Below are positions 1-64,000 of a stretch of 64,000 nt of DNA, in pieces (within the stretch, counting starts at the first letter, position 1; each line of letters starts with the position of its first letter). A program made the position numbers and the translations under genes. The DNA is from Tunturiibacter empetritectus (GTDB taxonomy: Bacteria; Acidobacteriota; Terriglobia; Terriglobales; Acidobacteriaceae): NCBI RefSeq assembly GCF_014201375.1, contig NZ_JACHDZ010000002.1, forward strand, positions 248,001 through 312,000. The letters are read 5' to 3'. The notes beneath the pieces are model-generated. The model searched no databases. It was not told where the DNA came from and saw only the letters and a list, made by a program, of their open reading frames with translations.

Positions 1-361
1 CGGCGAGTAGCTTCGCGGTGCGCGCATCCGGGTTGGTGGAGTCGTACTGGTAGACGGTCGTGTCCGGCCTCTGGACTGCGAGGAGCAGAATGCGTCCCGT
101 GGCTAAGGCTTGCGTGCCTGTGGCCTCGTCAATGGTGGTGGAGGTGAGGCCCTTGTCGGCGTTGAGCGCCTGGGTGAGTTGCAGCGTGGTGGCGCCTACC
201 TGAAGGACCTCCGGCGGGCGGTTGCGGAAGGCGATGCCGAGGCCGGCGGCGAGCAGGATGGGAAAGATGAAGATCCAGAAGATGGCTTCGGGCTCGCGCA
301 GGAAGAGGAGGAAGCGCATCATCGTGAGTTGATAGAGGCTGTTCAGCTCGAGCTTATTCAT
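1..361 (-). CDS. ABC-2 type exporter permease, N-terminal part (cut by window edge)
   Basis: An open frame runs on the minus strand from an ATG at 361 to the window edge, about 120 codons without a stop. It has a short cytoplasmic start, one clear membrane segment (residues about 26-44, rich in Ile/Phe/Leu), then a long polar Thr/Asp-rich stretch. This is the layout of ABC-2 type permeases, where TM1 is followed by a large outer loop. The ATG lies inside the 3' end of the upstream ATPase gene (8-nt overlap), so the two are translationally coupled and should form one exporter. The remaining membrane helices lie outside the window, and the substrate cannot be told. Confidence 0.8.
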   Translation of the reverse strand, partial: MNKLELNSLYQLTMMRFLLFLREPEAIFWIFIFPILLAAGLGIAFRNRPPEVLQVGATTLQLTQALNADKGLTSTTIDEATGTQALATGRILLLAVQRPDTTVYQYDSTNPDARTAKLLA

Positions 362-1319
362 CGCGCAGGTTCCTTCCGGTGAGGGCTACGAAGACATCTT
401 CGAGCGTTGCGGAGTGGGTGCGGAACTCGTCCAGGTGAAGCCCCTGCGAGGCGAGCACGGAGAAGATCTTTGGCACGGCGGTGTGGAGCTCGCGGACGGA
501 AAGTTGGTGGGTTCCGGCGGTGAGGCGGTGAGACTCGACTCCTTCGATCGCAGTCAGCAGGGCAGGATCGACTGCGGCTGCTCCGTTGGCTCCTTTGTTG
601 TGGCTGGTGGCGGCGAACTCTACGATGTGCTCTCCGCCGACGGAGGCGATGAGCCGAGGTGGGGTGTCGAGCGCGATGATGCGTCCGTGATCCATGATGG
701 CGACGCGGTCGCAGAGGCGCTCGGCCTCGTCCATGTAGTGGGTGGTGAGGATGATGGTGCGGCCCTCCTGCTTGAGGCGGTCGAGCAGGTCCCAGAGGTT
801 GCGCCGCGCCTGGGGATCGAGGCCGGTGGTTGGCTCGTCGAGGAAGAGAAGTTCGGGATCGCCGACGAGGGCGCAGGCCATGGCGAGGCGCTGCTTCTGG
901 CCGCCGGAGAGGGTGCCTACGCGGGCGCTGCGCTTCTCTTCGAGCTGGGCGGTTTTGATGGAGTCTTCGACGGTGATGCCGCGGCGGAAGAAGCTGCGGA
1001 AGAGGCGCAGGGTCTCTTCGACGGTTAGCTTCTCGGAGAGCTGGGTCTCCTGAAGTTGGAGGCCGATGCGCTGGCGAAGTTCTTCGGCATTGGTGCGCCA
1101 GTTGAGGCCGAGGAGCTCGACGTCGCCGCTGTCGGGTGTGGTGAGGCCTTCGCAGATCTCGATGGTGGTGGTCTTTCCCGCGCCGTTGGGTCCGAGGAGG
1201 CCGAAGCACTCGCCGGGTGTGACCTCGAGATCGAGGCCATTGACGGCTACGACTTCGGCGAACGTTTTGTGGAGTCCGCGCAGCAGGAGGGAGGGTGCTT
1301 GTGGCGTGGGCATGGCCAT
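354..1319 (-). CDS. ABC transporter ATP-binding protein (DrrA/CcmA-type)
   Basis: This 321-residue protein is the ATPase of a drug/polysaccharide/antibiotic-type exporter and energises the permease encoded just downstream. Visible motifs are Walker A GPNGAGKT (43-50), signature LSGGQ (137-141), Walker B with LLFLDEP, the D-loop GLDP and the H-loop in ILTTHYMDEAE. A C-terminal extension of about 90 residues follows the nucleotide-binding domain, as in the DrrA/NatA group. The start at 1319 is chosen because an AGGA sits five bases upstream; a second ATG is two codons later. The longer upstream reading frame is Arg/Pro-rich and has no support. Substrate unknown. Confidence 0.9.
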   Translation of the reverse strand: MAMPTPQAPSLLLRGLHKTFAEVVAVNGLDLEVTPGECFGLLGPNGAGKTTTIEICEGLTTPDSGDVELLGLNWRTNAEELRQRIGLQLQETQLSEKLTVEETLRLFRSFFRRGITVEDSIKTAQLEEKRSARVGTLSGGQKQRLAMACALVGDPELLFLDEPTTGLDPQARRNLWDLLDRLKQEGRTIILTTHYMDEAERLCDRVAIMDHGRIIALDTPPRLIASVGGEHIVEFAATSHNKGANGAAAVDPALLTAIEGVESHRLTAGTHQLSVRELHTAVPKIFSVLASQGLHLDEFRTHSATLEDVFVALTGRNLRDE

Positions 1320-1411
1320 GGAGGTCCTGGACCTAGAGTATGCGGGGTGGGGATTGCGAGCAACCGCTAAGGACGGAGACAACCTTGTTGCTGAGGGGGA
1401 GTGCGAGGCTG

Positions 1412-1642
1412 TTAGCTGTCTTTGCGGTAGAGGAGCTCGCGCATGGCCTGGCGCCGGGCGGCGTTGGCTTCGGTCTGGTTTTTGCGCTCGTCGGCGTCCA
1501 TGCGTTGTTTGGTGACGGGGTCGGTGGACTCTTCGGCGCTGCACTCCGGGCAGCGATTGGCGAAGCCGGGTTTATCCGGCTTTAGCTCGAACTCTTCAGA
1601 GCAGATGGCGCAGACTTTGATCGGAAACGGCATACTCTCCAT
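1412..1642 (-). CDS. small zinc-ribbon protein
   Basis: This 76-residue protein has CAIC near the N-terminus and CPEC about 20 residues later, a four-cysteine zinc ribbon. A charged, helical, Arg/Glu/Gln-rich C-terminal half follows. Its function is not recognised. Small ribbons of this kind are often annotated as conserved hypotheticals that bind nucleic acid or protein. Two starts are possible: ATG at 1642, or ATG at 1633 with GGAG just before it. The longer frame upstream runs through a repeat element and is not coding. The spacing to the ABC ATPase gene is about 90 bp, so shared transcription is possible. Confidence 0.65.
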   Translation of the reverse strand: MESMPFPIKVCAICSEEFELKPDKPGFANRCPECSAEESTDPVTKQRMDADERKNQTEANAARRQAMRELLYRKDS

Positions 1643-1717
1643 GATAAATCGGCTGGCGTTCCGGTGAAAAGAAGGCGTGGCCGTGGATTGCCGGGGAAGT
1701 AGGTGGGGTTGAGGTCT

Positions 1718-1844
1718 GTCCTGCCGAACGGGCGCCCTGCGCGTGGCCACCCCGCAAACGAAGACCTGTTTGCGGGGACCCCGGGTTCGCCGCGCCCACT
1801 TCGTGGGGGTATACCGACTTCGCCTTGGGCCTCCCGTTGGTCGG
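1718..1844. repeat. modular palindromic repeat, copy 1 (half element)
   Basis: It starts with GTCCTGCCGAACGGGC and ends with CTCCCGTTGGTCGG, so it is one arm plus half of the central stem. Inside it are a hairpin CCCCGCAAAC...GTTTGCGGGG (also in copy 5) and the small hairpin CCCAC-TTC-GTGGG at 1795-1807. It lies between the zinc-ribbon gene and the ArsR gene, which are divergent. Confidence 0.85.
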
Positions 1845-1884
1845 CGGCGATTTCCTTTCAGACACAATGGAGCGACGAAAAAGT

Positions 1885-1913
1885 TTGACAAATTTTTATG
1901 TAAGTATTAGCTT
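1885..1913 (+). promoter_or_regulatory. sigma-70-type promoter of the arsR-like operon
   Basis: A perfect -35 TTGACA (1885-1890) is followed after 17 bp by TAGCTT (1908-1913). The expected transcription start is near 1920-1921, at or next to the GTG start codon, so the mRNA may be leaderless. No Shine-Dalgarno is visible before the GTG. The -10 is weak, so the assignment rests on the -35 and spacing. Confidence 0.55.
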
Positions 1914-1932
1914 ACGGTAAGTGAATACTTAC
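1900..1932. promoter_or_regulatory. twin operator, two GTAAG-N6-CTTAC dyads
   Basis: Two dyads of identical form lie in tandem with one base between them: GTAAG-N6-CTTAC at 1900-1915 and again at 1917-1932. They cover the -10 region and the first codons of the ArsR-family gene. Symmetric sites over a promoter are typical of ArsR/SmtB autoregulation, so this is the likely binding site of the adjacent repressor. That role is inferred from position. Confidence 0.65.
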
Positions 1933-2226
1933 CAAGAACGACAACTCGATGCCCTTGGGGATGTAACGCGGCGACTGTTATTGGAGAGGCTTCGCCGGGG
2001 ACCGCTGCCGGTTGGAGAGTTGGCGCGCGGTCTTACGGTGAGCAGGCCCGCGGTCTCGCAGCATCTGCGGGTTCTGAAGGAGGCGAAGCTGGTGCGCGAT
2101 GAGGCAGCAGGGACGCGGCGGTACTACAGTTTGGATCCGAAGGGGTTTGCGGCGCTGCGAAAGTATCTGGACAACTTCTGGGGCGAAGCCCTGGAAGCAT
2201 TTCAAGCGAAGGTAGAGGAGAAGTGA
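1921..2226 (+). CDS. ArsR/SmtB-family transcriptional regulator
   Basis: This 101-residue protein is a winged helix-turn-helix over its whole length. The typical ArsR segments are present: ALGDVTRRLLLERL (helix 1-2), LARGLTVSRPAVSQHLRVL (recognition helix) and a beta-wing with TRRYYSLDP. No cysteine metal site is visible, so it belongs to the non-metal branch often linked to SRPBCC proteins. The start is GTG at 1921 under a TTGACA promoter and overlaps a twin dyad operator. The next gene follows after one base, so the three genes to 3177 form an operon, and this regulator most likely controls it. Confidence 0.88.
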   Translation: MNTYQERQLDALGDVTRRLLLERLRRGPLPVGELARGLTVSRPAVSQHLRVLKEAKLVRDEAAGTRRYYSLDPKGFAALRKYLDNFWGEALEAFQAKVEEK

Positions 2227-2227
2227 T

Positions 2228-2755
2228 ATGCCGGAGAGACAACTGAATACGCAGGACACGATGACGATGGAGGTAGAGGCTCAGGTGGTCGAGCCGGTGC
2301 GGAAGAGTATTCGCGTGCGAGCCGATGCGGCGCGGGCCTTCCGCGTGTTTACCGAGGAGATGGATAGCTGGTGGCCGCGGACGCACCACATTGGCAGCTC
2401 GCCGATGAAGCGGGTGGTGGTGGAGGGCAGGCCGATGGGCGCGATCTACACGGATCAGGAAGATGGGACGATCTGTCCGTGGGGTTCGGTGCTGAAGTGG
2501 GAGCCGCCGCATTTGTTTGTGATGGCGTGGCAGATTGGGACGGACTGGAAGTTCGAACCGGATCTGAGTAAATGCAGTGAGGTGGAGGTGCGGTTTACGC
2601 CAGCGGATGATGGTACGACGCTGGTGGAGCTGGAGCATCGCGGGCTGACTCGCCACGGTGCGGGATGCGCGAAGATGCGCGAACAGGTGAACGCCGAGGG
2701 CGGATGGGGCGCTCTGCTGGGGATGTTTGCGGCCAAGACGGACGAGGCGTCGTGA
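2228..2755 (+). CDS. SRPBCC (AHSA1-like START) domain protein
   Basis: This 175-residue protein has a single START/AHSA1-like ligand-binding fold. It begins around VRKSIRVRADAARAFRVFTE, contains the WGSVLKWEPPH turn, and ends with the long C-terminal helix (GWGALLGMFA). ArsR plus SRPBCC pairs are a common arrangement in soil bacteria; the ligand is usually unknown. It sits one base after the ArsR gene, and its stop overlaps the GTG start of the following membrane protein gene by four bases, so all three are co-translated. Confidence 0.85.
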   Translation: MPERQLNTQDTMTMEVEAQVVEPVRKSIRVRADAARAFRVFTEEMDSWWPRTHHIGSSPMKRVVVEGRPMGAIYTDQEDGTICPWGSVLKWEPPHLFVMAWQIGTDWKFEPDLSKCSEVEVRFTPADDGTTLVELEHRGLTRHGAGCAKMREQVNAEGGWGALLGMFAAKTDEAS

Positions 2756-3177
2756 AGGCGGCGATGTGGTTTCGCGCTGCGGCGGTGCTGATGCTGCTGT
2801 TTGCTGTGGGCCATACTTACGGTTTTCTGGCCTTCCGCCCGAATACGGCGGAGGGCCTCGCCGTGTGGAATGCGATGAACAGCGTTCACTTTTCCGAGGC
2901 GGGCTCGACGTTCAGCTATGGCGGGTTCTATAAAGGCTTCGGTTTATCTATCTCAGCGACGCAAGTTTTTATTGCGTGGCTGACGTGGATGCTGGCTTCG
3001 ATGGCGAAGCGCGGGAGTAACGATGCACGGACGATTGCCTGGGGATTGTTTGTGGTGCAGTGCGTTGGTTTTGTGTTGTCACTGCTCTACTTTGCGGTTC
3101 CTCCCGCGGTGTTGTCGGCGCTGGGGGCGCTGTGTTTTATGATGGGCGCGGTTTCGATGCAGAGGTCTGCTGGATGA
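2752..3177 (+). CDS. four-helix membrane protein (LIC_13387-like)
   Basis: This 141-residue inner-membrane protein begins at the GTG at 2752, inside the stop of the preceding gene (GTGA overlap). Four hydrophobic segments are visible, starting with MWFRAAAVLMLLFAVGHTYG and ending with an Ala/Leu-rich helix. The first helix with its GH motif resembles proteins named LIC_13387-like. Its role is unknown. Its place behind ArsR and SRPBCC genes suggests a function regulated by the same signal. The longer frame upstream of the GTG overlaps the SRPBCC gene and is not real. Confidence 0.7.
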   Translation: MKAAMWFRAAAVLMLLFAVGHTYGFLAFRPNTAEGLAVWNAMNSVHFSEAGSTFSYGGFYKGFGLSISATQVFIAWLTWMLASMAKRGSNDARTIAWGLFVVQCVGFVLSLLYFAVPPAVLSALGALCFMMGAVSMQRSAG

Positions 3178-3190
3178 ATAGAGCTATGCT

Positions 3191-4048
3191 TCAAGGCTTG
3201 TCGTTGTTCGCGGTTGTATCCAGGTATTTGATGAGGATTACTTCGTTGCCGATTGCGTTGTAGATTAACTCGTCGACGGTGCCGCTTGCGAGAAGAAGAC
3301 CATATCCTCCGGCGCGCATTCCCTGTTCCTTGCGTAGCAGGATGTGAGCGGTGGGATCGGTAGCGGGATTTCCGATAGCCGCGTGGGCGAGGGATTCTTT
3401 CTGGAAACCAGTGCCGGGGTCGCGAACACGGAAGACCATGGTGCGGGCGGTGCGAATGGCATGCACTTCGACGGCCTGCTCGGGATTGAACTTTGCTCCG
3501 TGTTCCATCGCGTTCATCAGGATCTCTCGAAAGGCCTGGATGATCTCCTGTCTCGCGTCTTCGGGGAGTTGGGCGCTGAGTTCCTTGGCGAAGGAGAGAA
3601 GGCGCTCGGCTGTGACGAGGCGGCAGTTGGCGCGGATGGAGACCCAACCGGGGCGGGCCGAGAGGATTTCGATGTCGTCTCGGGAATGGTTGTCGGAAGC
3701 TGCACTGGCGACCAAGGTCGCGATCTCCTGAGTATCGAAGGGAGGTGTGAAACAGCCGAAGACCCGGGCTTGCAGGGCGGCGATGACCTTGTCGGGGGTG
3801 CTGTGTTGCGCCAGGACGATGCACTTCAGGTCGGGCCTGATGGAGCGCATCTCTTCGAGGAGCGCGAGGTTCTCATCGATATCGCTATCGGCGCTGGTAA
3901 TGACGACGTCGAAGCGCCGGGTACGCAATCGCTTCAGGGCATCGACGGGGCCTGCCGAATACAGCGTAGGCAAGTGAGCGGCAATGAGGGAGCGGCCGAT
4001 CTCGCGGCTGACCGGGGTGTGACTTCCGATGATGAGAACTCGACTCAT
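3191..4048 (-). CDS. receiver-like domain plus HATPase (RsbW-like) protein
   Basis: This 285-residue cytoplasmic protein has an N-terminal Rossmann-like receiver domain (MSRVLIIGSHTPVSREIG, RFDVVITSADSD, IVLAQHSTPD). A C-terminal GHKL ATPase of the anti-sigma/serine-kinase type follows: N-box FREILMNAMEHGA, G1 box VRDPGTGF and glycine-rich GGYGLLL. The receiver keeps an Asp in VVITSAD near the expected phospho-acceptor position. The combination suggests a partner-switching kinase whose activity is gated by phosphorylation; that role is inferred. It converges with the upstream operon at only 13 bp. The STAS protein gene at 11.2 kb could be a partner, but nothing links them directly. Confidence 0.8.
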   Translation of the reverse strand: MSRVLIIGSHTPVSREIGRSLIAAHLPTLYSAGPVDALKRLRTRRFDVVITSADSDIDENLALLEEMRSIRPDLKCIVLAQHSTPDKVIAALQARVFGCFTPPFDTQEIATLVASAASDNHSRDDIEILSARPGWVSIRANCRLVTAERLLSFAKELSAQLPEDARQEIIQAFREILMNAMEHGAKFNPEQAVEVHAIRTARTMVFRVRDPGTGFQKESLAHAAIGNPATDPTAHILLRKEQGMRAGGYGLLLASGTVDELIYNAIGNEVILIKYLDTTANNDKP

Positions 4049-4102
4049 GTCGTGCTCCGGGACGCGGGAACGAGTTGATTCTAGACCATCAACTTATGCG
4101 AG

Positions 4103-4118
4103 ACCATCGCTCGATGGT
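4103..4118. repeat. short perfect inverted repeat between valS and the receiver-HATPase gene
   Basis: ACCATCG-CT-CGATGGT is a perfect 7-bp stem in the 87-bp gap. It lies downstream of valS and upstream of the next minus-strand gene. No T-run follows, so it may be a protein site or a weak terminator. Confidence 0.35.
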
Positions 4119-4135
4119 GTGGTCGACCTGCTCCG

Positions 4136-6946
4136 TCATTCGCCGAGAGCGTCTAAGGCGGCTTTGGTTTTGTCATAGAGGATGCGGGTTTCGGTGGATT
4201 GCTTGCGCAGGCCGTCGACGATGTGGGCCGGGGCCTTCGACATGAAGGTCTCGTTGGTGAGTTGCTTGTCGGCGGAGGCGAGGCCCTTTTCGTACTTGGC
4301 GAGGTCTTTGGTGAGACGCTCGCGTTCGGCGGGGACGTCGATCTGGCGCTCGTACATCACGGCTACGTCGAACTCCGCGGTGGAGCGGGCGTTCGAGCCG
4401 GTGAGTGGTTCGTTGGCGAACTCTACGGATTGGACGCGGGCCATCTTCGCGAGGACGTCGGCGTTGGCGTCGGCGAGTGCGAGGACGCGATTGCCTGCGT
4501 GGATGTTGATGGGTGTCGATTCTTTTTCAGGGACGCCTAGCTCTTTGCGCAGACCGCGTACGGTGACGATGAGCTCTTGCAGGGTCTTCATGGCGCTCTC
4601 GGCTACGGGGTCGGCGGGAAAGTCACTGGCCTGGGGGTAGCCGGTGAGGGCGATGGATTTCGCCGGCGGCTTGCCTTCGTAGAGCGCGTGCCAGATCTCT
4701 TCGGTGAGGAAGGGCATGAAGGGGCTGAGAAGACGCAGGGCGCTCTCGAAGACGCCTACGAGTGAGGCGAGGGTGAGGGCGGTGATTGGATTTTTCTCTG
4801 CGCCTTCGGTGAAGTCGAGACGTAGTTTGGCGAGTTCGAGGTACCAGTCGCAGAACTCGCCCCAGAAGAACTGGTAGATGGCGTTGGCGGCTTCGTCGAA
4901 GCGGTAGTCGGCGAGGGCTCGGTCGACTTCGGCGGAGACAGCGCTGAGGCGGGAGAAGATCCAGCGGGTCTCGAGTGGTGTGTCGTCTTGAAGCGAGGGG
5001 ACTACGCCGCTGTCGCGCATGGTCATGTTGTAGCCGGCTTCGCGCGCGCGATCTACGTTCATGAAGAGGAAGCGGGCGGCGTTCCAGATCTTGTTGGCGA
5101 AGGCGCGATAGCCTTCGGTGCGGGCTTCCGAGAAGGCGATGTCGGTGCCGGGCGAGGCCATGCTGGCCAGGGTGAAGCGGACGGCGTCGGTGCCGAAGCG
5201 CTCGATGATGTCGATGGGGTTGATGACGTTGCCCTTGGTCTTGGACATCTTCTCGCGGTTGGCGTCGCGGACTAGGCCGTGGATGTAGACCTCGCGGAAG
5301 GGGACGGCGTCGGCGAGGGTGCGCTTGCTGCCGTCGGGCATGGGGACGTCGAGCATGAAGTGAGTGCCGAGCATGACCATGCGGGCGACCCAGAAGAAGA
5401 GGATGTCGAAGCCGGTGACGAGGAGGTCGGTGGGGTAGAAGGTGGCGAGGTCTGGGGTGAGGTCCGGCATACCGGTGTCGGGGTTTGGGTTGGGCCAGCC
5501 GAAGACGGTGAAGGGGAGGAGGCCGGAGGAGAACCAGGTGTCGAGGACGTCGGTCTCCTGGGTGAGGTCGGCGGAGTTGCAGGTGGCGCAGTGAGTGGGT
5601 GTTGTTCGCGCCACGGTAATTGCAGAACAGGCATTGCAGTACCACGCTGGAATGCGATGGCCCCACCAGAGCTGGCGGGAGATGCACCAGTCGTAGATGT
5701 TCTTCATCCACTCGTCGTAGACCTTGGTGTACATCTCGGGGGTGAATTTGATGTGGCCCTGGGCGACGGCCTGGATGGCTTTGGAAGCGATGCTGTCGCC
5801 GCCGTTGCTGGGGGTTTTGTTGACGGCGAGAAACCACTGCTGCGAGAGGCGCGGCTCGATGACGACGCCGGTGCGCTGGGAGAGGCCGATGGAGTTGGTG
5901 TGCTCCTTGATTTCGACTAAGAGACCCAACGCTTCGAGGTCGGCGACGATCTTCTCGCGTGCGGCGTAGCGGTCGAGGCCGTGGTAGGGCGAGCCGGGGA
6001 GGAGGACGTGGGCGGTCTCGTCGAGGATGGTGAGGTTGGGCAGGTTGTGGCGCTGGCCGATGGCGAAGTCGTTGGCGTCGTGCGCGGGCGTGACTTTGAC
6101 GGCGCCGGTGCCGAACTCGGGCTTGGCCCAGTCGTCGGCGAGGATGGGGATCTCGCGGTCTGGTCTGCCGTTGGTGGCGCTGAGGGGCAGGCGCACTAGT
6201 TTGCCTTGAAGTGCGAGGTAGCGCTCGTCGGTGGGGTTTACGGCTACGGCTACGTCGCCTAGCATGGTCTCGGGGCGTGTGGTGGCGATGACGATGGAGC
6301 CTGTGCCGTCCGCCAGGGGATAGCGGATGTGGTAGATCTTGCCGACGCGCTCTTCGTGCTCGACTTCGAGATCGGAGACGGCGGTCTGGATGCTGGGGTC
6401 CCAGTTGACGATGTACGCGCCGCGGTAGATGAGGCCCTGCTCGTAGAGGCGGACGAAGGCCTCGTTGACGGCGGGCGAGAGGCGGTCGTCCATGGTGAAG
6501 TACTCGCGGGACCAGTCGACGGAGGCACCGAGGCGCTTCATCTGGTCGAGGATGGCTCCGCCGTAGAGCTCGCGCCAGGCCCAGACTTTTTTGACGAAAG
6601 CGCTGCGGCCGAGCCCCTGCCGGGTCTTGCCCTCTTCTTTGAGCTGGCGCTCGACCATCATCTGGGTGGCGATGCCGGCGTGGTCGGTGCCGGGGACCCA
6701 GAGGGCGGTTTCGCCACGCATGCGATGCCAGCGGGTGAGGATGTCCATCTCCGCCTGGTTGAGCATGTGGCCCATGTGGAGGCGGCCGGTAACATTGGGC
6801 GGCGGCAAAAGAATGGTGAACTTCTTTTGCGCGGCGTGCGTAGTTTCGGAGGTCGGAACGTCAAACAGATGTTCTTTGACCCAGTACTCGGCCCAGCGCT
6901 GTTCAATAACGGACGGATCGTATGCTTTTGGAAGTTCCTGGCTCAT
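4136..6946 (-). CDS. valS: valine--tRNA ligase
   Basis: This 936-residue class I aminoacyl-tRNA synthetase charges tRNA-Val. The HIGH motif appears as HMGH (57-60) after PPPNVTGRL, and the KMSKS loop as KMSKT in NREKMSKTKGNV. The editing domain lies between them. A CxxC...CxxC zinc knuckle is present in the insert (CNACSAI, HCATCNS). The C-terminal anticodon-binding domain ends in a coiled-coil arm rich in Lys/Glu, typical of ValRS. The start at 6946 (MSQELPKAYDPS) fits family N-termini; a longer frame to 7048 adds 34 unrelated residues. Length is as expected. Confidence 0.97.
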   Translation of the reverse strand: MSQELPKAYDPSVIEQRWAEYWVKEHLFDVPTSETTHAAQKKFTILLPPPNVTGRLHMGHMLNQAEMDILTRWHRMRGETALWVPGTDHAGIATQMMVERQLKEEGKTRQGLGRSAFVKKVWAWRELYGGAILDQMKRLGASVDWSREYFTMDDRLSPAVNEAFVRLYEQGLIYRGAYIVNWDPSIQTAVSDLEVEHEERVGKIYHIRYPLADGTGSIVIATTRPETMLGDVAVAVNPTDERYLALQGKLVRLPLSATNGRPDREIPILADDWAKPEFGTGAVKVTPAHDANDFAIGQRHNLPNLTILDETAHVLLPGSPYHGLDRYAAREKIVADLEALGLLVEIKEHTNSIGLSQRTGVVIEPRLSQQWFLAVNKTPSNGGDSIASKAIQAVAQGHIKFTPEMYTKVYDEWMKNIYDWCISRQLWWGHRIPAWYCNACSAITVARTTPTHCATCNSADLTQETDVLDTWFSSGLLPFTVFGWPNPNPDTGMPDLTPDLATFYPTDLLVTGFDILFFWVARMVMLGTHFMLDVPMPDGSKRTLADAVPFREVYIHGLVRDANREKMSKTKGNVINPIDIIERFGTDAVRFTLASMASPGTDIAFSEARTEGYRAFANKIWNAARFLFMNVDRAREAGYNMTMRDSGVVPSLQDDTPLETRWIFSRLSAVSAEVDRALADYRFDEAANAIYQFFWGEFCDWYLELAKLRLDFTEGAEKNPITALTLASLVGVFESALRLLSPFMPFLTEEIWHALYEGKPPAKSIALTGYPQASDFPADPVAESAMKTLQELIVTVRGLRKELGVPEKESTPINIHAGNRVLALADANADVLAKMARVQSVEFANEPLTGSNARSTAEFDVAVMYERQIDVPAERERLTKDLAKYEKGLASADKQLTNETFMSKAPAHIVDGLRKQSTETRILYDKTKAALDALGE

Positions 6947-7066
6947 CGGTGTTTTAAGGGTAGCATCGACGGGCGTTAACCGCTGGTATGCGGTGGCGGG
7001 CTCGTGCGGCAGGAAAACGGTTCGTCGAAGACATGCATCCACGTACACTAGCCCACGAGGTTATTC

Positions 7067-7561
7067 ATGCGTAGACTGCTCCTCGCTTTTGCTCTTTTGA
7101 TTGTTGCCGGTACACCCGCGTTTGCCCGCACCTCCAACGATCGCGCCGGTGTTGGAGGCGATATTACGATTGCGGACGGAGAGACGGCGGGGGATATCGC
7201 CTGTGCGTTTTGCACGGTGCGGGTGCATGGCGAGGTGAAGGGAGATATCGCGACCTTTCTGGGATCGGTGGTGGTCGATTCGGGGAGGACGATCTCGGGC
7301 GATGTGGCTTCGCTCGGCGGCGATCTCGAGCTGGGCCAGGATGCGTCGGTGGGCGGCGATGTTGCGATCGCTGCGGGAGACCTGAAGCTGGGGGACGGGG
7401 CGGCGATTCATGGCGAGCGGACGGTTCTGCCTGGGCGCTTGTGGCTTTTGTTGCCGCTCGCACCGTTTTTGATACTCGCGGGACTGATCTGGCTGATCGT
7501 GTCTATCGTTCGGCGTAATCGGTATCCGTATCCGGTGCCTCCGAGAGGGCGCGGGTTTTAG
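7067..7561 (+). CDS. secreted beta-solenoid-like (polymer-forming) membrane-anchored protein
   Basis: This 164-residue protein has a signal peptide (MRRLLLAFALLIVAGTPAFA). A glycine-rich repeat region follows in which short strands alternate with G-D/G-G turns (VGGDITIADGETAGDI, VKGDIATFLGS, SVGGDVAIAAGD), the pattern of bactofilin-like beta-solenoids. It ends with one membrane helix and a basic tail. A CAFC pair interrupts the repeats. The start has GAGG six bases upstream. The next gene is a clear paralog with the same order of parts. Likely role: envelope structure; this is inference. Confidence 0.7.
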   Translation: MRRLLLAFALLIVAGTPAFARTSNDRAGVGGDITIADGETAGDIACAFCTVRVHGEVKGDIATFLGSVVVDSGRTISGDVASLGGDLELGQDASVGGDVAIAAGDLKLGDGAAIHGERTVLPGRLWLLLPLAPFLILAGLIWLIVSIVRRNRYPYPVPPRGRGF

Positions 7562-7672
7562 TCGGCGTTTTTGCCGGGGCTGGGGTAGTGTAAGGGATTG
7601 GGGAACCTGGCCTGCGGCGTATGCGTACCACCTTCTGCACGCTGTTATTCGCTGTCATTCTCTGGGGGAACT

Positions 7673-8203
7673 TTGCCGAACTTTGCGCTCCGCAGCCTCG
7701 TCTTTACGCTTCTGTTTGCCTCGACCGCGCTGGCTCAGGCGCCGGGCAACCGGGCCTATGTCGGGGAGGATGTTTATGTCGCGTCGGGCCAACAGGTGCG
7801 TAATGCGATGTGTGTCTTCTGCTCGGTGCAGGTGGAGGGTGACGTGACGGGGCGGGTCATCGTGCTGTTCGGCAGCCTGAACGTGACCGGACAGGTGGCG
7901 AAGGGCGCGACCGTGATCGGGGGAAACGCGGTGGTCGATTCGCAGGCGCGGATCGGCGGCGATACGACGGTGCTGGGTGGCAATGCTGTATATGAGAGCG
8001 ATGAATCGTTTGGGGGGAGCGCATATGTGCTGGGCGGGCATCTGTCGCATGTGCCGCTGGCGTATGGGCAGGTGAGTGCGCACCCACGGGTCTCGTTGAG
8101 TCCGCTGTTTTCGGTTTTGCTGGGAGTGCTGGTGTTGTTGCTGCTTTCGGCTTTGTTTGTGCCGCAGGTGCGGCGGCGTATTGCTGTTAATCAGAACTCC
8201 TGA
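7673..8203 (+). CDS. secreted beta-solenoid-like protein, paralog of the previous gene
   Basis: This is a paralog of the preceding protein: signal peptide ending in ALAQ, a repeat region with VGEDVYVASGQQV, a CVFC pair at the same place, VEGDVTGRV and IGGDTTVLGG units, then a C-terminal membrane helix and basic tail. The start is uncertain. TTG at 7673 has GGGGGA just upstream; a TTG at 7598 would add 25 residues. A separate signal-peptide-like frame begins with ATG at 7621 in another register (MRTTFCTLLFAVILW), so a frameshift at the 5' end is possible. It is probably co-transcribed with its neighbour. Confidence 0.62.
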   Translation: MPNFALRSLVFTLLFASTALAQAPGNRAYVGEDVYVASGQQVRNAMCVFCSVQVEGDVTGRVIVLFGSLNVTGQVAKGATVIGGNAVVDSQARIGGDTTVLGGNAVYESDESFGGSAYVLGGHLSHVPLAYGQVSAHPRVSLSPLFSVLLGVLVLLLLSALFVPQVRRRIAVNQNS

Positions 8204-8224
8204 GCGGAGTGCGTTCCAGACGAC

Positions 8225-8261
8225 AAAAAAGGATGCGGCGCTTATGGCTGCATCCTTTTTT
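8225..8261. terminator. bidirectional intrinsic terminator
   Basis: AAAAAAGGATGC and GCATCCTTTTTT flank a short GC loop. The hairpin therefore has a T-run on both strands. It sits between two convergent genes, ending 8203 and 8289, and should stop transcription from both. Confidence 0.9.
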
Positions 8262-8288
8262 GTTTGATGAGAAAGAGGTTCGAAGAGA

Positions 8289-10010
8289 TTAGAACGGGTT
8301 CAGCTTGTTTAAGCCCTTTTTCTTCTTGTGCTTGCTGTCGGACTCGTCGCCCTTGTTGAAGTCGGGCTTCTTGTTCTTTCCGTTGGCGTTGCCGGTCTGT
8401 GCGGCGGGTTGAGTTCCGGGCTTGATATCGTTGACTGCGTCGGGGGCAGCGGCAGCCTTTTCAACCGCGGGGAGAGGAGTGGAGTTGGTTGGTCCAACCG
8501 CCTTCAGGCCGCCATCGGCAGGGACGGTGGTTCCGGAGGCGCCGGAGTTGAGAATCTCGACTCCGCCGATGCGGTTGCTGGAGGATGCGGGCGGGGTTGG
8601 TGCTGCGCCGGAGATGCTGGTCGTCGACGATGCTCCGCTGGCGGCACCGGGGTCGGCGGCAGGGACGTCCGAGAGAGCCAGAGGCGCGGCGGGTGCTGCC
8701 GGTGCTCCACCTTCTGCTGCGGGCGCTGCATCCGCTGTTGTCGTCGCGGGCTTGGCGTTGAGCGGTCCACCGGCGGCGGGCGCGTTGGGGCTCATTGCTT
8801 CGTGGAAGTCGGTCGTGATCCGGTTCACAACGTGAGGCGCAATGGTGGGAGTTGGGTCGGCGAGGGTCGGCTCTCCATCGCGGGCGGCCATGACGACGTC
8901 AGGCTGATGGAGGACGAGCAGACGAGCGCGATCCTGCAGACGATATTGACGGCGGCTGTTTTCAAGCGCGACGCTGGCGGCGATCTGCTCGGGGGTCGGC
9001 TGCGGAATCTTGACGTTCATGGTGTCGAGACGGTCGCGGGCGTCTTCTACGTGAGGTGAGGCGGAGTGCTCAAGAATCACCTTGCTGTAGGCGGCGATCG
9101 CCTGGTCGTCATAGATCTTTTCGAGCCTTGCCTTGCCTGCTTCGGGAAGCTTCATGGTGCGGACGAATCGCGCTTCGGCCTCATACGCATCGCCGAGGCC
9201 GACGAGAACGTCGTCCATGTGGCTGTACTGCGGATAGGTATCGACGACGGTCTGGTAGCGCGCGATGGTCGCGGGATAGTTGTTGTGAGTCTGGTAGAAG
9301 GCGGCGATGTTGGCCTCGCGATTGGCCATGACCTCCTGCACCTCGCGCAGTCTCTGCTTGGCCTGGGGCACCAGGGTCGACTCAGGGAACTGCTGCAGCA
9401 TGAGGCGGTACTCTTCTTCAGCGTGAGTGGCCTTGGCGTAGTCGCGGTCGGGCTTGTCCATCTGGCGGAAGTAGATGTCGCCTACGCGCATCTGGGCTTC
9501 GGCGGCCTCGGGGGCGTTGGGGAAGAAGGTGATGAAGTCCTTGTACTCCTGCTCGGCCTGGGTGAGGGCTGCGGTGCCACCTTCCTTGTACCAGCTGTCT
9601 CCGATGGCGAGCTTGGCCTTCATCTGATACTGCGAGTCTGGATAGGTGTTGAGCAGGGTCTGCAGGTCGAGGCGGGCGACGTCGAAGTGTCCGCGCTTGG
9701 TGGCGTCGACGGCCTTGTCGTAGAGCACCTTGTCGGGAAGTTTGGCGTCCGGTTTCTCGGCCGGCTTCATCGCCTTCTCTTTGCGGAGCTCTTTTTTTGT
9801 GTCCTTGGACGGGACGACTTTGTCCTTTTTGTTGTTCGGTGTTGCGGAGAGGGTCACGCTCTCGTGCTGCTGACCGTTGGCGTCGGTGGTTGTCTGGGAG
9901 GAGCCGGCTACCTGGGCCAGGGCTCCGATGGAGCCGATCATCAAGCTGGCGATTGCGACTCCGGCCAGCGTGCCGGCCCTGAGAGTTGGAAAGAAAGAAC
10001 GTTTATTCAT
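8289..10010 (-). CDS. BamD/YfiO-like TPR protein with long disordered tail
   Basis: This 573-residue exported protein has a signal peptide (to about residue 33, cleavage near ALAQ) and a charged linker. A TPR region (about residues 95-350) carries typical BamD-type features such as AVDATKRGHFDVARLDLQTLL, TYPDSQYQMKAKLAIGDSWY and FPNAPEAAEAQMRVGDIYF. About 200 residues of Ala/Pro/Thr/Gly-rich low complexity follow, with a Lys-rich end. BamD is the outer-membrane lipoprotein of the BAM complex, normally about 245 residues. Here no lipobox cysteine is visible at the signal cleavage site. It could be BamD itself or a related TPR protein. Confidence 0.78.
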   Translation of the reverse strand: MNKRSFFPTLRAGTLAGVAIASLMIGSIGALAQVAGSSQTTTDANGQQHESVTLSATPNNKKDKVVPSKDTKKELRKEKAMKPAEKPDAKLPDKVLYDKAVDATKRGHFDVARLDLQTLLNTYPDSQYQMKAKLAIGDSWYKEGGTAALTQAEQEYKDFITFFPNAPEAAEAQMRVGDIYFRQMDKPDRDYAKATHAEEEYRLMLQQFPESTLVPQAKQRLREVQEVMANREANIAAFYQTHNNYPATIARYQTVVDTYPQYSHMDDVLVGLGDAYEAEARFVRTMKLPEAGKARLEKIYDDQAIAAYSKVILEHSASPHVEDARDRLDTMNVKIPQPTPEQIAASVALENSRRQYRLQDRARLLVLHQPDVVMAARDGEPTLADPTPTIAPHVVNRITTDFHEAMSPNAPAAGGPLNAKPATTTADAAPAAEGGAPAAPAAPLALSDVPAADPGAASGASSTTSISGAAPTPPASSSNRIGGVEILNSGASGTTVPADGGLKAVGPTNSTPLPAVEKAAAAPDAVNDIKPGTQPAAQTGNANGKNKKPDFNKGDESDSKHKKKKGLNKLNPF

Positions 10011-10110
10011 CCGCTATAGACCCCATCCGCCTCGCGCGGTCAGCGCTCAGGCTGTGTTCTATTCTAATCGTTCCTGTCTGATCCTTACTACTGCGGGACT
10101 TGGGCCGCGC

Positions 10111-10788
10111 TTATGCTACTTGTGCGGGGACGGCTGCCCGTGCGATTTTGAGAAATTCCACAGCGTTCTGCTCGGTCTTGCCGGGGCTGAAGATGGCTGA
10201 GCCGGCCACGAGCATGTCGGCTCCTGCTTCGACGACTTGAGCGACGGTATCGTGAGCAACACCGCCGTCTACTTCGATGCGAAAGTTGAGGCCCATCTCC
10301 TCGCGGAGTTCGGCGAGGTGGGCGATCTTGTCGAGCGCCAGCGGCAGGAACTTCTGTCCGCCGAAGCCAGGATTCACGCTCATCACCAGCACGTGGTGCA
10401 CGATGGGAAGGACTTCCACCAGCGTGTCGATAGGGGTTGCGGGGTTGATGACGACGGCGGGCAACATGCCGTGGTCGATGATCTGCTGGAGGGTGCGATA
10501 GAGGTGACGGCAGACCTCCTGGTGGACGCTCATCATGTCGGCGCCGGCCTCGGCGAAGTCGTGGATGAAGTCGTCGGGGTTTTCGACCATCAGGTGGCAG
10601 TCGAGGGGGAGTTTGGTGATGGGGCGGAGGGCTTTGACGACGGGCGGCCCGAAGGTGATGTTGGGGACGAAGTGGCCGTCCATGATGTCGACGTGGAGGA
10701 GGGTGGCTCCACCGCGCTCCACGAGGGCGACTTCGTCGGCGAGGTGGGCGAAGTCTGCGGCGAGGATGGATGCTGCCAGTTCGATCAC
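10111..10788 (-). CDS. rpe: ribulose-phosphate 3-epimerase
   Basis: This 225-residue TIM-barrel enzyme interconverts D-ribulose 5-phosphate and D-xylulose 5-phosphate in the pentose phosphate pathway. Family landmarks are AASILAADFAHL, HVDIMDGHFVPNITFGP (metal ligands His and Asp), LDCHLMVENP, VMSVNPGFGGQKF and IEVDGGV near the end. Length matches the family. It lies 100 bp upstream of the BamD-like gene on the same strand. Confidence 0.97.
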   Translation of the reverse strand: MIELAASILAADFAHLADEVALVERGGATLLHVDIMDGHFVPNITFGPPVVKALRPITKLPLDCHLMVENPDDFIHDFAEAGADMMSVHQEVCRHLYRTLQQIIDHGMLPAVVINPATPIDTLVEVLPIVHHVLVMSVNPGFGGQKFLPLALDKIAHLAELREEMGLNFRIEVDGGVAHDTVAQVVEAGADMLVAGSAIFSPGKTEQNAVEFLKIARAAVPAQVA

Positions 10789-10906
10789 GGGGGTTCGCTC
10801 CTGAATGTGAGTTTATCAGCGCGAGACCATGAATTTTCTTTGACTGGGGGGTGCGAACGGAAGTAGTCAGTTATATGCTTGCCGAACTAGTGCTGGCGGA
10901 GGTTTT

Positions 10907-11056
10907 ATGCCGAGGACGATTCGTTGGCTTTGTTCCTTCCTGCTTGTTCTGAGTGATATCGATTTCTCCGCTGAGACCGGGAAGGTGGAGAAGCTTGACC
11001 TGGGAAGGAACCAGAGTCATGTCTATGCTGGGAGTGCTGTAAAGGATTTGTGGTGA
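10907..11056 (+). CDS. putative 49-residue secreted peptide or gene fragment
   Basis: This short frame opens with ATG at 10907, four bases after a strong GGAGG (10898-10902). The product starts with a basic tip and a hydrophobic stretch (RTIRWLCSFLLVLSD) like a signal peptide, then 25 polar residues and a TGA at 11054. It is flanked by non-coding DNA (10789-11198) and could be a genuine small exported protein or the surviving 5' end of a longer gene. The good ribosome binding site is the main support. Confidence 0.4.
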   Translation: MPRTIRWLCSFLLVLSDIDFSAETGKVEKLDLGRNQSHVYAGSAVKDLW

Positions 11057-11107
11057 GCAAGCCGTTTAAATTTCTTGGGATACCGTAGACCGTTTGCGTG
11101 ACACGAT

Positions 11108-11127
11108 CCGCCCTATGTGTCGGGCGG
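11108..11127. repeat. GC hairpin in the 10.8-11.2 kb intergenic stretch
   Basis: CCGCCC (11108-11113) pairs with GGGCGG (11122-11127) around an 8-base loop. It lies just after the small frame that ends at 11056. No T-run follows, so it is at best a weak terminator. The rest of 11057-11198 shows nothing recognisable. Confidence 0.35.
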
Positions 11128-11198
11128 TCAGCAGCTGAAGAGGCATTCGAACGAACCCGCTATCGATTCTCAGGGTCATCACGGCTCAGGACCAGAGC

Positions 11199-11573
11199 TT
11201 AGGCGACATTAATCCCATGCCCTTCCGCCGAGGCGAGAGTCGACAGCAGATTGGTCATCTTCAACAGGTTTCGTAACTGCTTGCCGAGGTGCAGCAGCTG
11301 GAACTCACACCCTGCGCCCTTCGCGTGAGCATACAGCCGCACGATCGTGCCCAGTCCCATGCTGTCCACATAGGTCAGGTCTTCGAGATCGAGTACCAGC
11401 ACCTTGCTGCTGGAGGCAACTTCCTTCAGTTCCTTGTAAAAGCCATCCGTGAGGCCCGCCACCAGGCGACCATGGCACTTTACGACGGCAGTTTCCCCTT
11501 CACGTTTAACGTCATAGGTTAGCGGCTTGGCGGGTACTTCTTCAGGCAGTTTGGCGGCTACTTCTTCAGGCAT
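11199..11573 (-). CDS. STAS-domain anti-sigma factor antagonist
   Basis: This 124-residue protein has one STAS domain after a short Glu/Pro/Ala-rich leader. The conserved phospho-acceptor region reads YVDSMGLGTIV, with the serine that a partner kinase phosphorylates in SpoIIAA/RsbV proteins. Such proteins release an anti-sigma factor or act as phosphorylation switches. The start at 11573 (MPEEVAAK) has GGAG seven bases upstream; the longer frame has no such site. No cognate kinase lies next to it; the RsbW-like protein at 3.2-4.0 kb is the nearest candidate. Confidence 0.85.
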   Translation of the reverse strand: MPEEVAAKLPEEVPAKPLTYDVKREGETAVVKCHGRLVAGLTDGFYKELKEVASSSKVLVLDLEDLTYVDSMGLGTIVRLYAHAKGAGCEFQLLHLGKQLRNLLKMTNLLSTLASAEGHGINVA

Positions 11574-11760
11574 CTGATAGCTCCATCGAGCAGGAATGAA
11601 TACACAGAGACGATAATCCAACCGGAGTATTCTTGCACACTGGTGCGCCTCTTGCCGGGACGAGGTTGCCATGCTTCGCATCGAGACAGGGATCGAGATA
11701 GGAGCGAAACTGGGGAAGAAGATCTCTCCGCCGCGCTGTTTTCGAGGTGATTGGAATTAG

Positions 11761-12828
11761 CTAATTGCTGCCCGGCGGCGCGTAGGCCGTGTCCCGGTAG
11801 TAGGTTGGCTTCCATCGCAGCAGGTTCGCGGCCCCCTTGCACGGCGTCATTACGGACAGCGCCGTCAGGTAGAAGCGGTTCTTCACATGCGCGTGGATCT
11901 TCGGCATCAGGTAGCGGTCTATCGCATCCTCGCCGACGTTCCACCCGAAGCCGTAGACCGGCGTGATCACGAAGTCCTGAAAGCCGGTCTCATTGGTCGT
12001 GCGCCCCAGATGGGCGACATAGTAGGTGTTCCGTCCGCTGTTGCCGATTGAAGCCTCGCTCACCGGCCCAACCTTCCATTGCGCGCTGTACACCGCCGAC
12101 CACGCCATTGCCTTCAGCCGGCTGCGCCAGTAGTTGCTGTTGTTCTCAAACACCAGCGCCCGCGCCTTGGGATCGTTCTGCTCGAAGATGCTGCTGGTAA
12201 TGCCTCCCATCATCGGATGCCCGATGTTATGCACGATGAAGGTCGTATCGTCCGACCACTGGTACCAGCGATAGTGCTCGACGCAGTAGACATAGGTGGA
12301 CCAGTAAGGATTCGAGGTAAGGTCGTTTCGGGTTTCCGAATCCAGCAGAATGTTCCCAGCGTGCTGCGCCGTTAACCACTCGAACGACTGCCACAGAATC
12401 GGGAGCCAGCGCACCTTGCACGCCTTCCCCTTGATTCTGCCGCTCTCGCAGCCCTCGGTCAGCTGCTCCCTTCCCAGCTCACCCTCCGCTGATGACGGCC
12501 TCACCACACTGTCGCCAGTGCGCAGGAACGTTAGCGCATGCGCAGGAGACTCAGCGCCCAGGTCCTTCCTGGCTTCATCGCCCGAGGCATGGGACGCTCC
12601 GCCCGCCATCAAAACAGCGTTTGGGATCGGAGCATTGGGGAGGGAGTTGAACGATGTTTCAGGCTCTGCCGCTGCTCCCGTCTCAGCCGATGCCGCTGGC
12701 CTGACGGCTCCCGGATCAATAGCGGCAGCAGGACTCGCAGAGCATATCGGCGTGCCTAACAAAACAAAAACACCTGTGATTCCGAGCAGTGAACCAAGCT
12801 GGAGGCTGCTACGGAAGGGAGGGGGCAC
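11761..12828 (-). CDS. hypothetical secreted or membrane-associated protein
   Basis: This 355-residue protein starts at GTG 12828, with GGAG five bases upstream. It has an N-terminal hydrophobic signal (LGSLLGITGVFVLLGTPICSAS) and an Ala/Pro-rich linker. A conserved-looking globular part follows with many Trp/Tyr residues (WLPILWQSFEWLT, YRWYQWSDDTTFIVHNIGHPMMG) and no strong C-terminal anchor. The HNIGHP motif suggests a catalytic or metal site, but I do not recognise the family. It is transcribed toward the STAS gene 187 bp away. Confidence 0.6.
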   Translation of the reverse strand: MPPPFRSSLQLGSLLGITGVFVLLGTPICSASPAAAIDPGAVRPAASAETGAAAEPETSFNSLPNAPIPNAVLMAGGASHASGDEARKDLGAESPAHALTFLRTGDSVVRPSSAEGELGREQLTEGCESGRIKGKACKVRWLPILWQSFEWLTAQHAGNILLDSETRNDLTSNPYWSTYVYCVEHYRWYQWSDDTTFIVHNIGHPMMGGITSSIFEQNDPKARALVFENNSNYWRSRLKAMAWSAVYSAQWKVGPVSEASIGNSGRNTYYVAHLGRTTNETGFQDFVITPVYGFGWNVGEDAIDRYLMPKIHAHVKNRFYLTALSVMTPCKGAANLLRWKPTYYRDTAYAPPGSN

Positions 12829-12982
12829 TATAGCTCCGGGGGTAGGGAATCGGGGTTAGGGAATCAAGGTTCAGCGCCAGGGTGAACAACTCAGCAAGCG
12901 CGCAGCAGAGCGTACTTGAACCAGATCACCAAAAGCAACGAAAAGCTTAGGGAACGAAGCTCTGACGCTAGTGGGTGCGTGG

Positions 12983-13579
12983 ATGAGCCAGCGCATAGAA
13001 CGCTTGCCCAGACTCTGTGAGGAGGGCTATAGTGATGCCCGATCAAGGGATCAAGGATCATCAAAGGATCAAGGGGAGGGCCGAATCCGCGTCAGTGTGC
13101 TGCACCTTCTCCTAGGTCTCACCTTGCTCTTCGCCGCTCCAGCAGCAGGGCTGGCGCAACAGCCGGCGCAAGACTGGCAACGCGTGGAGAGCCTCAAGGC
13201 TGGCACGTCTATCCGGATAGCGCTGTCCCAACAGAAGTTCTTCTGTGCCTTCGACTCAGCCGATGGCGACGGTCTGGTCTGTCACAAGAGGCAAGCTGGA
13301 GCCGATCGCTCGATCTCCCTCCGCAAAACTGACATTCGATTCATTCGCACCCGCAACGCGACCGGGTCGGTGATCGGAGGAGCGCTTCTCGGCGCAGGCG
13401 CTGGTGCGGGCATCGGTGCCATCGTCGACTCCGGCATCAAGAATGCCAACACGACCAACAACGCCAAGTTCACCGGCGGCCTGGCCCGCGCTGGCGGCCT
13501 GCTGGGCGCTCTCTTCGGCATCGCCACCGAGTTCGTGCCGGGCAAGTTGCTCTACAAGGGTGAGATCGAACCGCATTGA
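12983..13579 (+). CDS. secreted glycine-zipper protein, hypothetical
   Basis: The conserved part is a signal-like segment (LHLLLGLTLLFAAPAAGLAQ) followed by a small domain with two cysteines (KFFCAFDSADGDGLVCHK). A glycine-zipper membrane motif (GSVIGGALLGAGAGAGIGAI) and a second Gly/Ala stretch come next. Glycine-zipper envelope proteins are common in outer membranes. The N-terminus is unsure: the frame is open from 12971, ATG at 12983 has little ribosome-site support, and the first 40 residues are polar and encoded by a GGATCAA-type repeated stretch. A GTG at 13097 directly before the signal is an alternative. Confidence 0.6.
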   Translation: MSQRIERLPRLCEEGYSDARSRDQGSSKDQGEGRIRVSVLHLLLGLTLLFAAPAAGLAQQPAQDWQRVESLKAGTSIRIALSQQKFFCAFDSADGDGLVCHKRQAGADRSISLRKTDIRFIRTRNATGSVIGGALLGAGAGAGIGAIVDSGIKNANTTNNAKFTGGLARAGGLLGALFGIATEFVPGKLLYKGEIEPH

Positions 13580-13622
13580 AGCCGCGCTAAAGCTGACGAA
13601 ATTTTCTTCTCGAACTGAGCGG

Positions 13623-15008
13623 CTAACGATTTTTTGGCAGCACGGGCACGACTCTTTCTACGTCGGGGCGGCCTTCGTGGAGGATCTTGGTTTTGATTCC
13701 CATTGCGGCTTCCTTTGCAGCGTCGCGTTGGGTTTCGGCCATGGGCTTGGGGTCGCCGAGGACGATCCGGGCGGCACCGCGGAGGATCTTGCGGACGGGC
13801 CACGCGCCCTTGTCACCTCCGTCTTCGTTGGGGAAGAAGATCTCGCCGTTGCGCTGCTTCTCGGGGCGATAGTACCAGCGGCGCAGCAGGGAGAGATGGT
13901 CGCTAAGCAGGGCGAGGTCGCTGGACGGCTCGGCTCGTTCTTCGAGGAGAGAGAGGACGTGCGCGGCGCGGGCTTCAGGTGAGTCGGAGGTGTCGGCTGT
14001 TGCTGCGCCTTCGAGCGGGACGGCCTGCAGCATCAGGGGCTGCGCGAAGAGGGAGCTGCCGACGCTGGTCTGCTCGCGCACGGCACGCACGCCGAGGGTT
14101 GAGAGGCGTTCGGGGCCGAGGATGCAGCCTCCGTTGAGCAGGAACAATGCCGCTTGATCTGCTTGTTCATTTTCCTGCGCGGCTGTCTGGATGATGATGG
14201 CCTTCAGCTTCGGGATGGGGCGGACGATCCAGTCGGCAAGGGCTTGTGCGGCTTTTACTTTCTGCCATTGCGCGTGCAGGGCGGCGGCCTTTTCGAACTG
14301 CATTGCGGAGGAGGCCACTTCGCGCTCGAGGCCGATGGCGATGATCATGCTCTCGCCGCGGGTGTCGAAGAATTTTTTTACGGCTTCGGCTTCGGCGGCG
14401 TACTCCTCGGGCGTGCAGGCTTGCTTGCAGGGCTCGATGCACTTGTTCATCTCGCCGTAGACGCAGCCGGGGTGCTCGGGATAGGGAGCAAGGTCTTCGT
14501 AGCAGCGGCGGAGTTTGAAGAGGTCGAGGACGGCGTCGCAGTAACGCTCGGCGGTGAGGCGCGATGGGAAGGGGCCGTACATCTGGGCTAGGCCGCGCTT
14601 GGATAATTTGTTGGTGGAGTAGACGCGAGGGAAGGCGTTCTCCATGGTCATGCGCAGAAAGTAGGGTGTGTGGAGCTTGAGGCGGCGACGCGCTTCGGTG
14701 TATCCGAACTGCGCGGCGATAGCTTGATAGAGGACGAGGGAGGATTCGAAGGTGGAGCCGGTGACGCAGTACTCGATGCGCGCTACTTTTTCGCGGAGGT
14801 TGAGGCGTTTGGACTGCGACTCGGGTGGATCAAGCAGACGCCGCATGCGACGGCGGAGGTCGGCGGTCTGGGTGAGGTAGGGTGCGTCTTCCCTGCGTGC
14901 GCCGCATAGCGCGAAGACCCCGGGGAGGGCGGGGATGGTGCGGAGGATCTCGTCTGCCTGGCCCCGGGTGAAGTCTAGAACGTGTTCGAAATGGAAGCTG
15001 GTTGCCAC
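13623..15008 (-). CDS. UvrC-like protein lacking the RNase H half
   Basis: This 461-residue protein aligns by eye with the N-terminal half of excinuclease subunit C. It has a degenerate GIY-YIG region (LPGVFALC..., PYLTQTADLRRRMRRLL) and the acidic residue in TFESSLVLYQA. A cysteine cluster (CVYGEMNKCIEPCKQAC) matches the UvrC metal/Fe-S site, and an UVR motif (MQFEKAAALHAQWQKV) follows. No RNase H-like domain or HhH region follows; the tail is unrelated. UvrC is usually about 600 residues and cuts DNA on both sides of a lesion. This may be a one-incision or regulatory homolog. Confidence 0.75.
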   Translation of the reverse strand: MATSFHFEHVLDFTRGQADEILRTIPALPGVFALCGARREDAPYLTQTADLRRRMRRLLDPPESQSKRLNLREKVARIEYCVTGSTFESSLVLYQAIAAQFGYTEARRRLKLHTPYFLRMTMENAFPRVYSTNKLSKRGLAQMYGPFPSRLTAERYCDAVLDLFKLRRCYEDLAPYPEHPGCVYGEMNKCIEPCKQACTPEEYAAEAEAVKKFFDTRGESMIIAIGLEREVASSAMQFEKAAALHAQWQKVKAAQALADWIVRPIPKLKAIIIQTAAQENEQADQAALFLLNGGCILGPERLSTLGVRAVREQTSVGSSLFAQPLMLQAVPLEGAATADTSDSPEARAAHVLSLLEERAEPSSDLALLSDHLSLLRRWYYRPEKQRNGEIFFPNEDGGDKGAWPVRKILRGAARIVLGDPKPMAETQRDAAKEAAMGIKTKILHEGRPDVERVVPVLPKNR

Positions 15009-15051
15009 AACGTGAATTGTAGTCTCGCTTTATCTGATGATGCGCTAGAAC

Positions 15052-16428
15052 TTACGAGCCGGCGATCATCATGCCTTCGATGCGCATGGTGGGGGCGGCG
15101 CTGGCCCCGCGGAAGATGAGGTCGTTGCCGATGGCGACGATGTTTTTGTACATGTCTTTCAGGTTGCCGGCGATGGTGATCTCTTCGACCGGGTAAGCGA
15201 ATTCGCCGTTCTCGATCCAGAGGCCGCTCGCGCCCTGGGAGTAGTCGCCGGTGACGAGATTGACGCCGAATCCCATGGTCTCGGTGACGTAGAGGCCGCT
15301 CTTCACGTCGCCGATGATCTGTTCGGGGGTGAGCGTGCCGGCTTCGAGGAAGAAGTTGCCTGCGCCGATGCCGGGGTTGCCGGCGAGTCCGCGGGAGGCG
15401 TTGCCGGTGGACTTCATGTTGAGTTTGCGCGCGGTGTAGGTGTTCGAGACGTAGTTCTTGAGGATGCCGCGTTCGACCAGCACGGTGCGGCGCGTGGGCA
15501 GGCCCTCGCCGTCGAAGGGACGGGTGCCGAAGCCGCCGATGCCGTCGTGAATGATGGTGCCGTCGTCGATGACCGTGATGTTTTGGCCGGCGACCTGCTC
15601 GCCCAGCATGCCGCTGAAGAAGGAGGCGTTGCGATAGATGGCGTCGCCGTTGGCTGCGTCGAAGATGTTGCCGATGATCCCGCGTGCGATCTCAGGCGAG
15701 AAGACGACGGGTGCCTTTTGTGTCTTGACCTGGCGTGCGCCGAGCCGCTTGAGAGTGCGGCGTGCGGCTTCCTGGCCGATCTCTTCCGGGTTCTCGAGTT
15801 TGGTGACGGTGCGTGAGTTCGAGAACCAGTAGTTGCGCTGCATGTTGCCCTGCTCGTCGTGTGCGATGGGCGCGGCGGAGAATCCGCAGTAGCTGCGGCG
15901 GTATTCGCCGGTGAAGCCGCGGGAGTTCATCAGGATCTTGTGTGAGGTGGAGGTGTCGAAGTCGCCGCCGCCGGAGTTTTGGATGCGGGCGTCGTAGGCC
16001 AGGGCTGCGGCCTCGGTGCGGCGGGCGATCTCGATGCGTTCGGCAGGAGGCATCTCGTTCACATCGTCGAAGTAGAGGTGTTGGTCTTCTTCGATCTTGC
16101 CGAACTCGTGTGCTTCGGGCAGACCGGCGAAGGGGTCTTCGCTGGTGATCTTGGCGAGTGTGATGGCTCCTTCGACGAGACGCGCGATGCTGTCGTTGGA
16201 GAAGTCGGACGATGAGGTGCTGGCCGTGCGTTGGCCGATGAAGACGCGCAGACCAACTGCTCGCGAACCTGATTCTTTCAGGGTCTCAACCTGCCCCAGT
16301 CGCACCAGTGCCGAAAACTCATCGCCTTCGTAGACGACAGCCTCGGCATCGGTGGCTCCTGCCTTGAGGGCGTGGCTGAGGACATCGGAGGCAAGCTGGC
16401 GGAGGTTCGTGGTCGTCTGGGTTGGCAT
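15052..16428 (-). CDS. pmbA: TldE/PmbA-like subunit of the TldD/TldE protease
   Basis: This 458-residue member of the TldD/PmbA family lacks the HExxxH metal site seen in the tldD product at 17.8-19.3 kb, so it is the TldE/PmbA subunit. Characteristic stretches are GSRAVGLRVFIGQRTA, FDGEGLPTRRTVLVERGILKNY and the C-terminal GNDLIFRG. TldD and TldE form a heterodimeric peptidase that trims modified peptides and unfolded substrates. The start at 16428 is preferred because the family begins near it. The two subunit genes are in the same orientation but separated by about 1.4 kb holding three small genes. Confidence 0.92.
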   Translation of the reverse strand: MPTQTTTNLRQLASDVLSHALKAGATDAEAVVYEGDEFSALVRLGQVETLKESGSRAVGLRVFIGQRTASTSSSDFSNDSIARLVEGAITLAKITSEDPFAGLPEAHEFGKIEEDQHLYFDDVNEMPPAERIEIARRTEAAALAYDARIQNSGGGDFDTSTSHKILMNSRGFTGEYRRSYCGFSAAPIAHDEQGNMQRNYWFSNSRTVTKLENPEEIGQEAARRTLKRLGARQVKTQKAPVVFSPEIARGIIGNIFDAANGDAIYRNASFFSGMLGEQVAGQNITVIDDGTIIHDGIGGFGTRPFDGEGLPTRRTVLVERGILKNYVSNTYTARKLNMKSTGNASRGLAGNPGIGAGNFFLEAGTLTPEQIIGDVKSGLYVTETMGFGVNLVTGDYSQGASGLWIENGEFAYPVEEITIAGNLKDMYKNIVAIGNDLIFRGASAAPTMRIEGMMIAGS

Positions 16429-16549
16429 GGTCTCTTCAGGATAATTGGTTTGAGCTGACTTTTCTGACGGATGCAAAGCGATGGGGAGCTATGAAGTGGC
16501 TGATATGATGCTCGCTGTTATTCCACACATGCTGAATCAGGAGATGCGA

Positions 16550-16969
16550 GTGTCAGAGTATGGGAACGCCGCAGTCATTGCCCGGTTTTTGGATGAGGTC
16601 ATCAATCAGGGACGGTTGGAGCAGGCCGACGAACTTGTCGCGGTCGACTTTGTCGAGCTGGATCCTCTTCCGGGCCAGCGGCAGGGACGAGAGGGTTTGA
16701 AGGAGGTTATCGGGATGATGCGCGCCGCCTTCCCGGATATTCACTGGGTTGCGGACGAGACAGTGGCGAGTGGAGACAAGGTGGTCACTCGCTTCACGTG
16801 GACCGGCACACATCGAGGAACATTTCTCGGTGTTCCTGCTACGGGCAGGAGTGTCAACGTCAAAGGGGTCGTTATCGACCGTCTGGTCGGGGGCAAAATG
16901 ACAGACAGTCGAATCCTTATGGATAACTTCACGATGATGCAGCAGCTTGGCGTCATACCAGGGCCATAG
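16550..16969 (+). CDS. SnoaL-like ester cyclase/polyketide cyclase family protein
   Basis: This 139-residue NTF2-like protein contains the SnoaL pattern: a helical start (AAVIARFLDEVINQGRLEQADELVA), FVELDPLPGQRQGREGLKEVI, FPDIHWVADETVASGDKVVTRFTWTGTH and a final IDRLVGGKMTDSRILMDN. Members are small soluble enzymes or ligand binders; the substrate is unknown. The GTG at 16550 is chosen as start because AGGAG lies six bases upstream; the frame is open further back to 16481. It is the only plus-strand gene between tldE and tldD. Confidence 0.8.
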   Translation: MSEYGNAAVIARFLDEVINQGRLEQADELVAVDFVELDPLPGQRQGREGLKEVIGMMRAAFPDIHWVADETVASGDKVVTRFTWTGTHRGTFLGVPATGRSVNVKGVVIDRLVGGKMTDSRILMDNFTMMQQLGVIPGP

Positions 16970-17093
16970 CGCCAGAGCCGTAGCGGGATCGCGCATGGAT
17001 TGATGCGAGATTGATACGATCGTGCGTGGGCTTGCCCTTGGGATCTCGTCGGGAACGATCGCCCCGGCTGGAGCTAACACTCAGCGAACTGTG

Positions 17094-17402
17094 TTAGCGA
17101 ACAGGGGTTGCGGAGGGACGTGCCTGACGGCCGTCTGTGGCTTTCAGGAAGTACATGCCGGCTGCGCAGTACTCGGAGTCGGTCTTCAGCTTGTGTTCGA
17201 TGTGCGTGGCGGGGCCATCTTCGGAGCGGCGTTTGAAGACCTTCACGGCGCCACCGCAGCTCATGCAGCGGAACTCCGTGTCGTTGTCTTCGAGCGCGAC
17301 CGTAATAGGCTTCACCTTCCAGAACGACTCGTAACCACCGGCTGCTCTGACGCGGCGACGCTTCACTTCACACTCGTAAAACTTTTCACGTTCGACTGCC
17401 AT
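17094..17402 (-). CDS. small Cys/His protein, twin B (downstream of tldD)
   Basis: This 102-residue protein aligns without gaps to its neighbour at 17505-17813; roughly 60 percent of positions match by eye. Shared features are the start REKxYECEVKRRR, GGYExFWKVKP, DNDTEFRC, a CxxC pair (CMSC), an EHK triplet, DSEYCA and KATDGR. The CxxC plus later His/Cys residues suggest a bound metal ion. The start at 17402 matches the twin exactly; the upstream extension does not. Function unknown. It is a tandem duplicate, probably transcribed with tldD. Confidence 0.75.
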   Translation of the reverse strand: MAVEREKFYECEVKRRRVRAAGGYESFWKVKPITVALEDNDTEFRCMSCGGAVKVFKRRSEDGPATHIEHKLKTDSEYCAAGMYFLKATDGRQARPSATPVR

Positions 17403-17504
17403 GGGGATACCTCGAGATTCGGTGCGGTTGGTAGTACGTTGAGTCGTACTTTCAGATGTCGTGCACACAGGGCCCGGGAAAAGTTGTTGCAATGAGGCAG
17501 TCGG

Positions 17505-17812
17505 CTACTCGACAGGGTGCTGCGAAGCTCTGGGTTCGCGACCGTCGGTGGCTTTTTTGAAGAGCATTCCGTTGGCGCAGTACTCGGAGTCGGCCGGGGA
17601 CTTGTGCTCGACGTACGGCACAGTGCCGGTCTTGCCGTTCCGGCCGAGCAGCTTGACCTCGCCGAAGCAGTCTTTGCAGCGAAACTCGGTGTCGTTGTCG
17701 ACGAGAGCGACGGCTACAGGCTTGACTTTCCAGAAAGGCTCATAGCCTCCGCCCGCTTTCATGCGACGGCGTTTTACTTCGCACTCATAGATCTTTTCGC
17801 GTTCGAGAGCCA

Positions 17813-17813
<1 letters not shown>
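17505..17813 (-). CDS. small Cys/His protein, twin A (overlapping tldD stop)
   Basis: This 102-residue basic protein has the same framework as the next gene: YECEVKRRR, FWKVKP, DNDTEFRC with a CKDC pair, VEHK, DSEYCANG and KATDGR. Its ATG shares one base with the tldD stop codon (TAATG), so it is translated with tldD. I do not recognise the family. The fixed cysteines and histidine suggest a zinc-binding fold. Two tandem copies behind a peptidase gene are unusual and could be partners or substrates; that is speculation. Confidence 0.78.
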
Positions 17814-19255
<1,442 letters not shown>

Positions 19256-19374
19256 CTAGATTGATTCTAGGCTTCCAAGGGAGCCGCGGCAAATAAATCC
19301 CTCGCAGAGATGCCGCTGGAGTATGCTCGTCGCCCTCTCTTTTTCGCGAAAATCAGCGTGCTTTCGGGCTCGTC

Positions 19375-20289
19375 TCAGCGCCCGTGCGACGGGTCGGCGG
19401 AGCCCGAAACACTAAGATCCAACGGGAAATTCGGCAGATCGGGAGCGTAGCAGTTGCCGTCCGCGGCGTAGGTTTTGCCGCAGGCCGCAGTGATCTCCTT
19501 GCGCCGTGGAGACTGAGCGTACTGCCACGCTGCGATGTCGGGAGTACCGCTGGAGTCGAGCGGAGGGGGCTGCAGGCTGCATCCGTTGGCGGGTGGACAG
19601 GCGTCCTGGTAGACCCACATCGAGATCTGGTGCAGATGCTGCTCGGCCACCTGCTCGCGAATATTCTGCACGGTGGTAATGGTCTTGCCTGGGCTGTCAT
19701 TGACCGGCTGGCCGCTGCCATAGACTCCGGACAGATAGTCCGAGTGGGCGACTGCCTCTGTCCACGCAAGAAGATAGCCAGACTGGTCTGCGGTGAGGCG
19801 GCCGCCCTCCTCCTGATCCAGAAAAATGATCGTGTGGGCAGGGAAGAGTTCGCGCGCGGCTGCGGCGACGGCTGCGGCGGCGTCCCTGGCTCCCAGCGAG
19901 GCGGGCGATGTTCCGGAGCGCTTTGCCCTTTTGATCTCCGACTCAAACCGGCCGTTGAACAGCACCAGGAAGCCGAAGCCATGACGCATCAACGCCTCTC
20001 GCTTGCCGACCCAACCGTTCTGTCTTTCGCCGGGAGGATTGTTGAGCCAGTAACCCACGAAGGTGAAGTGTCGTCGCAGCGCAGGCAGTGTTGCGTCCTC
20101 CGGGTAGTCGTTGCTGTCGAAGCCAACATAGCTGCCTGCTGCGCCCCTGGGCTGGTTCGCTTCAGATTGGTTCGCTTCAGATTGGTTCGCTTCCGTAACC
20201 GCATGACTCAAAGCCGCAGCGGTAGACTGCTGCGCATAAACGGTGGTGGCGGCAAGAATCAGGGCGAGGCATAGAGCGGAAAGTCGCAT
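19375..20289 (-). CDS. secreted DUF1906/Rv2525c-like glycoside-hydrolase-fold protein
   Basis: This 304-residue protein has a signal peptide (LSALCLALILAATTVYAQ) and a low-complexity linker made of a 15-bp tandem repeat (SEANQ units). The domain then starts with SYVGFDSNDYPED and continues with FVGYWLNNPP, FGFLVLFNGR, IIFLDQEEGGRLT and IAAWQYAQSP. This succession of strands with acidic residues resembles the DUF1906 (Rv2525c-like) TIM-barrel family, linked to glycan or cell-wall processing in other bacteria. The C-terminus includes two Cys residues that may form a disulfide. The 10-bp inverted repeat TTTCGGGCTC/GAGCCCGAAA spans its stop codon. Confidence 0.7.
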   Translation of the reverse strand: MRLSALCLALILAATTVYAQQSTAAALSHAVTEANQSEANQSEANQPRGAAGSYVGFDSNDYPEDATLPALRRHFTFVGYWLNNPPGERQNGWVGKREALMRHGFGFLVLFNGRFESEIKRAKRSGTSPASLGARDAAAAVAAAARELFPAHTIIFLDQEEGGRLTADQSGYLLAWTEAVAHSDYLSGVYGSGQPVNDSPGKTITTVQNIREQVAEQHLHQISMWVYQDACPPANGCSLQPPPLDSSGTPDIAAWQYAQSPRRKEITAACGKTYAADGNCYAPDLPNFPLDLSVSGSADPSHGR

Positions 20290-20382
20290 AAAGGAAAGCT
20301 TCGATGAGGCGCAACTGAATCTTCATGGTAGGTTACACAATTTCGTGTGCTAAGTTGCTGGTAGAGGTATGGAGGCGAGGCC

Positions 20383-20916
20383 ATGGCGCTTACCGATGTA
20401 GACCCAAGATATCCAATAGGCGATTTTGAAGCGCCAGCAACCATCTCTGTGGACGAGCGTACCGGGGCGATTGCAACGCTCGCGGAGCTGCCCGAACAGC
20501 TGCGCAATGCCGTGGACGGATTGAGTTCGGCCCAGTTGAGCACGCCCTATCGCGAAGGGGGATGGACGCTGCGGCAGGTGGTGCATCACGTCGCGGATAG
20601 CCACATGAACGCCCTCGTTCGGGTGAAGCTCGCGCTGACCGAGGACTGGCCGGCGGTCAAGCCCTACGATGAAGCCGCCTGGGCGAAGCTGCATGACATG
20701 GCTGCGCCGGTGGAGTGGTCCCTGGAGCTGGTGGAGGCGCTTCATGCGCGATGGGTGATGCTGTTTCAGTCTCTCGACGAACGGCAATGGCAGCTTGGGT
20801 ACAACCATCCTGAGGATGGCCGCGTCACGGTGGAGTTGTGTGCGCTGATCTATGCCTGGCACTCGCGTCATCACGTGGCCCACATCACGCATCTGCGCGC
20901 GAAGGAAGGGTGGTAG
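20383..20916 (+). CDS. YfiT/DinB-family putative metal-dependent hydrolase
   Basis: This 177-residue four-helix-bundle protein of the DinB/YfiT type has the start DPRYPIGDFEAP, typical of YfiT. Metal-binding histidines appear in VVHHVADSHMNA and YAWHSRHHVAHI. Characterised relatives are thiol S-transferases that use low-molecular-weight thiols such as bacillithiol; the substrate here is not known. A GNAT gene follows after 14 bases, so the two are likely co-transcribed. Confidence 0.88.
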   Translation: MALTDVDPRYPIGDFEAPATISVDERTGAIATLAELPEQLRNAVDGLSSAQLSTPYREGGWTLRQVVHHVADSHMNALVRVKLALTEDWPAVKPYDEAAWAKLHDMAAPVEWSLELVEALHARWVMLFQSLDERQWQLGYNHPEDGRVTVELCALIYAWHSRHHVAHITHLRAKEGW

Positions 20917-20930
20917 CGGGCTTCCCGCGT

Positions 20931-21353
20931 ATGCACCCTATTCAGATTGCTACGATGCCGAGCGAGATCGATCGCTGCTTTCCGGTCATGCGCCAGCTTC
21001 GGCCCATGTTGGCTGCGGAGGAGTTTGTTGGCCGCATTCAAACCCAGCAAGCCGAGGGATATCAGCTCGCCTATCTTGAGTCGGATGGCGCGATCGTGTC
21101 GCTCGCCGGCTTCCGCATGCAGAATCTGCTGTGGAGCGGCAAGACGCTCTACGTCGATGACCTGGTGACGGACGAGGCGGCGCGCTCGAAGGGACATGGC
21201 GAGTCGATGCTGACGTGGCTGATTACGTTGGCCAAGGAGGCAGGATGCACCACCTTCATGCTCGACTCGGGAACGCACCGGCACGAGGCGCACGCGTTCT
21301 ACTTCCGCCACGGCCTGCGCATCTCCGACTTTCACTTCAAGCTTTCGTTGTAG
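20931..21353 (+). CDS. GNAT-family N-acetyltransferase
   Basis: This 140-residue acetyltransferase has the GNAT core: YQLAYLESDGAIVSLAGFR (strands), LYVDDLVTDEAARSKGHGESMLTWL (acetyl-CoA binding loop as RSKGHG) and FMLDSGTHRHEAHAFYFRHGL near the end. The acceptor is unknown. The start at 20931 lies 14 bases after the YfiT-like gene. Confidence 0.88.
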   Translation: MHPIQIATMPSEIDRCFPVMRQLRPMLAAEEFVGRIQTQQAEGYQLAYLESDGAIVSLAGFRMQNLLWSGKTLYVDDLVTDEAARSKGHGESMLTWLITLAKEAGCTTFMLDSGTHRHEAHAFYFRHGLRISDFHFKLSL

Positions 21354-21398
21354 ATTCCGCATCGGCTTTCCCTCTCGCAGATGTGCTAACGTTCGGCT

Positions 21399-23030
21399 AT
21401 GCCGCCAAGAGCCTCCTCCGCGGAGCCCGTGCAGACGGTGGAACAGATATCCGCCGCCCTCGAAAACTTTCTAGCAGAGTCTCCCCGCGCCGTCGTGCTG
21501 GAGGATGGCAAAGTACTCTTCGATATGCGCGAGGCGAAGTACAAGCTCGCGACCGAGCATGGCCGCTGCACGCTGCATCTGTGGGGAGAGGACCGTAATC
21601 TCGTCCGGCGAGTGAGCGGTACGGTACTGCGCAATGGCGTGCTGCGACTGAGCACGCACCGGTTCGGGCAGACCAAGCCTCAGACTCTCGAACTTGTAAC
21701 CGATCGCGATCGCCGCACGCCATCTACCCGCGAGGCGACGCGGGTGAAGTATCTGCGTGTGCTCGAGCGCGTTCTTCTGCGCACCTTCCCCGAGTTCAAG
21801 GTGGACGGGCTTCGTACGGCGATGGATCTTGAGAAGAGCTTCGGGCCTGCGTATGCGCGTGGGTCGCTGCTCCAGGGGCAGAAGGCGTGGGCTGTGATCG
21901 CCGTCAATGAAGAGGAGACGCAGGCAACCGTCGATGGCATCCTGACGCTGGGGATCTTATGGCTGCAACACTGCCGCGAGTCGGGCGATGGGCGAAGGCT
22001 GTATCAGGGGTTGAAGCTGATTGTGCCGCGTGGCATGGCGATGCTCACACTCTCGCGGATGGCGTGGCTGAACCCGTTGGTCGCACAATGGGAGTTGTGG
22101 GAGCTGGACCAGCGGTCCGAAGAATTGGAGCAGCGTGACGCCGCAGACCACGGCAACCTTACCACCCGCCTGATGCATGCACCCAATGAGCAGGCCGCGC
22201 ACGAGCGATTCGCCGGGTCGAAGCAACGTGTGATGGCGCTGGTGCCGGAGACCATGCGAGAGGTGGTGGAGCAGCGGCTTCGCAGCGGGACGGAGCTTGC
22301 GTTTCTGCTGCATGGCCTCGAGTTTGCGCGGGTGCGAATGGGCTACTCGGGCAACTCCTTCAATAGCGCACAGGAGATCACGTTCGGTGCTGGTGCAAAC
22401 GAAACTCCGCTGGTCGAAGAAAACGAGAACGATCTGCGAGAGCTGGTGGCGCGATTATTTGCGCGACGCATTGCAGGAGGCGACAAGCGCGATCCACTCT
22501 ATCGGATGCAGCCCGAGCGCTGGCTCGAGAGCGTGTTGCGGCGTGACGTGGAGCCGCTTGATGCGCGCCTCGATCCGAAGCATGTTTACACGCAGGTGCC
22601 TGCGTTCGCCGCAGCGGATCGTGGAATGCTCGACCTGCTCGGCGTCACTGACGATGGCCGGTTGGCGGTCATCGAGTTGAAGGCCGACGAAGATCTGCAT
22701 CTGGCCCTGCAGGGGCTTGATTATTGGGTCCGGGTGCGATGGCACCATCTACAGAATCCCGACAACGCCACTGGCCTCGGAGAGTTTCAGCGACATGGAT
22801 ACTTCGGTGGGCTGCGTTTGTCGACCGAACCTCCGCGACTCTATCTGGTAGCTCCCGCGCTGCGAGTTCATCCGGCGACGGAGGTTATTTTGCGCTATCT
22901 TTCGCCGCGGGTCGAATGGAGTCTCGTCGCGCTGGACGAGCGTTGGCGTGCCAAGGTGAAGGCGGTGTGGCGCAAACGCAACACAGACGCTGGATCACAT
23001 TCGACGCATGTGCTGCAGGGAAGAGTCTGA
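21399..23030 (+). CDS. large hypothetical protein with PD-(D/E)XK nuclease-like C-terminus
   Basis: This 543-residue soluble protein has no recognised family over its first 350 residues, which are mixed helix/strand with many charged residues. Near residues 385-470 the order WLESVL (Glu), RGMLDLLGV (Asp), then IELKADED (Glu-x-Lys) matches the active-site spacing of PD-(D/E)XK nucleases such as the DUF91/NucS-like group. This suggests a metal-dependent DNA-binding or cleaving domain. It stands alone, 45 bp after the GNAT gene, with no methylase or helicase nearby. The assignment comes from motifs only. Confidence 0.6.
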   Translation: MPPRASSAEPVQTVEQISAALENFLAESPRAVVLEDGKVLFDMREAKYKLATEHGRCTLHLWGEDRNLVRRVSGTVLRNGVLRLSTHRFGQTKPQTLELVTDRDRRTPSTREATRVKYLRVLERVLLRTFPEFKVDGLRTAMDLEKSFGPAYARGSLLQGQKAWAVIAVNEEETQATVDGILTLGILWLQHCRESGDGRRLYQGLKLIVPRGMAMLTLSRMAWLNPLVAQWELWELDQRSEELEQRDAADHGNLTTRLMHAPNEQAAHERFAGSKQRVMALVPETMREVVEQRLRSGTELAFLLHGLEFARVRMGYSGNSFNSAQEITFGAGANETPLVEENENDLRELVARLFARRIAGGDKRDPLYRMQPERWLESVLRRDVEPLDARLDPKHVYTQVPAFAAADRGMLDLLGVTDDGRLAVIELKADEDLHLALQGLDYWVRVRWHHLQNPDNATGLGEFQRHGYFGGLRLSTEPPRLYLVAPALRVHPATEVILRYLSPRVEWSLVALDERWRAKVKAVWRKRNTDAGSHSTHVLQGRV

Positions 23031-23033
23031 TCG

Positions 23034-23960
23034 TCAGTCCTTCAGGGCACGATGCGAAAAGGTGAAGATATCGGGACGGGAGTAATGGCCTGTCACATCG
23101 AGCGCCATGCTCTCGCGGTCAATCCAGGTAAGGTCGAGGTCGGCAACGATGAGCTCTTCGCGATCGTAGATGGGTTCGACGATATAGCTCGCGTCAGGGG
23201 CGATGATTGCGCTCCCGCCGCGCTCCACCCATGTGTCCTTCACCTCATGCGGAAGATCCGAGGGAAGGTCGCTGGTCGGCATCATCAGGCCTACAGCGAG
23301 GACGAAGCATCGACCCTCGAAGGCATAGTGGCGGCTGGCCAGTTGAGCCATCTCATTCGCAGTGGGCCAAACGGCGATGTGGATCTGTTCGCCTGACTCA
23401 TGCATGGCCATGCGTGCCAGCGGCATCCAGTGCTCCCAGCAGATGAGGCCGCCGACACGCGCGTTCGCGATCTGTACGGAGGCGAGTCCGCTGCCATCGC
23501 CGTTGCCCCAGACCATGCGCTCGGTGAAGGTCGGGACGAGCTTTGGATGATGATTGGCCAGACGGCCCTCAGGCGAGAGGGTAAGCAGGCTGTTGTAGAG
23601 TGTCCCCTGTCCGCGCCCCGCGTCGACTCGCTCGTTGATCCCGATGACGATGCCGATGCCAAGGTCGCCGGCAGCGTCGGCAATCGCTTTCACCTCCGGG
23701 CCGCTGACGGAGATGCTGTTTTGTCTCAACTCCGCGAAGACGCGTTTGGTCGGCTTGTGGTTCCACAACCCCGCTGTGGGGCAGACGTCGAGCCAGACAG
23801 GATACCCGGGAAACCAGGTCTCGCCGAACACCACAAGCTGTGCGCCCGCGCTCGACGCCTGCTGGATGAGATCAAGCGCCTTGGTCAGGCTCGCTTGTTT
23901 GTTGTGATAGACCGGAGCACTTTGAGAGATGGCGACGCGAATGCTGCTGGGCTGAAACAT
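23034..23960 (-). CDS. nitrilase-superfamily carbon-nitrogen hydrolase
   Basis: This 308-residue cytoplasmic enzyme carries the nitrilase catalytic set: Glu in FGETWFPGYP, Lys in HHPKLVPTF, and Cys in GGLICWEHWMPLAR. The CWEHWMP context and the PGYPVWLD motif point to branch 1 (true nitrilases, nitrile to carboxylic acid plus ammonia) rather than an amidase. The start at 23960 is preferred; the very long upstream extension is a shadow of the dus gene. It is 35 bp downstream of dus on the same strand and convergent with the PD-(D/E)XK-like gene. Confidence 0.9.
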   Translation of the reverse strand: MFQPSSIRVAISQSAPVYHNKQASLTKALDLIQQASSAGAQLVVFGETWFPGYPVWLDVCPTAGLWNHKPTKRVFAELRQNSISVSGPEVKAIADAAGDLGIGIVIGINERVDAGRGQGTLYNSLLTLSPEGRLANHHPKLVPTFTERMVWGNGDGSGLASVQIANARVGGLICWEHWMPLARMAMHESGEQIHIAVWPTANEMAQLASRHYAFEGRCFVLAVGLMMPTSDLPSDLPHEVKDTWVERGGSAIIAPDASYIVEPIYDREELIVADLDLTWIDRESMALDVTGHYSRPDIFTFSHRALKD

Positions 23961-23995
23961 CTTTCGTTTATATAGGCAAACGCGAGGGAGTGGGA

Positions 23996-25291
23996 TTAAT
24001 CGCAGTAAGCTGCCGCTACGGCGAGAAGCTGCTCGTCCTGCGTCACCGTCTCGGGATGGTGCACGAGGTCGTCTGCGCGATTCGCGAAGAAGCTCTCGAT
24101 CGCACCGAGAACTGCGTCGCCGTTCTTCGATTCGAAGATCTGTTTGCGCAGTGCGCCTCCGCCGGGCACGCCGTGCGTGAACCAGCTGGCGAACTGCTTC
24201 ATCTTGCCGACGCAGTCGCGATGGCGCTGCTCGCGTGCGACCTGCCCTGCGGCAGTGATGGCCTCCGCACGTGCGGCTTCGGCTCGCTCTTCGATGGCGA
24301 TCTCGTCGACCAGCATCTGGAAGTAGGTGCGGATCATGCGATAGCGGTCCTGGTCGGTGGGAGGGTCGTAGGTGCCTACGCCGGTGGCCTCTTTCGACGC
24401 GGTGTACTGCGCGATCTGGCGGAAGATCCACGGATTCGACGGCGCAGTGCGGCCGATCATCACGGCGTCGCAGCCGGTAACGTCCACCATGGCGGCAGCG
24501 TCCTCCGGGGTGCGGATGTCGCCGTTGCCGATGACCGGAATCTTCACGGCGTCTTTGACGGCAGCTATGTACTCCCACCGCGCCTGGCCGGTGTAGCCGT
24601 CTTCGCGGGTGCGTGCGTGCAGGGCTACTGCGTTCAGGCCGCAGTCCTCGGCCATCTTCGCGAGCTCGACGCAGACGATGTGCTTGTCGTTCCAGCCCAT
24701 GCGGAACTTCACGGTAAAGGGAATGGAGACGGCGGCGCGGACGGTCTTGAAGATGGTCTCGATGAGCGGCAAGTCCCGCAACAGACCCGAGCCGCCGTTG
24801 CAGGCAACGACGCGCTTGGCCGGGCAGCCGAGATTCAGATCGACTAGGTCGAAGCCTGCGTCCTCGACGATGCGTGCCGAGTCGGCCAGCGTCGCGGGGT
24901 TCGAGCCGAAGAGCTGCGCGGAGATGGGGTGTTCGTCGTCGTAGTAGGTGAGATATCGTTTGCGCTTGGTCTCGCGCATGCGGGAGAGGCCGTCGGCGGA
25001 GGTGAACTCCGTCATGATGAGGCCGCAACCAGACTGCTGGTTCGAGGTAATGCTGTCGACGTTGGCCGAAGAGTCTGCAAGTCCGTCGGCGGGAGTCGTA
25101 AACTGGCTGGCGTTTTTGATGAAGCGGCGAAACACCGTGTCCGTCACCCCGGCCATGGGAGCAAGCACCGTCGCAGGCGCGATCTTCACGTTACCGATGG
25201 TGAAGCTCGCAGGCACGCGGGAGTGTTCGGGCATTGTGTGCTCGGCTGGATCGTCCCAGCGCTTCTGCTCGAGGGTGTAACGCTTCTTCAT
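23996..25291 (-). CDS. dus: tRNA-dihydrouridine synthase (DusB-like)
   Basis: This flavoenzyme reduces specific uridines in tRNA to dihydrouridine. Core motifs are VLAPMAGVTDTVFRRF, AQLFGSNPATLA, DLNLGCPAKRVVACNGGSGLL with the catalytic Cys, VKFRMGW, ALHARTREDGYTG, VIGNGDIRTPEDA and the FMN-phosphate loop VMIGRTAPSNPWIF. At 431 residues it is longer than usual (about 320-350). Extra pieces are an N-terminal leader, an insertion of about 25 residues after FRRFIKN, and an Ala/Glu-rich helix before the C-terminal domain. Which tRNA position it modifies cannot be read from sequence. Confidence 0.93.
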   Translation of the reverse strand: MKKRYTLEQKRWDDPAEHTMPEHSRVPASFTIGNVKIAPATVLAPMAGVTDTVFRRFIKNASQFTTPADGLADSSANVDSITSNQQSGCGLIMTEFTSADGLSRMRETKRKRYLTYYDDEHPISAQLFGSNPATLADSARIVEDAGFDLVDLNLGCPAKRVVACNGGSGLLRDLPLIETIFKTVRAAVSIPFTVKFRMGWNDKHIVCVELAKMAEDCGLNAVALHARTREDGYTGQARWEYIAAVKDAVKIPVIGNGDIRTPEDAAAMVDVTGCDAVMIGRTAPSNPWIFRQIAQYTASKEATGVGTYDPPTDQDRYRMIRTYFQMLVDEIAIEERAEAARAEAITAAGQVAREQRHRDCVGKMKQFASWFTHGVPGGGALRKQIFESKNGDAVLGAIESFFANRADDLVHHPETVTQDEQLLAVAAAYCD

Positions 25292-25353
25292 GGCAACAGG
25301 TCTTTGTGATCCTTGTTCGTGACTAGTGTAGACAATTTTGACAAGGCAATTTA

Positions 25354-25392
25354 GGCAAAACAAAGGCCCCCGCGTTCCTGCGGAGGCCCTTG
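25354..25392 (-). terminator. intrinsic terminator downstream of rpmE
   Basis: On the minus strand a GC-rich hairpin (AAGGGCCTCCGC ... GCGGGGGCCTTTG) is followed by TTTTG. It is located 19 bp after the rpmE stop and separates it from dus. Confidence 0.85.
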
Positions 25393-25410
25393 GGTGATGT
25401 AGGCGTCCGC

Positions 25411-25656
25411 TTATTTTGCGGCGGTCTCGGCGGTCTCGGCCTTGCCGGCGTCCGACTTGGCGAACTTGCGGCGGAAGCGCTCGACGCGGCCTGCGGTGTC
25501 GATCAGCTTCTGCTTGCCGGTGAAGAACGGGTGGCATGCGGAGCAGATTTCGACGACGATGTCGCCCTTGTGCGTGGAGCGGGTCTCAAACGTGTTCCCG
25601 CAGGCGCACTTGACGTGGATGTTGTCATACTTCGGGTGAATACCTTCTTTTGGCAT
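25411..25656 (-). CDS. rpmE: 50S ribosomal protein L31, zinc-binding form
   Basis: This 81-residue ribosomal protein begins [21 protein letters not shown] and has [12 protein letters not shown] in the middle. The cysteines (CAC and CSAC) make it the zinc-binding C+ form. A short Ala/Glu-rich tail extends past the usual C-terminus. An AGGA lies eight bases before the ATG. The gene is single and ends at a strong terminator. Confidence 0.97.
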
Positions 25657-25855
25657 GATCAGAGTCCTTTTCTCAATCTTGGGGTATGCCTGCCGGCTCG
25701 CGGATCGCTTGCAACGGAAGAGTTCACGTCACATCGAAGGGCCTGTCGCGCCGCCGCTTGCGCCTTTTCGGAGCGCTCAAGCAGTTTCCTCAGTTTAACT
25801 CAGATTCGCACAGGGGGCAATTGGATTCAGATGCTGCCATACTGAAGGGACGGCC

Positions 25856-26611
25856 ATGAGTGAAGTTTGCACGATATGCGGTGGGGCGGGGATGCTGGTC
25901 CTGCAGGAGGATGGCAGGCAGTTCGTCAAAGACTGCGTCTGCCGGGTGCAGCGGCGCGCCGAACGAATGCTGGGCCGCGCCCACATCCCAAAGCGTTATG
26001 AACACTGCTCGCTCGAGAGCTACGAGACAGACTTCCCCTCTTCTAATCGGTCGCTCAGTCTGGCCCATCTTCGCGCACGGAAGTTCGTCGACGGCTACCC
26101 TGTGGAGACTGTTGGAACCGGGTTGTTGCTCACCGGTTCGATCGGCGTAGGCAAGACTCATCTCGCTGTGGGTATACTGCAGGCGCTGGTGGCCGAACGC
26201 GGTGCGACCGGACTCTTCTTCGACTACCGCGACCTCCTGAAGCAGGTGCAGAACAGCTACAACAACAAGGTCTCTGCCACCGAACTCGAGGTACTGGCGC
26301 CGGTCTTTGACGCCGAGGTGCTGGTGCTCGACGAACTGGGCGCGTCCAAACCCACGGACTGGGTATGGGACACGGTCGCGCACATCCTGAACACCCGCTA
26401 CAACGACCGCCGCACCACGATCATCACGACCAACTACGCCAACGCAGGGCCCCTGGGCACCGAGAACGGCCCACGCGGCGCGATGCGCGAGGAGACCCTC
26501 GGCGACCGGATCGGCGAACGCATGCGCTCGCGTCTGCAGGAGATGTGCGTTGTCGTGGAGATGCAGGGCGAGGACTTCCGCCAGAAGGTCAAACGCGCCA
26601 GCTTCGCTTAG
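25856..26611 (+). CDS. DnaC/IstB-like AAA+ ATPase
   Basis: This 251-residue protein has an N-terminal zinc-binding knuckle (CTICGG and DCVCR) followed by a AAA+ domain. Walker A is GSIGVGKTHL, Walker B VLVLDELGA, sensor-1 TTIITTNY, and an arginine-rich end (GERMRSRL) fits the arginine finger. This is the DnaC/DnaI helicase-loader layout with a helicase-interaction domain at the N-terminus. No transposase or inverted repeats lie beside it, so an IS21 helper is unlikely. A role in loading the replicative helicase is the best guess. Confidence 0.85.
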   Translation: MSEVCTICGGAGMLVLQEDGRQFVKDCVCRVQRRAERMLGRAHIPKRYEHCSLESYETDFPSSNRSLSLAHLRARKFVDGYPVETVGTGLLLTGSIGVGKTHLAVGILQALVAERGATGLFFDYRDLLKQVQNSYNNKVSATELEVLAPVFDAEVLVLDELGASKPTDWVWDTVAHILNTRYNDRRTTIITTNYANAGPLGTENGPRGAMREETLGDRIGERMRSRLQEMCVVVEMQGEDFRQKVKRASFA

Positions 26612-26699
26612 GTCTTTGTCGTTTCGAGATTAGATAGCGGCTGTTTCAAGCGGGAGGGCGGCGGGAGCTTCAAGCAACCAGAACGTGTACCCGACAAAC

Positions 26700-26861
26700 T
26701 TAGAGCAGCGTAAACAGCAGAAACAAGCCAGCCGTCAGTGCGGCGAACTGGTACATCCGGTCGGCCGCGACGGGAACCGCAACCGCTTCGGCAGCCTGCA
26801 GGCCGTTCGGATCCATCGCCGACAACGGAAGCTGCTGCGTAAGATCGATTTGCTCGTTCAT
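26700..26861 (-). CDS. putative 53-residue single-helix membrane protein
   Basis: An ATG at 26861 with GGAG/AGG within ten bases upstream opens a 53-residue frame: a polar N-terminus (MNEQIDLTQQLPLSAMDPNG), an Ala/Val stretch, and a C-terminal membrane helix (MYQFAALTAGLFLLFTLL) ending in TAA at 26700. The composition is balanced and protein-like, unlike the Arg-rich frame read in another register of the same stretch. Tail-anchored miniproteins of this size are often missed. It lies alone between the DnaC-like gene and a divergent membrane-anchored protein gene. Confidence 0.55.
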   Translation of the reverse strand: MNEQIDLTQQLPLSAMDPNGLQAAEAVAVPVAADRMYQFAALTAGLFLLFTLL

Positions 26862-27100
26862 GCCTGGCCTCTCCCTCAAGTCGCGCCCAAATGCCGTCGG
26901 GTAAACACTGGTGCAAGTGAATTACCGACACTCTATAGATGTTCCTTAACGCGAGAATGCACCAAGAAGTTCTGGTCTTGGCGTGAAAATTCGTCAAAGT
27001 TTTGTTGCAGGCTATTGAATGATTCCTTTTGATAACCCATACGAGGGGTGTGACACGGCTCCGGGGGTACTAGCCATCAGGCGGTATAAAATCTTCGCTT

Positions 27101-27712
27101 ATGAGCGAACAGCGTCGTCCCCTCGATTCCCCGGTTAATCCATCTGGTTCCTCTCAAAGCGCCCCGATCCCGGCAGGAAGCAGCGACACCATTGGCCGTC
27201 AGCCCGCGATGTTCGAGAGCAAGCCGCCGGAGGGAGGCGGGGTGCCGGTCGCAGCATGGGGAGTGGCGGGGTTGGTCGTGCTGGTGGTGCTCCTCAGCCT
27301 GGTCTTTGTCACGCGCCACAAGTCTCACGCGGCCCTCAACACGATCCAGCCGCTGGCCGCCTACGCCACCGAGCTTCCCCTCTCGCAGCTTGCGATGAGC
27401 GAGTCGACCAGCCTCTCAGGAGGAAAGTCGACCTTCATCGACGGTCATATTCAAAACGCAGGCGGTCAGACCGTCACCGGCGTCACCGTCCAAGTCATCT
27501 TTCGCAACGACGAGGCCATGCCCCCGCAGGTGGAGACGCTGCCGCTATCAGTGGTCCGGATGCGTGAGCCCTACATCGATACCCAGCCCATAAGCGCGGC
27601 TCCCTTGAAGCCGGGCGAGGAGCGGGACTTTCGCCTTATCTTCGAGACAATCCCGACTAACTGGAACACGCAAATGCCCGAGATTCACATTATTAGCGTG
27701 GACGCAAAATAG
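27101..27712 (+). CDS. membrane-anchored protein, DUF2393-like
   Basis: This 203-residue protein has a Ser/Pro-rich cytoplasmic N-terminus, one membrane helix (VAGLVVLVVLLSLVFVT, about residues 54-71) and an outer beta-sandwich domain. Strands such as TFIDGHIQNAGGQTVTGVTVQVIF and LKPGEERDFRLIFETIP resemble FxLYD/DUF2393-type domains. Function unknown. A TATAAA box 15 bases before the ATG could be its -10 element. Confidence 0.6.
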   Translation: MSEQRRPLDSPVNPSGSSQSAPIPAGSSDTIGRQPAMFESKPPEGGGVPVAAWGVAGLVVLVVLLSLVFVTRHKSHAALNTIQPLAAYATELPLSQLAMSESTSLSGGKSTFIDGHIQNAGGQTVTGVTVQVIFRNDEAMPPQVETLPLSVVRMREPYIDTQPISAAPLKPGEERDFRLIFETIPTNWNTQMPEIHIISVDAK

Positions 27713-27863
27713 CCGCTCCCCTGAGAACGAGGCAGGTCATCGGGTAATAGTTACCTGGCAATCTGGAAGATTTTGCGTGAGTCGGTTGTAATCTCCCGTC
27801 AGGCAGAAACTTTCCATTCCCTCCAACCCATTTCCTTTCTGCTGGTTGACACGTTTTAGCAGT

Positions 27864-27880
27864 TTGGCACGCCACCTGCT
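27864..27880 (+). promoter_or_regulatory. sigma-54 (-24/-12) type promoter before the OmpA-like gene
   Basis: TTGGCACG-N4-CTGCT matches the RpoN consensus TTGGCACG-N4-TTGCW with one change, and the GG and GC pairs are exactly 12 bases apart. The predicted start is near 27890, 54 bases before the ATG at 27944. No enhancer-binding protein gene is nearby. Confidence 0.5.
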
Positions 27881-27943
27881 CTAGCCAAGTGCATGTTGAC
27901 GTCTGGAACACAGGCGCAGAGTCAGAACAGGAGAGCAGACCAA

Positions 27944-28867
27944 ATGATGAAATCCGGAAGCACTTTCGGCCTCCCAGCTTTACTCTTAGGCAGTGCATTG
28001 GGTATCTCGGCATTCGCTCAGAGCAGCACCCAGACCAGCACTCCCGCTACGCAGACCAAGGACTCTACAGCAGCCAACTCCACCTCGGGCGCAATCAATC
28101 CCGACGACAAGGCCACCTACGCCACCGGCAAGCCCCTGACCGATCAATCGAAGGAAGGCTTCTGGGGTCACATGAACCCCTTTGCCCGCAAGAAGTGGGT
28201 ATCTCGGCAGACCGCTCCCATCAAGGATCAGGTCAACGAGCTCGATCAGCTTCAGTCCAAGAACGCTAATGACATTAAGGACGTAGATTCCCGTTCGCAG
28301 GCAGGCATCAAGAACGCAATGAGCGCGGCAAATACTGCCGATCAGCATGCTCAGGATGCCGCGAATCGTGCCAACTCCGCCCAGACCCTCGCCGGCAACG
28401 CAAGTAGCCGCACCGACGCTCTTGGCAACACAGTCGGAAATCTTGACCAGTACCAGACCGTCTCGTCGACCTCGGTGAAGTTTGCCTCGGGCCGCACGGC
28501 TCTCGGGCCGACCGGTAAGTCGGACCTAGACAACCTCGCCACCACCCTCGCCAGCGAGAAGGGTTACATCATCGAAGTGCAGGGTTACAGCAGAGCTGGT
28601 GTCCAGACCTCGCAGGCGATGGCTGACTCCGTCGTCCGCTACCTCGTCACCGAGCATCAGGTTCCCGTCTACCGGATCTACAAGACTGGCCTCGGCAAGA
28701 ACACTGCCAAGCCGGCCGATGGCGAGCAGGCAGTCGTGAACGGTGTTCGCGTCACGCTGCTTCACAACAGTCTGGCATCGATGAGTTCCGACTCGGCGTC
28801 CAGCGCAACAGCAACGCCAAAGACCTCCCATGCGGGAGTAAGTTCACCGCAAGAGGTGAATCAGTAG
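27944..28867 (+). CDS. OmpA-like peptidoglycan-associated outer-membrane protein
   Basis: This 307-residue exported protein has a signal peptide (MMKSGSTFGLPALLLGSALGI, cleaved near AFAQ), a Thr/Ser-rich linker and an alanine-rich helical rod (NAMSAANTADQHAQDAANRA). The C-terminal OmpA/MotB domain covers about residues 175-285: VSSTSVKFASGRTAL, IIEVQGYSRAG, then VNGVRVTLL. Such domains bind peptidoglycan and anchor the outer membrane. The start at 27944 has AGGAG ten bases upstream. It is followed by two hairpins and a repeat element. Confidence 0.8.
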   Translation: MMKSGSTFGLPALLLGSALGISAFAQSSTQTSTPATQTKDSTAANSTSGAINPDDKATYATGKPLTDQSKEGFWGHMNPFARKKWVSRQTAPIKDQVNELDQLQSKNANDIKDVDSRSQAGIKNAMSAANTADQHAQDAANRANSAQTLAGNASSRTDALGNTVGNLDQYQTVSSTSVKFASGRTALGPTGKSDLDNLATTLASEKGYIIEVQGYSRAGVQTSQAMADSVVRYLVTEHQVPVYRIYKTGLGKNTAKPADGEQAVVNGVRVTLLHNSLASMSSDSASSATATPKTSHAGVSSPQEVNQ

Positions 28868-28877
28868 CCCTCCCCCA

Positions 28878-28904
28878 GGACGGTGCAGTTAGTCCGCACC
28901 GTCC
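28878..28904 (+). terminator. hairpin after the OmpA-like gene
   Basis: GGACGGTGC (28878-28886) pairs perfectly with GCACCGTCC (28896-28904), 11 bp after the stop codon. There is no T-run, so it may stabilise the 3' end rather than stop transcription by itself. Confidence 0.5.
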
Positions 28905-28978
28905 GCAAGTTTGCCGAGATAGCGACCTAGAGCGCACTCGCAAAAACCTCTCCTAACCAGAGAGAACCAAGGCAGATT

Positions 28979-29007
28979 GGCCCCTCGTTGAGGGGCCGCT
29001 TTTTTTA
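28979..29007 (+). terminator. intrinsic terminator
   Basis: GGCCCCT pairs with AGGGGCC around a short loop and is followed by GC and eight Ts. This is the real terminator of the OmpA-like transcript, just before repeat copy 2. Confidence 0.9.
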
Positions 29008-29017
29008 AGTGATAAAT

Positions 29018-29212
29018 GTCCTGCCGGACGGGCCCACTGCGCGTGGGGCGGGCGTTCGCACGCCTTTTTAGAGCTTCGCGTGGTCCTCCCGTTGGTCGGA
29101 GGGAAAGATTGATTTCGACCAACGGGAGAACCGTCGAGGTTCATCCTGCCAAGACAAGGTATACGCGTCACGAAGTGACCGCCTCCCGCGCAGGGAGCCT
29201 GTCCGGCAGGAC
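29018..29212. repeat. modular palindromic repeat, copy 2 (full element)
   Basis: GTCCTGCCGGACGGGC at the left and its inverse at the right enclose CTCCCGTTGGTCG (29086-29098) and CGACCAACGGGAG (29116-29128). The left arm is the GCGTTCGCACGCC...AAGCTTCGCGTGG type. The right arm is the GTATAC/GTCACGAAGTGAC type (hairpin 29167-29179). It fills the space between the OmpA terminator and the kdsA stop, ending 7 bp from it. Confidence 0.92.
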
Positions 29213-29219
29213 ATCGCCT

Positions 29220-30065
29220 CTACCGAACAGCAGCATGCACAGCCAGCAACTGCTCCAGCACAGCCTTCAAATGCTTCAGATGAAGCGCATTGGCTCCGTC
29301 GGACTTCGCCTCCGCCGGATTGTTATGCACCTCAAGAAAGACACCATCCACCCCAGCAGCGACCGCCGCACGAGCCAGCACCGGGATAAACTCCGGCTGT
29401 CCACCGCTAACGCCGTTGCCCGCAGAGGGCGTCTGAACCGAGTGCGTGCCATCGAAGACCACCGGCGCAAACCCCCGCATCACCGGCAGCGAGCGCATAT
29501 CTACCACCAGATTGTTGTACCCGAAGCTCGCACCGCGTTCCGTTAGCGAGACGCGATCGTTTCCGCTCTCACGAATCTTCTCCACGGCATGCCGCATGTC
29601 CCCCGGCGCGACGAACTGGCCCTTCTTCACGTTGATCGCGCCGCCGGTCTTCTTCGTCGCCTCGGCTGCGGCGATCAGCAGATCTGTCTGACGGCAGAGA
29701 AACGCAGGAATCTGCAGCACATCCACAGCCTCGGCCACGGCTTCGCAGTCGAACGCAGTATGAACGTCGGTCAACACGGGCAGCCCCGTGCTCTCGCCGA
29801 TTGCGCGCAAGATCCGGCAACCCTCCACCAGCCCGGGCCCGCGAAAGCTCTTGATCGAGGTGCGATTGGCCTTATCGTAGCTGGCCTTGAAGATGTAAGG
29901 AACGCCGAGGTCGGAGACGATGCGCTGGATCGCGTCGGCCATCATACGTGCATGGCTCTCGGACTCGATGACACACGGTCCGGCGATGAGAAAAAGCTTG
30001 CCCCGGCCAACCGGGACCTGATGGGCTACACTGCCGATGTCGAAGGAATGAGTCACATCGTTCAT
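29220..30065 (-). CDS. kdsA: 3-deoxy-8-phosphooctulonate synthase
   Basis: This 281-residue enzyme condenses phosphoenolpyruvate with arabinose 5-phosphate to give KDO 8-phosphate for lipopolysaccharide. Family motifs are FLIAGPCVIES, IFKASYDKANRTS, GLPVLTDVH, QIPAFLCRQTDLL, NVKKGQFVAP, LTERGASFGYNNLVVDMR, VFDGTHSVQ and the C-terminal FLEVHNNP. KDO synthesis indicates a Gram-negative envelope. No other LPS gene is adjacent. Confidence 0.97.
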   Translation of the reverse strand: MNDVTHSFDIGSVAHQVPVGRGKLFLIAGPCVIESESHARMMADAIQRIVSDLGVPYIFKASYDKANRTSIKSFRGPGLVEGCRILRAIGESTGLPVLTDVHTAFDCEAVAEAVDVLQIPAFLCRQTDLLIAAAEATKKTGGAINVKKGQFVAPGDMRHAVEKIRESGNDRVSLTERGASFGYNNLVVDMRSLPVMRGFAPVVFDGTHSVQTPSAGNGVSGGQPEFIPVLARAAVAAGVDGVFLEVHNNPAEAKSDGANALHLKHLKAVLEQLLAVHAAVR

Positions 30066-30111
30066 TTGACCATAGCCCGCGACCCCGCGTCTGTGCCTGA
30101 GATCGTGTCGC

Positions 30112-30570
30112 TTAATTCTTCAGCGACCGTCCCAGCCCGGAGAGCACCAGCGTCATGAACGAAAGTCCGCGGCGGCTGTCTTCGCTCGTAGCCCGCCTGG
30201 CAAGCTGCAACAGGCTCGGTGCCTCTCGCTCCGCTTGATGCTCCTTGGTCGCATGCGCCATTGCCTTCGAGAGCTGATCAAGCACCTCTGGATCGAGTTC
30301 GGTCAGGATCTTCGCGGCGGTCAGCAGATTACGGATCGCCGCGATCCCCTCAGGCTGCGCCGCATACTTTGACAACGTGTTGAAGATCGTATCTTTCGCA
30401 CCGATCGCGCCGTGCAGCAGGCTCAGCAGGCCCTTCCGGTGCGCCTCTTCGAGCACATCGTAAGCCAGCAGGAGCGCCTCCGCATGTTCCTCTGGAGCCT
30501 TCTCAAGCTTGCGTGCAAGATCCGCCTTGAAGTCGACAGTAATCGGTTTGAAAGCAATTGGCTTGGCCAT
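30112..30570 (-). CDS. DUF1641 protein, formate dehydrogenase partner
   Basis: This 152-residue helical soluble protein is of the DUF1641 type, with a middle stretch LLHGAIGAKDTIFNTLSKYAAQPEGI and a C-terminal SRRGLSFMTLVLSGLGRSL. DUF1641 genes are known to accompany molybdopterin formate dehydrogenase genes, as here: it lies 45 bp downstream of fdhA on the same strand. Its biochemical role is not established; it may be an accessory or assembly subunit. Confidence 0.85.
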   Translation of the reverse strand: MAKPIAFKPITVDFKADLARKLEKAPEEHAEALLLAYDVLEEAHRKGLLSLLHGAIGAKDTIFNTLSKYAAQPEGIAAIRNLLTAAKILTELDPEVLDQLSKAMAHATKEHQAEREAPSLLQLARRATSEDSRRGLSFMTLVLSGLGRSLKN

Positions 30571-30615
30571 AACAACTCCTGAAAGTTGAAAAACAACTCC
30601 TGAAAACGAAAGAAA

Positions 30616-33600
30616 TTAGACGGTAGTAGACGCAATCTGAACGAGTTTGTCGGCAGCCGCTGTTCCCGGCAGATGGTAGTCCTTGCGCGCCCACTTGCGT
30701 TCAATCTCGAGACCGGGCTGCGGCGTACGCGTGCCATAACGGAAGTTCCGGCGCGGCAAAGGATTCTCCCCCTGCTCCGGCAGCACCGTCATGCTCGCAG
30801 CTGTCTCCTTGAACGCAGGCGTATGCGTCGCGCGATCAGTAAAACTGCTGGTCAACCTGTTTACCGGCTCCTCCACCGAGTTCAACGTCATGTAAAGCTG
30901 CTTGCCCTTCACGCGCTCCGACACCAGCACCTGCACCCGCGCTTTGCCATGGGGCGAAGTTATCTGCACATAGCGGCCCGTAGTCACGCCGCGCTCTGCT
31001 GCCAGCTCCGGCGATACCTCAATCCAGCTGTTCGGCGTAATCTCCTTGATCCCCGGCGTGCGGTAGGTCATGCTGCCCTGCTCAAAATGCTCCAGCAAGC
31101 GGCCATTGTTGAGGTGCAGATCGTAGATCGAGCTCGTCTCCTCCGAGGGCGGAATGTACTCGATCGGATAAAACCGCGCCTTGCCATCAGGGAAGGGGAA
31201 GCCCTCCGTAAACAACAGCGGTGAGTCGGTTCCGTCCGCATGCACCGGCCACTGCAGGCTGTCGAAGCCCTCCAGCCGCGTATAGCTTACGCCTGCAAAC
31301 AGCGGAGTCAGCCGCGCCACCTCATCCATAATCTCGGAGGGATGCGTGTACTTCCAATTCCCGCCCATTCGATTGGCGATCAGCTGAATAATCTCCCAGT
31401 CGGCCTTCGACTCTCCCAGCGGATCCATCGCCTTGTAGATGCGTTGAATGCGACGCTCCGTGCTGGTGAAGGTTCCGTCTCTCTCGAGCGAAGCCGCCGC
31501 GGGAAGCACGAGGTCGGCATACCGGCAGGTCTCCGAAAAATTGATGTCTTGCACGATAAAGAACTCGAGCTTCTCAAGCGCACTGGCAACGTAGTTCGCG
31601 TTCGAGTCCGAGGTGATTGTATCCTCGCCCTTGATATACAGCGCCTTCAACGTACCAGCCAGAATCGCCTCCACCATCTGGTGATTGTCTTTTCCCGTCG
31701 TCGTCGGCAGCGTAACACCCCAGTCGGCCTCGAACTTCGCGCGAACCTCCGGGTCATCCACCTTCTGATAGCCGCTGAAGACATTCGGCATCGAGCCGTA
31801 GTCGCTGGCTCCCTGCACATTATTGTGGCCGCGCAAGGGATAAGCACCCGCCCCAGGCCGCATGTAGTTCCCGGTCACCAGCAGCAGATTCGAGAGCGCC
31901 GTCGCCGTATCCGACCCGCCGCAATGCTGCGTCACACCCATCGCAAACAGGATGCAGGTGCCGTCTGCCGCCGCAATCTCATGCGCTACGGTGGTCAGCG
32001 TGGCAGCAGGAACACCGGTAATCTTTTCGGCATACTCCAGCGTGAACGGCTCAAGCGACTTCTTGAACTCGTCGAAGTGATTCACCCACTTGTTGACGAA
32101 GTCCATCTTCGCCAGGCCGCTGTCGATGATGTACTTCGACACCGCACACATCCATACAGCGTCGGTCGAAGGGTTCGGACGAAAGAAGATGTCGGCGCGT
32201 TCGGCCATCTCATGCTTGCGCAGGTCGGCGACGATCAGTCGCTGCCCGCGATGTTTATGCGAGCGCTTGATACGCGTACAAAGCACGGGATGATTCTCCG
32301 CAGGATTAGCCCCAACGATTACCACCAGGCCGGCCTTCTCGATATCTGCAATCGAGCCCGAGTCGCCGCCATACCCCACAGTGCGCTGCAGTCCCATCGT
32401 CGCGGGATTCTGGCAGTAGCGCGCACAGTTGTCGACGTTGTTGGTCCCAATCACCGCGCGAGCCAGCTTCTGCATCACAAAGCTCTCTTCATTGGTGCAC
32501 TTTGAAGAAGCAATAAAAGCCAGCGCGTCCGGCCCATGTTCGTTCTTGATCCGTTTGAAGGTGTGCTCAATGATGTCGAGCGCCTCGCTCCACTCGATCT
32601 CGCGAAAGCCTTCCCCATCGCGCAGCAGCGGCTTCACCAGCCGATCGTCCGCGTTGATATGGCCCCACGCAAATTTACCTTTGATACAGGTCGAGATGCC
32701 ATTTGCAGGTCCATGCGTGGGTTCGATCTTTAGAATGTGACGCTCTTTGGTCCACACCTCGAAGCTGCATCCCACCGCGCAATACGTACACACTGTCTTG
32801 GTGCGCTTGGTGCGCTCGTTGCGCATCTCCGACTCCATCTCAGAGAGCGAAAGGATTGGCCCATATCCAATCGGCGGCTCGACACCCTTCACCACATCAA
32901 TCATGTTGTTCAGCGTCGCCGCCGGCAGGTCGGTCAGGTAACCCGCCTCGCCCAGCATCGACTTCTCCATCAGCGCGTTGCATGGGCAAACCGTGACGCA
33001 GTGCCCGCACGAGACGCAGCTCGAGCCCTCAATCTGCGTTCCGCCATCCCACAGCACCCGCGGATGTTCGCTCTCCCAATCGATCGTTAACGTCTCATTC
33101 ACCTGGACGTTCTGGCACGACTCCACGCAGCGCCCGCACAGAATGCACTGGTCCGGATCGTAGCGGTAGAACGGATTCGACATATCCTTCTCATACGGCT
33201 TCCGCTTGTACTCACGGTGCTGATGCTTCACATCGAGAACGGCCGTCGTATTGTGGATCGTGCAGTTCTGATTGTTGTTGTCGCACACCGTGCAGTACAG
33301 CATGTGGTTCTCGAGGATGCGGTCGAAGGCCTCGCGCTGCGCAATGTCGACGGTCTCACCAGCGGTCTCCACATTCATTCCTGCGGCCACTCTGGTCGAG
33401 CATGCCCGCGCCAACTCACCGTTTACCTTCACCAGGCAGGTGTCGCAGCTCTCGATAGGACCCATCTGCTTCAAGTAACAAACCTGCGGCACGGGCTTCT
33501 GCGCATTTACCGCAGTGCGCCGATTCAGCAAGTCGATCAGCAGCTCCCCGGACCGGCCAGGCACCTGCAGTCCATCAATGGTCAACTGTGTATTCGGAGT

Positions 33601-33642
33601 ATGCTCGGCGGGGGTATTCAGCAGCGATTTCGTAGTAGCCAT
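30616..33642 (-). CDS. fdhA: molybdopterin formate dehydrogenase, alpha subunit
   Basis: This 1008-residue cytoplasmic oxidoreductase has, in order, a 2Fe-2S domain (Cys 55, 66, 69, 81), a NuoG-like His-Cys cluster (His113, Cys117, 120, 127) and two 4Fe-4S ferredoxin motifs (CILCGRC, CVSCGHC). The bis-MGD catalytic domain follows with its own cluster (CTYCAVGC, CIKG). The presumed Mo ligand is Cys410 in CARYCQNP, encoded by TGC and not by a selenocysteine TGA. The residue after it is Gln, where classical enzymes have His. Domain order fits NAD-linked formate dehydrogenases paired with DUF1641. The start at 33642 follows a 160-bp gap that probably holds the promoter. Confidence 0.88.
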   Translation of the reverse strand: MATTKSLLNTPAEHTPNTQLTIDGLQVPGRSGELLIDLLNRRTAVNAQKPVPQVCYLKQMGPIESCDTCLVKVNGELARACSTRVAAGMNVETAGETVDIAQREAFDRILENHMLYCTVCDNNNQNCTIHNTTAVLDVKHQHREYKRKPYEKDMSNPFYRYDPDQCILCGRCVESCQNVQVNETLTIDWESEHPRVLWDGGTQIEGSSCVSCGHCVTVCPCNALMEKSMLGEAGYLTDLPAATLNNMIDVVKGVEPPIGYGPILSLSEMESEMRNERTKRTKTVCTYCAVGCSFEVWTKERHILKIEPTHGPANGISTCIKGKFAWGHINADDRLVKPLLRDGEGFREIEWSEALDIIEHTFKRIKNEHGPDALAFIASSKCTNEESFVMQKLARAVIGTNNVDNCARYCQNPATMGLQRTVGYGGDSGSIADIEKAGLVVIVGANPAENHPVLCTRIKRSHKHRGQRLIVADLRKHEMAERADIFFRPNPSTDAVWMCAVSKYIIDSGLAKMDFVNKWVNHFDEFKKSLEPFTLEYAEKITGVPAATLTTVAHEIAAADGTCILFAMGVTQHCGGSDTATALSNLLLVTGNYMRPGAGAYPLRGHNNVQGASDYGSMPNVFSGYQKVDDPEVRAKFEADWGVTLPTTTGKDNHQMVEAILAGTLKALYIKGEDTITSDSNANYVASALEKLEFFIVQDINFSETCRYADLVLPAAASLERDGTFTSTERRIQRIYKAMDPLGESKADWEIIQLIANRMGGNWKYTHPSEIMDEVARLTPLFAGVSYTRLEGFDSLQWPVHADGTDSPLLFTEGFPFPDGKARFYPIEYIPPSEETSSIYDLHLNNGRLLEHFEQGSMTYRTPGIKEITPNSWIEVSPELAAERGVTTGRYVQITSPHGKARVQVLVSERVKGKQLYMTLNSVEEPVNRLTSSFTDRATHTPAFKETAASMTVLPEQGENPLPRRNFRYGTRTPQPGLEIERKWARKDYHLPGTAAADKLVQIASTTV

Positions 33643-33803
33643 AAGCCCTCTAGGTTGCGAAGCAGAAGAACAGGCACCTCTCCCGTCCGGCCACTCCGTC
33701 TCTCTCCACATTACACCCAACGCACACCGACAAAATTGTGACAAAAAGTGCACCCGGCAAACGGTTTTGGAGCATCCAAAGTTCTTCACGATCGACATAC
33801 TAG

Positions 33804-35192
33804 CTAGCCATCGCCCGGTTCTCCCCACCGCTCCCTCACCAACACCAGCCCCTCTTCGGTGGTTGTCACCGCGCCCTCAAGTTGAGCATCCTCCGCAGCC
33901 TCCAGCATCTCCTTGAACTGCGGACTCGGACGATATCCCGCAGCGATCAGATCCCGCCCCGTCACCAGCAGCTTCGGCCGTATCTCTTCGACCGGTACAG
34001 CTTCATACCGCTCCCGTGCAAACTCATACAGCCGCAGATCGCCATGCGCCGACATGCAGTCCATCCAATGCAGCCTAAGGTGTTCATCGAACTTCGGCAG
34101 CCGAAGGAACCGCTTCAGTGTCGACTCGCGCATCTGCAAAATGTCACCAAAACGCATATGATTCTTCACCAGCGCAACGATCTGTTCGGTCTCCTCATTC
34201 GAAAAACGCAGCCGCGCGAGAATCGCCTCAGCGATGCGCACTCCCACCTCAACATGCCCATCGAAGCGAATGCGGTCGCCAGGCTTCTTCGCGTCAGGCG
34301 GGCGAAATGTAGCCGGCTTGCCGATATCGTGTAGCAGCGCACCCCATGCCAGAGTAGGTGATACACCGGGTTGCAGCTTCTCGAGCAGAAGCAGCGTGTG
34401 CACCCACACATCGCCCTCCGGATGGAACTGTGGCGGCTGCTCCACTCCGCGCATCTTCACAGCCTCGGGCAGGATGTGCTGCAACAACCCGAATTCATAC
34501 AACATCTCGAACGCCCGCCGCGCATGTCCCTCCGTCAACATCAACGTCAACTCATCGCGAATCCGTTCCAGGCTGACCTGCGTAATCTCCGTTGCAAGTT
34601 CTTTGATTGCCCCAGCTGTCACCGAGTCAACTTCGAACTCCAGCCGAGCCGCAAACCGCACCGCCCGCAGCATCCGCAGCTTGTCTTCGGTAAACCGCTC
34701 CTTCGCGACGCCAATCGTCCGCACCCGATGCTTCGTCAGATCCTCGCGCCCACCAACGAAATCTAGAATCGCCTCTTCGCCAGACCCCGCCAGTGGATCG
34801 AACAACATTCCATTGATCGTGAAGTCGCGCCGCTGCACATCCTCATGCGGATCGGTCGAAAATCTCACGGCATCAGGCCTTCTCCCGTCGCTGTAGGCTC
34901 CATCATGCCGAAATGTAGCGACTTCGGTAGCAATCTCCCCACCGTCTTCATCCGGCGCGCAAACCAGCACCACTCCAAAGTGCGCCCCCACCGAATAGGT
35001 CTTCGCAAACGTTCCCATCACTACATCCGGCGTCGCGCTGGTCGCCACATCGAAGTCCTTCGCCTCAACTCCAAGCAGCAGATCGCGCACACATCCGCCA
35101 GCAAAGTAGGCTGTATACCCCGCCGTTCGCAGAGCTACCACGATCTCTCGCGCCGCCCGGTACCTCGCGTTCTCGCCCCAAAGCTCGCTCAT
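33804..35192 (-). CDS. cca: CCA tRNA nucleotidyltransferase / poly(A) polymerase family
   Basis: This 462-residue class II nucleotidyltransferase has [10 protein letters not shown], the DxD metal motif in DFDVATSA, the RRDFTINGM motif, and the RNA-binding helices ([18 protein letters not shown]). A C-terminal HD domain (LLHDIGKP, then NHMRFGD) is present. It should add or repair the CCA end of tRNA; the HD domain would give phosphodiesterase activity. The tsaD gene starts 20 bp away on the other strand. Confidence 0.9.
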
Positions 35193-35212
35193 GCTTCCCC
35201 TATGATAGAGAG

Positions 35213-36472
35213 ATGCGCGAAAGTCCCCAAAGCGGCGAGAGGAATAGCCAAACGACGGGCGAAACGACCGGCCTCGGCACGGGTCTTATCCTCGGTATCG
35301 AAAGCTCCTGCGACGAGACCGCGGCCGCCGTCGTCCGCGCAGGCAGCGAAGCCCTCTCAAACGTTGTCGCCTCTCAGATGTCGCTCCATGCCAACTACGG
35401 CGGTGTCGTTCCCGAACTAGCCTCCCGCGAGCACTTGCGCAACATCGTCCCCGTCGTCCGCGAGGCCATGTCCCGCGCCAGCGCTGTTGCCGGACACCCC
35501 ATCACCTTCGCCGACCTCGACGCCGTAGCCATCACCGCAGGCCCAGGCCTAGCCGGAGCGCTCCTCGTCGGCATCACCTACGCGAAGGCGCTCACCTTCG
35601 GCCTCGACAAGCCGCTCATCTCCGTCAACCACCTCGAAGGCCACATCCACGCCGTTCTCATGGAGACGCGTCAGCGAAGCGAACTCCCCATGGAACTCCC
35701 TTTACTCGCGCTTGTCGTCTCCGGTGGCCACACTCACCTCTACCTCGCCACCCACGAGCAGGGAAGCGAGACAATATGGACCTACCGCAACGTAGGCCGC
35801 ACGGTCGACGACGCCGCCGGCGAAGCTTACGACAAGGTCGCCAAGCTCCTCGGCCTGGGCTACCCCGGCGGCCCCTGGATCGACGCCCTCGCCCCTCACG
35901 GCAACCCCCGCGCCGTCCCCTTCATCTTCGCTGAGATCAAACATCGCGCCCCCCGCCCCGGAGTCACCAACAAGAAAGCCCCCGCCAACACCGCAGGCCC
36001 GCACTTCGACTTCTCCTTCAGCGGCATCAAAACCGCAGTTCTCCGCTACGTTGAAACCCACCACATGCGCGACAGCATCGAAGCCCGTCGCATCGCCCTC
36101 GCAGCCGATCCCACGCTCACCCCGAAGTCCGCAGCAGCCGTAAAGCTCTGCGACCAGCAGACCCTCGACCTGATCGCTTCCTTCCAATATGCCGTCGTCG
36201 GCAATCTCCAACGCCAGACCTTCGCCGCCGCCGCAGCCCTTGGCGCGCACAGCATCGTCGTCTCCGGTGGAGTCGCCGCCAACAGCGAACTACGCCGTCG
36301 TCTCCAGGCCGAAGCCGACCGCCGCAACCTCACCATCGCCTTCCCGTCCTTAGCCCTCTCCACCGACAACGCCGCTATGATCGCCGCCGCCGCCTGGCCA
36401 AAGCTCCTCGCTCGGGACTTCGCCTCCGAAGACCTCGGCGCAGCCCCCCAGCTCCGCCTCGGCCAGCAGTAA
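35213..36472 (+). CDS. tsaD: tRNA threonylcarbamoyladenosine biosynthesis protein TsaD
   Basis: This 419-residue protein transfers threonylcarbamoyl to A37 of ANN-decoding tRNAs. Motifs are [24 protein letters not shown] with the metal-binding histidines, [32 protein letters not shown] and [13 protein letters not shown]. An N-terminal extension of about 23 polar residues and an internal Pro/Lys loop ([17 protein letters not shown]) make it longer than the E. coli protein. ATG at 35213 follows a GAGAG. Confidence 0.97.
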
Positions 36473-36583
36473 CCCCACCCGGCACAATTTGCCCCGCGAT
36501 ATCAGCTAAAATCATCAGGGAATCTCAAGCGAGAGCAGTCTGCACCGCGCCACGCGCCGGCTGCGGCAGGATACTAGAGCAAC

Positions 36584-38065
<1,482 letters not shown>

Positions 38066-38108
38066 AGCCCACTATCAAAGAGTTCCGGCGCTGCCGAGGC
38101 TACATGGT

Positions 38109-38901
38109 CTAGGGGTTTCCCCATTCATATGACACTTTAGGAGAGCAATTCTTCTCTGTAATCTCGAAGACTGCTTGGCCGGTTTTTTGGTCTTTAGAAT
38201 GGGCAAGCATGGCAATGCGAATCATTCCATTCGCATCAGAGTGGATCACGTCTTCCTTTGTTGCGTCTGAGACAAACCGATAGTGAATATCTGTGTTAGG
38301 CCTGTATCCTTCACCTGATAGAAATGCCAACTGAAAATTGGCACTTAAGCGGGTCGCTGTCAGACTGCATCCTTTGTTATGTGCCTCAACAGGATCAGGT
38401 ACGATCATCAGGCCGATTTTTGTCTGACCTGCTGTGAATACGAGTCGCGACGGTTCACCCTTAAGTGGTTGAAATGTAAATTCGATCGGATTCATCCGGC
38501 TTCTTGGCGTCCCCACATTCGTCTGTCGTTCTGCCGGCGCAGATAAGCACTCCGTCTTTTCTCACTGAAATGCCATCGATGTTTTCAGACAATTTATCTG
38601 CTCCAACGGGCAACTGCCATGATGTTAGTAGCGTATTTTCCGGAACACCTTTGAGGAAGATTTGGTACCTAACTACCAAGTCTTTTCCAGAGCTACCTTG
38701 TCTCGCCACCTCTTTAGCTGTAATGCTCATTCCGATAGGAGGAGGAGAGGTAAAAGCAACCTGCAGATCCATAAGGTGCTGAACATACCTGGATTTGTCG
38801 GCTGGTGTGAGAGGGCCCTGTTGTGCCTCAGCTGTTTGAAAACTTACAACGCCACCGCTCGCCAGGAGCAGCAGGGTAGAGAGCACGTGGCAACTAATCA
38901 T
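38109..38901 (-). pseudogene. secreted hypothetical protein gene broken by a +1 frameshift
   Basis: Two minus-strand frames overlap by 56 bases and read as one protein. The first (38901 to 38461) has a signal peptide (VLSTLLLLASGGVVSFQTAEAQ) and runs to DGVLICAGRTTDEC. The second (38516 to 38109) carries on with NPIEFTFQPLKGEPSRLVFTAG and ends at YEWGNP. One extra base near 38494-38498 would explain the break; removing it gives about 260 residues. It may be a true pseudogene or a sequencing error. Base composition is clearly more AT-rich than the neighbours, and the segment lies between two copies of the cysS 3' end, so it looks acquired. Function unknown. Confidence 0.65.
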
Positions 38902-38987
38902 GGAAAAGAGTTTATCTCAGCCGTTTTGGCAACTCCGTCTCACACTGTTGGGCATCGGAATAAGACCGGTTTTGCTACACCTTGCAC

Positions 38988-39065
38988 ACGTTATTCGCAA
39001 CGACCTCGCTCCCACGGCATCCTAGTAGGAGTTCCAAAGATGGCGTACGCTGGAAATACAAATAA
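38988..39065 (+). repeat. direct repeat B: decayed copy of the cysS 3' end
   Basis: This stretch matches the cysS tail with small indels. Its last codons read TCC AAA GAT GGC GTA CGC TGG AAA TAC AAA TAA (SKDGVRWKYK stop), nearly identical to the real cysS end. The frame is broken further upstream. The relic stop (39063-39065) is one base before the ATG of the next gene, so cysS and that gene were probably once adjacent. Confidence 0.8.
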
Positions 39066-39066
39066 C

Positions 39067-39840
39067 ATGATCCCTTCGCATGCAACTCGTGACTTGATTG
39101 CGTTCCTTTTCGTCCTAATACTGTCTCTTACAGTAGCTGCTCAAACTCCCAGCTCCAACACGACCGAGTGGGAGAGCGAGGCACTCAAGCTGCGCCTCTT
39201 CTATCCCTCCGACCTCGTCAAAGCCGATCCCGAAAAAGTCCTGCACGACGGCCATCTCACCCTCTTCAACATGGACAACCCAAAGCTCACCGCCGAGACC
39301 CACTGCCTGCGTCCCGCACTCCTGCTCGAGCTCCCACAGTCCGGCCCCGCGCAAACCACAAGCACTCAACCCACCCCGGACGGCGGCACGCAGGTCACCA
39401 TCACGCCCGCGATCACCGCATCCATCCTGCTGGCAGAGCTCGACGTCGAGTGCCTCAACGCCGAGCACGAGAGTAGCAGCACCACCCTGCTCAGCGACCT
39501 CGCCGAGATCGTCAACAAGGTCCCCGGCATGAAGCCCATCGCGCCACCCTCCTGGTACAACGTCGGCTGGCAGAAGGTTCACATGGCCGCCGCGCAAGGC
39601 CCAGCGCAAGGTCCAGCCCAGCCGCAGGCATCAGCCACAGACTCTGCAACCCAGCCCACCGTTCCGCAGGCGCTCTACACCATGGGTCTCTCCACCAACT
39701 GGAACAGCCACCTCCTCGTCTGGTACTTTTCTTCGAACAACATCGACACGCTCAATCGCATCACCAAGACCGCCGTCCGCTTCGGCCGCGCCGAGGCCGC
39801 GCCGCTCTACCCACTTCCCATGGGCACCGCGGCCCCCTAA
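39067..39840 (+). CDS. secreted hypothetical protein
   Basis: This 257-residue exported protein has a hydrophobic signal (RDLIAFLFVLILSLTVAAQ) and a domain with LRLFYPSDLVKADPEKV, two or three Cys residues (HCLRPALLLEL, DVECLN) and PPSWYNVGWQKVHMAAA. A GPAQ repeat and a final YTMGLSTNWNSHLLVWYFSS follow. General layout and the YP-x-DLV/FV-x-DP start resemble the product of 43332-44042, so they may be distant paralogs. The ATG at 39067 follows the relic cysS stop codon by one base. Confidence 0.65.
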   Translation: MIPSHATRDLIAFLFVLILSLTVAAQTPSSNTTEWESEALKLRLFYPSDLVKADPEKVLHDGHLTLFNMDNPKLTAETHCLRPALLLELPQSGPAQTTSTQPTPDGGTQVTITPAITASILLAELDVECLNAEHESSSTTLLSDLAEIVNKVPGMKPIAPPSWYNVGWQKVHMAAAQGPAQGPAQPQASATDSATQPTVPQALYTMGLSTNWNSHLLVWYFSSNNIDTLNRITKTAVRFGRAEAAPLYPLPMGTAAP

Positions 39841-39856
39841 CTTTTTCTAACCCGAA

Positions 39857-39882
39857 CACGCAGAGAACACACGCAGAGACCA
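39857..39882 (+). repeat. two 13-bp tandem units abutting the fhs start codon
   Basis: CACGCAGAGAACA (39857-39869) and CACGCAGAGACCA (39870-39882) differ by one base and end exactly at the fhs ATG. No normal Shine-Dalgarno is present, so the GAGA repeats may serve ribosome binding. Confidence 0.6.
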
Positions 39883-41499
39883 ATGACCAAAGATCTTCTC
39901 CCCATCGAAGCCATCGTCGAAAAGCTCAACCTGCCTGAGAAGTACGTCGAACGCCTCGGCCGCTACGGCGCCAAACTCACGCTCGACCTCCTCGACGACC
40001 CCGCCTTCCCCGTACGCGGCAAGTTCATCCTGGTCACCGCGACCACGCCCACCCTCTCGGGCGAAGGCAAGACCGTCACCTCCATCGGCCTCGTGCAGGG
40101 CCTCGAGAAGATCGGAAAAAAAGCCATCATCACCTCGCGCGAACCCTCCCTCGGCCCGGTCTTCGGCATGAAAGGCGGAGCAGCCGGTGGCGGTCGCTCG
40201 CAGGTCGAACCCGCAGAAAAAATAAACCTCCACTTCCACGGCGACTTCCACGCCATCACCTCCGCGCACAACCTCCTCGCCGCGCTCATCGACTCCCACC
40301 TCTTCGACGGCAATCCACTCGACCTCGATCCCGACGCCATCAACTGGCCGCGCACGCTCGACATGAACGACCGCGCCCTACGTCACATCATCGTGCAGGC
40401 AGGCGGAAAACGCGACGGAGCCAACCGTCACACCGGCTTCCTCATCACCGCCGCCAGCGAGATCATGGCCATCATGGCGCTCGCCGCCAGCCGCGAAGAT
40501 CTGCGGCTTCGGCTGGAAAGAATCGTCGTCGGCTCAACCCGCAGCGGCAAGCCCGTCCTCGCAAAAGATTTAAACGCCACCGGCGCAATGATGGCGCTGC
40601 TCAGCGAAGCCATCCTTCCCAACCTCGTCCAGACCACGGAGGGCACGCCCGCGCTGGTTCATTGTGGACCCTTCGGAAACATCGCCCACGGTACCAGCTC
40701 CGTCCTCTCGCACCAGATGGGCCTTCGCCTCGCCGACTACGTCATCAACGAAACCGGCTTCGCCTCAGACCTCGGCTTCGAAAAGTACATGGACATCGTC
40801 ATGCCTTCTTCCGGCATCAAGCCCTCCGCCGCGGTCCTCGTCACCACGGTGCAGTCGGTTCGCACTCAGGGCGCAGGCGACCTTGAGGCCGGATTTGAAA
40901 ATCTGAAGAAGCACATCGCCATCGTCCGCGGCTTCAACCTCCCCGCCATCGTAGCCATCAACCGCTTCCCCAACGACACCGACGAAGATCTCAAGTTCCT
41001 CGAAAAGTACTGCGAAGCCCAGGGCGCAGCCTTCGCCCTCTCCGAGGCCTTCACAAAAGGAGGAGCCGGAGCCGCCGCGCTCGCCGAGAAGGTAGTCAGC
41101 GTCATCGCCGCCAACCCCAGCGTCACGCCCATCAGCACCTACGTCCCCAGTGCCTCGCCACTCGAAAAGATCACCGCCGTCGCGCAAAAAGTCTACGGTG
41201 CAGCCAACGTCGAGCTCTCGCCACAAGCCAAAGAGAAACTCGCCCGCTTCACAAAGTGGGGCTACGGCGCGCTCCCCGTCTGCATCGCCAAGACGCAGTA
41301 CTCCCTCACCGACGACCCCAAACTGATGGGCGCACCCACCGGCTGGACCCTCCACATCACCGACGTCGTGCTCTCCGCAGGCGCAGGCTTTCTCGTCGTC
41401 ATCTCCGGCAGCATGATGCTAATGCCGGGCCTGCCCAAGTCCTCCCGCGCGATGGACATCAACGTCGACGCAGCAGGCGAGATCATCGGCATGTCCTAG
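39883..41499 (+). CDS. fhs: formate--tetrahydrofolate ligase
   Basis: This 538-residue ATP-dependent enzyme makes 10-formyltetrahydrofolate from formate and THF. Landmarks are TPTLSGEGKTVTSIGLVQGL (ATP loop), REPSLGPVFGMKGGAAGGG, NLHFHGDFHAITSAHNLLAA, DLNATGAMMALL, ALVHCGPFGNIAHGTSSV, VTTVQSVRTQGAG and AGAGFLVVISGSMMLMPGLP near the end. Length is close to the family norm (about 555). With fdhA it places formate at a branch between oxidation and folate-bound C1 units. Confidence 0.96.
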   Translation: MTKDLLPIEAIVEKLNLPEKYVERLGRYGAKLTLDLLDDPAFPVRGKFILVTATTPTLSGEGKTVTSIGLVQGLEKIGKKAIITSREPSLGPVFGMKGGAAGGGRSQVEPAEKINLHFHGDFHAITSAHNLLAALIDSHLFDGNPLDLDPDAINWPRTLDMNDRALRHIIVQAGGKRDGANRHTGFLITAASEIMAIMALAASREDLRLRLERIVVGSTRSGKPVLAKDLNATGAMMALLSEAILPNLVQTTEGTPALVHCGPFGNIAHGTSSVLSHQMGLRLADYVINETGFASDLGFEKYMDIVMPSSGIKPSAAVLVTTVQSVRTQGAGDLEAGFENLKKHIAIVRGFNLPAIVAINRFPNDTDEDLKFLEKYCEAQGAAFALSEAFTKGGAGAAALAEKVVSVIAANPSVTPISTYVPSASPLEKITAVAQKVYGAANVELSPQAKEKLARFTKWGYGALPVCIAKTQYSLTDDPKLMGAPTGWTLHITDVVLSAGAGFLVVISGSMMLMPGLPKSSRAMDINVDAAGEIIGMS

Positions 41500-41533
41500 C
41501 CATATCGGTGACAATCCTAAGCAGTCTCTCGTG

Positions 41534-41630
41534 CCGACCAACGGGAGGAAGCCAAAGTTCGTCTTACCGAAAAGAGGTATACAAGTCACGAAGTGACCGC
41601 TCCACGCGCAGTGGGCCCGTCCGGCAGGAC
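41534..41630. repeat. modular palindromic repeat, copy 3 (half element)
   Basis: It starts with CCGACCAACGGGAGG and ends with GGGCCCGTCCGGCAGGAC, so it is one inverted arm with half of the central stem. It holds the GTCAC-GAA-GTGAC hairpin (41585-41597) and the stem CCAC/GTGG around the TGCGC-type loop. It lies between the convergent fhs and cupin genes. Confidence 0.9.
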
Positions 41631-41678
41631 AACTCTTTCGATTTAATCCGCGCAGCGAGCTACACCGGCATCTCAAAG

Positions 41679-42269
41679 CTACTTCACCCAGTTCGGCCCG
41701 ATAAACTCCCGCAGCGTCTCCGGGGTAGCCCACTCCGCCTTCCCGGCAAATCGCTTCACCCACTCAGCACCCTCGCCAATCCTCACGCGATCCGGCGTAA
41801 ACTCCGGCGAAAGCGTATTCACCATCAGCGCGAAGCTAGCTCCCTCATGCAGCCGCAGCGCCTTCCAGCAGCCACCCGGCACCGCCACTACTGGCCGCTG
41901 CCCCGCCGCATAGTCGAACCCAAGCGTCACCTTCTCCACACGTCCCTCCGGATGAAAGATGAAGTAGTCCACCGGCCCACCCTCCACCAGGATGTGCGTA
42001 TCGTCCGGCTCCAGCCAGTGGAGATAGTTGATCGGCCTCTCCCGCGTAAGCATGTAGTAGTTCTGGCTCTGCACCGCGAGCATGCGCCCACCAACCGTCA
42101 CCTTCTGCGCAGAGACTCCGATGATCCCCAGATACCCCGACTCCTTCGGCAGCACCGACAGCTTCAGCGTACGAATCAACTCCCTCGCGCGCGCATCTGT
42201 CGCTGGAGTCGCCCCCTGCAACCCACCGATAGTGGCCACGCAAACCGCGGCAAGCAAAAAGCGCCTCAT
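41679..42269 (-). CDS. exported cupin-fold protein (DUF985-like)
   Basis: This 196-residue protein has a signal peptide (MRRFLLAAVCVATIGGLQGA) and a cupin/RmlC-like barrel of the DUF985 type: ELIRTLKLSVLPKESGYLG, NYYMLTRERPINYLHWLEPDDTHILVEGGPVDYFIFHPEGRVEKVTLG, and RPVVAVPGGCWKA. DUF985 proteins are usually cytoplasmic; the signal peptide here suggests export. Function unknown. Confidence 0.82.
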   Translation of the reverse strand: MRRFLLAAVCVATIGGLQGATPATDARARELIRTLKLSVLPKESGYLGIIGVSAQKVTVGGRMLAVQSQNYYMLTRERPINYLHWLEPDDTHILVEGGPVDYFIFHPEGRVEKVTLGFDYAAGQRPVVAVPGGCWKALRLHEGASFALMVNTLSPEFTPDRVRIGEGAEWVKRFAGKAEWATPETLREFIGPNWVK

Positions 42270-42300
42270 GCCCGCAGACTAGCAGACGACAGCAAGAGAA

Positions 42301-43257
42301 CTAAGCCTTTTGTCCCGCCGCAATATCCTCATCCACCACAGTCGCAGCTCCGCTCTTCATCTTCGAGCTGGTCACCAGAAACACCGCCACCAGAATCGCC
42401 GCCATCCCCACATACTCCACCGCAACAAAGCGCTCCTTCAGCAGGATCACCCCAAGAATCACCGCGATCACCGGATTCACATAGGCATACGTCGCCACCT
42501 TCGACACCGCCACATGGTCCAGCAGGTAGACATACGCGCTGTAAGTAAGAATCGATCCGAACGCCGCCAGATAAAGCGTAGAAGCCCAGGCCTGCAGTCC
42601 CCATTGCGCCCCGTGGTATCCCTTCGTCACCACCAGCATCAACGCATTGAACACACCGCCGAACAGCATCTCCCAACCCGCCGCCGCGAATCCGCTAATC
42701 CGAAATGTCGACCGCCGCGAGATCACCGAAGCGCTTGTCCAGCACATCGCTCCGCCCAGCGTCACCCCCGCCGCGACGATCTGCCGCGAGTCACCACGCA
42801 GCCCCTCCCGCAACCCCGGCCACAGTAGAAACACAATCCCCACGAACCCGATGCAGACCCCAACCCACCCCTTCGCTCTCAACCCTTCGCCCCTGGGCAG
42901 CACAATCTCGATCAGCGCCGCATACAACGGAATCACCGCCACCAGCAGCGCCGCCAGCCCCGTCGGAAGATACTGCTCCGCCCAGATCACCGACGTATTC
43001 CCGCACCCCAGCATCAGCACACCAATCACAATTAGCCGCACCAACTCCTGCCGGTTCGGCCGCATCTTCTTCTTCAGCACAGCCGACGCCGCCAGCATCA
43101 GCACGCCCGCTATCAGAAACCGCACGCTCCCCAGCACAAACGGCGGCAGCACCTCCACCCCATACCGCATCGCCAGGTACGTCGATCCCCAGAAGAGATA
43201 AACGCATGCAAAACACAGCAGAATCCGCGTTCGATTTGGCGCTGAATTGACGGGCAT
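42301..43257 (-). CDS. EamA/DMT-family transporter
   Basis: This 318-residue inner-membrane protein has ten predicted helices in two EamA repeats. The first repeat starts LLCFACVYLFWGSTYLAMRYG (the FWGSTY motif is typical). The second has GGAMCWTSASVISRR and ends with PVIAVILGVILLKERFVAVEYVGMAAILVAV. DMT transporters usually export metabolites or amino acids; the substrate is unknown. It lies 31 bp upstream of the cupin gene and may share its transcript. Confidence 0.92.
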   Translation of the reverse strand: MPVNSAPNRTRILLCFACVYLFWGSTYLAMRYGVEVLPPFVLGSVRFLIAGVLMLAASAVLKKKMRPNRQELVRLIVIGVLMLGCGNTSVIWAEQYLPTGLAALLVAVIPLYAALIEIVLPRGEGLRAKGWVGVCIGFVGIVFLLWPGLREGLRGDSRQIVAAGVTLGGAMCWTSASVISRRSTFRISGFAAAGWEMLFGGVFNALMLVVTKGYHGAQWGLQAWASTLYLAAFGSILTYSAYVYLLDHVAVSKVATYAYVNPVIAVILGVILLKERFVAVEYVGMAAILVAVFLVTSSKMKSGAATVVDEDIAAGQKA

Positions 43258-43331
43258 TGCTCAATGGTATCGCGCCTTTGTCTCGCGCCCGACGCCTGCA
43301 GGCAAAGCCCTCCCGGTGCTACGATAAGGAG

Positions 43332-44042
43332 ATGGTGCTTCGTCCTGCTGCCTTATTGCTCGTCCTTCTCGTCTGTGTCTCTGCGTTCGCTCAAACTCCC
43401 GACCAGTCCTCCGCCCAGTCCAATCCCAACCTGCCGCGGAGCTTCCACGATCAGGATCTGAACATCACCTACTTCTACCCCGGCCGCTTCGTGCCCGACC
43501 CCGCAAGCGTCGCCGAAAGAACCGCCCCAGAGTCCTCCAGCTCAACCACCACCGCGACGCCGAAGTGTGCCCGCTCCACCTTCTTCGCCAACTCGGTCTC
43601 CCCGGTCGACACCTCCTCCTTCGTCCTCTCCACCATCGACAACACCTGCCCCAACGTCCTCCGTGGCGCCACCACGCTCGGCCCCTTCATCCGCGAGCAG
43701 ATCCTCCGCCAGCTCAAGCAGTACGGCGAGCCCACCGTCACCCAGGAGGCCACCCGCTACTCCATCGACGGCCATCCCGCAGCCATCGTCCTGGCCTCAG
43801 TCCCCATGCCAGCCACCGCCGGAAAGATCCCCCAGACCACCTACGCTGCCAAGGCCTGCTTCCTCGGCAACATCCCCGTCAAAGCGAAGAAGAAGTCCGA
43901 TCCCGTCGACCCCACCCGTCACGTCCTCTGCTTCGACTACACCACCCTGCACAGCGACCTCTACCATCTCCTGTTCGCCTTCAGCCTGCAGTTCGACAAC
44001 GACACCCCCCAGCCCCTGGTCCCCGGCAGCGTCATCCGCTAG
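43332..44042 (+). CDS. secreted hypothetical protein
   Basis: This 236-residue exported protein has a signal peptide (LRPAALLLVLLVCVSAFAQ) and a Ser/Gln linker, then LNITYFYPGRFVPDPASV. Four spaced cysteines follow (KCARSTFF, DNTCPNVL, KACFLG, VLCFDY) that could form disulfides. A stretch RYSIDGHPAAIVLASVPMP suggests a compact beta-rich domain. AAGGAG lies directly before the ATG; the GTG one codon later is an equal candidate. Its layout resembles that of the 39067-39840 product. Function unknown. Confidence 0.7.
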   Translation: MVLRPAALLLVLLVCVSAFAQTPDQSSAQSNPNLPRSFHDQDLNITYFYPGRFVPDPASVAERTAPESSSSTTTATPKCARSTFFANSVSPVDTSSFVLSTIDNTCPNVLRGATTLGPFIREQILRQLKQYGEPTVTQEATRYSIDGHPAAIVLASVPMPATAGKIPQTTYAAKACFLGNIPVKAKKKSDPVDPTRHVLCFDYTTLHSDLYHLLFAFSLQFDNDTPQPLVPGSVIR

Positions 44043-44084
44043 CGCAACATTGTCCCGCAAGCAACACGAGCCGTCAGCCCCGCG

Positions 44085-46745
44085 TTACTCCTCGCGCAGC
44101 AGCAGCAAAGGATCTGTAGCCAGCGCACGCCGCGCCGGAATCCAGCCAGCGAGCAACCCCAGCAGAAGCATCGTCACCAACACACCACCCAGCACAATCG
44201 GATCCCACGGCGTAGCCTGAGACACGATAAAAGCAATCACCTTGCCCGCCGCAAGACCAAGCAACATCCCGACAGCCGAACCGAACGCCAGCAATCGGAA
44301 GGTCCGCCCCAACGCCGCCTGCAACAGCTCTCTCCGTTGCGCGCCCAGTGCGATGCGAATCCCAAACTCTCGCAGCCGCTTGCTCACCGAGAAAGACGCC
44401 ATACCAAAGATCCCAACTACTGACAGCATCGCGCCCATCACTCCCAATACACCGAGTGAAATCGTCGCCATCCGCGGACCAAACAGAGCCGCATCCAGAG
44501 TTTGAAAGCGCGTCTGGATATAAACCGGCAGCCCTGCATCCAGATTCCGCAAAGTGCTCCTGATGGCCAGTGCAAGTTGCTCCGGATTCCGGCTCGAGCG
44601 CACCACAAGGTACGCTGAGTTGGAGGGCGATTGCAAAATAGGAAGAAACATCGCCGGCTGCGGATCTTCCGTGAGGCTTCCATACTTTCCATCCTCGGCA
44701 ATCCCCACAACTTGTACGCGTGCTCCTTCCGGCAACTTGAAGTACGCGCCCATAGCCTTTGCTTCCGTGCCGAAGATCTTCCGCGCAAACTGTCGATTTA
44801 CCACCGCGACACGTGGTTTGTCCTTGTTATCCTGCCAGCTAAATTCTCTTCCAGACACCAGCGCCGTACCTGCCGCTTGAAAGTATTCGGGCGAGATCTT
44901 GAACATGATCGAATTTGTTGCGGCATTCGCAGGCCTTAGATCCGTCGTACTGTCGGTGAAGACGTTCGAGTCCGGTTGCGTATCGCCCAAAGGCACCTGA
45001 TCCCCCAGGCCCACGGTTTCAACGCCGGGAATCGCAGCCAACGCATCAATCATGCGCTTTTGCATGGGCGGAACCTTGTCGCCCAGATAGCCCGCCATAT
45101 TTAGGTCCGTCTCAACCAGCATCGTGTTCTTCAATTCGAAGCCAAAATTGTTGTGCAGCGAATTGGCTAAACCGCGGACCGCGACAATCGAAGAAGTGAC
45201 AAGCACGGCGCAGATTGCAATCTGCACCACAAGTAACAAATCGCGGAAACTCATCCGCAAACCAAACCGTCCGCGCTTCGTCTCTACTGCGCCACCCTTC
45301 ACCGCCTCATACGGATCGGTGCGAAGAACCTGCCCTACCGGCACCGCACCAAACAGTAGTCCACTGGCCAACGCCAGAAACAAAGCGACCGCATACACCT
45401 TTACATCCGGATTCACGGACATACGAAGCGGCCACCGGGAGATTGGCTGCCACACGCTCAACGCCCGCAACAACGCCACGCTGCCTGCAAGGCCAACCGC
45501 CCCACCCACCAGCGAAATCAAGATAGCTTCGGCAAAGAGCCCACGCAGAATCCGTTTGCGGCTCGACCCAAGCGCCAGCCGCAGAGCGATCTCCCGCGAT
45601 CGATCCGAAGCGCGTGCCGCAAACAGGCTGCCCAGGTTGGCGCACGCTGCCAGCAGAATCAATCCCGCCAATAGCATCAGTGCGGTCATAAACGTCCGCA
45701 CAGGGCGGCCAATATAGTCGCCATAAAGCCCCGGCCGCGCCAGTTTGAACCTCATCTTGGGATCGTCTTTCGGGTACGCCTTCTCAAGAGAAGCTCCAAC
45801 CGAGTTCAGATCCGCAATCGCCTGCGCCGGAGTCACTCCTGCCTTCAGGTGTCCCAACGTCATAAACACCCAACGATTGCCTCGATTGTTCAGATCGGTC
45901 TCATCGAACTGCGCATGATTCACAATCGGCACAAAAAAATCCGGATTGAAGAATATCAGCGTGCCGTGAAACTCCGGCGGCCCAACCCCAACAATCGTGT
46001 AGGGAAATTTGTTCAGCCGGACGACACGACCGACGACGCTCGGATCACCCTGAAAGTGGCTGCGCCAGTAGTCGTACGTCAGCACAATGTATGGTGCGCT
46101 GTTCGGGCCGTGTTCATCGGAGCCATGAAAGAACCGCCCCAGGTAAGGCTCCAACTTCAGAGCATCGAAGTAATTTCCGCTGGTCTCTTCGATCCAGGCG
46201 CGCGAGGGATCGCTGCCCGTATCCAGCGCCGCCTGCATGACGTTGTAAGCCGCCACACTCTCAAAGCTGTGGTTGCGGTCCCGCAGGTCGAGATAGTCCG
46301 GATATGACTCGGACATATCGCCGGGCAGGCGCCACAGCCCGTAAAGGCTCTCCGACTGGGGCACATTCAACGGCCGCAGGATGAACGCATTCAAAACACC
46401 AAACACAACCGCATTCGCCCCAATCGCAAACGTCAGTGTCAAAATGGCAACAATCGCGAAGCCAGGTTTCTTGGCCATCCGGCGCAGCGCGAAACGAATA
46501 TCCTGAAGCAGCCCCTCGCCAAACTGGCCGCCCAGTGCATCGCGGCTCTCTTCTTTCAATCGCTGATAACCACCAAACTCGATACACGCACGCCTCTCTG
46601 CCTCTGCGCGTGGAAGACCACCACGCTCGAGATCATCGGCGCGATGTTGAATATGCGAGCGAAGCTCCTCCTCAATCTCACGATCAATCTCAGCACGATG
46701 AAACAGCGTCGAAACAAAGGAGCGTAGAGAGTCGATGAGTCTCAT
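44085..46745 (-). CDS. ADOP-type MacB/FtsX-family ABC permease
   Basis: This 886-residue membrane protein has two FtsX-type permease halves with MacB-like periplasmic domains. It begins with a helical N-terminal domain typical of this group (RAEIDREIEEELRSHIQHRADDLERGG, ERRACIEFGG), then RFALRRMAKKPGFAIVAILTLTFAIGANAVVF. The conserved transmembrane endings are RSREIALRLALGSSRKRILRGL and RLREFGIRIALGAQRRELLQAAL. Such duplicated permeases without their own ATPase gene are amplified in Acidobacteria. Its ATG overlaps the PadR stop by four bases. Confidence 0.92.
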   Translation of the reverse strand: MRLIDSLRSFVSTLFHRAEIDREIEEELRSHIQHRADDLERGGLPRAEAERRACIEFGGYQRLKEESRDALGGQFGEGLLQDIRFALRRMAKKPGFAIVAILTLTFAIGANAVVFGVLNAFILRPLNVPQSESLYGLWRLPGDMSESYPDYLDLRDRNHSFESVAAYNVMQAALDTGSDPSRAWIEETSGNYFDALKLEPYLGRFFHGSDEHGPNSAPYIVLTYDYWRSHFQGDPSVVGRVVRLNKFPYTIVGVGPPEFHGTLIFFNPDFFVPIVNHAQFDETDLNNRGNRWVFMTLGHLKAGVTPAQAIADLNSVGASLEKAYPKDDPKMRFKLARPGLYGDYIGRPVRTFMTALMLLAGLILLAACANLGSLFAARASDRSREIALRLALGSSRKRILRGLFAEAILISLVGGAVGLAGSVALLRALSVWQPISRWPLRMSVNPDVKVYAVALFLALASGLLFGAVPVGQVLRTDPYEAVKGGAVETKRGRFGLRMSFRDLLLVVQIAICAVLVTSSIVAVRGLANSLHNNFGFELKNTMLVETDLNMAGYLGDKVPPMQKRMIDALAAIPGVETVGLGDQVPLGDTQPDSNVFTDSTTDLRPANAATNSIMFKISPEYFQAAGTALVSGREFSWQDNKDKPRVAVVNRQFARKIFGTEAKAMGAYFKLPEGARVQVVGIAEDGKYGSLTEDPQPAMFLPILQSPSNSAYLVVRSSRNPEQLALAIRSTLRNLDAGLPVYIQTRFQTLDAALFGPRMATISLGVLGVMGAMLSVVGIFGMASFSVSKRLREFGIRIALGAQRRELLQAALGRTFRLLAFGSAVGMLLGLAAGKVIAFIVSQATPWDPIVLGGVLVTMLLLGLLAGWIPARRALATDPLLLLREE

Positions 46746-47083
46746 ATTTCCTCCGGTTGCGGTGCAAGTGCGCTGGCGATCGCGGTAGCCAGGCGGTTCC
46801 AGCTGTCCGTCTCTTCCTGCAGGCGCTTAAGGCCCACTGCAGTCAGCTCGTAAAACTTGGCCCGGCGATTATTTTCCGAGGTGCCCCAGTCAGCCTTCAG
46901 CAGACCCTGACGCAGCAGACGAAACAACCCGGGATACAGCGCGCCCTGCTCAATCAGCAGCGCTCCGCCGGAGATCTGCTCAATGCGCAGAAGCACGCCA
47001 TACCCATGCAAAGGCCCAAGCGAGACCGCGCGAAGAATCAGAAGATCGAGTGTGCCGGGAAGGAGTTGGGCCTGGGTGGTCAA
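46742..47083 (-). CDS. PadR-family transcriptional regulator
   Basis: This 113-residue winged-helix repressor has the PadR pattern: LLPGTLDLLILRAVSLGPLHGYGVLLRIEQ, LIEQGALYPGLFRLLRQGLLKADW, RRAKFYELTAVGLKRLQEE. The start is TTG at 47083 with AGGGGG upstream, under a clear promoter. It is co-translated with the ADOP permease gene through an ATGA overlap; PadR genes usually control such permeases. Confidence 0.92.
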   Translation of the reverse strand: MTTQAQLLPGTLDLLILRAVSLGPLHGYGVLLRIEQISGGALLIEQGALYPGLFRLLRQGLLKADWGTSENNRRAKFYELTAVGLKRLQEETDSWNRLATAIASALAPQPEEI

Positions 47084-47105
47084 GTGTCCCCCTAAGATGA
47101 TTAGG

Positions 47106-47134
47106 AGGCTAGACCTACTTCCCTAAGCTGTCAA
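47106..47134 (-). promoter_or_regulatory. sigma-70-type promoter of padR-permease operon
   Basis: On the minus strand TTGACA (47134-47129) is followed after 17 bp by TAGCCT (47111-47106). Transcription should start near 47099, about 16 bases before the TTG start. The -35 lies 11 bp from the end of repeat copy 4. Confidence 0.7.
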
Positions 47135-47145
47135 GGAGAGTTTTT

Positions 47146-47323
47146 GTCCTGCCGGACGGGCCTCCTGCGCGGAGTGCGGTCACTTCGTGACGCGTATACC
47201 CCTTCGGTTGGCGCTCCCGTTGGTCGCGAACGAAGATGATTCCGACCAACGGGAGGACCACGCGAAGCTTTAAAAAGGCGTGTGAACGCTCGCTCCACGC
47301 GCAGTGGGCCCGTCCGGCAGGAC
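47146..47323. repeat. modular palindromic repeat, copy 4 (full element)
   Basis: GTCCTGCCGGACGGGC opens it and GCCCGTCCGGCAGGAC closes it. The core is CTCCCGTTGGTCG...CGACCAACGGGAG. The left arm holds CTCC-TGCGC-GGAG (47162-47174) and GTCAC-TTC-GTGAC (47179-47191). The right arm is the AAGCTTTAAAAAGGCGTGTGAACGC type. It lies between divergent padR and aminotransferase genes. Confidence 0.93.
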
Positions 47324-47665
47324 ATAGGTTTTCGAGTGTTACCACGATAAGGTATACTCACCGCCAAAGGCAGATTCCCCATGAAATCGCTGTTCGACAC
47401 AGCCCGGACCAATCGCAGCGCAGCCTTCCAGTGCCGCTCCAGGCGCCACCAGATGCCGCGCCGCCATCTCCGCGTTCTGCCCAGCCTCACGCGACCTAGT
47501 CTCTTCGCCGGCGACTAAGCGCACCACCCTCCAGCCGGCGAAGTCCTCGCCACCAGCGCAAACCGTTCTCTCTGCAACCACAGAGCGCCGCCGTCCCTCA
47601 TCCGGAACGGACACGAGCACGAACGGAAAGACCAAACGCCCCGTTGCCCCCAAGGAGAGATTCGC
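47324..47665. other. 342-bp leader stretch before the aminotransferase gene
   Basis: No gene is supported here. A short AAGGTATACTCACCGCC at 47349-47365 resembles an internally deleted repeat arm. The rest is GC-rich with unbroken but low-quality frames on both strands. The end holds AGGAGA, seven bases before the ATG at 47666. A promoter is expected but I cannot point to one. Confidence 0.4.
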
Positions 47666-49075
47666 ATGACCACCCTGACCGAAAAGACCCTCGAAGACCT
47701 GAAGCCCGCCGCCGGAGAAGCCATCCGCTCCAAGCACTACGCCGAGTTCGGCCCCAAGATCAAAACCACCCTCCCCGGCCCCCACGCCAAAAAGATCGTC
47801 GCCGACGACGACCGCCTCATCTCCCCCAGCTACACCCGCAGCTACCCCATGGTCGCCAAATCCGGCCGCGGCATCCGCGTCACCGACGTCGACGGCAACG
47901 AGTTCCTCGACTTCGCCGCCGGAATCGCCGTCAACTCCACCGGCCACTGTCATCCCGAAGTCGTCAAAGCCATTCAAGATCAGGCCGCCGAACTCATCCA
48001 CATGTCCGGCACCGACTTCTACTACCAGAACATGACCACCTTCGCCGAGCGCCTGTCCGCCATCGCACCCATGCCCGGCCCGCACAAGTTCTACTACGGC
48101 AACTCCGGCGCCGAAGCCGTCGAGTGCGCCATGAAGCTCGCCCGCTACCACACCGGCCGCCAGAACATCATCAGCTTCTTCGGCGCCTTCCATGGCCGCA
48201 CCATGGGAGCGCTCTCGCTCACCGGCTCCAAGCCCCAGCAGAAGCGCCGCTTCGCCCCCTTCGTCCCCGGCGTCCACCACGTCCGCTACCCCTACGCCTA
48301 TCGCGGCTGTAGCGGCGGCCCGCAGGAAGAAGAAGCCTTCGCCCTCGGCTGCGCCCGCTACATCGAAGAAAAACTCTTCAAAACCATCCTCCCGCCCGAA
48401 GAGGTCGCTGCCATCATCCTCGAGCCCATCCAGGGCGAGGGCGGCTACGTCGTGGCCCCCACCAACTTCCTTCAGGAGATTCGCCGCATCTGTGACCGCC
48501 ACGGCATCCTCCTCATCGCCGACGAGGTCCAGTCCGGCGCCGCGCGCACCGGCAAGTGGTGGGCCATCGAGCACTCCGGCGTCCAGCCCGACATCGTCTG
48601 CATCGCCAAAGGCATCGCGTCCGGCATGCCTCTAGGCATCTGCATGGCAAAAGCCGACGTCATGGACTGGGTCCCCGGCTCGCACGCCAGCACCTTCGGC
48701 GGCAACCCCATCTGCATCGCCGCCGCCCTCGCCACCATGGACATCCTCGAGCGCGAAGGCCTCAAAAACGCCGCCACCATAGGCGAAAAGATGCTCGACC
48801 GTCTCCGCCCCTGGGTAGCGAAACACCCCACCGTAGGCGACGTCCGCGGTCGCGGCCTCATGATCGGCGTCGAACTCGTCAAAGACAAGCAGTCCCGCAC
48901 CCCGGTAGGCCCCATGCGCGACAAGGTCGTCGATCTGGCCTTCGAGCGCGGCCTCCTCATCCTCGGCTGCGGCGAAACCACCATCCGCCTCTGCCCCCCG
49001 CTCATCGTCAACGAGCAGGAGGCCAACGTAGCCCTCGACATCCTCGAGGAGTGCATCACCCTCGCGGCAAAATAA
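47666..49075 (+). CDS. class III PLP aminotransferase (GabT/ArgD-like)
   Basis: This 469-residue fold-type I PLP enzyme has RGIRVTDVDGNEFLDFAAGIAVNSTGHCHPEV, the cofactor site GNSGAEAVECAMKLAR, SFFGAFHGRTMGALSLTGSK, EPIQGEGGYV, LLIADEVQSGAARTGKWWA and the PLP lysine in IVCIAKGIASGMPLG. It resembles 4-aminobutyrate and acetylornithine aminotransferases; the exact amino donor cannot be told. AGGAGA precedes the ATG by seven bases. Repeat copy 5 starts one base after the stop codon. Confidence 0.9.
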   Translation: MTTLTEKTLEDLKPAAGEAIRSKHYAEFGPKIKTTLPGPHAKKIVADDDRLISPSYTRSYPMVAKSGRGIRVTDVDGNEFLDFAAGIAVNSTGHCHPEVVKAIQDQAAELIHMSGTDFYYQNMTTFAERLSAIAPMPGPHKFYYGNSGAEAVECAMKLARYHTGRQNIISFFGAFHGRTMGALSLTGSKPQQKRRFAPFVPGVHHVRYPYAYRGCSGGPQEEEAFALGCARYIEEKLFKTILPPEEVAAIILEPIQGEGGYVVAPTNFLQEIRRICDRHGILLIADEVQSGAARTGKWWAIEHSGVQPDIVCIAKGIASGMPLGICMAKADVMDWVPGSHASTFGGNPICIAAALATMDILEREGLKNAATIGEKMLDRLRPWVAKHPTVGDVRGRGLMIGVELVKDKQSRTPVGPMRDKVVDLAFERGLLILGCGETTIRLCPPLIVNEQEANVALDILEECITLAAK

Positions 49076-49076
49076 G

Positions 49077-49327
49077 GTCCTGCCGGACGGGCTCCCTACG
49101 CTTGACCACCCCACAAACGAAGACCTGTTTGCGGGGGCCCCGGTTCGGGCGGTCACTTCGTGACGTGTCTACCGGTCTTGGCGAACCAGACTGCATAGCT
49201 CCTCCCGTTGGTCGGCACAATCTTCTCCCCCGACCAACGGGAGGACCCGCATCCCCAAACCCTCCCAGACAAGGTACACAAGTCACGAAGTGACCGCTCC
49301 GCGCGCAGCGGGCCCGTCCGGCAGGAC
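49077..49327. repeat. modular palindromic repeat, copy 5 (longest full element)
   Basis: This 251-bp element fills nearly the whole gap between two convergent genes: it starts one base after the aminotransferase stop and ends nine bases before the SDR stop. It has both ends, the core CTCCCGTTGGTCG...CGACCAACGGGAG, two GTCAC hairpins (49152-49164 and 49282-49294), and the CAAACGAAGACCTGTTTG hairpin shared with copy 1. Confidence 0.93.
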
Positions 49328-49336
49328 AGCGTACCC

Positions 49337-50161
49337 TTACGAGCGCACTCCATACCGCTTCGCCGCATGCTTGTGCGAAAGGTTCGGCCCCAGCGCCACG
49401 CGCGCTGCATTGAACCGCTCCCAATCCGCAACCTCAGGCAGCGCCGGAATCGTGACCAACTCCCCGCTGTCGAACCCAGCCAGCGAAGCATCCACCATCT
49501 CCTCCGAGCTCATCACAATCTCCGACGGCAGATTCTCATGCCCGCCAATCCCCGCACGGTCCCAGAACTCCGACGCCGTAGCCCCAGGCAGCACAGCCTG
49601 CACCTGAACACCCTTGCCGCCCACCTCTTTATGCAGCGACTGCGTAAGATTCAGCACATACGCCTTTGTCCCGCTGTACACGCCGTTCAGCAGCTCCGGA
49701 GCCACCGCAACAACCGAAGAGATGTTGATGATCGCGCCCTTTCCTCTCGCCAGAAACCCCGGCACCACAGCATAGGTCAGCCGCGTCAACGCCGTCACAT
49801 TCAACTCAATCATGTTCTCGAGCTCATCAATCTTCGAGTCCACCAGCGAAGTCGTTCCGCCAAAGCCCGCATTGTTCACCAGCATCGTAATCGACGCATC
49901 CGACCGCAGCTGCTCCTCCACCCTGCGCAGATCCGCTTTGTTCGTAAGATCCGCAGCAACCGCATCAACCGAACGGCCAGTCGCCGAACTCAGCGAAGCC
50001 GCCAGCTCCTTCAGCTTTTCGCCGTTGCGAGCCACCAGGATCAGGTCATAGCCGCGGTGCGCCAGCCGATCCGCATACACTGCACCGATTCCTGTCGATG
50101 CGCCAGTAATAAGAGCAGTGCCAAGAGCATTGCCTGTAAAAGAAGTAGCCGAGGTCGTCAT
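49337..50161 (-). CDS. short-chain dehydrogenase/reductase
   Basis: This 274-residue Rossmann-fold oxidoreductase has the cofactor motif TGASTGIG, DLTNKADL, NNAGFGG, and the catalytic Ser...YSGTK set (INISSVVAV, then GVYSGTKAY). An Arg in the second strand (LILVARN) suggests NADPH. The start at 50161 has GGAG six bases upstream; a second ATG four codons earlier (50173) is possible. The substrate is unknown. A TTGGGA-N17-TAGTAA promoter can be read upstream on the minus strand. Confidence 0.9.
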   Translation of the reverse strand: MTTSATSFTGNALGTALITGASTGIGAVYADRLAHRGYDLILVARNGEKLKELAASLSSATGRSVDAVAADLTNKADLRRVEEQLRSDASITMLVNNAGFGGTTSLVDSKIDELENMIELNVTALTRLTYAVVPGFLARGKGAIINISSVVAVAPELLNGVYSGTKAYVLNLTQSLHKEVGGKGVQVQAVLPGATASEFWDRAGIGGHENLPSEIVMSSEEMVDASLAGFDSGELVTIPALPEVADWERFNAARVALGPNLSHKHAAKRYGVRS

Positions 50162-50284
50162 AAGAGTCTCCATACTGCGAAGGTGTGAATCAGAAAACTA
50201 ATTCGCTTCGTTAGAGTAGACCGGTTGGTTACTAGATTCAAAAAAACTCTTTCCCAAGAGGAAGTTCTCTAAGGCGTAACTCTG

Positions 50285-51913
50285 CTAATCCTGCCCGGCC
50301 ACACCTCGTGCTTCGACCAGCTCCCGACGTCCAGGCCGGTCGGCCCGCTCGGCAACCTTGACCAACTCATGGAAGTACCTCTTAGCCTTCTCTTGATCGC
50401 CGGCCCTCTTCGCCGCCTCAGCTGCCCCATAGAGCGACCAGAAGCGATTCGGCTCCCTCTTGAGCGTCGCTTCAAACTCCACCAGCGCTTCAGCGGGGTG
50501 CTTCGACTCCAGCAGCAAATCTCCCAGCAGCTCGCGAGCTGGAGCGAGCGGCCCCGGCGTAACCACACTCTTTTCGGTCGCATCCTCCATCTCGGCAGCT
50601 CTGCGCATCCCAGCCAATGCGTCCTCGAAGTGCCCCTGCGAAGACTCGAGCCATGCGACCACTTCCAGCCGTTGAATCTCCACCTGGTTCGCCCAGAAGC
50701 CCTCTTTCATCGTGTTCAGCCGGTCGCGGCACTGCGCCAGAGAGTCGATTGCAGCTCGTGCAGCCGCAGCGTCCTTCAAATGCGCAGCCCCCAGGCCCCG
50801 GGCAAAGTAGGTCATGGCCTCCGTGTAGGGAAACGGGCTCGCCAGCGGCTGGAGCTTTGCAGCGTCTGCCCAGTCTCGCCGCTCCAGATCGTATCGTGCC
50901 GGTATCGCCGCCCTCGCAAAGTAGGCCGCCGACGGGCTGGCCGCCCCACCGATCTGCATCTTCGGATCGAAGCGCAAAAAAATCTGTTCAGCAGATTCCG
51001 CTGCACCCTTCGCAGCGTTGTCCTGGGCCGTCTGCAGGTAGGCGTACTCCAGATAATCGCTGGCATGCAACTGGTCCGCCGGCTGTCCTGCCTCTCGTGC
51101 AGACGCCGCAGAAGAAACATTCGCGTCAATCGAAGCCTGCCAGTCTCCCACCCGCGTAAACGTATGCGAGGGCATGTGCAGCGCGTGAGGAGTCGATGGC
51201 GCAATCTCACTGTAATGCTGCGCCGCCCCAGCCGCCCGTGCAGCCAGGGGCGGAACGTCATACGTGTGGATGATGTAGTGCGCCAGCCCAGGATGGTCGG
51301 GATACTGAACGTATAGGCGATCCAAAATCGCGCCAGCCTTCAGTTGCCGGGCGTAAGTTTTATCGGTCGGATCAGCGGCAGCAGACACAGCCAGCGCATA
51401 GAAGATGGCCGCCTCCGTGTCCTCAGGGTAAGCCGCGCTCACCGCAGCCATCGCGCTCTCATAGGCCAGCTTCCGAGAGCGCTGATCGACGGTCGCGGTA
51501 TCGGTATAGAGATGCGCAACAGCCTCAAGATAAACATGCTCACGCTCACTCTTCGGAGGCGATTCTCGTCCCTGCTCCACGGCCTTCAGGCCTGCATCGA
51601 GTTGTGCCTGCGACTTGAGACCCGAAGCGAACGGATTGCCCCAGTCGCTCAATGCGATACCCCAGTAAGCCATCGAGCACGACGGATCGCTCCCAAGAAT
51701 CGCATGGAAAGCCTCAATCGCACTCGCAAACTGAAACGAGTGCATCAGCGCCACCGCCCGATTGAACTGTGGCTGCACTGCGCTGCTGCACGATGTGCTG
51801 AAGCTCACCGTCCCCAACTTCTCCGACGAGGCGTGATGGTCGGCCTGAGCAAAGCCCACCGTCGACAGCAGCGCAAGCGCCACAACAGACGAGGTGAAGC
51901 GAGTTCGCATCAT
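50285..51913 (-). CDS. exported TPR-repeat protein
   Basis: This 542-residue protein has a signal peptide (RTRFTSSVVALALLSTVGFAQ) and repeated TPR-like helical pairs from SSAVQPQFNRAVALMHSFQFASAIEAFHAIL to LVEFEATLKREPNRFWSLYGAAEAAKRAGD. A central stretch with conserved His (LAHYIIHTYD, PHALHMPSHTF) is typical of a widespread family annotated only as TPR proteins. Starts at 51913 and 51910 are equivalent. A short direct repeat (GATCTTCCGGGGAAAGATCTTCCG) lies just upstream. Function unknown. Confidence 0.82.
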   Translation of the reverse strand: MMRTRFTSSVVALALLSTVGFAQADHHASSEKLGTVSFSTSCSSAVQPQFNRAVALMHSFQFASAIEAFHAILGSDPSCSMAYWGIALSDWGNPFASGLKSQAQLDAGLKAVEQGRESPPKSEREHVYLEAVAHLYTDTATVDQRSRKLAYESAMAAVSAAYPEDTEAAIFYALAVSAAADPTDKTYARQLKAGAILDRLYVQYPDHPGLAHYIIHTYDVPPLAARAAGAAQHYSEIAPSTPHALHMPSHTFTRVGDWQASIDANVSSAASAREAGQPADQLHASDYLEYAYLQTAQDNAAKGAAESAEQIFLRFDPKMQIGGAASPSAAYFARAAIPARYDLERRDWADAAKLQPLASPFPYTEAMTYFARGLGAAHLKDAAAARAAIDSLAQCRDRLNTMKEGFWANQVEIQRLEVVAWLESSQGHFEDALAGMRRAAEMEDATEKSVVTPGPLAPARELLGDLLLESKHPAEALVEFEATLKREPNRFWSLYGAAEAAKRAGDQEKAKRYFHELVKVAERADRPGRRELVEARGVAGQD

Positions 51914-52019
51914 AGCCACTCTCGGCGGAACGATCTTCCGGGGAAAGATCTTCCGAGGAACGATCAACTCGATCATAGCCCAGTCCTTGCCGCTCAAGGA
52001 CTCAAGCGTGCCCGTCAGC

Positions 52020-52607
52020 CTACTTCTTCAGCAACACATCAAACGCAAAGTGAAGAAAGTTTTCGAGCGGCCTGTCACTCTTCTCCGCCTTCATCCGTAT
52101 CAGCGCCCCCTCATAGCTGTTCAGCAGAAACGCCGCCAGGGCATCCGGCTGCATAGACTTCGCCAGATCCCCCCGCTGAATCGCCTCCCGCAGCACATCC
52201 GCGATGCTCTTCTGCCACGCCGCAAAGACCCCCCGCAGCTCCGACCGCATCCTGGGGCTGTGATCCGCCACCTCCAGGCTCAGGCTCCCCACCAAACATC
52301 CGCTGATCTCGCCGCGCTGCCCATAGATCGAGATCAACTCCTCGAAGTATCGCCGCAGCCGCTTCAAAGGAGCACCCTTGCGATCCCCAAGAACCCGCGC
52401 CGACCGCTCCGCCTCGCCCTTCGCGTAAAGCTGAAACACCTCCACCGCAAACTCTTCCTTGCTCGGGAAGTAGTGATAGAACGAGCCCTTCGGCACCTTC
52501 GCCACATCAAGCACCTCCTTCACCCCGGTCGCGGTATACCCAGTCGAACGAAGCCGTTCGAGCCCCACCGCAAGCAGATGATCGCGAGTTGAGGGAGCAG
52601 TGCTCAT
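52020..52607 (-). CDS. TetR-family regulator (AcrR/NemR-like), probably autoregulated
   Basis: This 195-residue repressor has an N-terminal HTH (GYTATGVKEVLDVAKVPKGSFYHYFPSKEEF) and a ligand-binding C-terminal domain with GCLVGSLSLEV, the GC-x-GN/S type seen in NemR-like proteins that sense electrophiles. Its own promoter contains a TAGAC-N5-GTCTA dyad. The same half-sites occur before the hydrolase gene at 53.7 kb, so that gene is a likely target. A second TetR gene is divergent. Confidence 0.92.
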   Translation of the reverse strand: MSTAPSTRDHLLAVGLERLRSTGYTATGVKEVLDVAKVPKGSFYHYFPSKEEFAVEVFQLYAKGEAERSARVLGDRKGAPLKRLRRYFEELISIYGQRGEISGCLVGSLSLEVADHSPRMRSELRGVFAAWQKSIADVLREAIQRGDLAKSMQPDALAAFLLNSYEGALIRMKAEKSDRPLENFLHFAFDVLLKK

Positions 52608-52616
52608 AACTGATTG

Positions 52617-52645
52617 ATAATAGACTGGTCGTCTATAAGAGTCAA
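52617..52645 (-). promoter_or_regulatory. promoter with embedded TetR operator
   Basis: On the minus strand TTGACT (52645-52640), a 17-bp spacer and TATTAT (52622-52617) make a strong sigma-70 promoter. The spacer and -10 hold the perfect dyad ATAGAC-N5-GTCTAT (52620-52636). A bound repressor would cover the promoter, so the TetR gene is probably autorepressed. Confidence 0.8.
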
Positions 52646-52701
52646 CTCTCAGGGATCATCTCTCTTCGGTAATCCTGCGATAGCTTGTCGGAAGCAAAAT
52701 G

Positions 52702-52772
52702 CCGACCAACGGGAGGCCCATCCCCGTTAACCCACTCAGACCTTCTCGCGTAGGGAGCCCGTCCGGCAGGAC
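52702..52772. repeat. modular palindromic repeat, copy 6 (half element, degenerate)
   Basis: It runs from CCGACCAACGGGAGG to GGGAGCCCGTCCGGCAGGAC. The arm is short and lacks the GTCAC hairpin. It lies between two divergent TetR genes. Confidence 0.82.
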
Positions 52773-52820
52773 AGAGTTTACTGAGTCCCCCGCTGCGCAC
52801 ATCCCATCTAACCTGTAACC

Positions 52821-53399
52821 ATGGCGCGCACCAAAGAATTCGACCCGGACGCAGCCCTCGAGATCGCTGTCGAAGTCTTCTGGCGCCTTGGCTACGAGCA
52901 CACCTCGCTAGACACGCTCATGCGAGAGATGGGAATCTCCAGGCAGAGCCTCTACGACACCTTCGGAGACAAGCGCTCAATCTACTTCAAGGCCATGAGC
53001 CGCTATCGCGACAAGACGAACGGCGACCTCAAGGATCTCCTCACCCACGAAAAGCCGGTCAGGAAAGCCTGCGATAGCCTCTTCCAATCCATCATCCGTG
53101 AGAGCAGGGCACAGCACGAACGCGGATGTCTGCTCATGAACGCCAATCTAAGCCGCTCCGTCGACGACGTGGAGATTAAAGCCTTCCTGCGCGACAACCA
53201 GAAGGATGTCGAGCGAATCTTCACGACGGCATTTGTCGAAGCAAAAAAGCGCGGCGAGCTTGCCCCGGAGAAGGACCCGGTTGCCTTGTCGAAGTTTTTC
53301 GTGGCTACCATCCAGGGAATGCGAGCGCTGGCCCGGCTCAACCATGACCGCAAGGAACTGGCACATGTAGCAGCCGTTGCGCTTGCCGCCCTCGACTAA
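52821..53399 (+). CDS. TetR-family transcriptional regulator
   Basis: This 192-residue protein opens MARTKEFDPDAALEIAVEVFWRLGYEHTS, continues with the recognition helix MGISRQSLYDTFGDKRSIYFKAM, and has a C-terminal domain with RGCLLMNANLS. It belongs to the group of TetR proteins with the FDPDxAL start, distinct from the divergent neighbour. The target is not clear; a role in the same locus is likely. Repeat copy 7 begins seven bases after the stop. Confidence 0.92.
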   Translation: MARTKEFDPDAALEIAVEVFWRLGYEHTSLDTLMREMGISRQSLYDTFGDKRSIYFKAMSRYRDKTNGDLKDLLTHEKPVRKACDSLFQSIIRESRAQHERGCLLMNANLSRSVDDVEIKAFLRDNQKDVERIFTTAFVEAKKRGELAPEKDPVALSKFFVATIQGMRALARLNHDRKELAHVAAVALAALD

Positions 53400-53406
53400 G
53401 AAATTT

Positions 53407-53565
53407 GTCCTGCCGGAAGGGCCCGCTGCGCGCGGGGCGATCACTTCGTGATAGGTATACCCCTTCGGTTGGCGCTCCCGTTGGTCGCGACGGAAGAGAA
53501 TCTCCGACCATCGGGAGGACCATGCGAAGCTTTAAAGAGGCGTGTGAAGGCCCGTCCGGCAGGAC
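53407..53565. repeat. modular palindromic repeat, copy 7 (full element, shortened right arm)
   Basis: It opens GTCCTGCCGGAAGGGC and ends GGCCCGTCCGGCAGGAC. Hairpins are CCCGC-TGCGC-GCGGG (53422-53436) and ATCAC-TTC-GTGAT (53440-53452). The core stem has one change (CGACCATCGGGAG). The left arm from GTATACC to the core is almost identical to that of copy 4. It lies between the TetR gene and the hydrolase gene, both on the plus strand. Confidence 0.92.
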
Positions 53566-53654
53566 AGTTTCTGGGCAACTTCTAAAACCGCCCTCCAAGA
53601 CATTCCGCAAAAAAAGATCAAAACCGCGAATCCTTTTAGAGCGTCGGCGCATAT

Positions 53655-53674
53655 TAGACTGTGTAGTCTATTAT
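53655..53674 (+). promoter_or_regulatory. TetR-type operator and -10 element before the hydrolase gene
   Basis: TAGACT-GTGT-AGTCTA is a perfect dyad that runs into TATTAT (53669-53674). The block AGTCTATTATC is identical to the operator/-10 block of the TetR gene at 52.6 kb. The -35 is poor. This is probably the second target of that repressor. Confidence 0.7.
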
Positions 53675-53748
53675 CGCCTGTCGAGCTACCTCTCGTGTCC
53701 GCTCCTTCTGTCGGATCGGGAGTCGCTGCCTCCGGGTAAGGAGTTTTC

Positions 53749-54684
53749 ATGATTTGCCGTCTTCTCGCCGCAACCCTCTTCGTCGCTGGAACGATCTCCA
53801 GCCTTGCTCAACCGTCCGTCCCCTCGAGCTTCCAGTCCAAAACCATTCACAGCCCCGCTGGCGCGGAGATCTTTGTGCGCTATGGCGGACACGGACCCGT
53901 CGTCGTGCTCCTGCACGGATACGCCGAGAACAGCGACTCCTGGGCTCCACTGGCCAGGGACCTCACGAAGGATCACACCGTGGTGGTTCCCGACCTTCGC
54001 GGTATCGGGCGCTCCTCAAAGCCCGCGACTGGCTACGACAAGAAGACACAAGCCCAGGACATTCGCGCCGTCGTCACTGGGTTAGGCTACGACCGCACCT
54101 TCGTCGTCGCCCACGACATCGGCAACATGGTCGCCTACGCCTACGCTGCAACCTATCCCGACAAAGTCGAGCGTCTGGTCGTCATGGACGCCCCAATTCC
54201 CGGCATCGACCCGTGGAGCGAGATCCTACAAAACCCCGGCGTCTGGCACTTCAACTTCCACGGACCCGATGCGGAGCGCCTGGTGCAGGGCCGCGAACGC
54301 ATCTACTTCGACCGCATATGGAACGACTTCACCGGCGATCCAGCCAAGCCCGACGAGGCTACCCGAGAGTTCTTCGCGGCCACCTACGCACAGCCCGGAG
54401 GCATGAGAGCCGGTTTCGCGCAATTCGCCGCCTTTCCCCAGGATGCCAAAGACAACAAAGTCTTCGAGCAGACAAAGCTGACCATGCCGGTGCTCGCCGT
54501 GGGTGGAGAAAAGTCCTTCGGCTCCCTGCAAGCCGTCATCATGCGCCACGTAGCCACCAACGTCACGGAGGCGGTCATCATAGGATCAGGACACTGGTTG
54601 ATGGAGGAGCGACCCGTCGAGACGGATGCGTTGATCCGTGCCTTCCTCGACGCATCGCCCGCAGAGCATCAGACAGCAGAGTAG
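53749..54684 (+). CDS. exported alpha/beta hydrolase (epoxide hydrolase/dehalogenase-like)
   Basis: This 311-residue protein has a signal peptide (MICRLLAATLFVAGTISSLAQ) and an alpha/beta-hydrolase fold. The oxyanion motif is LLHGYAENSDSW. The nucleophile is Asp in VVAHDIGNMVAY (not Ser), and the catalytic His is in GSGHWLMEERP. An Asp nucleophile is the mark of epoxide hydrolases and haloalkane/haloacetate dehalogenases. Export to the periplasm is unusual for these. The nearby TetR operator suggests induction by a reactive compound. Confidence 0.85.
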   Translation: MICRLLAATLFVAGTISSLAQPSVPSSFQSKTIHSPAGAEIFVRYGGHGPVVVLLHGYAENSDSWAPLARDLTKDHTVVVPDLRGIGRSSKPATGYDKKTQAQDIRAVVTGLGYDRTFVVAHDIGNMVAYAYAATYPDKVERLVVMDAPIPGIDPWSEILQNPGVWHFNFHGPDAERLVQGRERIYFDRIWNDFTGDPAKPDEATREFFAATYAQPGGMRAGFAQFAAFPQDAKDNKVFEQTKLTMPVLAVGGEKSFGSLQAVIMRHVATNVTEAVIIGSGHWLMEERPVETDALIRAFLDASPAEHQTAE

Positions 54685-54792
54685 CGTTCCCCGCGAAAGC
54701 CAAATCAGGCCGGAAACCTGTCAAGCCCCTGAACCCTCAAAACCCGCTCCAGACGGGCAGATTCGCGTGGCGTATTCCCCCCGACCCAACCG

Positions 54793-54861
54793 CTATAATG
54801 GAAGTAAGACCACAGCAAGGAACTCAGAGAAACCCCGGGGAAACACCTTCGGGGTTTTCTT
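54793..54861 (+). ncRNA. putative very short transcription unit (TATAAT box to terminator)
   Basis: A perfect TATAAT (54793-54798) lies about 30 bases before an intrinsic terminator: GAAACCCCG (54829-54837) pairs with CGGGGTTTTC (54850-54859), then CTTTTG. A transcript from here would be only about 55 nt. The -35 region is weak. A 30-codon frame also crosses it. The remainder of 54685-55071 shows only a C/G hairpin. Confidence 0.35.
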
Positions 54862-54996
54862 TTGCACATAAACCGGAAAACCGAAAATAACCCTTTTATT
54901 TTAAATATTTTACGAGTAAGTCCTTTTGATGGAATGGTTTGCAGACACACCCCTTCCGCAAACCAAACAAAAGAAAAGACTTCGCTGCAAAATACC

Positions 54997-55023
54997 CCAC
55001 CCCCCCCAGGGGGGAGGGGGTGG
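54997..55023. repeat. C-run/G-run hairpin before the next gene
   Basis: CCACCCCC (54997-55004) pairs with GGGGGTGG (55016-55023), with further C/G pairing inside. It is 49 bp upstream of the ATG at 55072 and could impede transcription or translation. Confidence 0.5.
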
Positions 55024-55071
55024 CTCCACTCCGGAAAATCCTACACTGCGTCTAAACTGTGGAATCACCCG

Positions 55072-56133
55072 ATGGAACATCCACGCCGCACCACAAAACT
55101 CGCCACAATTCTCCTCGCTGCCACCATCAGCGCGCCACAATTTCTCCACGCTCTGCAACACACCACCGTCCTCCAGCCCGACGACGCGACCCCGCACCGC
55201 ACCCGCCTCATCCTCCAGGACGGCAGCTACCAGGTCATCATGAGCTACCGCATCGTCGGCAACGTAGTCCACTACATCAGCGCCGAGCGCGGCGGTGCCG
55301 AAGAGGAGATCCCCCTCTCCCTCGTAGACCTCGACGCCACCAAACGCTGGGACCGCCAGCACTCCCAACCCACCGCCAGCCCCGACAACCCCCAGCCCCC
55401 CGCCATCGCCCCCGAACTCCTCAAAGAAGAAGCCGACCGCGCCTCCCTCACCCCCGAGGTCGCCAAGGACCTCCGCCTCCCCGAACAGGACAGCACCCTC
55501 GCCCTCGACACCTACCGCGGCACCCCCGAACTGGTCCCCCTCGCCCAGACCGACAGCGACCTCAATCGAAACACCGGCCACAACCTCCTCAAAGCCGCCG
55601 TCAACCCCCTCTCCGCCTCCCACCAGATCGTCGAGCTCAAAGGCGAGTCCTCGCCCATCCAACTCCACGTCAAAGACCCCGTCCTCTACCTCCGCATCGG
55701 CGACGAGAGCGTAGGCTCGACCGCCGGCACGCCCCTCACCGTCGACACCCACGGAGCCACCACCCGAGCCGGGAACGACCCCAGCGGCGGCTCCGCTACG
55801 AGCCGTTACGTCATCGTCCGCGCCGACGTCCGCCGGGGGGCACGGGTCATCGCCAGCTTCCGCATCGGCCTACTCGGCGGGGTCCAGCGCCAGGAAGACG
55901 TCGTCGAAACCACCACCGAGCTACTGCCCGGCGGTCACTGGCTAAAGATAAGTCCCAGGGAGCCCCTGGACTTCGGCGAGTTCGCCCTCATGGAAGTTCT
56001 CTCCGACAAGGCCGTCAACCTCGGCGTCTGGGACTTCGGCGTCCACCCCATCTCCCCTGAAAACCGCGACGTCCTGAAGCCCGAACCCCGCCGGGGAGTC
56101 ACACTCGAACACCACAGCCCCAGTCAAAACTAG
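55072..56133 (+). CDS. secreted hypothetical protein, acidobacterial type
   Basis: This 353-residue protein starts at ATG 55072 and has a signal (KLATILLAATISAPQFLHA). A short domain follows (TRLILQDGSYQVIMSYRIVG...VHYISAERGGAEEEIPLSLVDLDATKRW) that recurs in secreted acidobacterial proteins, then a Pro-rich linker and a beta-rich domain with RYVIVRADVRRGARVIASF and EPLDFGEFALMEVLSDKAVNLGVWDFGVHP. I do not recognise a function. The longer upstream frame runs through the C/G hairpin and is not used. Confidence 0.65.
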   Translation: MEHPRRTTKLATILLAATISAPQFLHALQHTTVLQPDDATPHRTRLILQDGSYQVIMSYRIVGNVVHYISAERGGAEEEIPLSLVDLDATKRWDRQHSQPTASPDNPQPPAIAPELLKEEADRASLTPEVAKDLRLPEQDSTLALDTYRGTPELVPLAQTDSDLNRNTGHNLLKAAVNPLSASHQIVELKGESSPIQLHVKDPVLYLRIGDESVGSTAGTPLTVDTHGATTRAGNDPSGGSATSRYVIVRADVRRGARVIASFRIGLLGGVQRQEDVVETTTELLPGGHWLKISPREPLDFGEFALMEVLSDKAVNLGVWDFGVHPISPENRDVLKPEPRRGVTLEHHSPSQN

Positions 56134-56175
56134 AAGTGTCAGTCATTTAGAAGAGATACTTAGGAGAGAAATCGT

Positions 56176-57303
56176 CTAGTTACGAGGAATGGAGTCGCGC
56201 TCCAGAAACATTCCCGAGACCTCCCGACGCGAACCGCCGACCGGTCTGGCTGTCTCAGCGCGTCCGATCATACCCTTGCCCGCCACCGCAACGTTATCCC
56301 GCGTCTTCTTAGCCTCATACATCATCGTATCCGCCGCGCGCAGAATCGTCTGAACCGTATTCCCGTCCTCGGGATAGCTCGCCAGCCCAAAGCTTCCCGA
56401 GAGGCTGAGCGAAAGCCCGGCTCCCTCCAGGAAGCGTGACGACCTCAGATCTTCGCATAGGGCCATCGTGGTCCCGCTTGCCGCTGCCTTCCCCATCCCC
56501 GGCAGCAGCGCGACAAACTCATCCCCCCCATAGCGAAACGCCGCGTTGTTCGGCCCCAGGCTCCGCCTCATCAACCCGCCAATCTCCGCCAGCAGCCGGC
56601 TCCCAATCAGATGGCCATGGGTGTCATTCACCGACTTGAAGTGATCCAGATCGACGAACATCAAACTAAATACCTGCCCCCGAGCCACCTCTTCGTCCAG
56701 CATGGTGTACAGGTGCCGAGCATTAAAAAGTCCCGTTACGTCATCCGTGATGGTCAACTCCTGAATCAGTGTCATCGACCGGGCGTTCTGAATTGCGATC
56801 GCCGCGTAATCGCACAGAATTCGCAGAAAGGAGATCGAATGCTCAGACAGCAGGTCGAGCTTGCTGTTCAGCAATTGAATCACGCCCAGTGTCTTATCCC
56901 CGGATCGCACCGGCACGCAGGCAATCGACTGGATCTTCAGATCAGGATGCTTATTCGCAAACGCGGACCAGTGCGGATCAAGAGCCACGTCCGGCACCAC
57001 CAGAGGATTCCCCGTTGCCGCCACCCAACCGGCAACTCCTTCCCCCATCGGTACCCGCAGCCCCTTTAGGCTCTCAGCGTTCTCTCCTACCGCAATCGCG
57101 TAGTACAGTTCGCCTGACTTATCGTCCACCATCAGCAGCGACCAGCGTTCGGGTCCGAAGAACTGGGCCATCTTGTTCATGATGGCCCCCAGGATCTCCT
57201 CCAGTTCGAGGCTCGAAGTCAGCGCGCGCGCAACGTCGTGGAACACTCGAAGGTGATCCATTTGACGACTTTCGATCACTTCAAACTGCCGTCTGTCCTT
57301 CAA
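56176..57303 (-). CDS. GAF-GGDEF diguanylate cyclase
   Basis: This 375-residue cytoplasmic protein has a GAF sensor (about residues 25-175: DVARALTSSLELEEIL, PMGEGVAGWVAATGNPLVVPDV, IACVPVRSGDKTLGVIQLLN) and a GGDEF domain (LTITDDVTGLFNARHLYTML, SLMFVDLDHFKSVNDTHGHLIGSRLL). The intact active-site loop is FRYGGDEFVALLP. The inhibitory RxxD site before GGDEF is absent, so product inhibition is unlikely. It should make cyclic di-GMP under control of a small ligand or redox signal. The start is TTG at 57303 with GAGG seven bases upstream. Confidence 0.92.
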   Translation of the reverse strand: MKDRRQFEVIESRQMDHLRVFHDVARALTSSLELEEILGAIMNKMAQFFGPERWSLLMVDDKSGELYYAIAVGENAESLKGLRVPMGEGVAGWVAATGNPLVVPDVALDPHWSAFANKHPDLKIQSIACVPVRSGDKTLGVIQLLNSKLDLLSEHSISFLRILCDYAAIAIQNARSMTLIQELTITDDVTGLFNARHLYTMLDEEVARGQVFSLMFVDLDHFKSVNDTHGHLIGSRLLAEIGGLMRRSLGPNNAAFRYGGDEFVALLPGMGKAAASGTTMALCEDLRSSRFLEGAGLSLSLSGSFGLASYPEDGNTVQTILRAADTMMYEAKKTRDNVAVAGKGMIGRAETARPVGGSRREVSGMFLERDSIPRN

Positions 57304-57318
57304 TCGCTGTCCTCATGA

Positions 57319-57342
57319 ATATGTGCATTTTTTTGCACATAT
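57319..57342. repeat. perfect inverted repeat upstream of the GGDEF gene
   Basis: ATATGTGCA (57319-57327) and TGCACATAT (57334-57342) flank six Ts. It lies 16 bp before the TTG start, in the 113-bp gap after moaA. It could be an operator or a terminator of moaA. Confidence 0.6.
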
Positions 57343-57416
57343 CACATATCAGCCTCTCATAGCTCCCGCAATAATTCAACAAGTCCTCGACAGAGACGAC
57401 ACAACGAATGCGCTGC

Positions 57417-58499
57417 TCATCCGCCGATATGAACCATACTGCGCGATGGCTTTTCAAAACCCGGCTCGCCGATGTGATGACGTGCTTCCTTCCGCATTAC
57501 GATCTTGCGAATGTACGCAGCCAACTCCTCATCCGTTCCGCCACGCACCATCTCGCCATACAGGTCGTGGTCGCTCTGCGAAAACAGACAAGTCCGTATC
57601 TTCCCATCCGAGGTCAGTCTCACGCGGCTGCAATGCCCGCAGAAGGGGCGCGACACCGGCGCAATTATGCCTATCTCCCCCCGGCCATCCTCAAAGGTGA
57701 ACCGCTTCGCCGTTTCGCTAGCCGCATGCGGAGCCAACTCCACCAGTGGACGGAACGCATTCAACCGCTTCATAATCTCGTCCATCGAGACGACAGACTC
57801 CCTCTTCCAGCTTCGGTCTTCCTCCAGAGGCATCCACTCGATGAACCGAACGATCACTCCCTCACGCCGCGAGAACTCCGCGAACTGCTCGATCTGTCCA
57901 TCGTTGAACCCGCGCAGCAGCACGCAATTCACCTTCACCGGGCCCAGCCCCACCGATTGAGCCTTTCGCACTCCCGCCAGCACCTTTTCGTAGCTCCGCG
58001 GAACGCGTGTGATCGCGCTGAAGGTCTCCGGATCCACCGCATCCATGCTGACCGTGACACGATTCAGCCCCGCATCCTTCAGCGGCTGGGCCAGTCCCTC
58101 CAGCAGATGCCCGTTCGTGGTCAGGGCGATATCCAAAGGATTGCCGAGATCACCGGTCACGCTTCCATCCGGCAGAAATGCCGTCCGCATCCCGGCCAGC
58201 TCGCGAACCATCTCCACCAGGCTCGACCGCAGCAGAGGTTCTCCTCCGGTCAGCCTTATCTTCTCCACTCCTAGTGAGACGAAGACCCGCACCATCCGCA
58301 GGTAGTCTTCAATTGAGAGTTCGGTGAACTGCGCTCCTTCGTTCCCAGTCCGGCAATAGACGCACTTGTAGTTGCAGCGGTCAGTCACCGAGACACGCAG
58401 ATCAGTGATGGACCTGCCTAACTTGTCTCGCAGCCGTCCCGGAGACTGAAACGCCTGCTTTTCCAACTCCAGAATCGCGGTATTTCCATCGCCAATCAT
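57417..58499 (-). CDS. moaA: GTP 3',8-cyclase, molybdopterin biosynthesis
   Basis: This 360-residue radical-SAM enzyme converts GTP to cyclic pyranopterin in the first step of molybdenum cofactor synthesis. The N-terminal cluster is CNYKCVYC after DLRVSVTDR. TGGEPLLR is the SAM motif. The C-terminal cluster is FCGHCSRVRLTSDGKIRTC, and the protein ends in the GG tail needed for activity. The start may be ATG 58499 or TTG 58541. It supplies the cofactor used by fdhA. No other moa/moe genes are in the window. Confidence 0.96.
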   Translation of the reverse strand: MIGDGNTAILELEKQAFQSPGRLRDKLGRSITDLRVSVTDRCNYKCVYCRTGNEGAQFTELSIEDYLRMVRVFVSLGVEKIRLTGGEPLLRSSLVEMVRELAGMRTAFLPDGSVTGDLGNPLDIALTTNGHLLEGLAQPLKDAGLNRVTVSMDAVDPETFSAITRVPRSYEKVLAGVRKAQSVGLGPVKVNCVLLRGFNDGQIEQFAEFSRREGVIVRFIEWMPLEEDRSWKRESVVSMDEIMKRLNAFRPLVELAPHAASETAKRFTFEDGRGEIGIIAPVSRPFCGHCSRVRLTSDGKIRTCLFSQSDHDLYGEMVRGGTDEELAAYIRKIVMRKEARHHIGEPGFEKPSRSMVHIGG

Positions 58500-58541
58500 C
58501 AAGAGACGTACCCGGATGCCAACTACCTGGTTCCTATACAA

Positions 58542-58826
58542 ACTTTAGATGCAATGGCTCAAGTTGCGAAGCAACATGGGCCGAAAATCTCTGCAAAATC
58601 AGTGGATCAGACGATTACGCTAAACCGCTCGCAATCGTGTAGCCGTTTCTAAATTTCATGCTTTGTTGCGATACGTGTGTGCCTTCCCGGAGTGCGGCTG
58701 CTGCCGCAGCACCGTCTCAACAACCGGGATACTCTAAGTAGAAAACGCCGTTGCAGCCAATATCAGCGTCTCCCAAACTCTAACGCGAAGAATATCAGCA
58801 TCGCAGCGATTGGCAACAGCATTTCT
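58542..58826. other. gene-free stretch upstream of moaA
   Basis: I see no supported coding frame. A small hairpin GTTGC-TTC-GCAAC occurs near 58571. A molybdenum-cofactor riboswitch was looked for and not recognised. Any moaA promoter should lie here. Confidence 0.4.
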
Positions 58827-58871
58827 AAAACGCCCAACTCTTAAGTCATATAAAGAAACATTAAGAGTTGG
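58827..58871 (-). terminator. terminator-like hairpin after the two-helix protein gene
   Basis: CCAACTCTTAA (58834-58844) pairs perfectly with TTAAGAGTTGG (58861-58871). On the minus strand the hairpin ends in GCGTTTT, 16 bp after the stop at 58887. Confidence 0.7.
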
Positions 58872-58886
58872 CGCGTCCGGTTAGTT

Positions 58887-59195
58887 TCAGTAGCTCAGAA
58901 ACTCGTTGCTGCCGCGCTTCAATCGAACCCCAACGATGGCGAAGACCAGCGCCGCGGTAAAGGTGATCGCGTTCCAGTAAACGACCGGATGCGCCCAACC
59001 TGGCGACAAAGTCAGATCCTGTCCGCTCCACAACGTCAGCAGGGTAGCCACGATCAGGCCCTGAAAGCTGAGCACCAGGAAGAGTTGGCCGCGACGACGG
59101 CGTTTATCCAGTCGTTCCACCTCATCCGGCGTCAAGTTGCGTTCTTCGATTGGAAGCAGTGCATTCGCCATCGCGTTCTTGGTCTCCCTGGTCAT
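58887..59195 (-). CDS. two-helix membrane protein, hypothetical
   Basis: This 102-residue protein has a polar, Glu/Arg-rich N-terminus (NLTPDEVERLDKRRRRGQ) and two membrane helices (LFLVLSFQGLIVATLLTLW and VYWNAITFTAALVFAIVGVRL). It ends in a short basic/polar tail. No family is recognised. ATG 59195 has AGGA adjacent; ATG at 59171 is an alternative. It is followed by a terminator-like hairpin. Confidence 0.65.
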   Translation of the reverse strand: MTRETKNAMANALLPIEERNLTPDEVERLDKRRRRGQLFLVLSFQGLIVATLLTLWSGQDLTLSPGWAHPVVYWNAITFTAALVFAIVGVRLKRGSNEFLSY

Positions 59196-59341
59196 TCCTG
59201 TTCAAATTACGGCCCGAGCCAGGCAAAGGCCAGCATCGGTATAAGTTTGTATTAAATCACAGCCTGCCCGGATCGACCGAGCCGACGTAAAAAGTCTTTG
59301 CCGGTAGCCCAAATCAGCACTTACGCAACGCCCGAGATCGG

Positions 59342-59626
59342 CTAAATAAATGCAACCGACTGTATCCCCACCACGTCGAACCGCTTGCGGCACCGGATGT
59401 TCTTGCACCCCATCGGATCATCGCGGCGAACCATATAACTCTGCGCTTTGGCAAAACGCGCCCGGTCGCGATCATCGGCACCCCTCGGAAGCTGCGCCTT
59501 CTTCCTTCGCACCACCCATTCAATCTGGTATTCCCCCTGTTGCCCGCAGTGGGGACAAGTCATCACATGAGTTCGCTGCTCCGCCCGCTCATCAAAAAAG
59601 TCCCGCTCTTCCATCCAGCACCTCAT
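59342..59626 (-). CDS. small zinc-ribbon protein
   Basis: This 94-residue protein has CPHCGQQGEY in the middle and CKNIRCRKRFDVVG near the end, giving a four-cysteine zinc ribbon on either side of a basic helix (RRKKAQLPRGADDRDRARFAKAQ). GAGG sits five bases before ATG 59626; ATG 59614 is also possible. Function unknown. It is divergent from the small basic gene at 59757. Confidence 0.6.
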   Translation of the reverse strand: MRCWMEERDFFDERAEQRTHVMTCPHCGQQGEYQIEWVVRRKKAQLPRGADDRDRARFAKAQSYMVRRDDPMGCKNIRCRKRFDVVGIQSVAFI

Positions 59627-59756
59627 CCGATCCTCGACCCCAACCTGAGGTCGAATCTCTTCTGCAATCCTGCCTTAGATGCCCCCTCACAAGCAAGAGT
59701 CATGCATAATCACGAGGGGCTCCCGAGCCCGGAACCAACTCGAGGAAGGAAGACGG

Positions 59757-59939
59757 ATGAGGAAGCCCAAAAAGCAAGTCTTCTCCAAGATCAAGGCCGT
59801 CAAGGCCAACGCCCGCGAGCGCGTCGGCACTCCACCCCCAGAGCGCGTCCTTCCCGACCCCAAACAAAAGCTGGCCGCCAGTCCCAAACACAAACCCACC
59901 CTGGCCGACCTGCTCAACTCCACAGGAGAAGATCAATGA
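59757..59939 (+). CDS. small basic protein, hypothetical
   Basis: This 60-residue Lys/Pro-rich protein (MRKPKKQVFSKIKAVKANAR...) has no membrane segment. AGGAAGG lies upstream of the ATG. Its TGA overlaps the ATG of the SIMPL gene (ATGA), which supports real translation. The frame is open further upstream but without a good ribosome site. It may bind nucleic acid; this is a guess from charge. Confidence 0.55.
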   Translation: MRKPKKQVFSKIKAVKANARERVGTPPPERVLPDPKQKLAASPKHKPTLADLLNSTGEDQ

Positions 59940-60676
59940 CCATCCTCCGCCTTGCCTCCTTCGCCCTCTCCGCCGCCCTCCTGGCCACAACGGCCGCAAC
60001 TGTCTCCGCCCAGACCATTCAGGTCAACAAGGAAAATCGCACTATCGCCATCACCGCCACCGACAAGGTCCTCGTTCTCGCCGATGTCGCGACCCTCCAC
60101 ATCGGCTTCATCGCCTACGGCCCGGACAGCGACTCTGCCTACGCCGCCGGGTCCCGCACCTCGAACGCCATCGTCAAAGCCCTCACCGCCGCAGGCGTCC
60201 CCAACGACTCCATCGAGAGCGAAAATCAAAACGTCTCTCCGGTGCAGGAGTATCAGATCGACAAGCTCACGCCAGCCGAGAAGGCCCAGCGCAAGTTCCA
60301 GGTCACGCAGAGCTGGACCGTCCGGACCAACGCAAACGACGCAGCCAAAGTCCTCGATCTCGCCGTCAAAGCCGGGGCCAACCAATCCGGACAGATCGAC
60401 TGGAGCCTCAAGGACGAAAATGCGCCCCAGTCCGAAGCCGCAGCCAAAGCGCTCCAGCGAGCGCGTGTTGTCGCCGCCGACATGGCCAAAGGCCTCAACG
60501 CCAGCCTCGGAGCTCTCCTCTACGCCAGCAACGAAACCCAGGCCGAACCGCCTCGTCCGCTCATGCAGAAGATGAAAGGAGCGATGATTGTCGATGCCGC
60601 CGCCGCTCCTTTCGCCATCAACCCACGCCAGATAGAAAAAACCGCCACCGTCTATGCCGTCTTCGCCATAGAATAG
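59936..60676 (+). CDS. SIMPL (DUF541) domain periplasmic protein
   Basis: This 246-residue exported protein has a signal peptide (LRLASFALSAALLATTAATVSAQ) and the SIMPL domain: TITATDKVLVLADVATLHIGF-like start, SNAIVKALTAAGVPNDSIESENQNVSPVQEY, QSWTVRTNANDAAKVLDLAVKAGANQSG, and AAAKALQRARVVAADMAKGLN. SIMPL proteins form envelope oligomers linked to oxidative stress defence; no enzymatic role is proven. It is translationally coupled to the small basic protein. Confidence 0.88.
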   Translation: MTILRLASFALSAALLATTAATVSAQTIQVNKENRTIAITATDKVLVLADVATLHIGFIAYGPDSDSAYAAGSRTSNAIVKALTAAGVPNDSIESENQNVSPVQEYQIDKLTPAEKAQRKFQVTQSWTVRTNANDAAKVLDLAVKAGANQSGQIDWSLKDENAPQSEAAAKALQRARVVAADMAKGLNASLGALLYASNETQAEPPRPLMQKMKGAMIVDAAAAPFAINPRQIEKTATVYAVFAIE

Positions 60677-60728
60677 GCGAACCAAAGATTCGCCAGTCCT
60701 CCACCGGACGAAAGACAGCGAGGGAACC

Positions 60729-61541
60729 ATGCCAATCCATACCTACCGCGAACTCAAACCCACTCCCGAAGCTGAGGCCCTGTACCGTCGCTGGCTCGCC
60801 AAGCTCAACGACGAGTTCACCCGCCAGCAATCGCCTGACCGCCGCTCCGAGGTCGTTCGCGACGAGCTCTACCAGATCTACTTCGGCCGCCCCCACGGCG
60901 GACACATCAAGGCGGTTCTCAATAGCGAACTCGCCATGTACTGTCTCTCCGAGAGCTTCGATCCGCGCAACATCACCCTCGAACCCGAGTACTACGGCGA
61001 CATCGACGCCGAGCAATACGCCATCCGCAAGCCGCTCATCTGGTTCTGGCAGATGTTCGACCGCTCCCCCCTCGGCCTGAACCACTGGCTGGGCTTCCGC
61101 TTCCGCTGCATGCTGGGCCGCCATATCTTCCGCCATCTCGGCAAGCACGTCAAAATCTTCCACAACGTCGAGTTCACCTACGGCTACAACCTCACCATCG
61201 AAGACTCCTGCACCATCCACAAGAACGTCCTGCTCGACGACCGCGGCGCGATCATCCTGCACGAGGGCACCAGCGTCTCCGACTACGCCAACGTCTACTC
61301 GCACACCCACGACATCAACAATCAATCGAACATCACCAACAAGACGACCGAGCTCGGCCCCCGCGCCCGCGTCACCTATCACGCCACCGTCCTCGCCGGA
61401 GCCAACATCGGCGAAGACGGCATGCTCGGAGCCATGGCCCTGGCCACCAAACCCGTCCCCCAGGAGACCGTCTCAGTCGGCATCCCAGCCAAAGCAAAGA
61501 TCCGCAAGCAGGCCACCGTCCTCGCCGCAGAGACGCTCTAG
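60729..61541 (+). CDS. left-handed beta-helix (hexapeptide) acyltransferase
   Basis: This 270-residue protein has a helical N-terminal half and a C-terminal LbH domain with hexapeptide turns (VKIFHNVEFTYGYNLTIEDSCTIHKNVLLDDRGAIILHEGTS and ARVTYHATVLAGANIGEDGMLGAMAL). A catalytic-type His is seen in VYSHTHDIN. This resembles sugar O-acyltransferases such as the NodL/LacA and WcaF groups. Acceptor unknown. It follows the SIMPL gene by 52 bp. Confidence 0.85.
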   Translation: MPIHTYRELKPTPEAEALYRRWLAKLNDEFTRQQSPDRRSEVVRDELYQIYFGRPHGGHIKAVLNSELAMYCLSESFDPRNITLEPEYYGDIDAEQYAIRKPLIWFWQMFDRSPLGLNHWLGFRFRCMLGRHIFRHLGKHVKIFHNVEFTYGYNLTIEDSCTIHKNVLLDDRGAIILHEGTSVSDYANVYSHTHDINNQSNITNKTTELGPRARVTYHATVLAGANIGEDGMLGAMALATKPVPQETVSVGIPAKAKIRKQATVLAAETL

Positions 61542-61581
61542 TCGCAGCGGCAACCTGCAGATTCATAACTACGAAGCACTT

Positions 61582-61620
61582 GCCGTCCTCTCTCGCAGTC
61601 TTTTTGCGAGAGAGGACGGC
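61582..61620. repeat. 16-bp perfect hairpin between acyltransferase and protease genes
   Basis: GCCGTCCTCTCTCGCA (61582-61597) pairs fully with TGCGAGAGAGGACGGC (61605-61620) around a 7-base loop. No T-run follows on either side. It could be an RNA-stability or protein-binding element. Confidence 0.75.
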
Positions 61621-61679
61621 TTGAACGCGACAGCATCTTTACGGTCTCCTCACGCGAACTTCAGTAAACTTGAGCCTGT

Positions 61680-62381
61680 ATGAATCAGGAAGTTGTCCTC
61701 ATCGTCTTTCAGGTCGTCGTTCTCGTCCTGGCGTTCAGCATCCACGAGTCGGCCCACGCCTGGACTGCCTGGCGTCTCGGCGACCCCACCGCCAAGATGC
61801 TCGGACGCGTCACGCTCAACCCCCTCAAGCACCTCGACCCCTTCGGCTCTGTCCTCATGCCGCTGCTGGCTCTGGTCTATCACTGGCCGCTCATCGGCTG
61901 GGCCAAGCCGACGCCGGTGACCGCGCGCAACTTCAAGAACTACAGGCGCGACGACATCCTCGTCACGCTCGCTGGTCCACTCAGTAATCTGCTCTCGGCT
62001 ACCGTCGCGCTCATCCTTCTTGTGCTCATCAAACACGTTGTTCCCGGCGGAGTCGTCGCGATCGGCACTGCAATGGCGCTGGCTTCGCACATACCCGGCA
62101 TCGCCACCGACAATCTGCCGGCGCTCTTTCCCATCGCGCTCTTTCTCTACTTTGTCATCCTGATCAACCTGCTGCTCTTTGTCTTCAACCTCATCCCGAT
62201 CCCGCCGCTCGATGGCAGCCACGTTCTACGGCACTTCCTGCCTTACAGGGCACTTCAGGTCTATGACCGCTTCGGCATGTTCGGCATGATCCTGCTATTT
62301 CTGGTGGGTGGGAGCTTCATCTTCAGCGTCTTCTTCACTCCGCTGCTGAACACCTTCAACCACATTCTGTTCACCTTGTAG
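61680..62381 (+). CDS. site-2 protease family (M50) membrane metalloprotease
   Basis: This 233-residue inner-membrane protein has the zinc motif HESAH in the first helix (LAFSIHESAHAWTAWRLGDPTA), the GRVTLNPLKHLDPFGS loop and the LDG motif in FNLIPIPPLDGSHVL. About five helices are visible, without PDZ domains. This is the compact S2P subfamily found widely in bacteria; its substrates are mostly unknown. It is transcribed toward trpS. Confidence 0.93.
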   Translation: MNQEVVLIVFQVVVLVLAFSIHESAHAWTAWRLGDPTAKMLGRVTLNPLKHLDPFGSVLMPLLALVYHWPLIGWAKPTPVTARNFKNYRRDDILVTLAGPLSNLLSATVALILLVLIKHVVPGGVVAIGTAMALASHIPGIATDNLPALFPIALFLYFVILINLLLFVFNLIPIPPLDGSHVLRHFLPYRALQVYDRFGMFGMILLFLVGGSFIFSVFFTPLLNTFNHILFTL

Positions 62382-62394
62382 AGCAGAGTTAGCA

Positions 62395-62690
62395 AAAAAA
62401 AATTGGAGATGGTGGCCGGAGGGTTTTCCATTGATTTTCGGGAGTTTTTGAGGGGTGTTTTGGAAAAAGTGGGTGTTTGGGCGTGGTTTTTTGCTGGTGT
62501 GATCGTGGTGGAGTGCGTGGTAAACGTGGTGCTTTGACTGTCGTTTTTCCGACGCTGAAAAATACGCCACGAATCTCAACTATTTTTTCGTTGCCTGCGT
62601 TTATTTTTCCTCTGCCTGCGTTTTGCCGAATCTGCCCTGCTTTTTGCCGGATGGGTTGCCCCTGACAAGAGGACGCTGCCGCCATTGTCG
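62395..62690. repeat. strongly strand-biased G+T-rich intergenic stretch
   Basis: On the plus strand this stretch is mostly G and T (GTGG, TTTT and GTGTTT words) with almost no C in the first half. The second half holds degenerate copies of a CCTGCGTTT-TTTTT unit. The minus strand is open for 98 codons (Lys/Thr/Pro-rich), but this follows from the skew and is not convincing coding sequence. It separates the M50 protease gene from trpS. Confidence 0.6.
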
Positions 62691-62723
62691 GCCCGAATCA
62701 TTTACCCTTAGCTCTTGACCGCA

Positions 62724-63845
62724 ATGACTGAAAAAAACAACGACTCCCTGACATCTTCCCAGACATCGTCACGTCCACGCGTCCTTAGCGGCATGCGGCC
62801 CACCGGCCGTCTCCACCTCGGCAACTACATGGGCGCGCTCTACAACTGGGTCCAGCTCCAGCGCCAGTACGACTGCTACTTCTTCATCGCCGACCTTCAC
62901 GCTCTCACCACCGACTACGCCGACCCCACCACGCTCCGTCAGAGCATCCGCGACGTGGCCCTGGACTTTCTGTCCGCCGGTCTTGACCCGGAGCAGAGCA
63001 CCATCTTCATCCAGTCCCATGTTCCCCAGCACGCCGAGCTCTTCACGCTCTTCAGCATGTTCACGCCGCTGCCGTGGCTGGAGCGCGTCCCCACCTACAA
63101 GGATCAGCAGGAGCAGCTCCGTGAGAAGGACCTGAACACCTACGGCTTCCTCGGTTATCCTCTGCTCCAGGCCGCTGACATCCTCCTCTACCAGCCCGAC
63201 TTCGTCCCCGTCGGACAGGATCAGGTCGCGCACGTCGAGCTGACCCGCGAGGTTGCCCGCCGCTTCAACGCGCTTTACTGCTCGCAGCCAACTCCCGCTA
63301 TCGAGAAGGCTCGCGAAGACCACTCCGACAAGGAGATTCTCGCCGCAGAGATCGCTGCCAATAACGTCGTAAACGGCATCCTGCCCGAACCAAAGGTTTT
63401 GCTCACGCCCTCGCCCAAGCTCCCCGGCCTCGATGGCCGCAAGATGTCGAAGAGCTATGGCAACACCATCATGCTCTCCGAGCCCGAGGCCGACCTCCGC
63501 GCCAAGCTGAAGACCATGGTCACCGACCCGGCGCGCATCCGCCGCACCGACCCCGGCAATCCCGACATCTGTCCCGTCTTCGATCTGCACAAAGTCTTCT
63601 CGACCGAGGAGACACAGCAGAAGGTCCGCGAAGGCTGCACGACAGCAGGCATCGGCTGCATCGAGTGCAAAGGCTGGGTCGCCGATGCGATCGTCCGCGA
63701 GATCGCCCCGATCCAGGAGCGTCGACGCGCCCTCGAAGCCGACCCCGGCCAGGTCGACGCCATCTTATGGGACGGCTCCGCCCGCGCCCGCCAACGCGCC
63801 ATCCAGACCCTGCAGCATGTCCGGCAGGCTATCGGCCTCGAGTAA
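62724..63845 (+). CDS. trpS: tryptophan--tRNA ligase
   Basis: This 373-residue class I synthetase has the HIGH motif as HLGN (31-34) after GMRPTGRL, DQQEQLREKDLNTYGFLGYPLLQAADILLY, VPVGQDQVAHVELTREVARRFN and KMSKS in GLDGRKMSKSYGN. An insertion-like Cys pair (GCIECKG) lies in the C-terminal domain. Start at 62724; a TTG three codons earlier is also in frame. It is five bases upstream of the next gene. Confidence 0.97.
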   Translation: MTEKNNDSLTSSQTSSRPRVLSGMRPTGRLHLGNYMGALYNWVQLQRQYDCYFFIADLHALTTDYADPTTLRQSIRDVALDFLSAGLDPEQSTIFIQSHVPQHAELFTLFSMFTPLPWLERVPTYKDQQEQLREKDLNTYGFLGYPLLQAADILLYQPDFVPVGQDQVAHVELTREVARRFNALYCSQPTPAIEKAREDHSDKEILAAEIAANNVVNGILPEPKVLLTPSPKLPGLDGRKMSKSYGNTIMLSEPEADLRAKLKTMVTDPARIRRTDPGNPDICPVFDLHKVFSTEETQQKVREGCTTAGIGCIECKGWVADAIVREIAPIQERRRALEADPGQVDAILWDGSARARQRAIQTLQHVRQAIGLE

Positions 63846-63850
63846 CCGCC

Positions 63851-64000
63851 ATGCCCGACGAGATCCTACCCCCCGAATCAAACCCCGACGCGGTCAGTGA
63901 CGAGGCCAACCCCGAAGAGAGGGCAGTGCCCGCTCTGGAGGGCGAAGCCGCCGCCGCTTCGTCAGCCGAAGTCTCGTCCGAGGAGATAGCCCCTGCCGCC
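63851..64000 (+). CDS. acidic N-terminus of an unidentified protein (cut by window edge)
   Basis: ATG 63851 opens a frame that is still open at the window end (50 codons). The visible part is Glu/Ala/Pro-rich and disordered (MPDEILPPESNPDAVSDE...). It follows trpS by five bases and is probably co-transcribed. A segregation/condensation protein (scpA) with an acidic leader is one possibility, but nothing in the visible part proves it. Confidence 0.6.
   Translation, partial: MPDEILPPESNPDAVSDEANPEERAVPALEGEAAAASSAEVSSEEIAPAA

Follow-up and report, generated by a model that had tools for sequence, protein, structure and literature searches.

A new family of REP/BIME-like modular intergenic repeats with strong concerted evolution was identified in the 64,000-nucleotide stretch of Tunturiibacter empetritectus DNA analysed here (the window), and from the patterns in these sequences we infer how its modules are exchanged and what it does. 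The repeating unit is a half of 58-140 bp, in which a tip hairpin is followed by three small hairpins and then by the core CTCCCGTTGGTCGG (four successive hairpins, delineated by eye in 104 own halves and 56 aligned ones). Halves occur singly or as tail-to-tail inverted pairs, 58 of which were parsed, with spacers of 10-18 nt. The parsed elements are mosaics, the exchangeable blocks within halves being those we call c, g, long and the 58-bp module.

The original prediction had described seven related elements in the window, and all were found where it placed them, far beyond chance expectation. Allowing up to 3 mismatches, the tip GTCCTGCCGGACGGGC had 13 window sites against 1.43 expected, and allowing up to 2, the core CTCCCGTTGGTCG had 14 against 2.75; 0 of 100 shuffles reached 13 for the tip and 0 of 100 reached 14 for the core. 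Eleven of the 13 tip sites, with 0-1 mismatch, are ends of the seven elements, and the sites at 7000 and 39238 (3 mismatches each) lie outside them; likewise, 11 of the 14 core sites are inside elements and the other three, with 2 mismatches each, outside. The proposed intergenic location and length of 70-250 bp also held, as 0 of 7 elements overlap a called gene by more than 20 bp and measured lengths are 71-251 bp. Genes were called with a crude caller of our own that places some starts wrongly (47381, for instance, is a possible start for the gene called at 47666). The seven comprise four inverted pairs and three single halves, listed here with the parts of one pair:

1718-1844, plus strand: single half from tip to core, with a 58-bp alternative hairpin module replacing hairpin 2; divergent genes
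29018-29212, no strand assigned: inverted pair, one arm with the g block and the other with the long block; stop of the right-hand gene 8 nt away
41534-41630, minus strand: single half between convergent genes with stops at 41499 and 41679
47146-47323, no strand assigned: inverted pair between divergent genes, copy 4 of the original prediction, which served as search query
47146-47157, plus strand: hairpin 1 (tip) of the copy 4 left half, GTCC-TGCC-GGAC; other arm types in genome G027
47162-47174, plus strand: hairpin 2 of the copy 4 left half, CTCC-TGCGC-GGAG; 3 of 4 pairs changed on both sides
47179-47191, plus strand: hairpin 3 of the copy 4 left half, GTCAC-TTC-GTGAC; 2 of 5 pairs changed on both sides
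47201-47207, plus strand: hairpin 4 of the copy 4 left half, CC-TTC-GG; 1 of 2 pairs changed on both sides
47214-47255, no strand assigned: the two cores of copy 4 with their intervening loop, CTCCCGTTGGTCG ... CGACCAACGGGAG
49077-49327, no strand assigned: inverted pair whose left half carries the 58-bp module; stops 1-2 nt (one gene) and 9 nt (convergent gene) away
52702-52772, minus strand: single shortened half; divergent genes
53407-53565, no strand assigned: inverted pair 7 nt past a stop codon; tandem genes

A search for copies beyond the window found them, and the seven copies originally proposed proved an understatement: tip motifs numbered 306 genome-wide against 19 for a reversed control, and scaling from counts gave an estimate of ~200 elements in the genome. 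One-module clusters, clusters of the type 'T- T+' and lone matches with at least 2 mismatches were dropped before counting. Of 37 host-genus genomes examined, 25 contained the family, and a covariance model matched one genus only among 61 genomes searched (model R1, at most 75 candidates scored per genome, a value of 75 meaning at least 75). Copy 4 had no match in plasmids and phages, the tip plus hairpin-2 pattern had no exact match in viral contigs, and Rfam gave 0 matches above its curated cut-off in the whole window. At E 1, the only match in the region 47000-49500 was to a microRNA model, which scored 22.4 of 80 bits, a sub-threshold chance match. The original prediction knew of no named acidobacterial element with this sequence, and neither Rfam nor the portions of the literature searched supplied a named element. 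The BOX elements of pneumococcus are modular intergenic repeats assembled from different boxes, a layout like the one seen here, in another phylum; the likeness is drawn from their description. Integron attC sites carry GTTRRRY and RYYYAAC boxes at their outer ends, and an attC site was rejected by eye because GTTGGTC/GACCAAC lies in the central core and the boxes could not be fitted.

Hairpins 2-4 covary within three genomes and hairpin 1 covaries between species. In the covariation alignment, 97.0% of 839 cells were paired and 92 had changed on both sides compared to a shuffled mean of 26.2, counts that represent non-independent events since the copies are related. The covariation score was 0.319, compared to 0.031-0.076 with slid partners, in a test that is partly circular because the local fold was drawn from the same data. 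Pairs changed on both sides were no more numerous than in shuffles (165 of 500 reached the observed value), and nor were further pair types (500 of 500). Alignment A1, meant for one block type, includes at least 3 g-type halves. Hairpin-2 arms were exactly complementary in 140 of 176 halves, in five common types. Hairpin 1 showed no covariation within the alignment; in G027 its arms are GGCC/GGCC and GCGC/GCGC.

Mismatched cells in hairpins 1-4 showed no excess of G-T over A-C (13 vs 17 of 2133 cells), in a sample of 188 unique halves for hairpin 1, 154 for hairpin 2, 142 for hairpin 3, whose pairs are favoured because it was located by its inner letters, and 55 for the outer pair of hairpin 4. 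The 58-bp module had one A-C mismatch (G-T on the other strand) in 5 of 15 copies and G-T in 0, so there the pattern is not strand-symmetric. If quasi-palindrome correction by replication template switching kept the arms complementary, in repeats that have no function and exchange little between copies, it would leave changes in pairs and few G-T or A-C intermediates, as seen here; template-switch correction has a precedent in RNA genes (in the part of PMC8794818 consulted). Template switching copies arm onto arm, but by itself would neither swap whole blocks (c, g, long or the 58-bp module) nor bring one set of five arm types to sites that are not orthologous, and it leaves the stop-codon bias described below unexplained. 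We consider it a quite unlikely account of the family.

Pairing between the two arms of an inverted pair was also considered and rejected as the main constraint. Hairpin-2 types agreed between arms in 26% of 58 pairs, a level that 33 of 1000 shuffles reached (chance expectation 16%), and unlike tips were frequent within G027 pairs; local hairpins are therefore better supported, and a weak link between arms remains. A mixed long-range fold returned by RNAalifold on 49 halves was set aside in favour of the local fold.

The elements favour gene ends, with 64 of 73 sampled elements between convergent or tandem genes. Convergent pairs hold 29 of the 73, compared to 18.5% of intergenic regions (p 2.5e-5), and 30 of the 35 elements between tandem genes sit nearer the upstream stop codon. 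Divergent pairs, which hold three of the seven window elements, account for 9 of 73 and are under-represented only by length (p 0.0024), not by number (p 0.23). At most 20 nt remain on both sides in 15 of the 29 convergent cases, leaving no room for another terminator. These convergent and stop-adjacent positions would suit multiplied bidirectional intrinsic transcription terminators, as would a weak T bias 5-8 nt outside the tip and one gene end with an element in G027 but a terminator-like hairpin in G000. Against this, the interval 41000-54500, which contains five of the seven elements, has 16 terminator-like sites (13.2 expected there by chance), none of which overlaps an element, and such sites are equally frequent at convergent gene ends with an element (7 of 58) and without (28 of 218). 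An intrinsic terminator has a T run immediately after a GC-rich hairpin; the five elements in that interval coincide with no such site, and the T bias is weak. The intrinsic terminator was rejected as very unlikely.

Comparison between species showed that places are kept while contents change. Element positions were common to relatives in 31 of 35 comparisons with G031 and 20 of 29 with G014, counting, out of 73 elements, only those with both flanks aligned, omitting ortholog loci fetched by the element itself, and including degenerate remnants such as C4:121294 in G031 in the 'absent' class. Orthologous halves were 81% identical and random copies 74%, so exchange is partial; hairpin-2 type was kept in 39% of 64 orthologous half pairs (chance 14%), with flanks 91% identical. 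When pooled, all three measures of module agreement between orthologous halves exceeded chance. G000, G031 and G014 share one set of five hairpin-2 types, and the 58-bp module of the element at 49077-49327 is missing from the same-place pairs in G031 and G014. Tips of a new type and of the usual type numbered 255 and 4 in G027, 1 and 284 in G000, 0 and 296 in G031, and 2 and 202 in G014.

Two differences in presence, a G027 pair missing from three relatives and a truncated copy missing from G014, show that gain or loss also occurs. Together with the inverted ends and many copies, they would fit a MITE moved by a DDE transposase and now mostly fixed, a resemblance raised in the original prediction that found no support: 43 inverted pairs showed no target-site duplication at lengths 2 to 12 (20 tests), the highest scores being 34% vs 28% at 5 nt and 33% vs 25% at 3 nt (2.2-2.4 sd vs shuffles). 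The sole tip-to-tip stretch of 350-4000 bp (1.264 of 4.83 Mb) holds a single gene, and its flanks also occur in G031. We regard a MITE origin as highly improbable.

A REPIN-like non-autonomous element, copied by a RAYT tyrosine transposase that recognises small hairpins in single-stranded DNA, would account for the inverted dimers with hairpins and for the G027 pair that three relatives lack. The host genome, G000, carries a single intact RAYT plus a fragment on a different contig; G031 has three RAYT matches, and 8 of 13 element-rich genomes have a match. However, the search for a RAYT association proposed with the original prediction was negative: no match was found at E 0.001 in 5 of the 13 element-rich genomes (G002, G005, G014, G027, G028), a match was present in 19 of the genus's 24 element-poor genomes, and eight RAYT loci of ~3 kb contained 0 tips or cores (two overlapping loci in G000 and six elsewhere, of which only those in G031 and G036 are from element-rich genomes). 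The G000 RAYT sits among repeats of another kind. A RAYT as present-day driver was rejected, as no link was found, and RAYT copying is an unlikely explanation overall. Since REPINs of E. coli survive in genomes that lack RAYT (in the part of PMC8049555 consulted), it is possible that a since-lost RAYT spread the family.

The REP/BIME layout in the original prediction was borne out by inverted unit pairs, intergenic placement, a mosaic of motifs and gene-end bias. As in the REPs described in the accessible part of PMC3733652, the elements are high-copy palindromic intergenic units, single or as opposite-facing dimers, mostly in convergent or tandem settings near coding ends, with heterogeneous stems and loops. 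REPs, however, are single stems of 20-40 bp, unlike the 58-140 bp, four hairpins and exchangeable blocks seen here. The REP families and dimers in that portion of PMC3733652 are of GTAG and CGTC types; neither tag occurs here on the stem form described, no transposase association was found, and by eye the CGTC letters of the reversed tip (CCCGTCCGGCAGGAC) do not tag an 8-9 bp stem with a CCA tail. In layout, the elements also recall BIMEs (PMC2817692, in part). A BIME sets several motifs as a mosaic around alternating REPs, and the elements here are likewise mosaic in structure. REPINs, in the consulted portions of PMC3116915 and PMC8049555, share the inverted doublet with a predicted ssDNA or RNA hairpin and long-persisting populations; here, in contrast, conserved places often hold single halves, module swapping happens at fixed positions and several element-rich genomes have no RAYT match. 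TIR-associated tyrosine transposases occur in Acidobacteria (PMC3733652, in part), and the host genome has one with its own repeats, but the tip and core of this element are absent from the RAYT loci examined.

On balance, we consider it somewhat probable that these are REP/BIME-like modular repeats that keep their place near stops, exchange cassettes by gene conversion and act as a barrier at gene ends. Elements would hold their chromosomal sites, most of them close to a stop codon, and ectopic gene conversion probably trades hairpin cassettes among the copies; modules would move by homologous recombination, with tips and cores serving as common anchors. The hairpins may form in single-stranded DNA, in transcripts or in both, and such a barrier may shield or set the 3' ends of mRNAs from genes transcribed towards the element on either side. 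More tentatively, the family may constitute a genome-wide pool of hairpin cassettes, in which ~200 fixed chromosomal sites behind genes keep overwriting each other's contents at the DNA level. In this way a species could exchange one hairpin variant for another in almost every copy, with no transposase involved. The usual explanation for REP-type repeats is that a transposase copies them into new sites. Here most compared positions are common to species and RAYT often goes undetected, yet the inner sequences turn over in blocks between flanking genes that are still about 91% identical, and in one species nearly all the tips counted are of a different type. If this reading is true, concerted evolution of short dispersed bacterial repeats would become measurable site by site, at defined places where gene conversion, template switching and hairpin function could be told apart.

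Seven related intergenic elements had been predicted in the window, and each was found where it had been placed. An element is either one half unit or a tail-to-tail inverted pair of halves, in which the tip is the outer motif containing hairpin 1 and the core is the inner end motif:

1718-1844, single half
29018-29212, inverted pair
41534-41630, single half
47146-47323, inverted pair
49077-49327, inverted pair
52702-52772, single half
53407-53565, inverted pair

The tip occurs at 13 sites in the window with at most 3 mismatches (1.43 expected) and the core at 14 sites with at most 2 (2.75 expected), counts that none of 100 shuffles reached, and 11 of the 13 tip sites and 11 of the 14 core sites fall inside the elements. 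Three elements lie between convergent genes, one between tandem genes and three between divergent genes. Just ahead of the pair at 29018, positions 28868-29010 form a structured, non-coding-looking region with a GC-rich hairpin plus a T run at its end, for which an Rfam scan of the window matched no family.

Each half consists, in order, of hairpin 1 (GTCC-TGCC-GGAC, which together with the subsequent GGGC makes up the tip), hairpin 2 (four-base arms and a loop that is mostly TGCGC), hairpin 3 (GTCAC-TTC-GTGAC), a TATACC stretch, hairpin 4 (CC-TTC-GG or GC-TTC-GC) and the core CTCCCGTTGGTCGG. Several parts are interchangeable: a "g" block (GGGCGTTCGCACGCC...) replaces hairpins 3-4, hairpin 4 can give way to a longer block, and hairpin 2 to a 58-bp module that is itself a hairpin. 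Fifteen of the 16 hairpins of this 58-bp type in the sequence analysed lie within or beside recognised elements, and one is unrelated. In a 1.264 Mb sample of the genome (C1 1-800000, C4 1-400000 and the window, which is C2 248001-312000), halves measure 58-140 bp, and exactly 82 bp in 50 of 104. Pairs are joined core to core across a spacer of 10-18 bases, and their arm combinations are non-random: among 58 pairs, g+short occurred 23 times (12.7 expected), g+g never (4.4) and short+short 3 times (9.1).

The copy count proposed in the original prediction showed that the family extends genome-wide, with 306 tips in the 4.83 Mb genome at up to 2 mismatches compared to 19 for the reversed pattern, and 277 cores at up to 1 mismatch compared to 3 for the control. 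Scaling from the sample, which holds 110 of the 306 tips and 73 elements of at least two modules each, gives a total of about 200 elements. Among 61 related genomes, the pair at 47146-47323 matched 25 when used as the query, all within the genus of the host (37 of the 61). Fifty-six halves were also used to build a covariance model, which, with at most 75 candidates scored per genome, likewise matched 25 of 61 genomes in that single genus, and 13 of its 37 members had at least 10 matches. Named records carrying the element pattern, among the matches listed, were Edaphobacter lichenicola strains, Granulicella spp. and metagenome bins. The pair at 47146-47323 found no match in plasmids or phages, and a tip-plus-hairpin-2 pattern found no exact match in viral contigs.

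Base pairing is maintained across the 56 distinct halves, with 97.0% of 839 cells paired (85.0% shuffled), 92 cells changed on both sides (26.2 shuffled) and a covariation score of 0.319, versus 0.031-0.076 when partners were slid 1-3 columns; neither the number of pairs with both sides changed nor the number of pair types rose above shuffles. Pairs with changes on both sides were found in hairpin 2 (3 of 4), hairpin 3 (2 of 5) and hairpin 4 (1 of 2), and none in hairpin 1 in this alignment. Tips in the related genome G027 are GGCC-TGCC-GGCC and GCGC-TGCC-GCGC, that is, with other hairpin 1 arms, and frequently there is one of each per pair. A structure needed only in one-strand RNA is expected to tolerate G-T better than A-C. 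Such a preference was not seen for hairpins 1-4 in 188 unique halves (2133 cells: 2078 Watson-Crick, 13 G-T, 17 A-C, 25 other), a result that fits DNA hairpins, a role for both strands or the swapping of entire cassettes. The 58-bp module deviates, with a single A-C in 5 of 15 copies and G-T in none.

Comparison of orthologous stretches picked by gene synteny showed that sites are largely shared. G031 has an element at the same site for 31 of 35 comparable elements, 27 of them keeping the single or pair state, and G014 for 20 of 29, with 19 keeping it. Over 64 orthologous pairs of halves (39 from G031, 25 from G014), identity was 0.81 versus 0.74 for random pairs, and mean flank identity was 91.1%. 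Agreement was 39% for hairpin-2 type (chance 14%), 56% for the middle block (33%) and 67% for length class (51%); for G014 alone, length-class agreement was not beyond chance (212 of 500 shuffles). Because pooled module agreement beats chance, exchange between copies is only partial. Whole blocks also change, as the 58-bp module of 49077-49327 is absent from the same-site pairs in both relatives. The host, G031 and G014 share the same five leading hairpin-2 types, and among the G027 matches listed all but two have CCAC as hairpin 2. Tips of the new types and of the usual type number 255 and 4 in G027, 1 and 284 in the host, 0 and 296 in G031, and 2 and 202 in G014, the counts for the first pattern being floors because that pattern is exact and longer. 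Our reading of these observations is that the copies mostly keep their places and undergo ectopic gene conversion with one another; template switching inside hairpins (PMC8794818) may contribute alongside it. Elements are also gained or lost: the G014 site of a truncated copy at C1:229086 is empty, and one G027 pair is absent from the other three genomes. Separately, both G031 and G014 have a well-conserved version of an intergenic stretch that lies between divergent genes at about 251700-251850 of C4 (GAATTCGGACTAAGTTGGTTTGCATTTACAAGTCCGATAC); in G027 the stretch is partly conserved and has an element next to it.

Past spread of the elements by a REP-associated tyrosine transposase (RAYT) may have occurred. 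The host encodes one intact RAYT-type gene (171 aa) plus a 72-aa fragment with a near-identical start (C1:442147-444430). This locus is surrounded by several copies of a different repeat (GGTGCCCCATTCATG...), dissimilar to the element. The suggested RAYT check gave no link: tip and core were absent from all eight RAYT loci examined (~3 kb each; two overlapping, in the host), and at E 0.001 a RAYT match was absent from 5 of the 13 element-rich genomes and present in 19 of the 24 others of the genus. No target duplication was found in 43 pairs. The proposed likeness to REP/BIME repeats stands for the layout, which resembles that of REP, BIME and REPIN repeats, and fails for the tag and the RAYT by which those are recognised; we therefore rank the element as a novel form akin to them, outside their membership. 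No description of it was found in the open-licence literature searched or in Rfam.

The 73 sample elements favor gene ends, with 29 convergent, 35 tandem and 9 divergent, against 185, 632 and 184 intergenic regions, respectively. Convergent sites are over-represented (p 2.5e-5), and the shortage of divergent sites has p 0.23 when judged by number and p 0.0024 when judged by length. In 3 cases the overlap with a called gene exceeds 20 bp. Of the 35 tandem elements, 30 lie closer to the upstream stop (median 15 nt). Convergent ones lie a median of 10 and 14 nt from the two stops, and in 15 of 29 neither gap exceeds 20 nt. Terminator-like sites are equally frequent at convergent gene ends with (7/58) and without (28/218) an element, none overlapped the five window elements scanned, and outside the tip a weak T bias is confined to 5-8 nt. 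On the 3' side of one conserved gene (C1 ~590600; L290), G027 has an element and the host a plain terminator-like hairpin. As a guess, the most economical role would be a putative hairpin barrier at transcript ends, working from both sides.
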